Source: Chamaelirium japonicum (taxonomy: Eukaryota; Streptophyta; Magnoliopsida; Liliales; Melanthiaceae). From it: a DNA stretch of 64,000 bases. Position numbers and translations under genes: made by a program. The stretch is from contig OX393549.1 of NCBI GenBank assembly GCA_947650365.1, positions 38,335,098 to 38,399,097 on the forward strand. The letters run 5' to 3'. Below the pieces are notes generated by a model, which was not told the origin of the DNA, did no database searches, and worked only from the letters and a program-made list of their open reading frames with translations. Positions 1-64,000 of this stretch are shown piece by piece (positions within the stretch are counted from its first letter, which is position 1; every line of letters begins with the position of its first letter).

Positions 1-513
1 GTGACGATCCTTCTCCTCCATCAGTCGGGTAATCTACGTCATATGTTCACCCATTTGCATGACTTGGAGCTGAAGGGCAGACGGGGGATGATGACGGAGG
101 ATGTCCCGATGTTGCATGCTTGCGTCCTCACCATCATCGTCGGAGATATAGTTACGCCGACTTGCTTCTGGTTGATGACGGATGTTTACCCCCTGCAGAG
201 GAGGTGCAACGTTGCCTGGAGAACCCGAACGGGCTTGGGGTTGGGGCTGGTCCTCCCCAAACTTCTGGACATAGACTCCAGGATCGAGGCTTGTTTCTTC
301 ATACACCAAGGCCTCGTCGGCGCTTTGGTGAGCATCTTCAGTAGCGATTTCTGGTATAAAAATATCCATAATAGTTCGAGTACGCCGAGTATAGACGCGT
401 ACTATCGGGGGAACATCACTCTCCGGATTTACTGGACCACCGTGTCGGAGTGGAGGAGAATCGACGATTGGTGAAAGACCTAGAGCGAACGCATCGTTGC
501 TTGTCCCGGCCAT
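1..513 (-). pseudogene. Ty3/Gypsy-type gag N-terminal fragment, broken
   Basis: A minus-strand reading frame starts with ATG at 513 and runs to a TAG at 34-36, then stays open in the same frame to the window edge. The protein is polar and proline-rich, and it ends in a stretch typical of plant Gypsy gag N-termini (repeated M/Q residues, then an RLMEE-like segment after the stop). A primer-binding-site-like sequence lies about 50 bases upstream (563-581), exactly where the internal domain of a Gypsy element begins. I infer the start of gag from an element whose body lies left of the window. The in-frame TAG indicates decay. No protease or capsid motif is visible in this part, so the family is inferred from position and composition. 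Confidence 0.5.
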
Positions 514-562
514 TGCGAACTTGAAGCAACTTCTTCAGCCGTACGAATGAAAGGAGAGGATG

Positions 563-581
563 TACCACCGGGCGTGCCAGA
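563..581 (-). other. Probable retrotransposon primer-binding site
   Basis: Read on the minus strand this contains TGGCACGCCCGGTGG, a form common just inside the 5' LTR of plant Gypsy elements. The gag-like ATG follows about 50 bases later. An LTR ending in CA would sit at about 588-595 and extend to higher coordinates, but its far end could not be found. Confidence 0.5.
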
Positions 582-595
582 AATCTGTATGCACA

Positions 596-1377
596 GAAAA
601 AGATCTGGGTCGTCTTTATTGCAAGCACACGAAAATTACAAGAGACCGGGACCCGGGGACTCGGGGGTGGTGAGCCGGGTGCGGCGAATATTGATCAGGA
701 GATTATGGAAGAGATCCTCTGGAGGGTCCCTTTGATCCGTGTCTCCATGTGGTATTCGTGCGAGAGCTCTGAAGGGGTTGTCCAGGATAGAGGTCTTTAC
801 AGAATGAGGGTTTTTGAGAGGCTAAGGAGTATCCACCATTGCTTTTGTCTCTTTCGTGCTTCGCGCTTTCTCAGCTAGGGGGTTTTTGGCTTCATTCCTT
901 GGTCTTCGTGTCTTCCTCGATCTTTGCTTGACCTCAGCGTCCTTGATCGTCGGTTTGCGGCGTCGATCGTACTTTTGGCATCGGCTTTGGCTTTGGCTTT
1001 CAACTTTGGCTTGACTTTAGCGTAGCTCTGGCTTTTGCTTTGCTTTGGCGCTTGCGCTTGGACGTAGATTGGGGGAGACTTGCGATGCTTTCGTTCTTCC
1101 GGAATTCGCGTCGTATCGACTAGAACGTGCAGTGCTTTTGCTCGTGACCGGCGTAGTCACTTGGCTTTGGCACTTGCGTTACTTTGGCACGGGCTTTACC
1201 GAGGCTTTTGCTTTGGCTTCTTGCGTGGACTTTTGCTTCGGCGTCGACTCGATCTTCTTCTCGAACAGCGGTGGCGATTTCTTCAAGGCTTCTGGCTTTC
1301 TCGATGGTTTAGGTGTCGGCTAGACTTTGCTTCTTCTTCGGGCTTCTTTGGCGTGATCAAAGTCGAAGGGTACCTTT
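596..1377. other. Probable LTR/leader DNA with CTTTGG-rich low complexity
   Basis: No convincing gene. On the minus strand this lies immediately upstream of the primer-binding site, so it is probably LTR of the Gypsy-like element. From about 960 to 1330 the plus strand is a degenerate mix of CTTTGG and CTTTGC hexamers. Short ORFs here have biased composition and no recognisable domain. Confidence 0.35.
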
Positions 1378-1595
1378 GAAGACGGCGAGGGTGGCACCGA
1401 TCTCCGTGCGATGATTGTAGCGTCAGCTTTGCTTTGAAGACGACGGGTGTAGCGACGACTTTGCTTCTCTTCTTCTCCGGGCTTCTTTAGCGTGATCGGA
1501 TTCGAAGGGTTCCTTTGAAGACGGTGGGGGTAGCACCGATCTCTGTACGATGGTTATAGCGTCGGCTTTGCTTTGAAGATGATAGGTGTAGCGAC
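1378..1595. repeat. 139-bp tandem repeat, about 1.6 copies
   Basis: A segment starting GACGG at 1381 recurs at 1520 with the same order of motifs (TAGCACCGATCT, then GTAGCGTC, then GCTTTGCTTTGAAGA). The offset is 139 bases. The unit also shares TTCTTCTCCGGGCTT with the larger repeat to its right. Confidence 0.7.
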
Positions 1596-2990
1596 ACTTC
1601 GGGGGTTCCTCTCTAAGCTTTCTTCTTTGTGGATGGAGTGGACGTTTATCGAAGGCGATGGGTGATGACGCTTCGGGCTTCTTCTCCGGGCTTTTGGGCT
1701 TGATCGAAGTCGAAGGCTTGTTGGAGACAACGGGATGGTGCCGCTCTGATCTTCTTCTTTGCCCTTTGCTTCTGGCGTCTTCGGAGTCGAAGGGTTCCTC
1801 TTCTCTAAGCTTTCTTCTTCGTGCACGGAGTTGAATGCTTGATCTTCTTGTGCAAGGGTCTTCACGTTGATGAGGGCTTTCAACGGACTAAGCCGGTCCC
1901 AAAGGGATAGGCTTGCCCGTGCCTCGTGAAGCCTTGGGTCGATGAAGAGCGCATCTCCTCTTCTACAGGGCTTCCTCGCTTCGTCTTCAGCTTGCGACCT
2001 GGTGACGGTTATGGTGTCGACTTCTTCTCTGGGTGTATTTGGTGTAATTGGAGTTGAAGGCTTTGTTGAAGATGATGGGTGTAGCATCGCTTCGTTCTTC
2101 TTCTCCGGGCTTTTGAGCTTGATCGGAGTCGAAGGCTTGTTAGAGACGACGGGGTAGTGCCGCTCTGATCTTCTTCTCTGGCCTTTGCTTCTGGCGTCTT
2201 CGGAGTCGAAGGGTTGTTGGAGATGACGGGGTGATGCCGCTCCGATCTTCTTCTCCGGCCTTTGATTCTGGTGTCTTCGGAGTCGAAGGGTTCTTCTTCT
2301 CTGAGCTTTCTTCTTATTGCACGGAGTCAAAGGCTCGATCTTCTTGTACAAGGGTCTTCACTTTGATGAGGGCTTTCAATGGACTAAGTCGGTCCCGAAG
2401 GGATAGGCTTGCCCGTGCCTCATGAAGCCTTGGGTCGATGAAGGGCGCGTCTCCTCCTCTGCAGAGCTTTCTTGCTTCGTCTTCAGCTTGCGACCTGGCG
2501 ACGATTGTGGCATCGGCTTCTTCTCCGGGCGTATTTGGTGTAATCGGAGTTGAAGGCTTTGTTTAAGATGACGGGTGTAGCGTTGCTTTGTTCTTCTCCT
2601 CCGGGCTTTTGAGCTTGATCGGAGTCGAAGGCTTGTTGGAGACAACGGGGTAGTGCCGCTCCGATCTTCTTCTCCGGCCTTTGCTTCTGGCATCTTCGGA
2701 GTCGAAGGGTTATTGGAGACGATGGGGTGATACTGCTCCGATCTTCTTCTCCGACCTTTGCTTCTGGCGTTTTCGAAGGCGAAGGGTTCTTCTTCTCCGA
2801 GCATTCTTCTTCATGTACGGAGGCTCGATCTTCTTGTGCAAGGGTCTTCACTTTGATGAGGGCTTTCAATGGACTAAGCCGGTCCCGAAGGGATAGGCTT
2901 GTCCGTGCCTCGTGAAGCCTTGGGTCGATGAAGGGCGTGTCTCCTCCTCTGCAGAGCTTCCTCGCTTCGTCTTCAGCTTGCGACCTTTTG
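1596..2990. repeat. About 490-bp tandem repeat, three copies, with 80-bp sub-repeats
   Basis: The marker AGGGTCTTCA occurs at 1855, 2351 and 2841, giving periods of 496 and 490 bases. A long shared block follows each marker, containing GAGGGCTTTCAA and AAGCCTTGGGTCGATGAA. Within copies two and three a sub-unit containing TTGGAGACAACGGGG-like sequence is itself doubled (about 2132/2213 and 2628/2706), but copy one has only one (about 1715). Minus-strand ORFs across the block encode repetitive basic proline/serine/glutamate-rich peptides. These are probably a product of the repeat rather than a gene. Confidence 0.75.
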
Positions 2991-3301
2991 AGCCTTCCCG
3001 CTCCCCCTCTATTGATAGGTGAAGGGGGGAGGGGAGAGATATGGGAAGTTTATTTGAATCCCTTTAATATCTCTCCCATAACTACCCAAGATTTATTCTT
3101 TAATTAAAGAGGGGAATAAACCTTTATTTGCTTTCCTTTTGTCACGGGATAATTATGGCTCAATCATTTTTGGATTCATTTTGAATCTTGCACATAAAGT
3201 CGATGGCGACCCGCCTCTTCTTCTTGTCTGTCGGATCGAGGGATCGGCGCAGATCCACGCATAAGTAGATATCATATGCAACCTCCCCCCACGCATGGCG
3301 G
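2991..3301. other. Unassigned junction between two repeat blocks
   Basis: AT-richer unique-looking sequence with a purine-rich stretch near 3020-3045. No ORF with a recognisable domain and no RNA gene was seen. Confidence 0.4.
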
Positions 3302-3396
3302 TCTTTCTTTCCTTTTTATTCTTTTCTTTCCTTTTCTTTCTTTCTTTTTTTTCCTTTTCTCTCTTTCTTTTCTTTCCTTTTCTTTTCTTTTCTTTG
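3302..3396. repeat. Polypyrimidine (CTTTT)n-like tract
   Basis: About 95 bases made almost only of C and T on the plus strand. Lysine/arginine-rich ORFs on the minus strand here are translations of this tract and are not genes. Confidence 0.85.
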
Positions 3397-3520
3397 CATG
3401 GCCGAGTACGAGTCGGGTTTGCATCCATATTGGTGCATGCGAGTTGGGTCCGGGCCTGAGTGTATGTCGGGTTTGTCTTCGCATAGGTGCATGCGAGTCG
3501 GGTCCGGGTTAGACACAATT
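3397..3520. repeat. 54-bp tandem pair next to the minisatellite
   Basis: GGTGCATGCGAG occurs at 3432 and 3486 in matching context (CGGGTTTG before, GGGTCCGGG after). A short palindrome around GACACAATTTGTGTGTC ends the block and marks the left edge of the CCCATAC array. Confidence 0.65.
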
Positions 3521-3529
3521 TGTGTGTCT

Positions 3530-6500
3530 ACACCCACCCATACCCAACCCTACTTATCTATACCGACCTCAAACTACCTATGCTCATCTATACCTACCCC
3601 AACCTATCCATACGCACTTATACCAATCTATATGTATCCCTACCCACCATAACAACCAATACCCACCCCCACTTACCCAGACCCACCCTCAACCACCAAA
3701 ACCATCCATACCTACCCCAACCTGCTCATACCAACCTTGACCCACCCATACCCAACCTAACCCACTATACCCACCCATACCCACCCTTTCTTAGCTTTAT
3801 ACATCCCCACCCCACTATACCCCCCATATCCACCTTATACCCCCCTATTCTACCCTGTACCCACCTCAAACCAACACCCACCTAACCATACTTACCCATT
3901 CATACCTCATTTCACTCTTACTTACTTGTACCAACCCATACCCATTCCTACATACCCATGCCCACCCCTATATGCCCATACATACATATAATCACCCATA
4001 ATCATCCTCACCAATTGAAACTCACACATACCTATCCAAAAAAACCCAATCCAATCCATACCTACCCATACCAACCACAATCCATTTATACCCATTAATA
4101 TCTACCCCTACCTACCCCCATTCACGCATACCACGCCCATCCCCCATACCTATCCATACCAATACAAACCTATTACTACCCCTTTATACCTACCCATAAC
4201 CATTCTTATCCACCCCCATCCTCCATACATGCCCATACCCATACTTACCCACCGAAACTCACCCAGACAGATCTGAAACTACCTATACCCTCCCATACCC
4301 ACTTATACCTACTTATACCCATAAAATCCTATCTCTACATAGCCATACCCATTTATACCCACCCATACATACCGAAACCCACCTATACCGGCTCAAATCC
4401 ACCTTTACCCAAAGATACACCCTCATAACCACTACAACCCATGCCCATCAGTTAAAACTTACCCATACCTACTCGAACCTACCTAAACCCACCCAAACTA
4501 ACCCAAACCAATTTATACCTATCCAACCCATTCATAAAAACTCATACATAACCTCACCCTACACATACCCAGTCCAACTCATTTATACCCATCCAAACCT
4601 AACCATATGTACCCCATCCACCTAACAATATGCATACCAACCCCAACCCACTCATACCCAACACAACCCACCCATACCTATCGTCATCTCTCCAAACCCA
4701 TCGATACTCACCCCAACTTATCTGTACCCACCTCGACCTACCTATGCCCATGTATACCCACCCTAACCTATCCATACGCACTCATACACACCTATATATA
4801 TCCTTACCCACCATACCAACCAATACCCACCCCCACTCACCCAGACCTACCCTCAACCACCAAAACACACCCATACCTACCCCAACCAGCTCATACCAAC
4901 CTCGACTCACCCATACCAACCCCAACACACTTATACCCACCCATAACTACCCTTTCCTAGCTTTATATATCCCCACCCCACCATACCCCTATATATCTAA
5001 CCAATACCCCCAATTCTACCCCATACCCACCTCAAACTAACACCCACCGAGCCACACTTACCCATTCATACCTTCTCCCATCCTTACTTACTTATACCCA
5101 CCCATGCCTATCCCAATATACCCATACCCACCCCTATATGCCTATACATACATATAATCGCCAAGACCCATCCTCACCCACTAAAACTCACACATACCTA
5201 TACAAAAAAACCCAATTCAATCCATACTCATTCATTCCCGCCCATATACACTCATACCCATCATAATCCATATATACTCACTCATACTAACCCATACCCA
5301 CCACTATCTATCTATACCCACTAATATCTACCCTTATCTATCCTCATTCACCCACACCACGCCTACCCCCCATACCTATCCATACCAATACAAACCCATT
5401 ACTACCTCTTTATACCTACCCATACCTATTCTTACCTACCCCCATCCTCTATACATATCCATATCCATACTAATCCATCGAAACTTACCCATACAGATCT
5501 GAAACTACCTATACCCTCCTATAGCAACTTATACCTACTCATACATACAAAATCCTATCTGTACATAACCAAACCCATTTATACCAACACATACACATCG
5601 AAACCCACCTATACTGGCTCAAATCCACCTTTACCTATAGATACAGCCCCATACCTACTACAACCCATGCCCATCAACTGAAATTTACCAATACCTACTC
5701 AAACCAACCTAAACCAACTCAAACCAACTCATACCCATCGAAACCATCCATAACAACTCATACCTACCCTCACCCTACCTATAACTAGTCCAACTCATTC
5801 ATATTCACCCGTACCCATCTATACCTACCCAAACCCACCCATATGCACCCCATCCATAAAACTATATGTATACTAACCTCAACCCACTCATACCCAACAC
5901 AACCCACCCATACCTAATGTTATCAATAAAACCAACCCATACCCACCCCTACTTATCTGTACTCACCTCAACCTACTTATGCCCATCTATACCCACCCCA
6001 ATATATTTATTCACACTCATACCCACCTATATGTTTCCCATCTACCATACCAACTAATACCCACCACACTCACCCAGACCCACCCTCAACCACTAAAACC
6101 CACCCATGCCTACCCCAACCTGCTTATACCAATCTCGACCCACTCATACTTGCCCCAACCCGCTCATACCAACCTTGACATACCCATACCCACTCTAACC
6201 CACTCATACCCACCCATACCTACCATTTCCTAGCTTTATACATCCCCGCCCCCTCATATCCACCTTATACCCCCTATTCTACCCCGTACCCACATCAAAC
6301 CAATACCCACCTAGCCACACTTACCCATTCATACCTCCTCCTACCCTTACTTACTTGTACCTACCCATACCTATCCCCACATACCTATGCCCACCCCTAT
6401 ATACCTATACATATATATAATCACCCATACCCATTCTCATCCACCGAAACTCACACATACCTACCCAAAAAACCCAATCCAATCCATACCCATCATACCT

Positions 6501-7660
6501 GCCCATACACACTCAGACCATCATAATCATGCATACTCACTCATACACACCAATACCCACCACCATCCATCTATACCCACTAATATCTACCCCTACCTAC
6601 CACCATTCACCCATACCGTGCCCACCTCCCATACCTATCCATACCAATATAAACCCATTACTACCCCTTCATACCTACCCATACCCATTCTTATCCACTC
6701 TTATTCTACATACATACCCATACCCATACTTACCCTTTGAAATTCAACAATAAAGATCCGAAACTACCTATACCCTCTCATACCCAGTTATACCTACTCA
6801 TACCCACTAAATCCCATCTGTACATAGCTATACCCATTTATACCCACCCATACATACCGAAACCCACATATACAGGCTCAAATCCATATTGACCTACAGA
6901 TACAACCCCATACCCACTACAACCCACGCCCATCAACTAAAACTTACCCATACCTACCTGAACCAACCTAAACCCACCCAAACCAACCCAAACTAATTTA
7001 TACCCTTCCAACCCATTCATAATAACTCATACCTACCCTCACCCTACCCATACCCAGTCTAACTTATTTATATCCACCCGTACCTATCTATACCCACCCA
7101 AATAAACCCATATGCACCCCACCCACCTAACCATATGTATACCAACCCCAACCCACTCATACCCAACACAACCCACCCATACCTATCATCATCTATCCAA
7201 ACCCACCCAGACCCACCCCTACTTATCTATACCTACTCGACCTATATGTGCCCAAATATACCTACCCCAACATACCTATATGCTCTCACACACACCTATA
7301 TGTATCCCTACCCACCATACCAACCAATACCCATCCCCACTCACCCAGACCCACCCTCAGCCACCAAAACCCACCCGTACCTACCCCAACCCGCACATAC
7401 CAACCACGACTCACCCATACCAACCCTAATACACTCATACCCATCCATATCTACCCTTTCCTAGCTTTATACATCCCCACCCTACCATACCCCACTATAT
7501 CCACCCAATACCTCCTATTCTACCTTGTACCCACCTCAAACCAACAGCCACCCAGCCACATCTACCTATTCATACCTTTTCTTACCCTTACTTACTTATA
7601 CCCACCTATACCCATCCCCATATACCCATACCCACCCCTATATGCCCATACATATAAACA
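3530..7660. repeat. CCCATACC minisatellite with 1.2-kb higher-order units
   Basis: About 4.1 kb built from degenerate 6- to 12-base variants of CCCATACCCACC and CCTACCCATA, almost free of G on the plus strand. Superimposed is a long-range period. The marker TAGCTTTATACATCC occurs at 3792, 4958, 6231 and 7462 (spacings 1166, 1273, 1231). CCCACTCATACCCAAC occurs at 4647, 5883 and 7152 (spacings 1236, 1269). The array therefore holds roughly 3.4 higher-order units. Pro/Thr/Tyr/His/Ile-rich ORFs here are translations of the repeat in all three plus frames. The motif differs from the plant telomere repeat CCCTAAA. Confidence 0.9.
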
Positions 7661-8060
7661 GGTCGGGTCGGGTTTGGGTTCGGGTCGGGTCGGGTTCGGG
7701 TCGGGTGGGTTTGGGTCGGGTTGAGACATATGTATAAGGGCAAAACACCCAACCCGAACCCGACCCGTTTAATAAACGGGTCAAAAACTTAAACCCAAAC
7801 CCGACCCGCCTAATAAACGGGTTGACCCGACCCGACCCATTTAACCCGTTTACTAAACGGGTCGGGTCGTGTCGGGTCGGTTTTGCTCGGGTTGGGTCAA
7901 CAGAACCCATGTAAACCTGTCGGGTTGGGTCAAGACAAGTCGGATTGGGCCGGGTTTGATCGGGTTGGGTCGGGTCGGGTTAACACGACCCATTTGTTAA
8001 ACGGGTCAAGTCGGGTCAATCGGGTTATAAGGCCAAACCCGAACCCAACCCATTGGAGAA
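7661..8060. repeat. GGGTC/GACCC-rich block with many small hairpins
   Basis: About 400 bases of (GGGTC), (GGGTT) and (GACCC) units arranged as inverted pairs such as GACCCGTTT / AAACGGGTC. Related blocks occur at 21745-21900, 22498-22812 and 54268-54520, where they begin with TTAGGGGTG. It probably derives from hAT-like non-autonomous elements. Its right edge abuts the Copia pol remnant. Confidence 0.6.
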
Positions 8061-9653
8061 GCCTTCATGGTAGATCCAGAGTTTCAGGAGGATGATCCTC
8101 TGAACTATGACGAAGCGATGGTATCCTTTGACCATGCAGCATGGCAAGAAGCCATGGAGGCAGAACTGACATCGATGTCCCAAAACTCAGTCTAGACACT
8201 TGTAACACCACCTCACAACATTAAACATGTTGGGTGTAAGTGGGTGTACAAAAGAAAAAAGAGGTCCGGATAGTACCGTTGAGACTTACAAAGCTAGACT
8301 AGTCGTTAAGGGTTATACCCAGCGAGAAGGGATCGACTATGATGAAACCTTTTCGCAAGTGGTTATGCTTAAGTCTATCCGGATCCTCTTGTCCATTGCA
8401 GCCCATTATGATTGGGAGATCTGGTAAATGGACGTCAAGACCGTATTCCTCAACGGGGATTTGGAAGAAGATATCTACATGTCTCAGCCTCCAGGCTTTG
8501 TTGCAAAAGGTCAGGAAGGTCTGGTGTGCAAGTTGCAAATAAGCAAGCATCAAGAAGTTGGAACATGCGTTTTGATCAGGCTATCCAGTCTTATGGATTT
8601 GAGCAGAACGTGGATGAACCATGTGTTTATAAAAGGAGCGATAAGACTGTAGTAGTTTTTCTAGTGCTTTACATAGACGATATCCTGCTCATCGAAAACG
8701 ATGTTGGAACGTTGTCTACAGTGAAGGTGTGGTTATCCTCTCAATTTGACATGAAAGACCTGGGTGAAGCGAGTTATGTTCTAGGGATCAAGGTAACTCA
8801 AGATCGCCAGAACAAGACTCTCTCGCTGTCATAGTCAGCCTACATAGATACTACCTTGGTCAGATTCAGTATGCACAACTCCAAGAAGGGACTGGTTCTA
8901 TTCAGACATGGAATGAAATTGTCCAAGGATCAGGGTCCTAAGACTCCTGAGGAGAGGGCAGAGATGCAGAAGATTCCTTATGCTTCGGCTGTAGGGAGTC
9001 TGATGTATGCTATGCAGTACACGAGACCAGATATATGCTATGCAGTAGGCATAATGGGCAGGTATCAGTCAAATCCGTGTCCAGGGCACTGGACTGCTGT
9101 GAAAAGTATACTCAAGTATCTCCGTAGGACGAGAGATTATGAGTTAGTTTACTCTTTACAGGAACTGATGCCGATTGGATATACGGATTCTGACTTTGCG
9201 TTAGATTTGGAATCCAGGAGATCGACGTCAGGGTTTGTGTTTTCATTAGGAGGAGGAGCTGTCAGTTGGAGGAGCGTGAAACAGGGATGCATCACGGATT
9301 CGACGACAAAGGCTGAGTACGTTGCGACGTGCGAAGTAGCTAAGGAGGCGGTGTGGCTCAAGAAGTTCCTCACAGACTTAGGATGCGTACCGGGAGCTCA
9401 AGATCCTATTGTCCTTTACTGTGACAATAGTGGAGCGGTAGCACAATCCAAGGAGCCAAGATATCACCAGAAGAGCAAGCATATCGAGCGAAAATACTAC
9501 ATTATCCGGGACTTACAGAAGCGAGGGAAGGTTGCAGTGACTCAGGTGGCGTCTGCAGATAACATGGCGGACCCTTTGACAAAGGCATTACTGACCAAGG
9601 CTTTTGAGAAGCACGTGGATGCCATGGGAGTTAAGACTGTTATTTCCCGCTAG
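8061..9653 (+). pseudogene. Ty1/Copia pol remnant: reverse transcriptase and RNase H
   Basis: The product is the C-terminal half of a Copia polyprotein, which copies element RNA into DNA in virus-like particles. Visible in order: the WQEAM region near 8140, the KARLV.KGYTQ region (about 8290), MDVKT.FLNG (8428), the RT active-site box LYIDD (about 8668-8690), and the RNase H with YTDSDFA (about 9178), an AEY box (9315) and YCDN (9418), ending at TAG 9651. The frame is broken by a stop in the QNSV*T region, a frameshift near 8240, a TAA replacing the expected Gln before MDVKT (8425-8427), a shift near 8530 and a TAG near 8832. From 8856 to 9653 it is open. Gag, protease and integrase are missing because the left end is cut at the GGGTC block. 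Confidence 0.93.
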
Positions 9654-9656
9654 GCC

Positions 9657-9667
9657 AAGTGGGAGAT
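9657..9667 (+). other. Copia polypurine tract
   Basis: AAGTGGGAGAT directly precedes the LTR start TGTTG. This is the usual plant Copia primer for plus-strand DNA synthesis. It lies four bases after the pol stop codon. Confidence 0.85.
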
Positions 9668-11606
9668 TGTTGTAGCTCGTGTGTCCTTAGCGTGGATTTT
9701 CTGTATTAACATTAACAAAGATGACTTTGGTTATTGCATTCATTAGAATACTACTCTGGTATATGATAATACTCATATAATAAAAGGACCCTAGGGAACA
9801 CAGTAGGCCACTGAGGCGCATGGAGGATCCATGCTTGGGAGACCCAGTGGACCAGTTCTGTGTAGACCTAGAACTAGTTCACAGCTTAGGTGATGATGGT
9901 CGCTTCACCGAGAACAAGCTGTTGGCAGGTAGAGGATGTGGTAAAGTCTCCACCACGGGAACGTGGGATTCCTATTCACCTGACCAAGCACGATGAACGT
10001 ATTGAATAGGAACCAAGATGGTGCACAGTTCAGTGATTCAGACACTGGTGCAGAAACCGTCTTACTACTATAGATAATCTGTCCTTAACCCTGAGGAACC
10101 ATATACACTGGGCCAACCAGTTGTGTGGTGCTTTGATGTGCCAACGTGTGCGGACCTTCTATAGTCCAATACCACGGTACGTTGGGTTACCCGGCTGGCG
10201 CTTGAGTGACATGTAATCCCTATAGGTTATCCGACGTCTAGTGTTGAATAGGTGCGTTTTGATGAGTCAATCTGTCCACACAGTTAACCCAGGCCTGGTG
10301 GTTATCAGTATGACTGACGATGTTCCGGATGCTAGGCATAGCACCGGAAGGTGTGTGGTGTTATAGATGACAAGTCATCAAACCCTAGTTAGATGATCGA
10401 TCGGGATCTGACGGTGCTCCCCACCGCCCGAGTCGTATCATGGTACCAGTAATAGGAGGGACTAAGGATTATCAGAGTATAGTAGAGAACAGGGTTACGA
10501 GGGAGTAACATAAGTTTAGGATCACTAGAGTTCAACTTGTGTCACACTCTGGGTGGCTACGCGGGTTAATCGGATTAGGGCTGATTAACGGAACTTTCGG
10601 TGTATCACCGGAACAGTTAATCAGGGATCCGGTTGGAGCTAGAGATCCCGAACCCTGAAGGTTCCACCCTGTCGTTACATATAGGAATTGTTCCCCGACC
10701 TAGTTGGATACGTTGGATGCGAAGTAGCGCGATGGAGCGCAAGCTCGGAGCCAAAGAACCTAATTCATATATGTTACGGGCCGTAGGGGTATTTTGGTAA
10801 ATACTGAAATATGGCTCAGAACATATTGAATAAGGATCTTAGATTGAGCGGAATAATTTTAGGAGCTCATAGGCGCTGACGGAACTCGATTCCGAGTAGC
10901 GCACCTCACTCAGTCTCTCTTTCAGTTTTCCGGTTTTCGTCCAGGCTTCACGATAGACACCCGGAATCCCTAAAAACCGCCCCCCCTTATCCCTATCCAC
11001 CTAGGGGCCGGACCAAGCTTCCTTGGAGCCATGGGAGACCGGCCCTATATAGGAAATAGGGAGAGGGAGGGCCGGCCCTATGGGTATTCCCTCTTCTTCA
11101 AAAATCCGAACCCCCTATAGCTCCTCCTTTGTGGTTTCGACCAAGGAAAAGAGAGGAAGAAGAAGGGAGAAGGAGGAGAAAGGAAGGAGAAGGAAGAAGA
11201 GAGAGAGGAGGAGGAGGAGATCTCGTGGCTTGCCATCGTCTTCGCAACGGATTCCTCCGTCGGCTCGAAATCCTTGCACTCAGAGACGGGATTTCGAGGA
11301 TTCTTCAATTCGCAAAGGACAAGGTGCTATCCGACAGTTTCCCTTGCGATTCAAGTACGGTTCTTCATCGTTCCATCATCTCCGGATCATAGATCCATAA
11401 GGTATGATGATTCCAAACACCTAACTACATGCATGCATGTCTTCCGTAGATCATAGTATGCCTCTAGGGTGTCCGCACATATGCTAAGATCATAGATTTG
11501 CATGTAGATTGTTTTCTAGCGAAATTGTAATGAAACATACACCGTATGATGTTCGGATCTTTCTTTTGCTTCCGCTGCGACTCTGATTAGCGGATCCAAT
11601 TCCAAC
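9668..11606 (+). mobile_element. 3' LTR of the Copia element (about 1.94 kb)
   Basis: Begins TGTTG right after the polypurine tract and ends CAACA, giving matched terminal inverted bases. The last 1.33 kb recurs at 50551-51894, which independently fixes the right end. There is a purine-rich GAAGGAGAAGGA-like tract near 11150-11220, and small ORFs around 11080-11400 repeat in the second copy. Those ORFs look incidental, because reading frames differ between copies. No 5' LTR is present in the window. Confidence 0.85.
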
Positions 11607-12734
11607 ACTCGGGAGAATAAGCTCGCATTAGCCAAAGTTCAACTACAGGGACTTAACGTTAAGCTCAAACTTTACATACCCTTAATATAAAACGGAAATT
11701 TTTTTAAGAAGCTAACGTTAATAACCCTATAAAATTCTCTACTTTTGTTTTTTGACCCAAACCAATAGCCACCGGAGTCCGATCCACTTCGGGTCGGGTA
11801 TGGATCAAACTGGCTTATATCGGTTAGAGGTTTTGACCATCGTTTTTGAATCGGTCAAGTTCGGACCAAAGCCTTGACTCAATTTGGGCCATGACAGTAC
11901 GAAGTTGGGCAGGTTGGTTTGTCTAATGTTAGTAATTACTCTCTTTGGAGACCAACTTATGCCCCTTCAGCTTCAGCTTTGGCAGTTTTGGATTGTTCCG
12001 ATGACGGATCTTCATGGAACTGCGCCCGAGGCATGCCCATACTGAAGAACCCTCCGAGTTAAACTATTTGTTGAAAATGTTGTTGACGGAGATTATGGAA
12101 AAGTGTTGTTCACACCCACTAGTTGATATCGGGTCTCTTGCGAATTGCTTTTAAGATATGTCAGTCTTTGTAAGACTACACCCAACACTGATGAAGAACC
12201 CACGATTTGGAATCTAGTACATGGATTTTCTCTGATAAAGAAGAAAGAAGTAAAAGAGAATTCAATTGAGCAATCCAGAGTATATCACCAGGCTAGATTT
12301 ATAAGGCTCGAGAAACCCTTGGATTGGCCACGGGTTGCATTGGTTCGCAAGTCAACGGGGTGCCAGGAAGCACCCCTTGGTCCAACTGATAGTACAAAAC
12401 CGCCAAGCCCAACAGATCCTCTAACTGTTAGGCCCAACCGTCAAGTCGATCCAAACGTCCAACCTGACGGGTTGTAACTGCCTACTAGTGGGTCGATCCG
12501 ACCCATTGAACCACCGTGCCAACCCGGACTCAAATCCGAGTTAGCCTGACCGGACGTAGCCTAGCCTAAAAGAAAGGCTCCTCAAGCGACTCGCACTAGT
12601 ATGTCTTGCTTAGTACAAAGTGTGCCTCTAAACGTCCAATCACACACGCTCTGCACCTCACCTCGTAGGCCTAAGCATAATTATTTACCCAAAAACAACA
12701 CCTTATCCAGTTTAATCCTAAAGGCCTCCCTCCT
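11607..12734. other. Intergenic; no recognisable gene
   Basis: AT-rich sequence with a short GGTCGGGT-type patch near 11790. A 110-codon ORF at 12145-12477 has no recognisable domain and ends in a CCAACC/GATCC-rich stretch, so I do not call it a gene. Confidence 0.45.
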
Positions 12735-13170
12735 TGTTAATCACCCACGAGACCTATTTTGTTCCAACCTCTTTAAAGAGGTTGGAGCATCACCCTCTTT
12801 CTCATTGGTTTATTTCAAGACCATGCATATCATTTCCCACTATTTATCTTCTTTTTTTGCTGGACCGCCAGGCAGCCAGAGGACTTGGTGCTAGAGCAAT
12901 GGCTCAATGAGGTCCGAAGATCGAAACGATGGGAGGCAGTCAGCAGCTGCTATTTATTATTTCCATAATCTCGTGAACATGACATCAACGGCTTGGACTG
13001 GCACGCGCAAACAAGACACAACGGCCTTGAGGGAAAGTTTGAGCCCTTTGGTTCCCACTATTTATCTTGGTGAAATGACAAAAAGCCCTTGAAATGGACC
13101 AATGAGAGAGAGGGTGATGCTCCAACATCTTTGAGGTTGGAACAAAATCGTTCTCATCACCCACTAACCA
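12735..13170. mobile_element. Foldback element with about 85-bp inverted arms
   Basis: The arm at about 12740-12828 and the arm at about 13087-13168 are imperfect reverse complements. Both contain GTTGGAGCATCACCCTCT on one strand, followed by CTCATTGGT and TTTCAAG. The left arm also has its own small palindrome AACCTCTTTAAAGAGGTT. The loop holds about 260 bases with no protein domain. It resembles a MITE. No clean target duplication was found. Confidence 0.6.
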
Positions 13171-13445
13171 AGGAGCTTCAACCTCTTTATTGAAGGAATC
13201 CCAGCAAAACAATCTAAGTACCAAACCTCCTCCTAAAAATCCCCAACACAGTTATGTCGACCGGTTGATTCCGCAAGCAACCAAGCTAATCCAGGGAGGG
13301 AACCAACAAGGAGCCCCACAATAGAGTCAGGAGCTCCTCGGCCTAGTCGGCGGGCGAGTAGGTCATGGTATCGATAATAGCCCCATCCACAATGGTTAGA
13401 GAAGGTTACAAACTGAAATCGACAGAAACTTCAGTGAACAGTATA
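13171..13445. other. Spacer before Helitron H1
   Basis: Unique-looking DNA without a gene. It ends in A at 13445, the 5' flanking base expected for a Helitron insertion between A and T. Confidence 0.5.
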
Positions 13446-13789
13446 TCTATATAACATGGCACGACGGTTTTTTTCTGACTAGACAAAACGGTACACAACA
13501 AGCTGACTAGGACAAGCTGAGTGGACAAAAATGAACCAAAATCCCCCAATCACATCCCCCTAGCCCGCGACCCTGTGATCCCTATCCCCAAATATCGCTC
13601 CATTCCTGTAAAAATCTTCCAACCGTCCGATAATCCTCAGTCGTCTGATGCACAATATCTCCTCTGCGTTGCCCGATCCCTCAGCCCCCACGTTGCCTGA
13701 TCCCGCATCCCCCTAATTCCTGCCCCTCTCCTCTCTCATTCCTCTTTCTCAGCTCTCTCCCTCTTTCAATTTGGTAACCCAAAACTCTA

Positions 13790-14120
13790 TGATCCCACAG
13801 CCCCTTAATTCCCGCCCCTCTCCTCTCTCATTCCTTTCTCTCATCCCTCTCCCTCTCTCAATTTGGCAAGGTCTCATCCCCAAATCTCTCATCCGCACCC
13901 ACTCCTCTCTCATGGAACCCCAAATCCCATCCCCGAAATCTCGCAGCCCCCCGCGTTGTCCGATCCCGCAGCCCCCTAATTCCCGCCCCTCTCCTCTCTC
14001 TCAGCCCTCTCCCTCTCTCAATTTGGTAGCCCCAAAACTCTCATCCGCGCCCCTTTCTTATCAAACCGCAAATCCCAGCTCCAAATCACATCCCTTCTCT
14101 CTCAAACCCTCTCTCTTTCT
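13790..14120. repeat. Pyrimidine-rich imperfect repeat inside H1
   Basis: CCCGCCCCTCTCCTCTCTC followed by CTCTCAATTTGG occurs at about 13811 and 13981, with a weaker copy near 13720. It has no coding signal beyond CT-driven ORFs. Confidence 0.55.
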
Positions 14121-14175
14121 GATCGCCAAGAGAGATCGATCTACCCATCGCCACCGCTGCCCCTTCGCCTACCCA

Positions 14176-14176
<1 letters not shown>

Positions 14177-14249
<73 letters not shown>
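14177..14249. repeat. (CT)n microsatellite
   Basis: About 36 uninterrupted CT units. A related but shorter tract lies at 15131-15169. In both cases the sequence GAGAGATCGATCTA and CATCGCCACCGCTG is nearby, so a segment about 1.05 kb apart has been duplicated inside H1. Confidence 0.95.
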
Positions 14250-14253
<4 letters not shown>

Positions 14254-14339
14254 GATGGTTTTTTTATTCTGCTTTTGATGGCTGTTTTGATTTTGATGGT
14301 TGTTTTGAATCCTACTGATGTAATATTTGATGGTTGTAA

Positions 14340-15120
14340 TAAGGATTTCGAGCTGTGTAATAAGAACCCATTGTAAAAGAATTTCGAGCTCCAAATGGGC
14401 TTTGATTCTGATGGTTTTTTTTTGGTCGAAATCAATTTGTTCTTAGTATTTTGTATTTTTTCCGATTATATTTTGCAATGGATTTTGATTCCTACCGGTT
14501 GTAATCAATGGTTTTTTTTCCAGATTTATAGCTCTATGATCTGAGCCAATGGGTTACAACCAAAAAAAACCCATTTTGATCTATGTAAAAGAATTTCGAG
14601 TTTCAAATGGGCTTTGATTCCTATGGTTTTTTTTTTGTCGGAATCAATGTGTTCTTAGTATTTTGTATTATTTACGATTATTTTTTGGGATGGGCTTTGA
14701 TTCCTACTGGTTATAATCAATGATTTTTTTCAGATTTATTTTTCAGATTTACAGCTCTAAGATCTGAGCCAATGGGTTACAACAAAAAAAAAAAACCATT
14801 TTGATCTATGTAAAAGAATTTCGAGCTTCAAATGGGCTTTGATTCCTACTGGTTGTAATCAATGTTTTTTTTCAGATTTATTTTTCAGATTTATAGCTCT
14901 AAGATCTGAGCCAATGGGTTACAACAAAAAAAAAACCATTTTGATCTATGTAAAAGAATTTCGAGCTTCAAATGGGCTTTGATTCCGATGGGTTTTTTTT
15001 GTCGGAATCAATGTGTTATTAGTATTTTGTATTTTTTTTCGATTATTTTGTAATCAATGATTTTTTTCAGATTTATAGTTCTAAGATCTGAGCCATTGGG
15101 TTACAACAAATTCCAGCCTC
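14340..15120. repeat. Variable tandem repeat (140-225 bp units) in H1
   Basis: GTAAAAGAATTTCGAG followed by CAAATGGGCTTTGATTC occurs at 14373, 14585, 14810 and 14950 (spacings 212, 225, 140). Each unit also holds runs of T or A and the phrase ATCTGAGCCAATGGGTTAC. Unit length varies by loss or gain of internal pieces. Confidence 0.8.
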
Positions 15121-15128
15121 AAATCACA

Positions 15129-15172
<44 letters not shown>

Positions 15173-15943
15173 CGCACAGAGAGATCGATCTATCCATCGC
15201 CACCGCTGTCCCTCCACCTACTCAGGTTTTTTTATTCTGCAATTTGATGGTTGTAATAAGAATCATTGATGCCGATGTTTTTTTTTTGTTGTAATCAATG
15301 GGTTCTTAGTATTTTGTATTTTTTTTTATTATTCGATGGTTGTAATAACAATTTCGAGCTGTGTAATTTTTGGTTGTAACCCATTAATTCTTATGGGCTT
15401 TCATTCCAATAGGTTTTTTTTATCGTTGTAATCAATGGCCGATGGTTTTTGATCGTGCTCCACAAAAATGCTCTCTTTTTTTGGTCAGTTGATTTTGCAA
15501 AGGTATTTTTTTTCTTCGGGTCTTTTTTTTTTTCTTTTGATTCTAAAGGTTCTAATTGCAAAGGTTTTGATTGTACCCTTTCTCTGTTTTGTTTTTTTTT
15601 CTTTTGATTGTAAAGGTTTTGTTATATGACCCGCCACTGAGAACGCAGGTGGCTATTTGTTTCGTGCCATTATTAAATGCATCAGTATGCTTCCATGGAG
15701 ATTTGGAGAACAAATAATCCTTGCCTCCCAAATATATTTTTTTTCTTTTAGGAGAGGGGGGGGGAGAGAGAAATGTAATGAATACCCACGAGATTAGAGT
15801 TTTACTGAATTTGCCTAATGAATACTCCGTGCCTAATGAATTCTCTGAGCCTAATGAATAATTCAATAGATAAATTTATAAAGTTTGCTCCTTTTTTGTA
15901 TTAATTCGTCGTATTTATTCAAAACATAATGTTCATCCATTAG
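15121..15943. other. H1 interior: CT tract and T-rich DNA before the H2A exon
   Basis: Contains (CT)n at 15131-15169 and T-rich sequence repeating the TTGATGGTTGTAATAA theme. The stretch just before 15944 ends in CATCCATTAG, which looks like an intron 3' splice site, so the captured piece probably includes part of the H2A intron. Confidence 0.5.
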
Positions 15944-16157
15944 ATATTGGAGCTGGCGGGGAATGCGGTGAGGGACAACAAGAAGACGAGGATCGTGCCC
16001 TAGCACATTTCAACTAGCGGTGAGGAACGATGAGGAGCTGTCGAAGCTGCTCGGCACCGTCACTATCTCCAACGGCAGCGTGATGCCCAACATCCACAAC
16101 CTCCTCCCCAAGAAGGCCGGGGCCTCCAAGTCTGCCCCTGCTGATGATGAGTTCTAG
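15944..16157 (+). pseudogene. Histone H2A C-terminal exon captured by Helitron H1
   Basis: H2A is a core histone that packs DNA in nucleosomes. The translation matches the conserved C-terminal half of H2[19 protein letters not shown], then HI, then after a one-base insertion near 16012 the segment [10 protein letters not shown], then [13 protein letters not shown], ending SAPADDEF and TAG at 16155. The Arg of the usual RIVPRHIQL segment is a TAG here, and the inserted T shifts the frame. The first half of H2A (helices 1 and 2 of the histone fold) is absent. The exon starts right after an AG, consistent with capture of genomic DNA at an intron boundary rather than of a spliced copy. It lies in the same direction as the Helitron. 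About 170 bases of apparent 3' UTR follow. Confidence 0.9.
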
Positions 16158-17139
16158 AACCCCCTATGCTTCTCTTATCGCTTTCATTTGATTTAACTAG
16201 GTCTGTAGATTGATGGTGGGTGGTGATGTCTGTAAGTGTTTGGTTATGTTCTCAGTCTTCTAATGTTTCTGTAGTTTGGATGGATGCTGGATTTTGTGAA
16301 TGGAAGTTTAGAGGATCCTTCTTCTCTTTTCCATTTTTTTTTTAGCTTTTTAATGCATTAACTTACTTTGAAGTGGAAAATAATATATCTCCAGATTTCA
16401 TTATCAGATTGTTCCAATATATTAGTCGATGTTGATCTTGAGCTAAATTTCACAGGGGGAGGGGCAAAGTGTAATTTACCATACCACTTCATAGCCGTTT
16501 GATGGACCATACTTGATGATCACAGTTGTCTGTTGGAACCATATCCGATCCATGATTCGCACTTATCCCCAAAATGGACAAACCGAGTGCAATTTTGTTA
16601 CTGAATTGATTTGCTGTGTTTGCTTACGACCCAAAAAAGGGTACAAAAAATGCACTACACGATATGGCTGAAGCAAAAGCAGTATTTTTGCTACCTGATT
16701 GATTTGCTACACTTGCTTGCGGCCAATCTTGGTGTGCCACGTCATTCATTTAAAGGGCACGATTTGGCTATAAGCAAGTGCGGCAAACCCACCGTGTATC
16801 TAAAATACCTTCTTGCTTGCGGCCAATCTTGCTTTGCTGTCGAAAGCTGTTGTTGCTGTATCGATAGGATGTGGATGTCACTGCCGAATATGGTCGCTGT
16901 CAAACAATTTTTGACTCCACCGAAAATTGGCTCCCCGCCAAAATTGTTTTGTTGCCGAAGGTAGCCGTCCGAGTACAGGCATTGTTCAGGCAATTTGCTG
17001 CTACTTAGGCCGGATGTGTTTTTTAGCGGCGGTGGCGGTGACTGTCGATGGAGGATGTGAGAACTCCGAACATTACCCTGGGGGTGTTGCCACCGAAGGC
17101 GACCGTTGCATTTCCAAAGCTGTCGAAGGTGGCCATTAA
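16158..17139. other. H1 interior after the H2A exon
   Basis: Up to about 16330 this looks like H2A 3' UTR. The rest contains GCCGAAGG/CCGCCGAAA-type motifs that become dense near the H1 3' end. ORFs at 16611-16964 (plus) and 16742-17176 (minus) show no domain. Confidence 0.4.
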
Positions 17140-17310
17140 ATATTGTCACCTTCCATAAAATAATGTCATCGTTCATGAAATATTGTTATCACCCTCAAAA
17201 TATTATTCTCTCCATCGAAATATTGTCGCCGCTCTCGAAATATTTTGTTGCCACTTTTAAAATATGTCACCTACCTCGAAATATTGTACCCGTCCTCGAA
17301 ATACTTTGCA
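17140..17310. repeat. CGAAATATTGTC short tandem array in H1
   Basis: Six to seven degenerate units of about 24-28 bases, each with a CTCGAAATATTGT or CATGAAATATTGT core. A partial hairpin-GCACGGGC motif (about 17317-17335), like the Helitron 3' end, follows directly. Confidence 0.7.
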
Positions 17311-17357
17311 TGTCGACAAGCACGGGCCACCAAAACGGCCCGGTGATTAGTTAAATG

Positions 17358-17360
<3 letters not shown>

Positions 17361-17402
<42 letters not shown>

Positions 17403-17646
17403 GCGTGTCTGTGTTTGTGCTCGCGCTAAATGGCTACCAAAACGGCCCGGCGATTTGGTTACCTCACTCACACTCGGCAGCCTCTCAGCCCACAACTACC
17501 ATACCCACCATTTAGGCTTGACCCATTATGAAAAATAATAATATAAAATTATCCCATTTAGAATTTTTGCCTTAGGCCTTAGTTTGTGTTGAGATGGCCC
17601 TGCTCTCTTGCCCACTCTCTCTCTCTATCTATCTCTCTTTTCCCCA

Positions 17647-17698
<52 letters not shown>
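17361..17698. repeat. Two (CT)n tracts in the 3' part of H1
   Basis: CT runs at 17361-17391 and 17651-17698. The sequence between them carries AAAACGGCCCGG twice (about 17333 and 17439). No gene. Confidence 0.85.
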
Positions 17699-17701
<3 letters not shown>

Positions 17702-17754
17702 TTTCTCCCCCCGGGGTAGGGGAGGTGGGGGTTGGTTGGTCAAACTGAAGGCTC

Positions 17755-18252
17755 CCGCTTCATGCCAATTGGCACGGGCATGCCGAAGGCAATCAGGTGT
17801 GTTGTCGTCGCATACGACGAATGGGGTGGGGTGGTGATGCCCGGGAGGTGTTTAACTTTTCTTTAGACACTTGATTTCTCTCGCTGCATTGTTGACAGGT
17901 GTGTTACCGCCGAAGGCGGCCCACTACAGTGCCGACGGGCACGGGCATGCGATGGGTTCAACGGATGGCTCTGATCAAGACACCCATGATGGTGAGTTGC
18001 AACGAAAAAAAAAAGAATAAATATTTAAATGGGTCTTACCGAGTCTTAGTGGTTGTCGGTTCGTTGGGGAGGGCCGGTGTTGTCGCCGAAAGTTTTTTGT
18101 TGCCGAAGGTGGTCAGGTGCGTTGTCGCCGAATACGACGTTGTGGGTGGGGGTGGTGATGCCCGGGGGTGTCCTGCCTAGCTTTTTTGCCGACAGTTGTG
18201 TTGCCGCCGAAGGCGGCCCGCTGCAGTGCCGACAGGCACGGGCATGCACTAG
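17755..18252 (+). repeat. Duplicated Helitron 3'-terminal modules
   Basis: Three hairpin-plus-GGGCATGC modules stand in a row. TGCCAATTGGCACGGGCATG is at about 17762, GTGCCGACGGGCACGGGCAT at about 17929, and the terminal copy is at 18226-18252. The stretch from the second to the third, with CCGCCGAAGGCGGCCC before the hairpin, recurs at a 297-base offset. Only the last ends CTAG followed by T. Confidence 0.75.
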
Positions 18253-18358
18253 TCCATTAACAGGCAATAAAAGAAATATGCTTATAATTCCTTTTTTTCT
18301 CATATAAAGCAAATACAAATGCAATGACTTTTACTTGCTTTTACAATTAGCATTTTCT

Positions 18359-19128
18359 TTTTTCTTTTTTTTTTTTATTCATGGAAAGGGGAGGTCAACT
18401 GACCTTCGAGAGACGCTACAATCCGGCGCAGCCAACAAAAGCGCTAGCAAACAGACAACCACCATCACCGGGTGGAACAAAGAAGCATAAACCCCCAACC
18501 ACTTAACACACCACACACCACCGCTCGCTGGCTGGAAGCACCGCACAGATGGGCCGCAGCACAACCGCACGTCGGCGGAGACAACACACTGCTCACTAGT
18601 GGAAAAAAAAGGGGGAAAAAAAAAAACCAAAAAGACGCCAAAAAACACCACCCAACATCTCGGCATATAAAATGAAGAGGCGACGCCGATCTGCTCCTCC
18701 AGCTCCGATCCAACCGCCTCCGCCAAAGCGCCACCGGGATCCATTCCATTGTTGCAAAGGAGGGGACCTGGAAACCCCATCTTCGGAACCTCCGCCGCCG
18801 ACGGGCCCGGGGCCAGATTTGCCACACCCGCCGCAGACCGCCGGAGAATGCCATCCCGAAGCCGTCGGAGGCCGGTGAAAGCAAGCAGAGAAGGGAATCG
18901 CACCGTCCCAGATAGACGAACACAAAATTACCGCTGTCAGATACCCCCTATCTACAAGAGGAGGGAAGGGGGCTCCAGATTCGTACCCCTATGCGATCCG
19001 CCTGCATCCCGGCCTCCTCGGAGCCACCGGCGACATCCGAGAAGGCCAAGAGACGCTCTCCGAACCCTAAACCAAGGGGGGAAGAGCCTAGCCACTACTC
19101 ATGCAATAGACCACAATGAGCATTTTTC
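18359..19128 (-). mobile_element. Poly(A)-tailed retroposon, minus strand, source unknown
   Basis: On the plus strand it begins with a T-rich run (18359-18377). On the minus strand it therefore ends ...CTTTCCATGAATAAAAAA. The flanks carry similar direct repeats: AGCATTTTCT (18349-18358) and AGCATTTTTCT (19129-19139). Together these indicate target-primed retrotransposition. GC-rich minus-strand ORFs (for example 18379-18903) overlap in several frames and show no known domain, so this may be a LINE 5' region or a processed transcript. Confidence 0.6.
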
Positions 19129-19139
19129 TAACCTAGAAC

Positions 19140-19519
19140 ATTGGTGTCTAGGTCAGGAAAGTGAGAATGCTTCCAACAAAAATAATTCAATGACCGCAAT
19201 AACTTTCATAACAAAAAAAGTGGACTTCAAATATAAATCACAAGATCAAGTTTCATTAGAAGGCAAAAAATAAGGCATATTCAGATAGAACGTGTGCGGA
19301 TCTTCCATGGCATACCCTTCAGAAAACCGTACTCCTCGAAAGCCACTTTGGGCTCGGGACAGGTTTGGGTACACCCTCACAAGCTCAGGCCAGGCCCGGG
19401 CTTAGGATGGCCTGACCCAAACCCGTCCCGGGATTGGGATCTCCCGATCCAAACCTGGCTTGGACGACTCCCAAAAAAATCGAGACCCTACAACAGTTCA
19501 ATCGTCAATGTAAATGTCT
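19140..19519. repeat. GGGCC/GGCTT-rich dispersed repeat segment
   Basis: The part from about 19342, with CACCCTCACAAG, GGGCTTAGGATGGCC and CGACTCCCAAAA, recurs at 41820-41920 and 63310-63410. Each time the same LINE tail follows to the right. No gene. Confidence 0.65.
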
Positions 19520-19960
19520 TTTTGAGAACCCCTCAAAAATGAGGGAGGGGTAGGCAGCACTCGAGCAATTTGTTAGAATATTAAAAAGGGTTCGGGTTAC
19601 ATCAAATTATAAAAATCTCTAGCCTTGCTCATGAACGAATCAACCCATTGCAAGATGCAAAGCTTAAAGATAGAAACAACCGATCTAATAAGCTCTGCTT
19701 CAGTCACTTCTTTGCTATTAAAAAAATCATGTTGTTCCTCTCTAACTAAAGCACCCATAATATCCCTATCGCCAGGATGTCCCATGGAGTCTGGATGCTT
19801 CTCTTCACTCTTTGCCTCCAAATCGAACAAAGAGTGCATAGAGTACCCGGGTGGGAGCGAACCCCACATTGATGCTCGAAGTGGTCCTAAAGTCTCCTCG
19901 CGAATGGGTATCTTAGAAGCAAGGGGGACAAAAATGATCATTACGCCATTTGAATTGACT
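19520..19960 (-). pseudogene. L1-type LINE 3' end, ORF2 C-terminus, truncated
   Basis: On the minus strand a frame (from 19941 to 19597) ends with a segment in which a V.EEQHDFFNSKE-like stretch precedes ..LQWVDSF. This resembles the end of plant LINE ORF2 after the zinc-finger-RVT region (usually W.ERN.RIFN then a W near the stop). The element tail with a CCCTC..TTTTTGAGGGG motif follows at 19520-19560. Relatives lie at 22140-22500, 41950-42380 and 63430-63900. Confidence 0.6.
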
Positions 19961-20837
19961 TAAAAGACTTTGGCATATTTTTTGAAGGGGGGCTTAATGT
20001 TAAGTCCCCATAGCAACATTCTGTTAACTATAGTTTCTGACAAAAAATGTTATGTCGTCAAGATCCAATTGTAAAAATCAAGTTGCATTAAGTTTTGCGG
20101 CTGGTAAAAAGAGGCATATGTCTATAAAATGTTATCAAATTATTCTTCTGTTAACCAACGATGTTGCGCCCCCACTAAACTATTAGTTTTGATACCGATG
20201 GTTGAATCATTGTAGTTGCTACTGTAATTTTACTCTAGCACCTATAGTGATTTTTATTGTCAGTGCTATAGAGATTTCGTCATGTCTGATATAGTAAAAT
20301 CATTGTAGAACTGAGTACGATTTAATATATTTGAGTATCATTTTAAATCAATCATTGTATCAACTACAATGACATTATTGTAGTGTGTGCAATAATTTCA
20401 ATATAGATATTACAGTGATTTCACTGTAGCTGCTACAATGATTTAAAATAATATTCAGATATATGAAATGATACTCAATTTCTACCATGTTTTAGCTTGT
20501 ACTCAGATATACAAAATGATACTCAATTCCATACAATAAAATCAGTGTAGCAGCTACGATAATTTCAATGTAGCCGCTATAGTGATTTCATTGTAACTGC
20601 TACAATGATTTAAAATAATACTCAGATATATGAAATGATACTTAATTTTCTACAGTGATTTTAAATGGTAATTAAATATATAAAATGATATCCATTGCTA
20701 CAGTTATTTCACTATAGCAGGTATGACGAAATATTTGTAGCAATCAAGGTAATTATCATAGCTGCTACAGTGATTTCACTGTAACTGCTACAATCATTTT
20801 AAGTAATACTTAAATATACAAAATGATACTCAATGCT
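19961..20837. repeat. CTACAGTGATTTCA short repeat field
   Basis: From about 20180 the plus strand is rich in degenerate GCTACAGTGATTTCACTGTA and CTACAATGATTT units alternating with AGATATACAAAATGATACTC. The TGCTACAGTG and CACTGTAGC forms make many small inverted pairs. The same field resumes at 21240-21350, and related pieces lie at 42660-42713 and 43736-43960. It is interrupted here by a LINE copy. Confidence 0.75.
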
Positions 20838-21230
20838 TTTTTTTTTTTTTGAGAAATCCCTCTTGGTGTGGTGAGAGGGGGGGATTGGCCTTGGCCCCCT
20901 ACCAGTTTATTAAAAAAAGCCAAAAGTACAACTGTGCCTAAGGCATCAAAACCCAAAAGAAATCCCCGACCAACATGGCCTAACTCGAAAAACCGTAACA
21001 AGAAGAACCAAAGACCCCTGGGAATCAAAACTTCGAAACATTCAACCTTTTCAGCTCACGAATTTGAGCTAGAAAGGATTTTGTATCCGTCCCCTTGCTA
21101 GAGAAGCCGATAGCCAAAGCAATATCGAGAATGGTTTCATCCTCCAGCATAGTAAGAGGTAGGTTCAGCCCCTCCTCATCTAGGTTTGACAATTGATCAT
21201 GAAGATTCTGGAATGGGAAGACCGATTGGT
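20838..21230 (-). mobile_element. LINE copy in which the ORF1 end joins the 3' tail (no ORF2)
   Basis: Flanked by the direct repeat CTCAATGCT (20829-20837 and 21231-21239). On the minus strand it ends with AATAAACTGGTAGGGG, then AGAGGGATTTCTC and a poly(A), closely matching the tail of the full LINE at 29500-29570. Upstream of the tail an open frame ends ..LEDETILDIALAIGF..KSFLAQIRELKR.. and TGA. This resembles the C-terminus of that LINE's ORF1 (LDQESVVALAGECGI..ALFVKTLREMEKER). ORF1 is therefore joined to the 3' UTR without any ORF2, as in a half-LINE. Confidence 0.7.
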
Positions 21231-21239
21231 CTCAATGCT

Positions 21240-21739
21240 ATAGTGGTATCATTGTAGAAATCACGATGAAATCTCTGTAGTAACCGTGATGAAATCACTA
21301 TAGTTGCTACAGTAAAATCACTATAAGCAACTTGTGGTACTATAGCATCTACTGTCAATTAACGTGGGAGGATCTCATGGATATTTTTGGTATTTAAAAA
21401 AGACACATCATCTAATACTGTTAGAAAATATTCTCTTACATGCAAAAAGTGTGGGAGAGAATAACCTTTAAAACTAACTATAGCCTGTAGACCTATTGTA
21501 AACAAACAAAATAACTTCTCCTCTTAATCAAACAAAATGTTATTGTGGACCTATACCTAATTTTCTCTCTTTTGAATGCCAAAAATATCATTGTTCTCCC
21601 CTAATTTTCCCTTTTTTTAATCCAAAAGGCAAAACGATTGTTTTTTTTGTTTAGAGTCACAAAACGGTTGTTTTGAATGGTATTCTACACAACTTGTATT
21701 CTATGTTTTTTGTTTCCCATTTTAACACTCTCCTTATAG
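21240..21739. other. CTACAGTGA field remainder and AT-rich DNA
   Basis: 21240-21350 continues the CTACAGTGA field. The rest is AT-rich with no ORF or RNA gene recognised. Confidence 0.45.
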
Positions 21740-21744
21740 TTAGG

Positions 21745-21900
21745 GGTGCAACTTGGGTCGGGTTAAACCGATAACTGAACCAACCCAACCTAAATGGGTC
21801 GGGTTAATTGGTTCGGATATTTCGACCAAATGGGTTGGTTCAATTCTAAGTTTTGTGAACTCGACTAAATACGGGTCGATTCCAGGTTGAGGCATGGGTA
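21745..21900. mobile_element. hAT-like GGGTCGGGTT element end
   Basis: Begins TTAGGGGTGCAACTTGGGTC, like the element ends at 22495 and 54266. It continues with GGGTCGGGTTAA and inverted AACCCAACC sequence. The opposite end was not found, so this may be a fragment. Confidence 0.5.
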
Positions 21901-22059
21901 GACCCATAACCGAAGCCATATATATTAGGCCACATATATGTGAAGTCCACATACATTTGCCACAGGTTTGGACTCGGGGGCTACATCTTACTAGCACACC
22001 AGTAACTGTTTGTTGTTTGCTAACGTTGAACAAATTACCAAGAGGGAGATAGGCAGCCC

Positions 22060-22495
22060 CCGAGCAACATAGTATAAATTCGGTTGCCCCAAAAAAAAAA
22101 ATTGAAACCCTATAACAATTCAATCATCCATGTATATGTTTTTTAGAGAATCCCTAAAAAATGAGGGACGGTTAGACAACCCCCGACCACTTTATTAGAA
22201 TATCAAAAAGGTACTAGGTTACAATCAAATTGCAAAAATATCTAACCTCGTTCGTGAAAGAATCAACCCATGCCGAGATCCAGAGCTTAGAGATAGAAAC
22301 AAGTGATCCAGAGCTTAGAGATAGAAACAAGTGATCTAATAGGCTCAGATTTAGCTGCTTCTTTGCTGATAAACATCCTATTATTCATTTCCAATCAAAG
22401 CACCCGCAGTAACCCCATCGCTAGGACATCCCATAGAGTCAGGATGCTTCTCTTCACTCTCTGTCTCTTCTACGTCGGCCAAAGAGCGCATAGAG
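22060..22495 (-). pseudogene. L1-type LINE 3' fragment with 28-bp tandem duplication
   Basis: Same tail as at 19520 (GAGAATCCCTAAAAAATGAG on the plus strand, then CTTTATTAGAATATCAAAAAGG) and the same coding remnant on the minus strand. A 28-base unit starting GATCCAGAGCTTAGAGAT is doubled at 22277 and 22305. Confidence 0.55.
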
Positions 22496-22812
22496 TTAGG
22501 GGTGTCAACGGGTCGGGTCGTGTCGGGTTCGTGTCGTGTCCAAAACCCCTAGACGCGGACCCGACCCGTTTAAATAATCGTGTCTAGATCCTAAACCCGT
22601 ACCCGACCAGCTAATAAACGGGTAGACCCGATAAGACCTGGTAAGATCCGTTTACCACACGGGTCTATTCAGTTGACCCGATCTGATCCAATCCGACTCG
22701 ACTCGACCTGACCCGATAGACCCGCTGTACTATATATAACAGTATCGGATTGCGGGTAGACCCGACCCGACACGACCCGTTGAATATTAAACGGGTCTTC
22801 TCGGGTCTACCG
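22495..22812. mobile_element. hAT-like GGGTC-rich element
   Basis: Starts TTAGGGGTGTCAACGGGTCG, the usual 5' end of a common plant class of GGGTC-rich hAT-type non-autonomous elements. It is filled with inverted GACCC/GGGTC units, and AAACGGGTC recurs. No matching CACCCCTAA end is visible. Confidence 0.55.
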
Positions 22813-23439
22813 TGTCCAAATCCTAAATCCACTGCTTTTTTTCTCTTTCGTGCTCTTATATTGGCTGATGCCGGGGTTGCAGGGTATTCTCAAAGGAACG
22901 AAGAAGAAGAAGAAGAAGAAGAGAGAGAGATAGAGAGAGAGAGAGGCGCTTCCGGGGTTGGTAGGTGATCCGATCACACGTCAGGATGTACGATCTTCAT
23001 TTTCTATTATGTCGATTTCAATTAATTCGTTAGTAGAAGCTTTGTGTTTTAATTATTTCTTATTCATGGGATTTTCTGTTTCTTTCAGTCTAATTTTCTT
23101 TTTTCTGTGTTTTTTTTTAAAAAAATCACCAACCTTATCTTTTTTATTCTGAAATGCCTCGGAGCCTTATGCATTTCATGGTTTTTCTTCTTTTTTTTTG
23201 GTTTTTTTGACTTAACCCCCACCTAATTGGGTTAATTAAATGGCACCCCTCTGGTCTTAATTTACATTCCAAGTGCATTAGAATTCTTTTTTTCAGAGTG
23301 ACATTCATGTTCCGGAATATTTTGAAGATTTTTAGTATCAAAGAGTTTTTTTTTTTTGTGTGTGTCCTCTGGGTTTGATTTGAGATTTATAAGATTTATT
23401 GTTCGTTGCCATTTGTAACTTTTTATTTGTGTAGTGGAC
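22813..23439. other. Upstream region of NLR copy C
   Basis: Includes (AAG)n/(AG)n at 22899-22945. From about 23255, AAGTGCATTAGAATTC and then GGGTTTGATTTGAGAT and TTTTTATTTGTGTAGTGGAC match the sequence before the A and B start codons (33845-33940 and 57405-57500). That part is probably shared 5' UTR or promoter. The GC-rich block found upstream of A and B is missing here. Confidence 0.55.
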
Positions 23440-23710
23440 ATGGAAGCCGTTGTCGGCCTAGTGTTGGAGATAGTCAAGTGCTTGGAGATAGTCAAGTGTC
23501 GGCCTAGTGTTGGCGATAGTCAATCGCAGATTGAGAACCAAACAAATGCAATCGAAGAAGATTTCAAGCAGGAGGAGAAGAAGTGTTTCAGAGGATGTTG
23601 CTCGTGCATGAAGCTAGGTAAAGACATGGTGGATTTGATCGATAGAATCTCCTAACTTAAGAAGTTTGATGGTGCAATATGTTTTCCAGAGCTAAAGTTG
23701 ATAGGGAGAT
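23440..23710 (+). pseudogene. NLR copy C, 5' fragment; NB-ARC deleted
   Basis: Starts with the same MEAV..VLE.VKC N-terminus as copies A and B (ATG 23440). Most of the coiled coil is missing (about codons 14-68 of copy A) and replaced by a repeat of the first motif. It then continues through QTNAIEEDFKQ.. and SCMKLGKDMVDLIDRIS to a TAA at 23653. After GATGGTGCA the sequence jumps straight to TTTTCCAGAGCTA, which in copy A lies about 1.5 kb further on (35855). So the whole NB-ARC (P-loop to MHD) and the first LRRs are deleted. TGCA is present at both breakpoints in copy A. The remaining LRR part is split off by the LINE and continues at 29571. Confidence 0.9.
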
Positions 23711-23844
23711 TGTGAGTACAGATACTTGACAATGCTAGGGCTAAGAGGAGAGGCGATTGGGAGCCGAGCGGCGGCGGCCGGGAGGCGAGCGGGAGCGGCT
23801 CGTTACAGAATCCGAGGTCAGGGAGTTGGTGGGATGGCTGGCAG

Positions 23845-25785
23845 ATGAGGAACCCTAGAGGGGGTGCTACCAGTCGTCCGAAGCAACTCCGGAGGGATGA
23901 GTCTGGCTACGTAGGGCAGAGGAGGGTTGATTTCGCTGCCAGACCCCCTTGGTATGGCCGTCCTCCTCGTTTCCAGGGAGGGGATCCTCATCAAGTGGGA
24001 GGATCCCGCGCCTTTACGAAGCATCCGCTGGGATTGGACGGGCGTTTTGGAGGGATGCGGCGACCCTCTTACGCTGAGGTCACCAGATCCTTTGGGAGTC
24101 CACATACGCCTCCAGATCTTTACCATTCTGTCCCTTCAACAGTGGATCCCTGGGCCCGTAGAATCCGTTCTTTTGTTCATACCGAAGCGCCGCCATTAAA
24201 GCCTGTGGGACCGTCGAAGGTGGGGGATCTCTCTAAGAAGGAAAGCAGAGAGGTGCTCTGTTTCAGGTGCAGAGAGAAAGGGCACCTTCAAGCCTCCTGT
24301 AGGAACGGAATCGTTTGTTTCGGTTGTAGGGGTATTGGTCACCGTTTGGCAAATTGCCCTTCCCGCAGGAGTGGCATGGCTAGGGGCTCCTCGTCCTACC
24401 CCCCTCTGTCCCCTCCCCCTCTCTATCCTTCATCTTGTGAAACTATCGATTTTGACCAAGAGGTCCTTGATTCTCTTTACAACCTTTGATGGTGCGCCAT
24501 CTGTAAGGTAGTCCAGGGAGTCGGCTCGCCAGCATCCCTGTCCAGTTGTTTCTCCAGGGCCTGGGGTGCGGAGTGGCCTTGGAAAACAAGGATGCTGGAA
24601 GTAGATGAGTTTCTGGTGGAGTTTCCCTCTAAGGCGAGTTTGTCTAATGCTGTGAACCAGAGCTTCTTCAACCTGGGGGATGTCTCAGTCAAGTTCTTTC
24701 CCTGGTCTGTCGACAACAGGGCGGTTGGGTCTAGGGTCTATCAGAACTTTAAGCTCTTCATTGGTGGTCTTCCCTGTCATGCATGGAGCCTAGAGTCGAT
24801 CCGGAGTGTCCTGAGGAACTATGGGGAAGTCCTCAGTCTGGCTCGGGATTGGGAGGAGGCGGAAGACCTCAAAGAGGCAGAAGTGACTATAAACACCCAC
24901 AGGCCCAGTGACATCCCAGCTTCTATCACATGCAGGCTCGAGAATAGATACTATGAACTTCAGATCCGTTCCTTGCCAGAGGCGGAGACTTCAGGAGATC
25001 GTTTCTTCCGCGAGATGGATGCTCGGAGAGGAGAACAGACCGGCGAGCTATCTCCGAGCCACATCCTACCGAGTCGAGACAGGCCGGAGGAAGGAGGTAA
25101 CACCCTTAACCCTGCTGATTCTCTTGTTGCAGAGAACAATGGGTGGAATGGGTTTCTCTCCTCGGTGTATGAAGGACAAGCGAGGTGTTGTCATTTAAAT
25201 TTTAATTTTGCTAAAGAATCCGATCCTGGGGCTGCTGGCGATCGCGGTAAGAACATAGCTGATGATCTGCTTGACTCCCTTTCCGACAATGTGGAGCAGA
25301 TCAGGGAAACAACTCCTAGCGTTAATATCTTAGATCAAGATCTTAAACAGATTCTGGAACCGCAGGAAGACAGGTTTGATTTCCCTGCTGACCTGGTTTT
25401 GCCTTCTAACATTTCTCAGAATGTGGATTGGCAGGGCAATGGAGGGCTGCCTGAGAGCCAACCAAACAGAACCTCACAAACTGCAGAAGTCTTGGAGACA
25501 TCCCAAAAGACCTCAGTGCGTCGGAGCCAGAGGCAAATTTTGAAGGCCTTCGATAAGACTTACCATAGGGGTAAGCAGAACTTTTTGGGGATGCATCTGA
25601 AGAAGATGGTGGAGAAGAGCACGGATGTGGAGCTTCACTCTCTTCTCTCCTTTTTGGACCAGGAGTCGGTGGTCGCGTTAGCTGGTGAATGTGGGATAGC
25701 TGTAGAGAAGGAGGGCTTCGATCCTGCGTTATTTGTTAAAACATTAAGGGAAATGGAAAAGGAGAGGGTCCCACCCTCCGTTTGA
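23845..25785 (+). pseudogene. LINE ORF1: zinc knuckles plus DUF4283-like domain
   Basis: ORF1 protein binds element RNA to form the retrotransposition particle. One frame runs from ATG 23845 to TGA 25783, broken only by a TGA at 24487-24489. The codons around that stop remain open, so a single nonsense mutation is the simplest reading. Residues about 132-170 hold two zinc knuckles (CFRCREKGHLQASC and CFGCRGIGHRLANC). After the stop, the part starting MLEVDEFLVEFPS and continuing with KLFIGGLPCHAWSLESI resembles the plant LINE DUF4283/RRM-like domain. The zinc knuckles therefore precede the RRM-like domain, the reverse of the order common in many dicot LINEs. A re-initiating ATG lies at 24592 (397 codons). 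Confidence 0.8.
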
Positions 25786-25809
25786 TGTTTTCTCTTAGCT
25801 GTCTGTTCT

Positions 25810-28800
25810 GTGGTGTGTGTTTCTGACTTTACGATGAGATTTCTATCCTGGAACATTATAGGATTGGGTTCTATTGAGAAGAGGAAAGCTGTTAATCTCT
25901 ACGTTAATGTTCATTCCATAGATGTCTTGTGCCTGCAGGAAACGAAGTGTGCTACCCCTAGTCAGAGTTTTCTGCGCTCTTTAGGTGGTGGCAGGATCAT
26001 GAAGTGGGAATGGTTAGATGCCTCCGGTACCGCGGGTGGCCTACTTACAGGATGGCACGAATCTGAATTCAGTCTGATTGATATCCGTAAAGGAGTTTTC
26101 TGTCTGTCAGTAGTTTTGAAATCCTCTGCTTCTAATGTTCTCTGTGTTGTGAGTAATGTCTACGGACCAAATGAGTACGGGCTTCGGCCGGCCCTTTGGA
26201 GTGAGCTTAGAGACATCCGGCAGAATTTCCCGGGCCCCTGGGTCATTGGGGGAGACTTCAACATCACTCGATTCTCCTACGAGCGGAGTGGAGCCATGGG
26301 GAGGAGACGAGACATGCAAGATTTTTCTGAGGTCGTTCGTGATCTCTCTCTTCTGGATCTACCTCTTAACAACAGGAAATTTACTTGGAACAACAAGAGA
26401 GACTCGCCCATTTTCGCCAGACTGGACCGTTTCCTTATTTCTGACGACTTTGACTCCCATTATCCAAAGGTGACGCAGAAAGCTCTCACAGCTTTCATCT
26501 CCGATCACACTCCTATTCTTCTTGATTCGCATTCGGATAATTTTAAACAGTGTAAGCTTTTCCGCTTTGAGGCGATGTGGCTCGAAGATCTTGAGTTTCC
26601 AGACCTGGTCATAATCTGGTGGGCTAGAACAGGGGACAATTCTAATTCCGCCAGGAACTGGAATGCGAAGACTAGATTTCTGAAGCTGAGAATCAAAGAG
26701 TGGGAGCGCAAGAAGTTTGGTAATGTAATGGCTCAGAAGAAGGATCTTCTGTCTAAGATGGCCTTTCTCGAAGGTAAAGAAGAAGTTTCTCCTCTTTCGG
26801 GAGCTGAGAAGAAACAACTTTCAGATTGGAAAGAAGACCTTAGTGCGGTTCTTATTAAAGAAGAGGTGATATGGAAGCAGCGCTCTCGAGATAAGTGGAT
26901 TAAATTGGGGGACAGTAACACGGCTTACTTCCATAAGATTGCGAATAACACCAGACGCAGAACCGCCATTCTTTTCTTGAGAGACGGGAACAATATTCAG
27001 ACGTCTCAAGAAGACATTTCTAATAGCGTGTCTCGCCACTTCCAGAAGTACTTCGTGAGGAATGGAGTTGAGCGGACTGATGTTGATTGGGAAGGATTAG
27101 ATCTTCTCAAGCTAGACAGCGTGGACGACCTGGATAGACCTTTCTCTACCGAAGAGTTTAAACAGGCAGTCTTCGGCATGAAGGCGGAGGGAGCTCCAGG
27201 GCCGGACGGTCTTCCCATTCTGTTCTATCAGAAGTTCTGGGATGTTATTAAAGATGATCTTTGCCAGCTTCTTTTCGATTTCTTCCAACACAAGATATCT
27301 CTGCACAGTTTAAACTATGCCTGGATTACTTTGATTCCTAAGAAGGTGGGGGCTGAAACCATCCATGACTACAGGCCTATCATCCTTGCGAATTGCATCT
27401 ATAAGATTATTGTGAAGATCCTAGCTAACCGTATGGCGAGCAAAATCAATGATCTTGTCAACAAGAACCAAACAGCTTTCATTAAGGGAAGGCTGATTTT
27501 AGATAGTGTAGCTACGGTGCAAGAGCTTATTTTTCATATCAAGGAGCGTAAAGAAGAATGTATCATCTTGAAGATTGACTTTGAGAAGGCTTTTGACCGA
27601 CTGAACTGGAGCTTCATTCTGAACACCCTCAGAGCTAAAGGCTTCTCGGACAACTGGATTCGCTGGATCTGGAACTGCTTCTCTACTTCCACCATTGCGT
27701 GTTTAGTGAATGGTCATCCGGGCAAACAATTTAAGACCGGTAGAGGAGTCAAACAGGGCTGTCCTCTCTCGCCATTCCTCTTCATCCTCGCTATGGATGT
27801 GTTCGATGCCATGCTAAGAAGAGTGGAGAATAGAGGTCTGATTACTGGTGTCGGGGACCCCAGATGGAGAACTGCGAACCTCCATTTTGCGGATGACACA
27901 AATATTTTTTGTGCGGCGAAGAAGGAACAGATCAGCCTCCTTAAGATCCTTCTCTACTCTCTAGAGCTGGTTTCCGGGCTGAAGGTGAATTTTTCGAAGA
28001 CCTCTCTTTTCCATTTTGGGATCGATGAGCAGCTTGCGTCTTCCTTAGCTGCTGTGCTGAATTGCCGTAGAGACTCTTTGCCCACAAAATATCTCGGTCT
28101 TCCTCTGAATGACAACAGAATTAAGAGAAGCGACTGGTTCAAAGTGATTGAAAAAATGGATATCAGGCTAGCTGGGTGGAAAGGTAGACACCTCTCGCTG
28201 GGAGGCCGTTTGACGCTTATCAATGCAGTTCTCACGATGATTCCGTCCTATCATCTCTCTTTTTACCTTATGCCTAAATGGGTGATCGCCAAGATCGACT
28301 CGATCAGAAGCAACTTCCTGTGGAAAGGGGCGGACGCTAGTGTGAAAGCTTATCATCTGGCTAAGTGGGGTGTGGTCTGCAAGTCTAAAGAAGAAGGAGG
28401 GCTGGGCGTCATCAATCTAGCGGACCACAAGAGGGCACTTCTGGGCAAATGGTGGTGGCGTCTTCAAAACGATCAAGGTGATCACTGGAGCTCAGTGATT
28501 CGTGGGAGATACTTCAAGAGATTCAGGCCGCAACAGGTGAGGAGTAGACTCTCTGGGAAAATATCGCCATTTTGGAAGGGTATCCAGAAGATAGGCCAGA
28601 TCTACAAATGTGGGACTATGCTGCGTGTGAGGAATGGCAAGTCTACTCTGTTCTGGGAGGATAGGTGGCTGGTTGAGGGTCAGCTCAAAGATTGGTATCC
28701 AGACCTTTACGAGCTAGCTTGGGACAAGAAAGCGTTAGTGCGATCTCAATGCCAAGTTTCCAACTCCTTAACCATCTGGGATCTGAAATTCCGTAGGGAC

Positions 28801-29466
28801 ATTCCGATCTTTCTCCAATTTCAAGTTCGAGAATTGTTGGACCTGCTACAACTTATTTCTTTGGAAGATGCTGAGGATGAGACAACCTGGAGACTGACTC
28901 CCTCTAACACCTTTTCTACGAAATCTTTCTATAACTTCATTAACAAGGGAGGGGTGATTTGCCCTATGGCTCGAGCTTTGTGGAAGACCAGAGCGCCTCT
29001 TAAGATACGGATTTTTATGTGGCTGATGATTAAGAAGAAGTTGCTGACCAAGTCTAACTTGCTCCGTCGTGGTAATCCAAAGGTGACCGACGCTGTTTGT
29101 GTCCTCTGCGGCCATGGACGTGAAGAGGTGAACCACCTGTTTCTGCATTGCCCTTTTGTCCAGAGTATTTGGGATCCCCTGAGGAGAGGCCTGAAGATTA
29201 AAGGTGCGCCAGGTTCAGTGTTCTCCTTATGGACTGTCTGGAGGGAGAAGCGCATTAAGAAGAGACTCCGACACAGCTGGGATCTGGTGGTTATGGCTGT
29301 GTGCTGGAGTATATGGATAGAGCGGAATTGCAGAATTTTTAGACAGAAGAGTTCGGATTCGGAAGCTGTCAAGAATCTGGCTAAAGAGAGACTGCTTCAG
29401 TGGAAGGTTGCCTTGCAGGGGCAGAAACTTCAGCAACTAGATAACATTTTGTGTAATCTCTTTTGA
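25810..29466 (+). CDS. LINE ORF2: AP endonuclease and reverse transcriptase (intact)
   Basis: This protein nicks target DNA and copies LINE RNA at the nick. The frame is open for 1218 codons. The ATG at 25834 (MRFLSWN) fits the family start better than 25810. The endonuclease part has SWNIIGLG, LQETK, GGDFNI (about residue 150) and SDHTP. The reverse transcriptase part has LIPKK, YRPI, KIDFEKAFDRLNW (about 590), GVKQGCPLSPFLF and the active-site FADDT (about 695). Near residue 1095 is a zf-RVT finger, CVLCGHGREEVNHLFLHC. No RNase H follows, so this belongs to the LINE group that ends after zf-RVT. All expected motifs are present, so the enzyme could be functional although its ORF1 partner carries a stop. 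Confidence 0.95.
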   Translation: MVCVSDFTMRFLSWNIIGLGSIEKRKAVNLYVNVHSIDVLCLQETKCATPSQSFLRSLGGGRIMKWEWLDASGTAGGLLTGWHESEFSLIDIRKGVFCLSVVLKSSASNVLCVVSNVYGPNEYGLRPALWSELRDIRQNFPGPWVIGGDFNITRFSYERSGAMGRRRDMQDFSEVVRDLSLLDLPLNNRKFTWNNKRDSPIFARLDRFLISDDFDSHYPKVTQKALTAFISDHTPILLDSHSDNFKQCKLFRFEAMWLEDLEFPDLVIIWWARTGDNSNSARNWNAKTRFLKLRIKEWERKKFGNVMAQKKDLLSKMAFLEGKEEVSPLSGAEKKQLSDWKEDLSAVLIKEEVIWKQRSRDKWIKLGDSNTAYFHKIANNTRRRTAILFLRDGNNIQTSQEDISNSVSRHFQKYFVRNGVERTDVDWEGLDLLKLDSVDDLDRPFSTEEFKQAVFGMKAEGAPGPDGLPILFYQKFWDVIKDDLCQLLFDFFQHKISLHSLNYAWITLIPKKVGAETIHDYRPIILANCIYKIIVKILANRMASKINDLVNKNQTAFIKGRLILDSVATVQELIFHIKERKEECIILKIDFEKAFDRLNWSFILNTLRAKGFSDNWIRWIWNCFSTSTIACLVNGHPGKQFKTGRGVKQGCPLSPFLFILAMDVFDAMLRRVENRGLITGVGDPRWRTANLHFADDTNIFCAAKKEQISLLKILLYSLELVSGLKVNFSKTSLFHFGIDEQLASSLAAVLNCRRDSLPTKYLGLPLNDNRIKRSDWFKVIEKMDIRLAGWKGRHLSLGGRLTLINAVLTMIPSYHLSFYLMPKWVIAKIDSIRSNFLWKGADASVKAYHLAKWGVVCKSKEEGGLGVINLADHKRALLGKWWWRLQNDQGDHWSSVIRGRYFKRFRPQQVRSRLSGKISPFWKGIQKIGQIYKCGTMLRVRNGKSTLFWEDRWLVEGQLKDWYPDLYELAWDKKALVRSQCQVSNSLTIWDLKFRRDIPIFLQFQVRELLDLLQLISLEDAEDETTWRLTPSNTFSTKSFYNFINKGGVICPMARALWKTRAPLKIRIFMWLMIKKKLLTKSNLLRRGNPKVTDAVCVLCGHGREEVNHLFLHCPFVQSIWDPLRRGLKIKGAPGSVFSLWTVWREKRIKKRLRHSWDLVVMAVCWSIWIERNCRIFRQKSSDSEAVKNLAKERLLQWKVALQGQKLQQLDNILCNLF

Positions 29467-29570
29467 GTGGTTTTTGTATCTTGTTCCTGGTCTTTCTTTT
29501 AATAAACTGGTAGGGGTCTAGGCCGAACCCCCCCTCATACACTGAGAGGGATTTCTCTAAAAAAAAAAAA

Positions 29571-30587
29571 AAGTTGATAGGGAGATGATGATGATGATTC
29601 CGCAGGGAATCCTATCGAGACTCTCTGTTGGAGGACTTGAGAATAGAGGTGAGGATGGGTAGTTACCTGGTTTGGGATAGGAATATGCAAGAAGACTATG
29701 TGATGGCGGAAGAACTGACTCGACTTGATTTCTGGTTCACAAGAGTGGGATATCTCAAATGCTTCATAGATAAGAGACGATGGCAGAATAGAAAACTATC
29801 GTCTTTCTCGTTTAAAGTCTATCATTCTGGTCAATATTATTTAGAGGGCACTCCACCAGTGGGCCGAATCTTGCAGTTTGTGGGTGGTGATAGTGCCCCT
29901 CCTCAGGCGATTAAGCAGGTTTTGTGTCGTGCCGATGGTTTTTTGCTACGGGGGCTCAGTAGCATCAAAACTTTGTTGGGGGAATTTGGTGTAGAGAACA
30001 TGACTCATCTTAAATACTTGAAGGTTCAAGAATGTCCAGGAATCAAGGGTCTATTAATAGACATGAATTGTTCATTCCCTAACCTCGAGCAATTGCACGT
30101 TGAAGAGATGGAGAATTTAAGGGATATTTGGGGGGACCAATTAGTTGGGATGGTTAATCTTCGAGTGCTGAACCTGCACAAGTGTCGTAGATTGCAGAAG
30201 GTACTCTCTCGGAGTCGGAGCATCATCCAGCTGCTCTCCAACCTTGTAAAGTTGACTGTTTACGCTTGCAATGAAATCAAAGAGATAACAGAAGGGGAAG
30301 GGGGTGCTGTTGTCGAATACATGAATAATGCTCTTCCCAAACTCAAGAACCTGCAATTACAGTGCTTACCGAATTTGGAGATTATTTGCGAACAAGTCTT
30401 GGCATGGCCCTCTATAGAGTACATCTACATCTATGACTGTGAGAATCTGAGGAGGTTCCCTTTTGGCATCCACAACAACACGTCCACCATGAAGATGATC
30501 CGCTGCCAAAGAAAATGGTGGGATGCACTGCAGTGGGAAGATGATGAAATCAAAACCCGACTTCAGCCGCTTGCATCATTCTTCTAG
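29571..30587 (+). pseudogene. NLR copy C, 3' fragment (C-terminal LRRs)
   Basis: Continues copy C after the LINE. The first bases (ATGATTCCGCAGGGAAT..TATCGAGA) align with 35880-35915 in copy A. A two-base deletion near 29622 shifts the frame. An open frame then runs from 29628 (MEDLRIE) to TAG 30585, covering the final irregular LRRs with LKYL.V.ECPGIKG, FPNLEQLHVEEMENLRDIWG and WPSIEYIYI, ending ..LQWEDDEIKTRLQPLASFF. The C-terminal WERRRLRPG tail of copies A and B is absent because of an earlier stop. It has no start signal or NB-ARC and is a relic. Confidence 0.9.
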
Positions 30588-30749
30588 TGGCAATGAAGGA
30601 GATCCCGCTCGGTTAACAAATTAAGACCAAACCCTGTTCGTGATATTGTGGCAATGGAATTAAATATGGGTGTAAATATTTTTTCTTAATAAGTACGTGT
30701 CCTGGCCTTTACCCCGAATCCATCCCACCACATCCTCTCACTCCGACCA

Positions 30750-30812
<63 letters not shown>

Positions 30813-31579
30813 AATGTTGTATTTTTCTATTTTCTACCTCAAATTTATGCTGAGCGTGTTGGTCTCTTATGTCAGATGTTTGAATTATCTCATTGTGAAG
30901 CATGACTTTACAGTGTTTACCTTCTATTTCTTATATTTGTTTTTTGGAAAAATGATGTTATCTGAAACCTTACTGCCAACCTGACGTGGCATGATCACAC
31001 CCTTCCCCGATGGGTCATCGCATTCAGCCTTTCTTGAAATTGTTGCTTGAAATTCATAAATATATTTAGTTTCTTTATATTGACCGGTAGGCGTAGGGGT
31101 GGCTGGGATCAAATGCCACAGTCATGTTTCGGTAAAAAAATAGTTTGAAAAATAGCATTGGACTTGTTTTTTTTTCTATCCTCAAATTAATTAGTATCAC
31201 TCCTATTTCTAACTTTAACTAACAAATAGCATCTTTATTTTTATTTTTTTTTCATTCAAAACTATGTATCAAATTTTGCGCCTATCTGAGATGGGATGTA
31301 GGACTACAAATGGATCACTCAATCATCGGTAAACCAACATGCAATCATTAGCAAATTTATACTCCATTTTGGCTAAAATTTGAAATGGTCAATCCCGGCA
31401 ATGGAAGCTTCATCACTACGGTGTTGGGTCGTTAATCGGATTGTTTGGAGGAAGTTTCACCACTCCGGTTTAACTCATTTTTGTTAATTTGTCAGTGTAT
31501 TCCATCCTTACGGGTGAATATTATTGTACATCTAAAATAGGGTTTTCTCTTGTGATTTTGGTAGCGTTTAGCTTTGTCT
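30588..31579. other. Spacer between NLR C and the LINE fragment; (CT)n at 30751-30809
   Basis: The AACAAATTAAGACCA sequence after the copy C stop matches the A and B 3' flanks. From 30645 it is duplicated at 51895. A CT tract of 59 bases (30751-30809) is much shorter in the partner (about 52005-52024). No gene was recognised. Confidence 0.6.
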
Positions 31580-32072
31580 AGAGAGGAGGCTTTTCACTGA
31601 TGGACGGATGGATCTTTTCACAACCAGGAGGAAGTAGCTAGTGGAGCGTGGGTTTTCGCGTCCACTGACGGGCAGATATGGGAAGCGGTCGCAAAGAGGT
31701 GTCGGGTTTCTTTCGCATTTGCCGTGGAAGGTTTTGGGGCTCTGGTGCGACGAAGGAGCAGACAAGTGGTGATCCTTACGGATGAGGCACGAGCCATCGA
31801 TACATTAGTTTTGGGAAAAGGAATTACTGGAGAACATAGCCATATACTTATTGAGTGCATGTAGTTGTGGCAGTGTCTAGAGGGGGTGACAGTGCGTTGG
31901 GTTTCTCGCACTGCGCACCTCAAACTGGTTGGCTAGAAAGGCTAGATTGTATGCAGTCGAAGATGAGTGGACCTCTTCTTTTCCTCATGTTCTGTCGGCC
32001 CTTGTTTGTGAGGACCTAAAGGTCATAATGTAATGATCAACCAAGACTACCAAAAAAAAAGAGAGGAGGCTT
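31580..32072 (+). mobile_element. 5'-truncated LINE with RNase H remnant (copy A)
   Basis: Flanked by AGAGAGGAGGCTT (31580-31592 and 32060-32072) with a poly(A) at the right. Reading plus-strand frames gives GAWVFASTDGQIWEA.., VVILTDEARAIDTL and VRWVSRTA.., the shape of the RNase H domain that ends some plant LINEs. Stops and shifts break it. The same insertion with the same target duplication sits at 52787-53301, so it predates the segmental duplication. Confidence 0.85.
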
Positions 32073-32929
32073 CGTTATCCCATTATTGAAATGGTTGAAG
32101 ATTGGCCTGGACTTCGGTCCCATGTATTTCCCCCGATTTTCCAAGTAAGCATTTGTGTTTTTTGTTACTCTCATCCTCCATTAGTTTGCAGAAAGAGAAA
32201 ATATTTTTTCCCATCAAGGGTATTAAGAGGTATGTACAATGAAGGCATCCTGAGACCTCTTTCTTGAAAAAATACTTCAGGAGGAATCGATTCAACTTCC
32301 ATAGTATTTACTACTAGATGGGCAAGAAATGCAGTCTAAAGTGATATTGGGCATCTATCTATACTAATCTAGTAGAGCTGAGCCTTCCTACATCACATGT
32401 CAGCCCCTTCTTAAAGAAAATTTTTAAGGATCAAACAGACTATAACCTCAAAAGATTAAATAGGTTAAAATCAAAACTGAATCACAACCGTCCATTACAC
32501 CCAGTCCGATCAGTAAATCACACTCACATGTAAAGAACGTGTGTGATTTGGTTTTCGCTTCAATCGCAATCGTTCGTTACACTGAGCCCGATCGATGAAT
32601 TGCATTCAGTCCTAAATGGTATGCAAATAAAGGATTATGATTCAGTACTGGCTTCAACCTATCTGATCCTCTAAGGTTATAACCTTGAAAGAAAAAAAAA
32701 AAGAATGGCACGCGAGACGTTTAATCAACCCCATGCATACATTTGATTGTCATATTCAATACATGTTGTTAACATATTGTATTATCTTTGTATAAACTTA
32801 TATGACTTTACATTTGTGTGTGATATATACTTTGCCTATTGGTTCGATAGAAAGTATTCTATTCTATCTCTAAGCCTTAGCATCTTTCTCCCTCTCTCTC
32901 TCTCTTCTTTTCGGTTTGTCACATGGTAT
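32073..32929. other. Duplicated spacer; holds the empty site for Helitron H2
   Basis: AT-rich with no gene. The CAATACA / TGTTGTTAAC junction at 32763/32764 is the uninterrupted counterpart of the two flanks of Helitron H2 in copy B. Confidence 0.6.
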
Positions 32930-33826
32930 AGATCGGGGTCTCTCGCAAGATCTCAACGTCGACTTCGCTTCTAGTTGAGATCTACTTCACAGATCCGACG
33001 AGTGCAGCTCCTCCCAAATCTGCTCCGGCGGACGCTTCGATCTCCGGCCCAGATCCAGTCTCCCTCGCACGAGGCCGACGCAGCGCAGCCCTTCCCGGTC
33101 CGGCGGCTCCTCTCCCGGCGACTCCTGCCGTACACAGATCTGGTCCGCCCCAGATCCGGCGCAGATCTGGTCGTCGGCGCGGATCCATCTCCAGCTCTCC
33201 CTCGCCGGACTGCCTCAGATCCGCGCGACGACCTGCGCGAGCCTCAGATCTGAGATCCTCTTCCCCGAGCTCCTCTTACCCCTCAGATCTCATCCCTTAG
33301 ATTTGAGATCCTCTCTGCCGGAACTGAGCGCGAGCTCCTCCTTCGCCGGCGACCAGATTTGGTCCCTTCGACCAGACAACCTCGCCGACGAGCACCTGCA
33401 GACCTCTCTCCCGCCTCGCAGTCGTCAGATCTGTGACCAGATCTGCATGCCGACGGGCTCACCTCGACCAGCGATCTGGTCTTCTCCCTCGACGGATCTG
33501 GTAACAGACTTCGAGCCCGCGCTCATCAGCAGCGCCTTCCTCTCCACCGGATCTGCATCCTGCTCCTCTAGATCTGCAGGTTGAGCTCTCCTCCTTCCTG
33601 GATTTGCGACCAGATCCCTCTCCGGCGAACTCCTCTTCGCTGCGAAGAGCTCCTCGCCTTGAGATCCTCTTCCGATGAGCAAATCTGCACCTCCAGATCT
33701 AGGCCTTGCGAGATCTGATCCCCTTCTCCTTCGGGTAGGCCTCCTCGCAGTCTGATCCCCTCCTTGCAACAACAGCAGGCCCTCCGAATCTGCACAGTAG
33801 TTGGATTTGATCACAGCCGTCCATCT
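32930..33826. other. GC-rich, AGATCT-dense block upstream of NLR A
   Basis: About 0.9 kb of GC-rich DNA between AT-rich flanks, packed with AGATCT, CAGATC and GATCTG and with CCGGCG motifs. Copy B has a near-identical block (56500-57385), but copy C has none. Open frames on both strands are driven by composition (Arg/Ser/Pro/Leu-rich) and carry no known domain. It could be a 5' leader/promoter CpG-rich segment or an inserted element of unknown type. Confidence 0.5.
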
Positions 33827-33940
33827 GGTTTTAATTTGCCTTTCAAGTGCATTAGAATTCACTCTCTTTTTATTTTTTTTTCTGTCCTCAGGGTTTGATT
33901 TGAGATTCATTCTCTCATACTTTTTATTTGTGTAGTGGAC

Positions 33941-36900
33941 ATGGAAGCCGTTGGCCCAGTGTTGGAGACAGTCAAGTGCTTTGGGGCTCCCCTTCTTCGT
34001 TGAATTGGCTATGTCAAAAACCTGAAAAAGAATTTCAAGAAGCTCAATGCAGAGGCTGAAATGTTGTATGCTATAAGGCGTGACAAGCAAACAGAAGTAG
34101 ATAGATGCAGTCCAGAAAAGGTTCGTAGCTGCCAATTTGAAGCTTGGGTTAATGAAGTTGAGCAGATTGAGAACCAAACAAATGCAAGTGAAGAAGAGTT
34201 CAAGCAGGAGAAGAAGTGTTTCAGAGGGTGGTGCCCTGATATTTGCTCGTGCATGAAGCTAGGTAAAGAAGACATGGTGGATTTGATCGATAGAATCTCC
34301 GATCTTAAGAAGTTTGATGGTGCAGTCATGATCGATGCGCCTCCAAGTACAGTCGAGGAGATACCTGTGCCAAGAATAGAAGCGAAAACATCAATAGATA
34401 CCTTACGGAAGGTAGTAAGATTCATAGAAGATCCAGGCATAAAAAAGATCGGCATTTGGGGCATGGGCGGTGTTGGAAAGACAACGCTGATGAAGAATAT
34501 AAACAACCTACCAGAAATAGCTCAGATGTTTGATATTGTCATATGGGTAACCGTCTCAAGAGATTGTAGCTTAAGAATGGTGCAGAATGAGGTTGCACAA
34601 AGGTTGTCACTAAGTCTATCAGATGGCTTGTCTGACGATAGAGTTTCCAGGAGGTTATACAACAGATTGAGAAACAGCAAGTATCTGTTGCTTCTAGATG
34701 ATGTTTGGGAGATATTGAATCTTGAAGAAGTGGGAATTCCAATTCCTAATGAAGAGAATGGATGCAAGATATTATTGACTACTAGAGATCTACAGATATG
34801 CCACAAGATGGAAACTCATAAACAGATCAGTGTGGAGGTATTGTCCGTTGAAGAAGCATGGGAATTATTCCGTGCGAAATTGGGTAGTGTTGTCGATTCA
34901 CCCGAAATCCAGGCATTGGCTAGAGAGGTTGCCGAGGAATGCGGAGGCCTGCCGCTTGCGATTATTCTAGTCGGAGGGGCTCTGCGAGAAGAGGGCAATG
35001 TTCGTGTCTGGAAGAATGCGTTGCGAGAGTTGGGGTCAGCAGCGACATCCCAGATAAAAGATATGAAGGAAGCAGTATTTAAGCGATTGAGATTCAGTTA
35101 CGACAGATTAAAGGGTGACAGACAAAGGTGCTTCTTGTATGGTGCATTGTACCCTGAAGATGCCGAAATACTTGTAGCCGAATTGATAGAGTATTGGAGG
35201 GCTGCAAAGTTTTTAGAAGATGACGGTACTGTGGAGAGCTTAGCAGAGGCTGTTGATGACGGCCACGCTATACTGAAAGACCTTGTAGCTGCTTCTTTGC
35301 TGGAGAGATGCCAAGGAGATGATAGACGGAAGCGTGTGAAGATGCATGACGTGATTCGTGATCTTGCACTGAGAATTACATCCATAGAGGCCGGGGGAGG
35401 CAATAATAATAAATTCTTGGTGAGAGCTGGCAAGGGGATACAAACCCCTCCAGGAGAGGAGCAATGGAAAGAATGCAATGTTATTTCTTTGATGCGGAAT
35501 GAACTAAAACGGTTGCCCGAGCGGGCTGTTTGCCCCGTTCTCTCGACACTGCTATTGCGAAGTAATCTTGGCCTAGAAGACATCCCTGAGTTGTTTTTCG
35601 AGGCCATGCCCGTGCTCCAAGTTTTGGACCTAAGCTACACCAGTATCAGGTCCTTACCACCATCCATCTGCAACTTGGTCCATCTTCGTGGAATGTACCT
35701 AAATTATTGTGAGTATTTGGTTGAACTCCCACCCGAAATAGGAGCAGTGAAGGCACTTGAGGTGCTTCAGATTGGAGGGATCAACACAGCGATTCGAGGT
35801 CTGCCGATTATGCTGGGGGAATTGACTCGTCTAAAGTGCTTACATGTGCAGTTTTCCAGAGCTAGAGGTGATGGAGAGATGATGATTCCGCAGGGAATAG
35901 TATCGAGACACTCTTTATTGGAGGACTTGAGGATAGAGTGGAGGGATAGTGAGCTGGATTGGGATAGAAATCTGCAGGAAGACTACGTGATGGAGGAGGT
36001 TTGCAGTTTGACGGAACTGACTCGTCTTCATTTCTGGTTTACAAGAGTGGGATATCTCAAATGCTTTATAGACAAGAGTGGACCATGGCAGAATAGAAAA
36101 CTATCAACTTTCGCGTTTAAAGTCGGCGCTCATCCTGAATATATTTTTTCTGGCACTCCACCAGTGGGCTGAATCTTGCAGTTTGTGGGTGATGATGGTG
36201 CCCCTCCTCAGGCGATCAAGCAGGTTCTGTGGCGTGCCGAGAGTTTTTTGCTATGAAGGCACAGCAGCATCCAAAATCTGTTGGGGAAATTTGGCGTGGA
36301 GAACATGACTCATCTTAAATATTTAGAGGTTGGAGAATGTCATAGAATGGAGAAAATATCGATAGACAGGAATTGTTCATTCCCTAACCTCGAGCAATTG
36401 TACATTGTTGAGATCAAGGTTCGAAATCTCCATTTCGGTGGAAATTTCGACCTTCTGGATATGGAAATATTTCGTGGAAATATTTCGACAGTGTGGAAAT
36501 ATTGCAATTTTGTAGTAGAAATGGTGGAAATATTGATTTTTTGATGGAATTTTTTAGTGAAACTCCGAATAGTCATAAACCAAGTATAGATACACACTTT
36601 GGAACACTCAAATAATATTTGTACCCTATCTAGGGGTGTCGAGCTTCACATAACATGTATTCAATGTATTGAGGCTGTGTGTCTTGTGCAATCTTATTTG
36701 GTTCGGTTTTGATATATTTTTCAAATATTTTTTAATATTTTTTTTGGATAAAAATATTTTTGAAATAAAGATTAGTTGATTGTTAAAATAATGTTTCAAA
36801 CGATTTTGAAAGCGGACTTAAAACAAGAAAGTTATGCAAATTTGAAATTGTGCAAAAGTTATGCTGAAATGTGAAACTCTGTTTTTTTACTAAGTCCGAA

Positions 36901-38005
36901 AAAAAGAGTTTTTATATAGAAAAATTTTTATACATTCAAAATTTCCTAAGACGGACCATGTTTTTCTAGATACACTCGTACTTCTACATCTTGTGGAATT
37001 TTTTGAGCTAAAAAAGAGTTGATTTAATCACTTTTCTTACCATGTAGATTTTATAAAAATTCATAAAAACTGTTTTCTCCTACTAAAACTAAAAGTTTAC
37101 TTATTGATTCCTTTGTTTTTTGATTTTTTGATATTTTTATTGAAATCAAATGGGGGGGTATTTGCTTATTTACATATAAAAATTAAGTAAAGCGATATTT
37201 ACTTAAATATTATTATATGTAAATAAGCTGCTGAGAATCAGGCCCCCCAATCCTCTTTTATAACCAGTCAGTCACATAATTTCGGATAAATTTCGCGAAA
37301 TTATTTGAAATTTTCGCGAAATTTCGACAAAATCTCGCGATATTTCGTGGAGAAAGAAATATTTCGTGGAAATATCGCGATATTTCGTGAAACCGCTCGA
37401 TATTTTGACATTTCCCGTTCTGCTCGAGATTGCAGGTCATATTTCGTATCGGGCTTTCATTTTTCCAATATATTTCGCGATATTTCGTGAAATATATCGA
37501 TTTTTTGTTCCTTGGTTGAGATGGAGAATTTAAGGAATATTTGGGGGAACCAATTAGTTGGGATGGTTAATCTTCGAGTGCTGAAGTATGGTAATTGTGG
37601 TAGATTGCAGAAGGTACTCCCTCGGAGTCGGAGCATCATCCGGCTGCTCCCCAATCTTGAAGAGTTGCGTGTTTACAAATAGAAGGGGAAGGGGGTGCCG
37701 TTGTCGAATGCATTAATAATGCTCTTCCCAAACTCAAGACCTTGCAATTACTCGGCCTACAAAATTTGGAGAATATTTGCAAACAAGTCGTGGCATGGCC
37801 CTCCATAGAGTACATCTTCATTGATGGCTGTCCGAATCTGAGGAGGCTCCCTTTTGGCATCCACAATGCGTCCACCTTGAAGACGATCAAGTGCAACAGA
37901 GAGTGGTGGGATGCACTGCAGTGGGAAGATGATGAAATCAAAACCCAACTTCAGCCTTTTGCATCATTCTTCGACTGGGAGCGAAGGAGATTAAGGCCCG
38001 GTTAA
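33941..38005 (+). pseudogene. NLR copy A: CC-NBS-LRR (RPS2/RPS5-like), disrupted
   Basis: NLRs are cytoplasmic receptors that sense pathogen effectors and trigger immunity. From ATG 33941 (MEAVGPVLETVKC) the frame hits TGA at 34001 (codon 21), then is open from Met-41 (34061) to TGA 36170. NB-ARC motifs: P-loop GMGGVGKTT (about residue 174), RNBS-A with FDIVIWVTVS, kinase-2 LLLLDDVW (about 249), RNBS-B ILLTTRD, GLPLA (34951), RNBS-D FLYGALYPED, and MHD at about 467 (35342). LRRs follow, with LQVLDLSYTSIRSLP. In copy B the TGA at 36170 is CGA. Further damage: TGA at 36254, an 1.1-kb hAT-like insertion (36415-37514) and a deletion near 37676. The last exon part (37742-38005) ends FDWERRRLRPG. 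It is not functional as a full NLR. Confidence 0.95.
36415..37514. mobile_element. hAT-like element (CAAGG...CCTTG) in the NLR A LRR
   Basis: Left end CAAGGTTCGAAATCTCC, right end TTTTTTGTTCCTTG. The 8-base direct repeat GTTGAGAT flanks it (36407-36414 and 37515-37522), and copy B has a single GTTGAGAT there (59969-59976), which is the empty site. An 8-bp duplication fits hAT transposases. No transposase is encoded. Its right third is full of short CGAAATTTCG / CGATATTTCG units. Confidence 0.85.
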
Positions 38006-38415
38006 CAAATTAAGACCAGCTTCCTCTCACCCCAACCAGCTTCTTCCAACTTGATTGTCCACCTTGAAGAGAGTAGTGGGATGCACTGCAGTAAGAAGAT
38101 GATGAAATCAAAACCCAACTTGATCGTCCACCTTGAAGACGATCAAGTGCAGCAGAGAGTGGTGGGATGCACTGTAGTGGGAAGATGATGAAATCAAAAC
38201 CCAACTTCAGCCTTTTGCATCATTCTTCGACGGGGAACGAAGGAGATTAAGGCTTGGTTAACAAATTAAGACCAGCTTCCTCTCACCCCGACCAGCTTCT
38301 TCCATTCCGATCGCATCCTCTCACCCCGACTCCAACTTTTCCCATTCCGACCACATCCTCTCACCCCGACCAGCTTCTCTCATTCCAATCGCCTCTCTCT
38401 CTCTCTCTCTCTTTT
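38006..38415. repeat. Tandem copies of the NLR 3' end, then (CT)n
   Basis: After the copy A stop the last coding bases and 3' flank are repeated. The TGGGATGCACTGCAGT / GATGATGAAATCAAAACCC module occurs at 37907 (coding), about 38068 and about 38162. GAAGGAGATTAAGG and AACAAATTAAGACCAGC follow at 37982 and 38238. TTCCGACC/CACCCCGACC units and a short CT tract (38392-38412) end the block. Copy B has the same arrangement. Confidence 0.8.
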
Positions 38416-39358
38416 GTGTAATGGTGTATTTTTCTACTCTGTCTCTCTCTCTCTCTTTATTTTCTGCCTAAAATTGGCTTAATTAAGATGCAAGATTCTT
38501 TATCCTTCTTGATCGGTAAAATTGTGGAGATTAAGCTAAAAGATTTTCTGTTTCTTAATTTTCATGTCATATAGGTATCATAATCGGAAAGAAATCTAGT
38601 TTGAGATGAATGAATGGGAGTTTGGATATCTATGTAATGCTTTATTATGGGGATTGAACTTTAGGAAATTATCATGTATTGTGTCGTATATAAAATTTTT
38701 CTTACAAATGTAACAACCAAGGAATCTAATGTCGACAAATTTCCTACGAAATCACCGAATATGTTTTTTTTATAAAGGTCCGACATAGAAATTGGTCGAA
38801 TTTTTAATAGTACTAAATTTCTGTCCGACATAACGAAATGTTGGCCAAAATGATCGATATTTGATCAAAATCCTACATTCTATTTTTTTTTCCGTGAAAT
38901 TACACTGAAATATTTTTTAAAAAAAATTTAGTAAAAATTTATCAGTAAGAAATTATATTTTCTCTCAATTTCAATTGTTTTCATAACATACAACATTTTA
39001 CTGACATTTGACTTGGAATCAATCGAAATTTAACTCAAATCCGATGAATTTCTACCAAAATCTTTCTTTTAAAAAATACAAAATTTCCACTGTCATAAAA
39101 CCGAAATCCGACAAATTTCCTTTATTTGACTAACCAAAGTCGGCATGGAAATTGACATTTAAAACCTTGGTAGCAGCTACTACTATATAAAAGAAAAGAA
39201 AAAAAAATTTCACAATTATTTTTGTACTCAGCATTATATCCTGTGCATTTTGTATGTCAAGATTCTATAACCAAATGTTGCTGATACTGAGTTAATAGTT
39301 AGTCTAAGAATCTCTATGCATCTGATCTAAATTCTAAACCCTATATTTTTAAATGATG
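38416..39358. other. NLR A downstream DNA with a second CAAGG...CCTTG element
   Basis: No gene. A segment at 38718-39169 begins CAAGGAATC and ends AAAACCTTG. It is flanked by GTAACAAC (38710-38717) and GTAGCAGC (39170-39177), which match at 6 of 8 bases, so it is probably an older relative of the hAT-like element in the LRR. In copy B (61211-61482) the same element is shortened by an internal deletion. Confidence 0.6.
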
Positions 39359-39946
39359 CTATCTTATTCTGATCCAACTGATTTCAGGTGTCACTATGCG
39401 TTGCAAAGAGTTTAAGAAGGCCATCAAGAGTCCGCAGATCATCAAGATTCTGATTTGTTCATTGAAGCACATATTGTGTGAACTATATATATACGGTTGG
39501 AGTCCGCCCTTTTTTCCGAAGAATTTCTTTTCGTCATCACCCAGAGTACATAATTGGGATACAACGAGATGTACATTTGGGATCCGCTCTGTACGGAAAA
39601 CTTTTGCTTCATCGTCCTCGGTATATAATTGTGACATAACCAGAATCGGAATCATGTCCGATGTCCCTGAAGGTAGACTTGGTGGCATTTGGAGCCACAG
39701 GGTTCATTCCAACTACTATAAAAGGCACTAAATATCTATTATCATTGTTTCCTTTCCATTAGGTTTAGAGGCAAACATGTGGTTCTCGCCTTCGAAGAAA
39801 GAAACATGCGGCGGTCTTGTCTTTCTCAGTAAAATGTAGTCGAAGGAGCCATCATCAACTTGTACACTGCCTATGTGAATCTCACACCAGCCTGAGCTCG
39901 AATCTTTTTGCGTCATCTTTGAAGTCTCATTCAATCTGGCAACCAA
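39359..39946 (-). pseudogene. Unrecognised gene remnant, conserved in both duplicated copies
   Basis: Minus-strand frames give WCEIHIGSVQVDDGSFDYIL and RKTRPPHVSFFEGENHMF, then after a stop IPNVHLVVSQLCTLGDDEKK. Copy B (61821-62224) reads the same with few changes, although its second part is shifted by indels. I do not recognise the family. The peptide composition is ordinary and not repeat-driven, which suggests a former gene (or captured gene fragment). Stops and shifts indicate it is now broken. Confidence 0.4.
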
Positions 39947-40134
39947 CTTCTTTGTTCATGGAAAAACTTTCATTACCTTTGTGATATGAGAGTTGTAATG
40001 GAGATCACCTATATATTTGTCTTCCATCCTTGCTGTACCAAACTAGCCTACTATTCGGCCGAGGAGTTCGCCTGAGGGTTGTGTTTGTGTTTTCTCATAA
40101 TCTATGTTCGAAAGAATGCTTTAAATGTCTGTAT

Positions 40135-40955
40135 CTGTAACGTTTTTAGGGGGGATTTCGTGAACCGCTCCTGACAAGAGATCGGTTTAGCCTAAAGGAC
40201 AGCCAACCCTGTGGACGATACTATCCCTCACAATACTTCAAATTTTTATTTCATGCCATTCCTCCCTAAAACTATACCGAGCTCTAAATCCGAACCCTAG
40301 ACCTAGAAATCCTAAACCTAACCCTAAAACCTAAGATCTACAACCATGGTATAAACCCTAGACCTTGAAATCTCTGATGTCGTCCGGCTTAGGAAGATGT
40401 TGCTCTCTCTGAGTTCCTGATGAGTTGATCCAGCTCGTATCGTAGCTCAACAACGACCATGTCCTCAACATCTATCCGGACATTGGCAAGCGCATGGATG
40501 TGGGTCGAGTAAACCGGTACGCTAAGGTCGTGATGACAAGGTTCTTGGAAGCCGACAAGGCTGTGCTGAGGCTAGGGACAAATGAAAGCGTAAAGAGATC
40601 CCGGTGGTCCTATCTATGCTCATGTACCAACCAGCTGCATGGGGTGTAATTAAGAGTGGGGTGTGTTGAAGAGGGCACATAATTGGGGTATATTTAATGG
40701 GTTGGTGTTTAATTTGGCTATAATCAAGGTGGGGCATGCCATTTAACTCGGGTGTATTGAAGGTGGGGTGTAAGGGGAAGGATCTTTTTGGGACAGGAAT
40801 GGGGTATGATAAATAAAAAAATGGTGTGTGCTCAAGCTTGTTCGAAATGGGGGTTAATTAAAATTTTTGGGGGTATAAATAAAATTTCCTTTATTTTCTT
40901 AGAGAAATGGGTGGTAGGTCCTTAAAACAGATCGTTTTGACAGATAAGCTCGAGA
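40135..40955. other. Copy-A-specific 0.8-kb segment, candidate gene-capturing transposon
   Basis: In copy B TTTAAATGTCTGTAGTTG runs straight into TATGGTGCATCTTTG (about 62415-62445), but copy A has about 0.8 kb in between. Near the left end, GATCGGTTT..CCTAAAGGAC resembles the reverse complement of GTCCTTAAAACAGATC near the right end (40919-40934), which suggests imperfect inverted ends. Inside (about 40380-40600) a plus frame gives LNNDHVLNIYPDIGKRMD.. and VNRYAKVVMTRFLEADKAVL.., with coding-like composition that I could not assign. CCTAAAC-rich DNA lies at 40290-40360. Confidence 0.4.
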
Positions 40956-41819
40956 TTGAATGGTGCATCTTTGTTCGGAACAGTTAGCTGAGTTTATTGC
41001 ATGGAGTTCGACGAGTTGTTCCGATCACATTGTCCGAACAATGGTTCAAAAGTCTTGGACAAGTCTTTCGAACAGCTATTCAGACTGCGTCTGGCCTAGG
41101 ACACTGGTCGAGTATAGTTTTCTGCTATTTTCTCAATCGCTGGATCTCAAATCAAACGACAATCAGTTGGGGGATGGGGTTCTGGGAGAGTTCATCTCCC
41201 CTGCTGAAATTAGAAATTGGGGATTTTGGAGAACTAGGGTTTTAAGGCGGCGTTTGGCTAATTCATATGGAATTGAGTTTCATCCCGCAAATTTTGATGT
41301 TTGTTTCTACAGAACTCACATCCTGTAAAAACTTGTTGGAAAAATTTGATTCCATCATAAGCGCATGAGAGTATCTTCCAGATTCTATGGTCGGTGCAGA
41401 ATCAAATCCGAATAGGTCTTAAGAACATTAGATACCCCCCATTAACAAAGGGGCAGAGTCATGATTTTGTACCGGGCTGGTCGAGCATTAATTTACTCGG
41501 TATGGGCAACTGCTAACCCGACCCAAAGCCTAAATTATTTTATTCTTACTTTTTTATATACAATACATACACATTTTTGCATATATCTACTTACAAATAT
41601 CAATGTCCTAGACTTTAGGAGTATTAGTTCACATTATTCTTTTAGAATCTACCATAATCAATGTTATTTTTTCCTTTTGTCGTGTCATCAATAGAAGGAA
41701 AATAAAAAAAAAAGATTTAGGCATAGCAATGATTGAAATCCAGGCTTAATTTGGTTCGGGTTTAGACTTGCGCTTCATAAAAAGGTTTCGGGATGGATCT
41801 CCGAAATTTTAATTTGTGT
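40956..41819. other. Duplicated intergenic DNA
   Basis: Matches 62430-63305. AT-rich with no gene. Includes GGGCTGG..GGTATGGGCAACTGC, part of a GGGCC-type repeat that is longer in copy B (62890-63015). Confidence 0.5.
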
Positions 41820-42380
41820 CAGGGCCGGGTTTGGGCACACCCTCACAAGTTCGGGCTAGGCCTGGGCTTAGGATGGCCCGACCCAAACTTGGCTTGGGCG
41901 ACTCCCAAAATATTCGAGACCCAACAAAAACTCAATCGTCAAAGTAGATGTGTTTTTAAGAACCCCTAAAAAATGTGGGAGGGGTAAGCAGCACTCGAAC
42001 AATTTATTAGAGTATTAAAAAGGGATAGGTTACATCAAATTATAAAAATCTCTAGCCTCGTTTGTGAACGAATCAACCCGTGGCAAGATCCAAAACTTAA
42101 AGATAGAAATAATCAATCTAATATATAAGCTTTGATTTAGTCGCTTCTTTGTTGTTAAAAATCATGTTGTTCCTCTCCAGCCAAATCAACCACAATATCC
42201 CTATCGCCAAGATGTCCCATGGAGTCTGGATGATTCTCTTCACTCTTTGCCTCCACGTCAATCAAAGAGCACATAGAGTACTCGGGTGGGAGCGAACCCC
42301 ACATTGCCGCTCAAAGTGATCCTAAAGTCTCCTCGCGAACGGGTATCTAAGAAGCAAGTGGGATAAAATGATCATTACGC
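41820..42380 (-). repeat. Composite repeat: GGGCC segment plus LINE 3' end
   Basis: Same order as 19342-19960 and 63305-63900: GGGCC-rich piece, CGACTCCCAAAA, AACTCAATCGTCAAAG, then a minus-strand L1-type tail and the ORF2 C-terminal remnant (RNNMIFNNKEA-like when read on the minus strand near 42150). Confidence 0.7.
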
Positions 42381-42713
42381 CATTTGAATTGGCTTAATTG
42401 GGTGAACAGGATTGTTGTGCCATTTGAATTGACTTAAAATACTTTGGCACATTTTTTGAAGGACTTAATGTTAATCCCCATAGCAACATTCTGTTAACTA
42501 TAGGTCCCGTCAAAAAATGCTATGTTGTCAATATCCAATTGTAAAAATCAAGTTGTATTAAGTCATGGGGCTAGAGCATATGTCCACAAAAAACTATCAA
42601 ATGTATCAAATTATCCTTCCGTTAACCAAAGATGTTGCGCCCCCACTAAACTATTAGTTTCGACACCGATAGTGGAATCGCTATAGATGTTGCTGTGATT
42701 TCACTTTAGCAGC
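42381..42713. other. Shared flank of the composite repeat
   Basis: Matches 19960-20215, including ATGTTGCGCCCCCACTAAAC and then the start of the CTACAGTGA field. The Gypsy LTR at 42714 has inserted into that field, which resumes at 43736. Confidence 0.65.
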
Positions 42714-43396
42714 TGTGGGTGCAAAATCTGGCTAACGCCCAACAGTCGGACCCACAGCCCTACTTGGGGCCCACGAGTCAACCGGTGGGATCCACAGCTT
42801 GCCTGGGGCCCATGAGTCCAATGGTGGAACCCACAGCCCTGCCTGGGGCCCATGAGTCCAACGGTGGGACCCGCAGCCCTGCCTGGGGCTCACTTGCACT
42901 ATCTAGGGTCTGGTAAATCCCCCCGGGTATTTACGAAACCCTAGATATTTCTGGGAATATTCCTAGAATATTCTCAAATAAACCAAACCTCTATAAATAG
43001 CAAACCCTGTAAATTATTCCAGATCCAAAATTTCAGACCAAAAACCCATTTTCTGTTTTCCAGAGCTCCCTGGGCTTTCTGGTTTTCAGACTCCTTTTCT
43101 ATCCCTGATTACTTGTAAGAAGCACTCTTCGACCTGTCGAGAGTAGCTCTACTATTTACTCAGAGATAGTGGATTCAAAGGTTGCGTCTTATCGCACGGA
43201 GACGTAGGCTTCGACTGAACTCCGTTATCACATCATGTGTCATCTCTTTCTCTACCTTTCTACTCTACATTGCTTGTGTGACAGCCCAGCAAGTCACAAC
43301 TCAGTGCTTCGAAGCGCGCCACATCCCGAAGGGTCAAAGCTTCAATCAACTATTGGAGGAGGGTCACATATGACGGCCATGAAATCCTCCCCCACA
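42714..43396 (+). mobile_element. Gypsy-type 5' LTR (683 bp)
   Basis: Begins TGTGGGTGCAAAATC and ends CCTCCCCCACA, so TGTGGG and CCCACA form matched ends. A primer-binding-site-like sequence follows. A TATA-like CTATAAATAG lies at 42991. Near the 5' end a unit of about 42 bases (CCTGGGGCCCATGAGTCCAA) is repeated about four times (42760-42895). Confidence 0.75.
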
Positions 43397-43735
43397 GTTT
43401 GGCACCGTCTGTGGGATCTGAATCATATCAACTTGCAACGTCCAAGTTTCCTAACTCCTCCGGTAGCAGATACCGGTTGCCTGAGTACTCCGTCTGCCTC
43501 TATCGTTGCACTTAGATGGCGAAGTTACTGATGGACCAGCAAGAGGAAAGCATCATGCATCCAGATGCTCAGCATCCGATGACTCGCTCAATGAATCGTC
43601 GGTTCGCAACGAGCCAACGACCGGAATAGCAACTTGCTATTAATTCAAGGAGTCGCCCGTCAGTTGATCGCACCGCCCAGGCTCAACCTCGACAGTCGCC
43701 TCAACTCGCCGACCAAATTCCTCAGCACTTGGAGA
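43397..43735 (+). pseudogene. Primer-binding site and start of Gypsy gag, truncated
   Basis: TTTGGCACCGTCTGTGGGA (43398-43416) is the typical start of a plant Gypsy internal domain. An ATG near 43519 opens a gag-like frame (MAKLLMDQQEESIMHPDAQ..) with a stop in ..RPE. The element is cut at about 43735, where the CTACAGTGA field resumes, so pol and the 3' LTR are absent. Confidence 0.65.
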
Positions 43736-43960
43736 AAGAAAAAATTTCTACAGTGCAATCTTCGTAGCAATTGTTACTCTTCAATCACCAAATTGTTACT
43801 CTTGCTACCACTGTAGTTATTGTTACTCTTCATTTTTGAATTGTTACTCTTTGATATAGCAAAATCATTGCAGCATTTTTTTTTGAGAAATATTGTTTAA
43901 AAAAAAATTACTACAGTGAAATTACTATAGCAAATTGCTACAGCGAAATCACCGAATTCT
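43736..43960. repeat. CTACAGTG / TTGTTACTCTT repeat field, right half
   Basis: TTCTACAGTG, TGTTACTCTT (four times) and TTGCTACAGCGAAATCACC. It is the continuation of the field left of the Gypsy LTR. Confidence 0.6.
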
Positions 43961-44418
43961 TATTCTTCACGTGATTTTATTGCACATATATAGAGGTAAA
44001 TGGACATTTTCCAACCGGAGGGACCTACTATTAAAGCATCTTTTTGTCGGTCCTTATCACTAAATTGATATATGGTCAAGGACCTTAGGCACATTACCCT
44101 TAAAAGAAAGGGGGGTTTCCTTAAAAAACAAAAAAAAGGAAAGATATACACGAATCTGCTAAATTATGCAACGAATGGCTACAAATACACGTATTTAAGC
44201 ATTAAGAACAAGTTGAGTTTGGTCTTAGTTACGGATTACAAAATAACAGTAGCTTGATTTACCTGCTAAGCAATCATTCACATCTTATATATAAAAAAAA
44301 AGGTAAATTACATATTTTTAGATTACCCTCTGAAATAAAAAACCGAACAAAATACCCCAGTGTACTATGAAATATCTTCACTTAGCCGCCTACGAAGAAG
44401 TGCTAACATGTTAGAAAA
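43961..44418. other. AT-rich DNA; left arm of a probable MITE
   Basis: No gene. AAACCGAACAAAATACCCC at about 44340-44359 is nearly the reverse complement of GGGGCATTTTGTTCGGTTT at 45004-45022. Helitron H3 may therefore sit inside an older foldback element with GGTAAATTACAT / ATGTTATTTACC outer ends (44301 and about 45471). Confidence 0.45.
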
Positions 44419-44957
44419 TAGTACATGCCCGTGCCTGTCAGCACTGCAACGGGCCACCTTCGGTGGCAACACATATATCGGCACTGTAGCAAGCTACCTT
44501 CGATGAAAATACACCTGAACGTCTTAGGCAACAAAACACTTTCGACGACAACACCAGCATTCATAGGGACACTCATTTACTTGCTCGTTCCGAAGTGGGC
44601 ACCTTTGGCACGACCAACTCCACCTCCCCCTATAATCAATCAATCACAGCTGTCTCTATTTGAATAGATTCCTCGAGATCGACCTGATGGTTTAGGACAA
44701 TCGAAATTTCAGCAGGCAGGTTTATAGCCGCTGATGCGAACAAAGATCACGGGAGGAACGGTCAGGTTTAGTGCAGTTTAAATGGGCCGGAATTTGAAAC
44801 CAAGGGGAGGGAGTTGGTTGACGGGGAAATAGAAATCGTGCGTTGATTTTTGAATGAATGGTTGGATCTATTCGGTTCATTTTTGTCCAGTCAGCTTGTC
44901 CTAGTCAGCATCCATTTTGTCTAGTCAGCACAAAACCGACGTGCCATGTTATGCAGA
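44419..44957 (-). mobile_element. Short non-autonomous Helitron H3 (539 bp)
   Basis: On the minus strand it starts TCTGCATAACATGGCACG, followed by CGGTTTTGTGCTGACTAGAC, and ends GGCACGGGCATGTACTA. The end is preceded by the two hairpins also seen in H1 and H2 (CCACCgaaGGTGG and a GTGCTgacAGGCAC-like stem). Flanks are T at 44958 and A at 44418 on the plus strand, so on the minus strand A precedes and T follows. It carries no coding sequence and looks like the minimal form of the family. The last three bases are CTA rather than CTRR. Confidence 0.8.
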
Positions 44958-45792
44958 TGGTAAATGGTCATGTTTTATGTCAATGGTTAACTCCTCTAGT
45001 TCAGGGGCATTTTGTTCGGTTTCTTGGTAGAATTTTTGCATACACCTCACTGACAAATAAGATTATTATGAATATCCCCCTTACTTTTTAAGTTTTTTTT
45101 ATCTCGATTTTTGCCAAAAAAATCAGCTATTTTTTTTACCATTTTACCCTTGGTCTGCTAATCTTTCTGCATGTCATCATCATCGGTGTCCATGCAAGTC
45201 GGTGTTGTCCTTCCTTCTCGTCATCCTCCCCATCCTGTCTCCTTCCGATGACTGTGGCATTCACGACCACCAATCACAGCCAAGGGTAAAATGGTCATAA
45301 AATTACACATGTATGTTTGCAAAAATCAAGACATGTGAGGGGGTTATTCATAAAACTTTAAAAGTGTGGGGGTTATTTATAATATCAATATTTGTCAAGG
45401 TGTGGGTGCAAAAATCTATTTTTAGTTCGGGGGGCAAGGTGAAACTAGGCAATAGTTTAGGGGGGTTTCATGTTATTTACCCAAAAAAAGATGCAATCAT
45501 TCACAGCCAATACATAAACAGAGATAATAGATAGCCATCACATTTTGTTCAAGGTATCTAAAGCATCTGAAAGGAATTATGTGATACATAGCACGCTAAG
45601 CAAGTCAGAAGGGAGAAGATTATAATCTACAATCTTCAATTATTCCAAAACCCAAAGCATCAGAACCACACATAGCTTCAACATCACATGACTTGCATCT
45701 AGTAACCGTGCGGGAAGAGCCACCCACGGACCTGAGGACATAACATGATCAATAAAAGGTTACAAGGAATTCGATCAATAAAAAAAAAGGGA
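44958..45792. other. AT-rich intergenic DNA; right arm of the probable MITE
   Basis: Contains the GGGGCATTTTGTTCGG arm (45004) and GGGGGGTTTCATGTTATTTA (about 45463). A single ACATGATCAATAAAAGGTTA motif at 45743 foreshadows the tandem array at 46332. No gene. Confidence 0.4.
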
Positions 45793-46003
45793 CATTTACA
45801 AATTCCTCCCCATCTGATTGGCTAACTACCAATACCTCCCTCAACTTTCATTAATTGCATAAACCTCCCTCGTGTACACAGGTGTAGGGCAATATGTACA
45901 CATGTAATACCACACCTGTGTACACGAGCAAGGTTTCTGCAACTCGTGAAAAAGAAAGGGAGGTTTTGGTAATTAGACAATCGATTGGGGAGTAATTTAC
46001 AAA
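45793..46003. mobile_element. Foldback MITE, about 210 bp
   Basis: The left arm ATTTACAAATTCCTCCCCA (from 45794), continuing through CCAATACCTCCCT, is the reverse complement of the right arm AGGGAGGTTTTGG...TGGGGAGTAATTTACAAA, over about 45 bases with mismatches. The centre is a further palindrome, GTGTACACAGGTGT against ACACCTGTGTACAC. No ORF. Confidence 0.75.
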
Positions 46004-46140
46004 AAAACCAAATAAAAAACTATTTAATAAATCACTCTTTGGAGACAGATGGGCTGTGATTAATTTGGAGATGGGATAAAGAAGAATTCGGATTTGTTCT
46101 CTCTCCCATTGGTTTTTAATGTTGCATGCACCCATTGACC

Positions 46141-46190
<50 letters not shown>

Positions 46191-46331
46191 CGCGCGCGCG
46201 CGCAAGCGCGGAGCATAGAGGGGGGGTTGGCGGCCATTGAGCAAGCGTCGGCAGTAGGTCGGCCAATGATGAACCACCAGAGCAGGCGGCCATTGCAATG
46301 CCGACATGCACGGGTTTTTCAAGTAAAGCTA
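46004..46331 (+). other. (CT)n, (CG)n and a degenerate Helitron-like 3' end
   Basis: CT tract 46143-46188, then CGCGCGCGCGCG at 46190-46201. GGCGGCCATTGCAATGCCGA followed by CATGCACGGG (46288-46316) resembles the H1-H3 3' module but lacks the GCACTA terminus, so it is probably a decayed relative. ORFs here are driven by the microsatellite. Confidence 0.5.
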
Positions 46332-46440
46332 ACAAGGAATGCACAACTTCTGTAACATGATCAATAAAGGTTACAAGGAATGCACAACTTCTGCAACATG
46401 GTCAATAGTGGTTACAAGGAATGCACAATTTCTGCATACA
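46332..46440. repeat. 41-bp tandem repeat, about 2.6 copies
   Basis: ACAAGGAATGCACAACTTCT starts at 46332 and 46373, with a third near-copy at 46414. Each is followed by AACATG.TCAATA and GGTTAC. ACATGATCAATAAAAGG at 45743 is another copy, separated by the 0.56 kb that holds the MITE. ACAAGGAAT occurs on both sides of that 0.56-kb block (45758 and 46332). Confidence 0.75.
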
Positions 46441-47097
46441 ATCGACAGGTCAAAGTCTCAAAATTTAAAGCTGATGCAGTGACAACTAGAGAAATCACAA
46501 CTACATGTTTCAGGAGATATACAGGACACCCCAAGAATCCAGAAGTGGGTACATACTATGAAACATGTCTCCCTGTACTAGTGATCTGCAACTGTATTAT
46601 GGACTAATTCCAGCTTCAGGTGAATAACCACTTAAAAAGTTTTAATTTTTGTTTCCTGAGAGGTTTATCTGATGTTTTTCCTTTCATTGTAGAACTAGGA
46701 TTATAGGAAGACTTAAATGTTTGGGCGTATTCCATACGTACAATGTCGAATTTTTTAGTACTTCACTTCCATTTAGAGGAAAAATCCCCAGTCGAACTTG
46801 ATCATCCCCAATATATTTCATTGCATTGTGACCAGATTATTGGTCTTCCACTCTAATAACATTATGTGACCTAAATAAAATGAGGCCACATTGATCAGAT
46901 CTCGGAGCAGCGCATCACTTTGTCCGACTCATGTTTTCTCGTACGGTACGTGTATCATACCAGAACTCAAGTAATAGAGTTAAGTAAAAGACACTTAAAT
47001 CCTTCGTATACAATAGAAGACCACACTACTAAGTGTAAAACAAATTCCGTGTCCAAGTCCTCAATACCTAATTCACACCAATTGGTTTGAACTTTGC
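46441..47097. other. Unique-looking intergenic DNA
   Basis: No ORF above 75 codons with a recognisable domain, no repeat and no RNA gene seen. Confidence 0.4.
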
Positions 47098-47800
47098 ATC
47101 ACCATTATCATCATCGTCGTCATCATCATCGAAGTCTTTTATCCGATCGAGATGGGGTTGACTACAACGAATACTGAGAAGTTACATGGCACCAAGGCTC
47201 CAATATTGGTGTCAAAAACCTGATCAAGGCTAAGAAACATAATATGTGACTTGGCAGGTAGGTAGTCCTATCTTGTTGGTTACACAATTTAAGTTTACGC
47301 AAACAAGGAGAAAATAATAATGATAATAATGAACATGAAATAAAAATCATGTATAAAAAATCTCATGCTATACCCAAATAAAGTAACCCGCAAATTAGCC
47401 TTGCATCCCTTCTAGAAAATCACCAATTTAGCCATAACATGAATAAACGATCAACCAAAATATAACCCTACCCATCTACCCGTATTTCATTTATTTGGTA
47501 TCTACTTTACGAATCCTTCTTCGTCAGTCATTCCGATTAAGTGCTATCTCCGTTGTCCAAACATGGTTTTCTATATTTTTAATTACAACTTCCATCCATG
47601 TTATTTTATATCTTTTGTGACTTTCTCCACAATGATCCAATATCCTCTCCTTATTAGGACAGCCTCTTCTCTCTGTTGTACATGCATGTACTATCTTAAT
47701 ATGCTTTTCATCATTTTTGTTCTCAATTGGTGCAACTCCTATAGTTCCTCTAATATAGGCCCATTCCTTTTCTATCCCTCCTAGTTTTACCACATGTTCA
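47098..47800 (-). pseudogene. RTE-type LINE remnant (C-terminus and 3' tail)
   Basis: On the minus strand 47793-47524 reads IRGTIGVAPIENK.., then ..RRG, then KITWMEVVIKNI and WTTEIALNRND. This follows the conserved end of plant RTE reverse transcriptases (VGVAPI..KM, then ..RGRPK.TW.EVV.KD, then ..MALDR.WR). The trinucleotide-rich tail (ATCATCATCGTCGTC on the plus strand at 47107) next to GATGGGGTTGACTAC is the usual RTE 3' end. The middle part (about 47160-47520) is not recognisable, so either an insertion or heavy decay separates tail and coding end. Confidence 0.65.
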
Positions 47801-48761
47801 TCTCAACATCATCATCTCAGGTAGTGTGCATTTTGTTGCACTTTTACGATAAATTTTGTACTAGCCAAGCAACTTCTATTTCTATTGTTCAGGAATATTA
47901 TTTTCTTCCGATTGTGCATTTTTGGTGTCCCTTATGTTTAACCATTAGGAGGCTTCCTTTGATTTTGGCTAGGAAATAGCTGATGGCGAAGAGATGATTG
48001 CTTTTAAAATTCGAAAGCACATGGAAGCTAGTATAGTTTCTTATTGAAAATGTTGAAACCGCATGGAAGTTATTTGGTTTCCTATTGAAAATGTGTTGCT
48101 GGTTAGCATTCGGGATGAACTCAGTTAAGTGATTATCTTCGTTGCAATTATTGAAAGGCGCCCGTTACTGCATAGGATCTAAATGAAGTACTTCTTAAGA
48201 ATTTACAAGTGAAGAGTTAATACGCAACCACCTAATTATAATTTTGTTACTTGACTTGAGACAAATGGGTAGCCTAAAAAACGAACTTGACGGATCGAAA
48301 GGCAGACACATTACTGAGAGATAGACAAAGGGAGGAGTATGGTTGGATATAAATATTAGCAATTTATCTCAATCACTTCATGTTTAGTAGATATTATAAA
48401 AAAAAGGTTCAACTGGAGATCTGTTACTATCAGGAGAAGACTTGGAGAGGTAGTTCACCAAGGAATAAAATAGGGAATTTGAGGCTATCAGCGCAAGGGC
48501 ATGGAGGGTTAGGTGGTAGAAGAATCTGAAATGCAATTTGAGTAGTAACATCATTAGAAGGTGCAGCAAGTGTGATGTCTATGTACGCGCCACAAGCTGA
48601 GTGTGCTTGTTATCTCTAGATCGATTGGAAAATACCAGAAGGATCAAACCTGGACCGATACCAACCTTTCCGATAGACAACTCATAACTGAAGTCAACTT
48701 GATGGGCCAAATCATCCTCCGAAAACAATTTAAGGGATATTATATGGATTTATCACCAGCT
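47801..48761. other. Intergenic DNA without recognisable genes
   Basis: AT-rich. CATGGAAG..AGT..TTTC.TATTGAAAATG occurs twice near 48020-48090, a small local duplication. No coding domain seen. Confidence 0.4.
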
Positions 48762-49162
48762 GTAGGAAACTAAACTTGTTCTGATTTCAGATCCTAGATC
48801 ATAGGGAGTAATGGGAACAAATAACAAATTTGCGTTAACTCTGATTTCAGATCATAGATCATGGGGAGTAGTGGAAGTAAACAACAAATTTGAGTAACCC
48901 GGATCTTAACCATATGGATTTCATATTAATAATATACAGAATGATAAATTATCGAATCAGATGTAGGAAACTAAACTTGTTCTGATTTCAGATCCTAGAT
49001 CATAGGTAGTAGTGGAAACACATAACAAATTTGCGTTAACTTTTATTTCAGATCCTAGATCATGGGGAGTAGTGGAAGCAAATAACAAATTTGAGTAACC
49101 CGGATCTTAACCATATGGATTTCATATTCATAATATACAGAATGATAAATTATCGAATATAG
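48762..49162. repeat. 201-bp tandem repeat, two copies, with inner repeats
   Basis: GTAGGAAACTAAACTTGTTC starts at 48762 and 48963, and both units end with ACAGAATGATAAATTATCGA. Within each unit TGATTTCAGATC.TAGATCAT..GGAGTA is itself doubled. Units differ by few substitutions. Confidence 0.85.
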
Positions 49163-49186
49163 AATGTCACTGTGAGTAGTCCCACA

Positions 49187-49335
49187 CAAGGTTTAAAACT
49201 CGGGTACCGGTATCAGCCGACGCCGAACCGGTTCAAACTGGCCTGTTCGTACCGGTACCTACTGGTTCCGGTTGAACCGGTACCAGCCCGTTTTTTTATT
49301 TTTTTTAATTGTAAAAAAATCTTTAAAAATTCTAA
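49187..49335. mobile_element. CAAGG-type element end with ACCGGTACC motifs
   Basis: Begins CAAGGTTTAAAACTCGGGTA and continues with ACCGGT, GAACCGG and GGTACC inverted pairs. This resembles the ends of GC-motif hAT-like elements, and the CAAGG start matches the other two elements in this window. No right end or target duplication found. Confidence 0.4.
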
Positions 49336-50550
49336 AAAATTAGAAAATAAATATTAGACTACTTTAGGGCCCTAGATTAGGGCCTTTAGGTCCTTTAGGG
49401 ACCTTAGGAGTTAGGACTTAGGAGTTAGGGCTTAGGCTAGGCCGCTAGGGTTAGTTTTTGGCCTATGAGTCTTATCTTATGACTTCAGAGTTCAGACTAT
49501 GACTTATGAGTCTTATACTCTTATCTTATGACATCAGCCTTTAGACTTTAAAGTCTTGGATTCATCATTCATCAAGATTCACAAGCACCACTCCTTGAGG
49601 TGTATGATTAAGAATCTTGATGAGCTTATCAACTATTGTCGAATTACCACTCCCCGAGGTGAATGATTGGACAGTAGAGACCTAACTAAGCCACAAGACT
49701 CATAAGTCACAAGTCACAGTTCACAAGTCACACCTAAGAAGTTACGATGATAAGGGCTAGGGGTATAGGGTCGGTTAGTGTGAAGGGATAAAGGAATGAA
49801 AGATATGGATATATCATCCCAAATCTTATCCGATCATTCTCATCCGAATTTCAGATTTCAAACAACTGGGGAGGGAGGTCAAGAGAGCTTAAACTATGCT
49901 AGGAGACTGGGAGGCAGGCTCTAGGGCTGGTCGGGTTCGGTCCTGAGCCCTGAATTGGGCTCGGTTGGAATCCGGGTGCGATTCATCCTCTAACCGAATT
50001 GAAAAGAATAATCACTTGTAACTATCAAACCGGAAGTTGGAATAGAGCTCAAGAGGATTCATTGGAAAGGTCTCATCAACGCGAACGCGTCAGTGCTTTG
50101 TAAATAGTTTTCTAACCTCTAGATATCTCGAAAAGAAGGAAAAACTCCCAAACTTAATATAGCAATAACTATTCACTCGGGTGTCGGATCGACCCTAACT
50201 TAGGCTTATTGGAAGGCTCTCTCAGAGCCTCATCTAACGTATCCTGTTTTGTTACGATCCGATCACTCGATCTCTTGTGGAAAATAAAACGACTACAACT
50301 ATCGACCAATTATCACTTTTCTAGGGTTTAATCTGTCGGGCTGCCGAAACTGACTGCGCATACACCTGATCGTTGCACAGAACGCACCATAATGACATGC
50401 TCGAAATTATGGAGAATGTGAACGTAAAATATCACATAGGTTTATGATCCATTTATTAGGAAAAAGCCCCAAAAAAAAAGTCTGACTGCAAGAAGACGAA
50501 ACTAGCCATTGAGGATTTCTATTATTCTCAAATCTAACACCACAGGTGTT
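49336..50550. other. Intergenic DNA with TTAGGACTTAGG and CTTATGAGTC short repeats
   Basis: 49380-49440 is made of TTAGG-type units (CCTTAGGAGTTAGGACTTAG). 49460-49560 repeats TATGACTTATGAGTCTTAT-like phrases. 49590-49670 has two CCACTCC.GAGGTG units. The remainder shows no gene. Confidence 0.45.
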
Positions 50551-51894
50551 ACACAGTTAACCCAGGCCTGGTGGTTGTCAGTATGACTGACGACGTTCCG
50601 GATGCTAGGCATAGCACCGGAAAGTGTGTGGTGTTATAGATGACAAGTCATCAAACCCTAGTCAGATGATCGATCGGGATCTGACGGTGCTCCCCACCGC
50701 CCGATTCGTATCATGGCGCCAATAATAGGAGGGACTGAGGATTATCGGAGTATAGTAGAGAACAGGTTACGAGGGAGTAACATAAGTTTAGGATCACTAG
50801 AGTTCAACTCGCATCGCACTCTAGGTGGCTACGCGGGTTAATCGGATTAGGGCTGATTAACGGAACTTTCGGTGTGTCACCGGAACAGTTAATCAGGGAT
50901 CCGGTTGGAGCTAGAGATCCCGAACCCTGAAGGTTCCAACCTGTCGTTGTGTATAGGAATTATTCCCCGACCTAGTTGGATACGTTGGATGCGAAATAGC
51001 GCGATGGGGCGCAAGCCCGGAGCCTAAGAACCTAATTCACATGTGTTACGGGTCGTAGGGGTATTTTGGTAAATACTGAAATATGGCTCAGAACACATTG
51101 AATATGGATCTTAGAATGAGCGAAATAATTCCAGGAGCTCATAGGCGCTGACGTAACTCGATTCCGAATAGCGCACCTTGCTCAGTCTCTCTTTCAGTTT
51201 TCCACTTTTCGTGAAGGGCGTTTTCGTCCAGGCTTCACGATAGACATTGGAAATCCCTAAAAACCGACCCCCCTCTATCCTAATCTATCTAGGGCTGGCC
51301 CTAGCTTCCTTGAAGACATGGGAGACTGGCCCTATAAGAGAATAGGGAGAGGGAGGGGCCGGCCCAATGCTCCCTCTCCTCCAAAAATCCGAACCCCCCC
51401 TTTAGCCTCCTCCTTTGTGGTTTCGGCCAAGGAAAAAAGAGGAAGAAGAAGGGAGAAGAAAGAGGAAGGAAGGAGAAGAAAGAAAGGAGAAAGAGGAGGA
51501 GAAAATCTCATGGCTCGCCATTGTCTTCGCAACGAATTCCTCCGTCGGCTCGTAATCCTTGCACTCAGAGACGGGATTTTAAGGATTCTTCAATTCGCAA
51601 AGGACAAGGTGATATCCGACAGTTTCCCTTGCGATTCAAGTGCAGTTCTTCATCGTTCCGTCATCTTCGGATCATAGATCCAAAAAGGTATGATGATTCT
51701 AAACACCTAACTAGATGCATACATGTCTTCCGTAGATCATAGTATGCCTCTAGGGTGTCCGCACATATGCTAAGATCGTAGATTTGCATGTAGATTGTTT
51801 TGTAGAATTAATTGTAATGAAACATACACCGTATGATCTTTGGATCTATCTTTTGCTTTCGCTGCGACTCTGATAAGTGGATCCAATTCCAACA
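50551..51894 (+). mobile_element. 5'-truncated Copia LTR (partner of 9668-11606)
   Basis: Starts at ACACAGTTAACCCAGG, matching 10275 onward, and runs to the same TTCCAACA end (51894). The left 0.6 kb of the LTR is missing. No polypurine tract or pol adjoins it. Its right end touches the first base of the duplicated block (ATTGTGGCAATG), so the left edge of duplication B is defined by this LTR. Confidence 0.88.
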
Positions 51895-52786
51895 ATTGTG
51901 GCAATGAAATTAATTCTGGGTGTAAATATTTTTCTTAATAAGTACGTGTCCTTTACCCCGAATCCATTCCACCGCATCCTCTCACTCCGACCACCTTTTC
52001 TCTCTCCCTCTCTCTCTCTCTCTCTTGTAATGTTGTATTTTTCTATTTTCTGCCTCAAATTTATGCTGAGCGTGTTGGTCTCTCATGTCTGATGTTTGAC
52101 TTATGTGAAGCATGACTTTACAGTCTTTACCTTCTATTTCTTATCTTTGTTTTTTGAAAAAATGATGTTATCTGAAACCTTTCTGCCAACCTGACGTGGC
52201 ATGATCACACCCATCCCCGATGGGTCATCGCATTCAGCCCTTCTAGAAATTGTTGGTTGAAATTCATAAATATATTTAGTTTCTTTATATTGACCGGTAG
52301 GCGTACGGGTGGCTGGGATCAAATGCCAGTCATGTTTCGGTAAAAAAATAGTTTGAAAAATAGCATTGGGCTTGTTTTTTTCTATCATCAAATTAATTAG
52401 TATCACTCATATTTCTAACTTGAACTAACAAATATCATCTTTATTTTTCTTTTTTTTTTCATTCAAAACTATGTATCAAATTTTGCGCCTATCTCAGGTG
52501 GGATGTAGGACTACAAATGGATCACTCAATCATCGGTAAACCAACATGCAATCATTAGCAAATTTATACTCCATTTCGGCTAAAATTTGAAATGGTCGAT
52601 CCCGGCAATGGATGGTTCATCACTACGGTGTTGGGTCGTTAATCGGATTGTTTGGAGGAAGTTTCACCACTCCGGTTTAACTCATTTTTGTTAATTTGTC
52701 AGTGTATTCCATCCTTACGAGTGAAGATTATTGTACATCTAAAATAGGGTTTTCTCTTGAGATTTTGGTAGCGTTTAGCTTTGTCT
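51895..52786. other. Duplicated spacer, copy B
   Basis: Partner of 30645-31579. The CT tract here is only about 20-30 bases against 59 in copy A. No gene. Confidence 0.6.
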
Positions 52787-53301
52787 AGAGAGGAGGCTTT
52801 TCACTGATGGACGGATGGATCTTTTCACACCCAGGAGGAAGTAGCTAGTGGAGCGTGGGTTCTCGCGTCCACTGACGGGGTAGATACGGGAAGCGGCTGC
52901 AAAGAGGTGCCGGGTTTCTTCCGCATTTGCCGTGGAATTGTGGGCATTAAGGGAGGGTTTTGGGGCTCTGGTGGGACGTTGGAGCAGACAAGTGGTGATC
53001 CTTACGGACGCGGCGCGAGCCATGGATGCATTAGTTTTGGGGAAAGGAATTACTGGAGACATAGCCATATACTTATTGAGTGCATATAGTGGTAGTGCCT
53101 AGAGGGGGTGATAGTTCGTTGGGTTTCTCGCACTGCGAATAGCACCGCAAATTGGTTGGCTAGAGAGGCTAGATTGTATGCAGTCGAAAGTGAGTGGACC
53201 TCTTCTTTTCCTAATGTTCTGTTGGCCCTTGTTTGTGAGGACCTAAAGGTCATAATGTAATGATCAACCAAGACTACCAAAAAAAAAGAGAGAGGAGGCT
53301 T
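52787..53301 (+). mobile_element. 5'-truncated LINE with RNase H remnant (copy B)
   Basis: Target duplication AGAGAGGAGGCTT at 52787-52799 and 53289-53301. Copy B preserves more of the RNase H end: WVSRTANSTANWLAREARL and then a run to ..CEDLKVIM and a stop at about 53260, followed by poly(A). This confirms the identity of the more damaged copy at 31580. Confidence 0.87.
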
Positions 53302-54012
53302 CGTTATCCCATTATTAAAATGGTTGAAGATTGGCCTGGACTTCGGCCCCACGTACTTCCCCCGATTTTTTAGGTAAGCATTTGTGTTTTTTGTTGCTCT
53401 CATCCTCCATTAGTTTGGAGAAAGAGAAATTATTTTTTCCCATCAAGGATATTAAGAAGTATGTACAATGAAGGCATCCTGAGACCTCTTTCTTGAAAAA
53501 ATACTTAGGGAGGAATCGATTCATCTTCCATAGTATTTACTACTAGATGGGAAAGAAATATGGTCTAGTGATATTGGGCATCTATCTATACTAATCTAGC
53601 AGAGCTGAGCCTTCCTACATCACATGTCAGCCCCTTCTTAAAGTAAATTTTTAAGGATCAAACAGACTATAACCTCAAAAGATTAAATAGGTTAAAACCA
53701 AAACTGAATCACAACCGTCCATTACACCCAGTCCGATCAGTAAATCGCACTCACATGTAAAGAATGTGTGTGATTTGGTTTTCGCTTCAATCGCAATCGT
53801 TCGTTACACCGAGCCCAATCGATAAATCGCATTCAGTCCCAAATGGCATGCAAATAAACGATTATGATTCAGTTCTGTCTTCAACCTATCTGATCATCTT
53901 GGGTTATAATTTCGAAAGAAAAAAAGATGAATGGCGTGCGAGACGTTTCATTATCCAGCGCTATGCATACATTTGATTGTCATATTCAATACATGTTGTC
54001 ATATTCAATACA
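53302..54012. other. Duplicated spacer left of Helitron H2
   Basis: Partner of 32073-32763. CATATTCAATACATGTTGT is locally doubled just before the Helitron (about 53981 and 54000), a change not present in copy A. No gene. Confidence 0.55.
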
Positions 54013-54265
54013 TAGTGCATGCCCGTGCCTTCAGCACTGCAGCGGGCCGCCTTCGGCGGCAACACATCTAACGGCAACACCCCCACTCACCCCCACCCCC
54101 TAACCCACACACACACACACAACCCACCCAATGGTGGAAGAGAGAGAGAGAGAGAGAGGGGTGGTCGGCCCCGGTCTATACAGCAAAGTCTTTATATAGG
54201 CAGGACAACGGCACCGTGTTAGGAGTTTTTTTTTTTTCCTGCTAGGGGCTGCTCGTGATTAAAGT

Positions 54266-54520
54266 TAGGGGTGGCAATGGGTCGGGTCGGATGGGGTTTA
54301 TGTCGTGTCTAGTTTCGGATCGTGTCCAAGACCCCTAGACCCTGACCCAACCTGTTTAATTAATAATGTCTAGACCATAAACCCGTACCCAACCCATTTA
54401 TACACTGGTAGACCTGATAAGACCCGTTAGACCTGTTTACCACACGGATCTATTCAATTGACCCGACTTAATCGGGCCAACCAGAGATGACCCGATAAGA
54501 CCCGCTGGTACTACATACTA
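54266..54520. mobile_element. hAT-like GGGTC-rich fragment inside H2
   Basis: TTAGGGGTGGCAATGGGTCG start, then GACCC and GGGTC units like those at 22495-22812 (both contain CATAAACCCGTACCC-like text and TACCACACGG.TCTATTCA). A nested fragment. Confidence 0.5.
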
Positions 54521-55001
54521 CAGTATTATCGTTTATACTACAGTATCAATGAATCTTAAATGGTTTTGTTAAGTCAACATTAGTATCTATTTTCGTTGAT
54601 GTTCGTAAACCCTCTGTATATTATTGGAGGACTTTGTGAAAAAAATGAATCTGATGATACTTCGGCCCTTCACATATTTTTTAACCCTTAACGGAATTCA
54701 ACGATTTCAAAAGCGTTGGAATCCTCGTTTAACCCTCCACAACTTTTATACAGCAACCTTTGCCAAACATCGGCGCGCTTGGCTTGTTTGCAGCCCTAAT
54801 CAATGGTTTAGCCGATGTATTGGACCTCAAATGCGGTGGTTAGCAATTGCGGGGGTCTAGTGGCTGATCAAGAACCAAATTGGGTTGTAATCATCTGTTT
54901 TTAGCCAAAATTAGTCTAAGTTTTATAGGTAAGAAAAAAGTAGAGCATGCATTTATAGGTAAAACAGAAATAAAAAAGAGATTATTCCACCCACAAAAAA
55001 T
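54521..55001. other. H2 interior with a 78-codon ORF of unknown nature
   Basis: The plus ORF at 54624-54860 has no recognisable domain. The rest is AT-rich. Confidence 0.35.
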
Positions 55002-55400
55002 TCAGATAGGGCAAAATATAATCGCATAATCAGCCCCTGCGGCACATGTGTTTTCACCGGTAACATCGTTTGGATAGACGAAAGCCAGCGGACACGATCT
55101 CTTGTAGAAGGCCGTGTACTTGGTGGGCTTGCACTTCACCGTACCGGCCCTCTCCCCTTCTCGAAGCAGCAGTTCTCCGGATCCTTCAGCGCCTGGCACG
55201 CCGACATGCATGCCACCGTACCCCCGCCGGCCCCCACCACCCTCAGCTTCGGCGGGCAGAGGGCAACGTCGGCCGGACAGGTCGCCAGACTGCACCCTAC
55301 AGGGGATCCCCCCTGCGGCACCACCGCTACGGAACCGATCTCCTCCTCCACTTCCATGGTCACCGAAGAGGTCGGCAGGGCCCGTACGTTGCAGTTGACC
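55002..55400 (-). pseudogene. Thaumatin-like (PR-5) protein fragment captured by Helitron H2
   Basis: Thaumatin-like proteins are secreted, disulfide-rich defence proteins. On the minus strand one frame gives CPPKLRVVGAGG..VACMSACQALKDPENCCF. After a frameshift near 55155 another gives VKCKPTKYTAFYKRSCPLAF, then YPNDVTGENTC, then GADYAIIFCP and a stop at 55002. The cysteine spacing, the C.PT.Y..F...CP.A....D...TC segment and the GADY..FCP end are those of the family C-terminus. The signal peptide and first half are not visible. Direction equals that of the Helitron, as for H2A in H1. Confidence 0.87.
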
Positions 55401-55419
55401 CTTTCCGGAGCGGCCTGAT

Positions 55420-55676
55420 TTTAGAGAGAGATAGAGAGAGAGAGAGAGAGAAAGAGAGACCCTGCAGGCGATCCAGGAAGGAGGCTCACCTTGTAACCAT
55501 CCCGTCTCCTCCTCCGCTTCCGCCTCCGTCGCCGGCCAGGTCACCGAAGAGGTCGGCAGGGCCTGATTTTAGAGAGAGAGAGAGAGTGATGGGGAGAGAG
55601 AGAGAGAAATGGGGAGAGAGAGACGGGAGGGGGGCAGTTAGATCGCGAGGGGGGCGGTTAGGTCGCGAGAGATGGG

Positions 55677-55736
<60 letters not shown>

Positions 55737-55983
55737 TGGAGGCGGGGGGGTCAGATCGGGAGAGACGGGAGGGGGGGGGGCGGTTAGATCGCGAGGGGGC
55801 GGCGGTTAGGTCGCGAGAGACGGGGAGAGAGAGAGAGAGAGAAATCTGGGGGCCGGGGGGGGGGGGGGTGAGATCGTGAGAGACGGGAGGGGGGAGGGGG
55901 GGGCGGCGGTTAGATCGCGAGAAGGGGGGGGGGGGGGGGGGCGGTTAGATCGCGAGGGGGGGGGGGTTAGGTCGCGAGAGACG

Positions 55984-56041
<58 letters not shown>

Positions 56042-56060
56042 GGGGCGGGAGGTTCAGATC

Positions 56061-56112
<52 letters not shown>

Positions 56113-56220
56113 CAGGGGAGTGGTTAGATTGTAAGGGGTGGGGCGGTTTAATCGCGAGACGGGGAGAGAGAGAGAGAGAGGGAGAGAGATCAGGGGGAGG
56201 GGGTTAGATCGGACGGTGAT
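55420..56220. repeat. (GA)n and poly(G) low-complexity tract in H2
   Basis: GA runs near 55680-55735, 55985-56037 and 56062-56110, alternating with G runs and GGTTAGATCGCGAG units that recur at least six times. Part (55350-55420 against 55540-55570) repeats the CCGAAGAGGTCGGCAGGGCC text. Arg/Glu-rich ORFs are artefacts of this composition. Confidence 0.9.
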
Positions 56221-56336
56221 CTACTCTCCGAATACGTACAATCAGATCGGATGGACAACTTTTCTCCAAAAGTTGTCTCCGAAAGTTGTCTAGTCAGCAC
56301 AAAAGCGCCGTAACATGTTATATAGATGTTGTTAAC

Positions 56337-57500
56337 ATATTGTATTATCTTTGTATAGACTAATATAACTTTACATGTATGTGCGATCTATACTTGACCT
56401 ATTGGTTCGATAGAGAGTATTCTATTCTCTCCCTAAGCCTTAGCATCTCTCTCCCTCTCTCTTTTCTTTTCTTCTAGGTTTGTCTCATGGTGTAGAGCTG
56501 GTTCTCTCAGATCTCAACGTCGACTTCGCCTCCAGTTGAGATCTACTTCACAGATCCGACGAGTGCAGCTCCTCCCAAATCTGTTCCGGCGGGCGCTTCG
56601 ATCTCCGGCCCAGATCCAGTCTCCCTCGCACGAGGCCGACGCAGCGCAGCCCTTCCCGGTCCGGCGGCTCCTCTCCCGGCGACTCCTGCCGTACACAGAT
56701 CTGGTCTGCCCCAGATCCGGCGTAGATCTGGTCGTCGGCGCGGATCCGTCTCTAGCTCTCCCTCGCCGGACTGCCTCAGATCCGCGCGACGACCTGCGCG
56801 AGCCTCAGATCTGAGATCCTCTTCCCCGAGCTCCTCTTACCCCTCAGATCTCATCCCTTAGATTTGAGATCCTCTCTGCCGGAACTGAGCGCGAGCTCCT
56901 CCTTCGCCGGCGACCAGATTTGGTCCCTTCGGCCAGACAACCTCGCCGACGAGCACCTGCAGACCTCTCTCCCGCCTCGCAGTCGTCAGATCTGTGACCA
57001 GATCTGCATGCCGACGGGCTCACCTCGACCAGCGATCTGGTCTTCTCCCTCGACGGATCTGGTAAAAGACCTCGAGCCCTCGCTCATCAGCAGCGCCTTC
57101 CTCTCCACCGGATCTGCATCCTGGTCCTCTAGATCTGCAGGTTGAGCTCTCCTCCTTCCTGGATTTGCGACCAGATCCCTCTCCGGCGAACTCCTCTTCG
57201 CTGCGAAGAGCTCCTCGCCTTGAGATCCTCTTCCGATGAGCAAATCTGCACCTCCAGATCTAGGCCTCGCGAGATCTGATCCCCTTCTCCGACGGGTAGG
57301 CCTCCTCGCAGTCTGATCCCCTCCTTGCAACAACAGCAGGCCCTCCGAATCTGCACAGTAGTTGGATTTGATCACAGCCGTCCATCTGGTTTTAATTTGC
57401 CTTTCAAGTGCATTAGAATTCACTCTCTTTTTATTTTTTTTCTGTCCTCAGGGTTTGATTTGAGATTCATTCTCTCATACTTTTTATTTGTGTAGTGGAC
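56337..57500. other. Upstream region of NLR B with GC-rich AGATCT block
   Basis: Partner of 32764-33940. The AGATCT-dense GC-rich part spans about 56500-57385 and is almost the same as in copy A. After it, GTGCATTAGAATTCACTC and then GGGTTTGATTTGAGAT lead to the ATG, as in copies A and C. Confidence 0.6.
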
Positions 57501-60440
57501 ATGGAAGCCGTTGGCCCAGTGTTGGAGACAGTCAAGTGCTTTGGGGCTCCCCTTCTTCGTTGAATTGGCTATGTCAAAAACCTGAAAAAGAATTTCAAGA
57601 AGCTCAATGCAGAGGCCGAAATGTTGTATGCTATGAGGCGTGACAAGCAAACAGAAGTAGATAGATGCAGTCCAGAAAAGGTTCGTAGCTACCAATTTGA
57701 AGCTTGGGTTAATGAAGTTTAGCAGATTGAGAACCAAACAAATGCAAGTGAAGAAGAGTTCAAGCAGGAGAAGAAGTGTTTCAGAGGGTGGTGCCCTGAT
57801 ATTTGCTCGTGCATGAAGCTAGGTAAAGAAGACATGGTGGATTTGATCGATAGAATCTCCGATCTTAAGAAGTTTGATGGTGCAGTCATGATCGATGCGC
57901 CTCCAAGTACAGTCGAGGAGATACCTGTGCCAAGAATAGAAGCGAAAACATCAATAGATACCTTACGGAAGGTAGTGGGATTCATAGAAGATCCAGGCAT
58001 AAAAAAGATCGGCATTTGGGGCATGGGCGGTGTTGGAAAGACAACGCTGATGAAGAATATAAACAACCTACCAGAAATAGCTCAGATGTTTGATATTGTC
58101 ATATGGGTAACCGTCTCAAGAGATTGTAGCTTAAGGATGGTGCAGAATGAGGTTGCACAAAGGTTGTCACTGAGTCTATCAGATGGCATGTCTGACGATG
58201 GAGTTTCCAGGAGGTTATACAACAGATTGAGAAACAGCAAGTATCTGTTACTTCTGGATGATGTTTGGGAGATATTGAATCTTGAAGAAGTGGGAATTCC
58301 AATTCCTACTGAAGAGAATGGATGCAAGATATTATTGACTACTAGAGATCTACAGATATGCCACAAGATGGAAACTAATAAACAGATCAGTGTGGAGGTA
58401 TTGTCCGTTGAAGAAGCATGGGAATTATTCCAAGCGAAAGTGGGTAGTGTTGTCGATTCACCCGAAATCCAGGCATTGGCTAGAGAGGTTGTCGAGGAAT
58501 GCGGAGGCCTGCCGCGTGCGATAATTGTAGTCGGAGGGGCTCTGCGAGAAGAGGGCAATGTTCGTGTCTGGAAGAATGCGTTGCGAGAGTTGGGGTCAGC
58601 AGCGACATCCCAGATAAAAGATATGGAGGAAGCAGTATTTAAGCGATTGAGATTCAGTTACGACAGATTAAAGGGTGACAGACAAAGGTGCTTCTTGTAT
58701 GGTGCATTGTACCCTGAAGATGCCGAAATACTTGTAGCCGAATTGATAGAGTATTGGAGGGCTGCAGGGTTTTTAGAAGATGACGGTACTGTGGAGAGCT
58801 TAGCAGAGGCTGTTGATGCCGGCCACGCTATACTGAAAGACCTTGTAGATGCTTCTTTGCTGGAGAGATGCCAAGGAGATGATGACAGACGGAAGCGTGT
58901 GAAGATGCATGACGTGATTCGTGATCTTGCACTGAGAATTACATCCATAGAGGCCGGGGGAGGCAATAATAATAAATTCTTGGTGAGAGCCGGCAAGGGG
59001 ATACAAACCCCTCCAGGAGAGGAGCAATGGAAAGAATGCAATGTTGTTTCTTTGATGCGGAATGAACTAAAACGGTTGCCCGAGCGGGCTGTTTGCTCTG
59101 TTCTCTCGACACTGCTATTGCAAAGTAATCTTGGCCTAGAAGACATCCCTGAGTTGTTTTTCGAGGCCATGCCCGTGCTCCAAGTTTTGGACCTAAGCTA
59201 CACCAGTATCAGGTCCTTACCACCATCCATCTGCAACTTGGTCCATCTTCGTGGAATGTACCTAAATTATTGTGAGTATTTGGTTGAACTCCCACCCGAA
59301 ATAGGAGCAGTGAAGGCACTTGAGGTGCTTCAGATTGGAGGGATCAACACAGCGATTCGAGGTCTGCCGATTACGGTTGGGGAATTGACTCATCTAAAGT
59401 GCTTACATGTGCAGTTTTCCAGAGCTGGAGGTGATGGGGAGATGATGATTCCACAGGGAATAGTATCGAGACTCTCTTTGTTGGACTTGAGGATAGAGTG
59501 GAGGAGGGATAGTGTGCTGGATTGGGATAGGAATCTGCAGGAAGACTATGTGATGGAGGTTTGCAGTTTGACGGAACTGACTCGTCTTCATTTCTGGTTG
59601 ACAAGAGTGGGATATCTCAAATGCTTTATAGACAAGAGTGGACCATGGCAGAATAGAAAACTATCATCTTTTGCGTTTAAAGTTGGCCCTCATCCTCAAT
59701 ATTTTTTTTCTGGCACTCTACCAGTGGGCCGAATCTTGCAGTTTGTGGGTGATGATGGTGCCCCTCCTCAGGCGATCAAGCAAGTTCTGTGTCGTGCCGA
59801 GAGTTTTTTGCTATGGAAGCACAGCAGCATCAAAAACCTGTTGGGGGAATTTGGCGTGGAGAACATGACTCATCTTAAATACTTAGAGGTTGGAGAATGT
59901 CCTAGAATGGAGAATATATCAATAGATAGGAATTGTTCATTCCCTAACCTTGAGCAATTGTACATTGTTGAGATGGAGAATTTAAGGGATATTTGGGGGA
60001 ACCAATTAGTTGGGATGGTTAATCTTCGTGTGCTGAAGCTTGGTAATTATGGTAGATTGCTTCCCAATCTTGAAGAGTTGCGTGTTTACACCTGCAATAA
60101 AATCAAAGAGATAATAGAAGGGGAAGGGGGTGCCGTTGTCGAATGCATTAATAATGCTCTTTCCAAACTCAAGACCTTGCAATTACTTGGCCTACAAAAT
60201 TTGGAGATTATTTGCAAACAAGTCTTGGCATGGCCCTTCATAGAGTACATCTTCATTGATGGCTGTCCGAATCTGAGGAGGCTCCCTTTTGGCATCCACA
60301 ATGCGTCCACCTTGAAGACAATCAAGTGCAGCAGAGAGTGGTGGGATGCACTGCAGTGGGAAGATGATGAAATCAAAACCCAACTTCAGCCTTTTGCATC
60401 ATTCTTCGACTGGGAACGAAGGAGATTAAGGCCCGGTTAA
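57501..60440 (+). pseudogene. NLR copy B: CC-NBS-LRR with broken coiled coil, NB-ARC and LRR open
   Basis: From ATG 57501 the frame meets TGA at 57561 (codon 21, shared with copy A) and TAG at 57720 (codon 74; GAG in copy A). It is then open from Met-105 (57813) to TAA 60438, 875 codons. NB-ARC: P-loop GMGGVGKTT (about 58021), WVTVS, kinase-2 LLLLDDVW (about 58247), LLTTRD, GLPRA (about 58508, where copy A has GLPLA), FLYGALYPED and MHD (58905). LRRs follow to FDWERRRLRPG. Relative to copy A a 39-base in-frame stretch of the last LRRs is missing near 60060. Translation from Met-105 would give an NLR without most of the coiled coil. The changed GLPL Leu and the two stops point to a pseudogene. 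Expression evidence would decide. Confidence 0.92.
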
Positions 60441-60825
60441 CAAATTAAGATCAGCTTCCTCTCGCCCCAACCAGCTTCTTCCAACTTGATCGTCCACCTT
60501 GAAGAGAGTAGTGGGATGCACTGCAGTGGGAAGATGATGAAATCAAAACCCAACTTGATTGCCCACCTTGAAGACGGTCAAGTGCAGCAGAGAGTGGTGG
60601 GATGCACTGTAGTGGAAAGATGATGAAATCAAAACCCAACTTCAGCCTTTTGCATCATTCTTCGACTGGGAACGAAGGAGATTAAGGCCCGGTTAACAAA
60701 TTAAGACCAGCTTCCTCTCACCCCGACTAGCTTCTTCCATTCCGATCGCATCCTTTCACCCCGACTCCAACTTTTCCCATTCTGACCACATCCTCTCACC
60801 CCGACTAGCTTCTACCATTCCGATC
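60441..60825. repeat. Tandem copies of the NLR 3' end (copy B)
   Basis: Same arrangement as 38006-38391. TGGGATGCACTGCAGTGGGA / GATGATGAAATCAAAACCC recurs at about 60511 and 60598 after the coding copy at 60344. The FDWERRR-coding end is repeated to about 60690. CACCCCGACT units follow. Confidence 0.8.
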
Positions 60826-61689
<864 letters not shown>

Positions 61690-62224
61690 AAAGAGTTTTA
61701 GAAGGCCATCAAGAGTCCGCAGGTCATCAAGATTCTGATTTGTTCATTGAAGCACATATTGTGTGAACTATATATATACGGTTGGAGTCCGCCCTTTTTC
61801 CGAAGAATTTCTTTTCATCATCACCCAGGGTACATAATTGGGATACAACGAGATGTACATTTGGGATCCGCTCTCTGTACGAAAAACTTTTGCTTCATTG
61901 TCCTTGGTATATAATTGTGGCATAACCAGAGATCGGAATCATGTCCGTTGTCCCTGAAGGTAGACTTGGTGGCATTTGGAGCCACATGGTTCTTTCCAAC
62001 TACTATAAAAGGCACTAAATATCTATTATCATTGTTTCCTTTCCATTAGGTTTACAGGCAAACATGTGGTTCTCGTCTTCGAAGAAAGAAACATGCGGCG
62101 GTCTTGTCTTTCTCGGTAAAATGTAGTCGAAGGAGCCATCATCGACTTGTACACTGCCTATGTGAATCTCACACCAGCCTGAGCTCGAATCTTTTTGCGT
62201 CATCTTTGTTCTTTGAAGTCTCAT
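61690..62224 (-). pseudogene. Unrecognised gene remnant, copy B
   Basis: Partner of 39359-39946. Minus-strand frames give WCEIHIGSVQVDDGSFDYIL, KTRPPHVSFFEDENHMF and, in a second frame, HNYIPRTMKQKFFVQ. The first segment is conserved with copy A at the protein level. Family not recognised. Confidence 0.4.
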
Positions 62225-63304
62225 TCAATCTGGCAACCAACTTCTTTGTTCATGGAAAAACTTTCATTACCTTTGTGATATGAGAGTTGTAATGGAGATC
62301 ACATATATATTTGCCTTCCATCCTTGTTGTACCAAACTAGCCTACTATTCGGCCGAGGAGTTGGCCTGAGGGTTGTGTTTGTGTTTTCTCATAGTCTATG
62401 TTCGAAAGAATGCTTTAAATGTCTGTAGTTGTATGGTGCATCTTTGTTCGGAACAGTTAACTGAGTTTATTGCATGGAGTTTGACGAGTTGTTCCGATCA
62501 CATTGTCCGAACAATGGTTCAAAAGTCTTGGACAATCAGTTGGGGGTTGGGGTTCTGGGAGAGGTTATCTCCCCTGCTGAAATTAGAAATTGGGGATTTT
62601 GGAGAACTAGGGTTTTAAGGCGGCGTTTGGCTAACTCATATGGAATTGAATTTCAACCCGCAAATTTTGATGTTTGATTCTACATAACTCACATCCTGTA
62701 AAAACTTGTTGGGAAAATTTGATTCCATCAGAAGCGCATGAGAGTAGCTTCTATGGTCCGTGCAGAATCAAATCCGAATAGGCCTTAAGAACATTAGATA
62801 CCCCCCATTAACAAAGGGGCAGTCATGATTTTCTTTGGAATCTTAAGCCAGCCATCGGACGGCTATGATACAGTTTGTGCGTAAGACTGTAAATGGGCCC
62901 AGGCTTGATTTGGGCCTAGTTTGGGTGGAATTTACTTAGGCTTTGCGCCGGGCTGGCCTAGCATTAATTTCTGACTATATTATGGGCTCGGTATGGGCAA
63001 CTGCTAACCCGACCCAAAGCCTAAATTATTTTATTCTTACTTTTTTATATACAATACATACACATTTTTGCATACATCTACTTACAAATATCAATGTCGT
63101 AGGCTTTAGGAGTATTAGATCACATTATTCTTTTAGAATCTACCATAATCAATGTTATTTTTTCCTTTTGTCATGTGATCAATAGAAGGATAAAAAAAAA
63201 AGATTTAGGCATAGCAATGTTAGAAATCTAGGCTTAATTTGGTTCGGGTTTAGACTTGCGCTTCATAAAAAGGTTTCGGGATGGATCTCCGAAATTTTAA
63301 TTTG
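62225..63304. other. Duplicated intergenic DNA, copy B
   Basis: Matches 39947-40134 and 40956-41819. An extra GGGCC-type piece (62830-62990, with ATGGGCCCAGGCTTG and TTGGGCC) is shortened in copy A. No gene. Confidence 0.5.
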
Positions 63305-64000
63305 TGCCAGGGCCGGGTTTGGGCACACCCTCACAAGTTCGGGCTAGGCCTGGGCTTAGGATGGCCCGGCCCAAACTTGGCTTGGGCGACTCCCAAAATA
63401 TTCGAGACCCAACAAAAGCTCAATCGTCAAAGTAGATGTGTTTTTGAGAACCCTAAAAAATGTAGGAGGGGTAGGCAGGACTCGAACAGTTCCTTAGAGT
63501 ATTAAAAAGAGATAGGTTACATTAAATTATAAACATCTCTAGCCTCGTTTGTGAACAAATCAACCCATAGTGAGATCCAAAACTTAAAGATAGAAATAAT
63601 CAGACTAATATATAAGCTCTGATTTAATCGCTTCTTTGTTGTTAAAAATCATGTTGTTTCTCTTCAGCCAAAGCACCCACAATATCCCTATCGCCAGGAT
63701 GTCCCATGGAGTCTGGATGATTCTCTTCACTCTTTGCCTCCACGTTCACCAAGGAGCGCATAGAGTACTCGGGTGGGAGCGAACCCCACAGTGCTGCTCA
63801 AAGTGATCCTAAAGTCTCCTCGCGAACAGATATCTAAGAAGCAAGTGGGATAAAAATGATCATTACGCCATTTGAATTGGCTTATCTGGGTGAAAAGGAT
63901 TGTTGTGCCATTTGAATTGACTTAAAATACTTTGGCACATTTTTTGAAGGGGGACTTAATGTTAATCCCCATAGCAACATTCTGTTAACTATAGGTCCCG
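63305..64000 (-). repeat. Composite repeat: GGGCC segment plus LINE 3' end, third copy
   Basis: Same order and orientation as 41820-42509 and 19342-20050. The window ends inside it, in the TGTTAACTATAGGTCCCG stretch. Confidence 0.7.

Follow-up and report, generated by a model that had tools for sequence, protein, structure and literature searches.

Three elements in the window, the 64,000-nucleotide stretch of Chamaelirium japonicum DNA analysed here, are almost certainly (probability about 0.97) non-autonomous members of one large family of canonical, Helitron1-type elements, probably moved by the Rep-helicase of relatives, two of them (H1 and H2) having captured gene fragments. The assignment to canonical Helitrons follows from the ends that they share, from empty sites lying exactly between A and T, and from a relative that has both ends and carries Rep and helicase domains; it upholds the identity proposed in the first-pass annotation. 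H1 (13446..18252, plus strand, 4807 bp) has the structure A|TC...CTAG|T, whereas H3 (44419..44957, minus strand, 539 bp) and H2 (54013..56326, minus strand, 2314 bp) both read A|TC...CTA|T. All three were delimited by their end sequences and by empty sites. The 5' boundary of H2 had previously been placed at 56336; direct reading of the ends moves it to 56326, making the element 10 bases shorter. The same reading confirmed the earlier view that the three form one family with common termini, and paired ends of this type recur in the genome.

The 5' end common to H1 and H2 is TCTATATAACATG...TGACTAGAC, of which H3 carries the variant TCTGCATAACATG. All three start with TCT, in keeping with the TC of canonical Helitrons, and some other family members start with TA rather than TC. 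The motif GCTGACTAGAC, said to follow shortly after the start, is exact in H2 and H3, but H1 has TTCTGACTAGAC. At the 3' end two short stems are followed by GGCACGGGCATGCACTA(G). In H1 this terminus spans 18203..18252 (plus strand), with stem 1 at 18203-18217, stem 2 at 18226-18239 and then the CTAG end; the corresponding termini with both stems lie at 44419..44467 in H3 and at 54013..54060 in H2 (both minus strand). The H1 stem GTGCC/GGCAC is located 9 nt before CTAG, as expected of the short hairpin that a canonical Helitron has about 10 nt from its 3' end. H1 terminates in CTAG|T, the usual form of the canonical CTRR end, whereas H2 and H3 end in CTA|T and lack the final G; their deviation from CTRR|T speaks against the canonical assignment. 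At C1:38302538-38303380 the H3 insertion is present a second time and ends there in CTAT|TTTT, so it is possible that the G of H3 was lost by decay of the last base. Inside H1, at 17781..17950 (plus strand), the 3' tail occurs once more in a partly duplicated form; this inner copy has both stems and GGCACGGGCATGC and lacks CACTAG.

The two 3' hairpins noted in the first-pass annotation stand in so far as both stems exist, but the whole ends of the three elements folded no better than shuffled sequences (z = -1.12, -0.08 and -0.50). Stem 1 was recognisable in 51 of 60 3' ends, and the 50 changed pair positions in those ends comprised 32 that broke the pair, 17 in which it was kept one-sidedly and one in which it was kept two-sidedly; covariation among the 60 ends thus gave no support for stem 1 beyond its presence. 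An Rfam search of the window at gathering thresholds returned no match.

Within the window the 17-base 3' end was found at 18235 (plus), 44419 (minus, one mismatch) and 54013 (minus), with two further degenerate copies inside H1 (17771 and 17938), compared with a mean of 0.05 in shuffled windows. The 14-base 5' end was exact at 13445 (plus) and at 56314-56327 (minus), and had two mismatches at 44945-44958 (minus). When three mismatches were allowed, 12 occurrences were found against 6.84 expected, a number reached by 5 of 100 shuffles. At this stringency the 14-mer is not rare, and the evidence therefore consists of exact copies and the pairing of ends. Genome-wide, there were 2376 copies of the 17-base 3' end (reversed control, 0), followed in 2077 cases by G to give CTAG, and 3306 exact copies of the 14-base 5' end (reversed control, 4). 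Pairing was determined in a sample of 70 3' ends from C1 4.2-35.7 Mb: an exact 5' 14-mer lay within 6 kb upstream in the same orientation for 26 of them, with 2, 1 and 0 for three control arrangements, and 44 had no exact 5' 14-mer in that interval. The paired-end search proposed in the first-pass annotation thus yielded 5' and 3' ends that recur in the right order and orientation. The end string CACGGGCATGC did not occur in the small part of the Helitron literature covered.

Further members were delimited in 30 loci of 3 kb, 20 loci of 9.9 kb and the window, a non-random sample whose loci were picked by an exact 3' end from the first part of C1. Of 29 such members, 22 had A as left and T as right neighbour, the other seven being without A or T at one side. 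When the two flanks of 33 intervals were compared, 23 showed no match and 10 matched over 2-10 bases; nine of these matches were T and A runs, and one (L039) was ATCTA adjoining a stacked 5' end.

Paralogous empty sites were available for all three elements: two for H1 (C1:38256835-38257132 and C4:19311013-19311311), one for H3 (C1:38442719-38443022) and one for H2 (C1:38313856-38314155). They place each insertion exactly between A and T, as the first-pass annotation had it, with no base duplicated or lost. The target duplications that it had named as a sign against Helitrons are absent from these sites, and the ends of the elements are not inverted repeats. These data also bear on the possibility, suggested by the terminal CACTA of H1 and H2, that the elements belong to CACTA (En/Spm) or other terminal inverted repeat transposons. 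In CACTA elements the ends are inverted (CACTA...TAGTG), and insertion creates a 3-bp target duplication. Here the 5' end is TCTATATAACATG instead of CACTA, and the relative with the same ends carries Rep and PIF1 helicase domains, leaving this assignment next to no probability. CACTA identity is refuted by the three empty sites without duplication. Helentrons or Helitron2-type elements, which likewise are rolling-circle elements with a 3' hairpin, are scarcely more probable: the parts of PMC5148889 consulted give TT or TTTT|T as their targets, whereas the targets here are A|T, and CTAG is present at 2077 of the 2376 ends.

The relative that carries Rep and helicase domains is located at C1:14855063-14868923 (13.86 kb). 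It has the same two ends (the family 5' end in L052, the CTAG|T end in L024), and its sequence was covered by L052, L051 and L024, with a gap of about 4.1 kb separating the first two. In L051 separate pieces matched the Pfam domains Helitron_like_N (3e-45), PIF1 (8.9e-75) and Pif1_2B (3.9e-18). Stops and frame changes are present; the member encoding Rep and helicase that the first-pass annotation proposed to seek was thus found, in decayed form. The Rep (HUH) and PIF1-type helicase of a full-length member are accordingly represented in this decayed, partly covered copy, which contains the strings PHMH and KYIHKYIYKG that we take to be motifs of these activities. For the Rep domain PF14214, 150 of 315 candidates were scored; the matches listed were all above the cut-off, and 14 control genomes gave none. 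The end of the relative's tail was matched at 16 other places, at least three of which (on C344, at C2:54.9 Mb and at C3:39.8 Mb) have a PF14214 match within about 7 kb upstream on the same strand; for the other 13 no upstream Rep match was among the matches listed. The Rep-helicase pieces of L051 had no match at 1e-4 in L001-L050 or the window.

Comparison with this relative also bears on whether the three elements are one family mobilised by one enzyme, or whether their ends are merely convergent or recombined. Their interiors differ largely, the family has the 5' sub-types AACATGGCACG, AACAAGGGACG and AACATGTTAGGGC, and the 5' ends of H2 and H3 agree with the relative in just 44 of 62 and 48 of 65 columns, as convergence or recombination would allow. 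Against this, the 3' ends agree in 59 of 60 (H1), 55 of 61 (H2) and 52 of 60 columns (H3), the 5' end of H1 agrees in 50 of 63, and H1 shares interior blocks with the relative, so that convergent or recombined ends are unlikely. These two blocks (16702..16902, plus strand; H1 3257-3372 and 3385-3457) are 91% and 86% identical to the relative's tail (L024), and the interior of H3 is common to a subfamily of 0.52-0.59 kb. The interiors had been described as unrelated, which is only partly correct. Sharing of sequence beyond the ends had moreover been proposed as grounds for rejecting the Helitron assignment, an ill-chosen test because sub-families of one Helitron share interiors, as H3 does.

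The cargo of H1 is a C-terminal fragment of histone H2A broken by an in-frame stop and by a change of frame (15944..16157, plus strand; Pfam Histone_H2A_C, 2.9e-15 for the second part). That of H2 is a thaumatin-family fragment split across two frames (55005..55288, minus strand; Pfam Thaumatin, 1.7e-07 and 5.5e-09). The H2A fragment has amplified copies in the genome, and the segment in H1 has a sibling at 99%; six places where most of the query is matched at 72-75% may represent either genes or old copies.

By analogy with Helraiser and other Helitrons, Rep-helicase supplied by full-length relatives that share these ends would nick at the TC 5' end and peel off one strand, stopping at the 3' stem and CTAG end, which would make the stem a terminator. 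As the last of these rolling-circle steps, the element would be joined into an AT-rich target, entering between A and T and leaving no duplication. H1 picked up the histone H2A fragment and H2 the thaumatin-like gene fragment, and the H2A piece was spread afterwards. The family is known from sequence only, and no movement was observed.

Copies are often stacked head to tail (284 exact junctions), and the stacked neighbours were different elements in four of the six delimited cases. One tentative explanation, which we consider rather doubtful, is that the 5' end TCTATATAACATG mimics the AT-rich landing site preferred by the family; old copies would then serve as platforms on which new ones stack head to tail and, together with bypassed 3' ends, this would lead the family to form composites and to gather host fragments at a raised rate. 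With thousands of ends and hundreds of junctions, the family is suited to testing whether stacking reflects the choice of target or multimeric intermediates.

Similar behaviour is on record. The parts of PMC2267711 consulted describe gene-capturing maize Helitrons (HelA/HelB type) with a TC 5' end, a CTAG 3' end with a hairpin close to it, A|T flanks, fragments of captured genes and head-to-tail neighbours with a G/T junction; the end sequences differ, and in the window two of three members lack the last G and there are two stems near the end. Non-autonomous Helitrons of rice and maize, as far as the portion of PMC2575219 consulted goes, share 5' TCT, 3' CTAGT, a 5' flanking A, A+T-rich 3' flanks and captured genes, but represent another family in other species; the opening parts of its captured-gene tables name neither histone H2A nor thaumatin. 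Helraiser/Helibat, in the sections of PMC4778049 consulted, resembles the family in its TC/CTAG ends, 3' hairpin terminator, AT target and end bypass adding flanking DNA; the bat element is proven active in cells, whereas the family described here is deduced from sequence alone. The behaviours seen are already known for Helitrons; the case is not new in kind and is unusually well proven. The region's own duplications preserve the empty sites of H1, H2 and H3, and the elements provide a base-exact example of Helitrons spreading gene fragments through a plant genome; apart from these points, they represent standard plant genome biology.

The window (C1:38335098-38399097 of the 1.52-Gb assembly, C1 being contig OX393549.1) contains three elements of one family: H1 (13446-18252, plus strand, 4807 bp), H3 (44419-44957, minus strand, 539 bp) and H2 (54013-56326, minus strand, 2314 bp). 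The first-pass annotation had recognized H2 correctly as an element, but extended it to 56336, placing its start 10 bases too far out. The common 5' start described there was found as TCTATATAACATG in H1 and H2 and as TCTGCATAACATG in H3, with TGACTAGAC a little downstream in all three. Of the two 3' hairpins, both stems were likewise recovered: a first stem (GCCGCC-GAA-GGCGGC in H1 and H2, GCCACC-GAA-GGTGGC in H3) and a second one (GTGCY..GGCAC) are followed by GGGCATGYACTA in each element. A G follows this sequence in H1 (CTAG/T) and is lacking in H2 and H3. Five sites in the window match the 17-mer of the family 3' end with up to three mismatches, against 0.05 in shuffled sequence.

Insertion between A and T without target duplication, as originally proposed, was borne out by empty copies for all three elements, in which zero bases were duplicated or lost. 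The empty site of H1 (C1:38256835-38257132, 98% identity) reads GAACAGTATA/TCCAGTAACAGG, that of H2 (C1:38313856-38314155, 98%) GTTAACAACA/TGTATTGAATATG, and that of H3 (C1:38442719-38443022, 94%) CATTTACCA/TTTTCTAACATG, H3 lying between A and T; in a second empty H1 site (C4:19311013-19311311, 96%) a C replaces the T. A second occupied H3 copy (C1:38302538-38303380) is identical to H3 in 532 of 539 columns. On the simplest reading, H3 was inserted before the duplication that gave this copy and after one that left the empty copy. Because the element in the second occupied copy ends CTAT/TTTT, the missing G of H3 may reflect decay. The joined flank recurs many times in the genome, which suggests a small inverted-repeat element as the H3 target; a 22-nt inverted repeat (91% complementary, window 44337-44358 and 45004-45025) flanks H3. 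The 19-bp tandem duplication abutting H2 (window 53977-54013) seems to predate it, since the empty copy L057 carries it too and only one unit stands in the window copy at 32636-32909.

Two long open frames that resemble each other (34061-36172 and 57813-60440, both plus strand) presumably belong to NLR resistance genes. H2 and H3 seem to sit in a duplicated cluster of these frames, and their empty sites lie in copies of the cluster beyond the window. The window also holds a 1218-aa open frame (25810-29466, plus strand), which we take to be LINE endonuclease/reverse transcriptase, and a tandem array (1330-2986) with units of 77, 139 and 496 bases.

Genome-wide, the exact 3' 17-mer occurs 2376 times (reversed control 0), with CTAG at 2077 of these ends, and the 5' 14-mer 3306 times (reversed control 4). 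The paired-end search suggested earlier was made with the places listed on C1, comprising 70 3' ends as far as position 35.7 Mb: a 5' 14-mer in the same orientation lay within 6 kb upstream of 26 ends (2, 1 and 0 pairs in three control arrangements), and no exact 14-mer was so placed for the other 44. In the loci examined 33 two-ended intervals were delimited; after removal of four that stopped at an inner 3' end, 22 of 29 had an A immediately to the left and a T to the right. Of the 528 pairs that the 33 intervals form, 57 have an interior stretch of at least 100 bases in common; one of these is L038 counted twice, a single element with two ends, and the match between H1 and H2 is due to CT repeats. 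H3 has kin: at least 88% of its length is covered in 13 of 51 other loci, and matches longer than 150 bases are 75-83% identical.

H1 contains an inner, partly duplicated copy of the 3' tail without CACTAG. Four loci (L008, L038, L044 and L046) carry the same extra sequence after a complete inner end, with a second end 207-223 bases further on in three of them, a pattern that fits the end-bypass model shown for Helraiser (PMC4778049). The head-to-tail junction CACTAG/TCTATATAACATG occurs 284 times in the genome (control 0); the string without the G occurs 43 times, some of these not being junctions (e.g. L037). Nine junctions lie in the loci examined, and the upstream element could be delimited for six. 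Neighbours were clearly different at four, with partial or no similarity, and belonged to one subfamily (79-81%) at two, both in L045, where at least four members of a 0.5-kb subfamily stand in series around 1470-4090, two junctions being direct head-to-tail. Near-identical copies meet at none of the six, which favours successive insertion over multimers. The 3' flanks are AT-rich, and 5'-end-like sequence follows 8 of 47 CTAG ends. Adjacent elements with a G/T junction are already known from maize Helitrons (PMC2267711), and tandem insertions have been reported in bat, fly, rice and maize (PMC5148889).

The cargo of H1 is a C-terminal segment of histone H2A (Pfam 2.9e-15), that of H2 a pair of segments from a thaumatin-family protein (1.7e-07 and 5.5e-09); both cargoes are broken by frame changes, that of H1 also by a stop. 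With 40 of 75 candidates scored, a copy on C8 matches the H2A segment at 99%, and at least 13 others match it in full or nearly so (85-93%). A partial H2A match (80%) lies at C3:39.77 Mb between a match to PF14214 (Helitron_like_N, the Rep domain) and a family tail, and one adjoins such a tail on the same strand at no fewer than nine other places. Judging by these positions, the piece seems to have been captured once or a few times and then multiplied along with the family, its carriers perhaps including an element that has a Rep domain.

PF14214 has at least 150 matches in the genome (150 of 315 candidates scored). Every listed one exceeds the curated cut-off; 14 control genomes gave no match. 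One (C1:14863839-14864381) is flanked by a family 5' end at 14855063 (L052) and a CTAG/T end at 14868923 (L024), which would make one element of 13.86 kb. Its sequence was read except for about 4.1 kb near the 5' end, and eight pieces of it were searched separately. Three had domain matches above the curated cut-off; the other five gave nothing, or matches under it. A decayed candidate for the full member encoding Rep/helicase that had been sought was found in this way: the three domains are Helitron_like_N (3e-45), PIF1 helicase (8.9e-75) and Pif1 2B (3.9e-18), and the element contains stops and frame changes. H1 agrees with it in 59 of 60 columns at the 3' end and 50 of 63 at the 5' end, and shares interior blocks of 91% and 86% identity; no H2A match was found in the two stretches compared (L051 and L024). 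When its tail was searched in the genome (40 of 2002 candidates scored), the end matched at 16 or more other places, with a listed PF14214 match up to about 7 kb upstream on the same strand at a minimum of three (C344, C2:54.9 Mb and C3:39.8 Mb among the matches listed). This relative is the likely enzyme source of the family. H1, H2 and H3 are canonical plant Helitrons, with captured gene fragments in H1 and H2; the family, or at least its members, are new, and the kind is well known.
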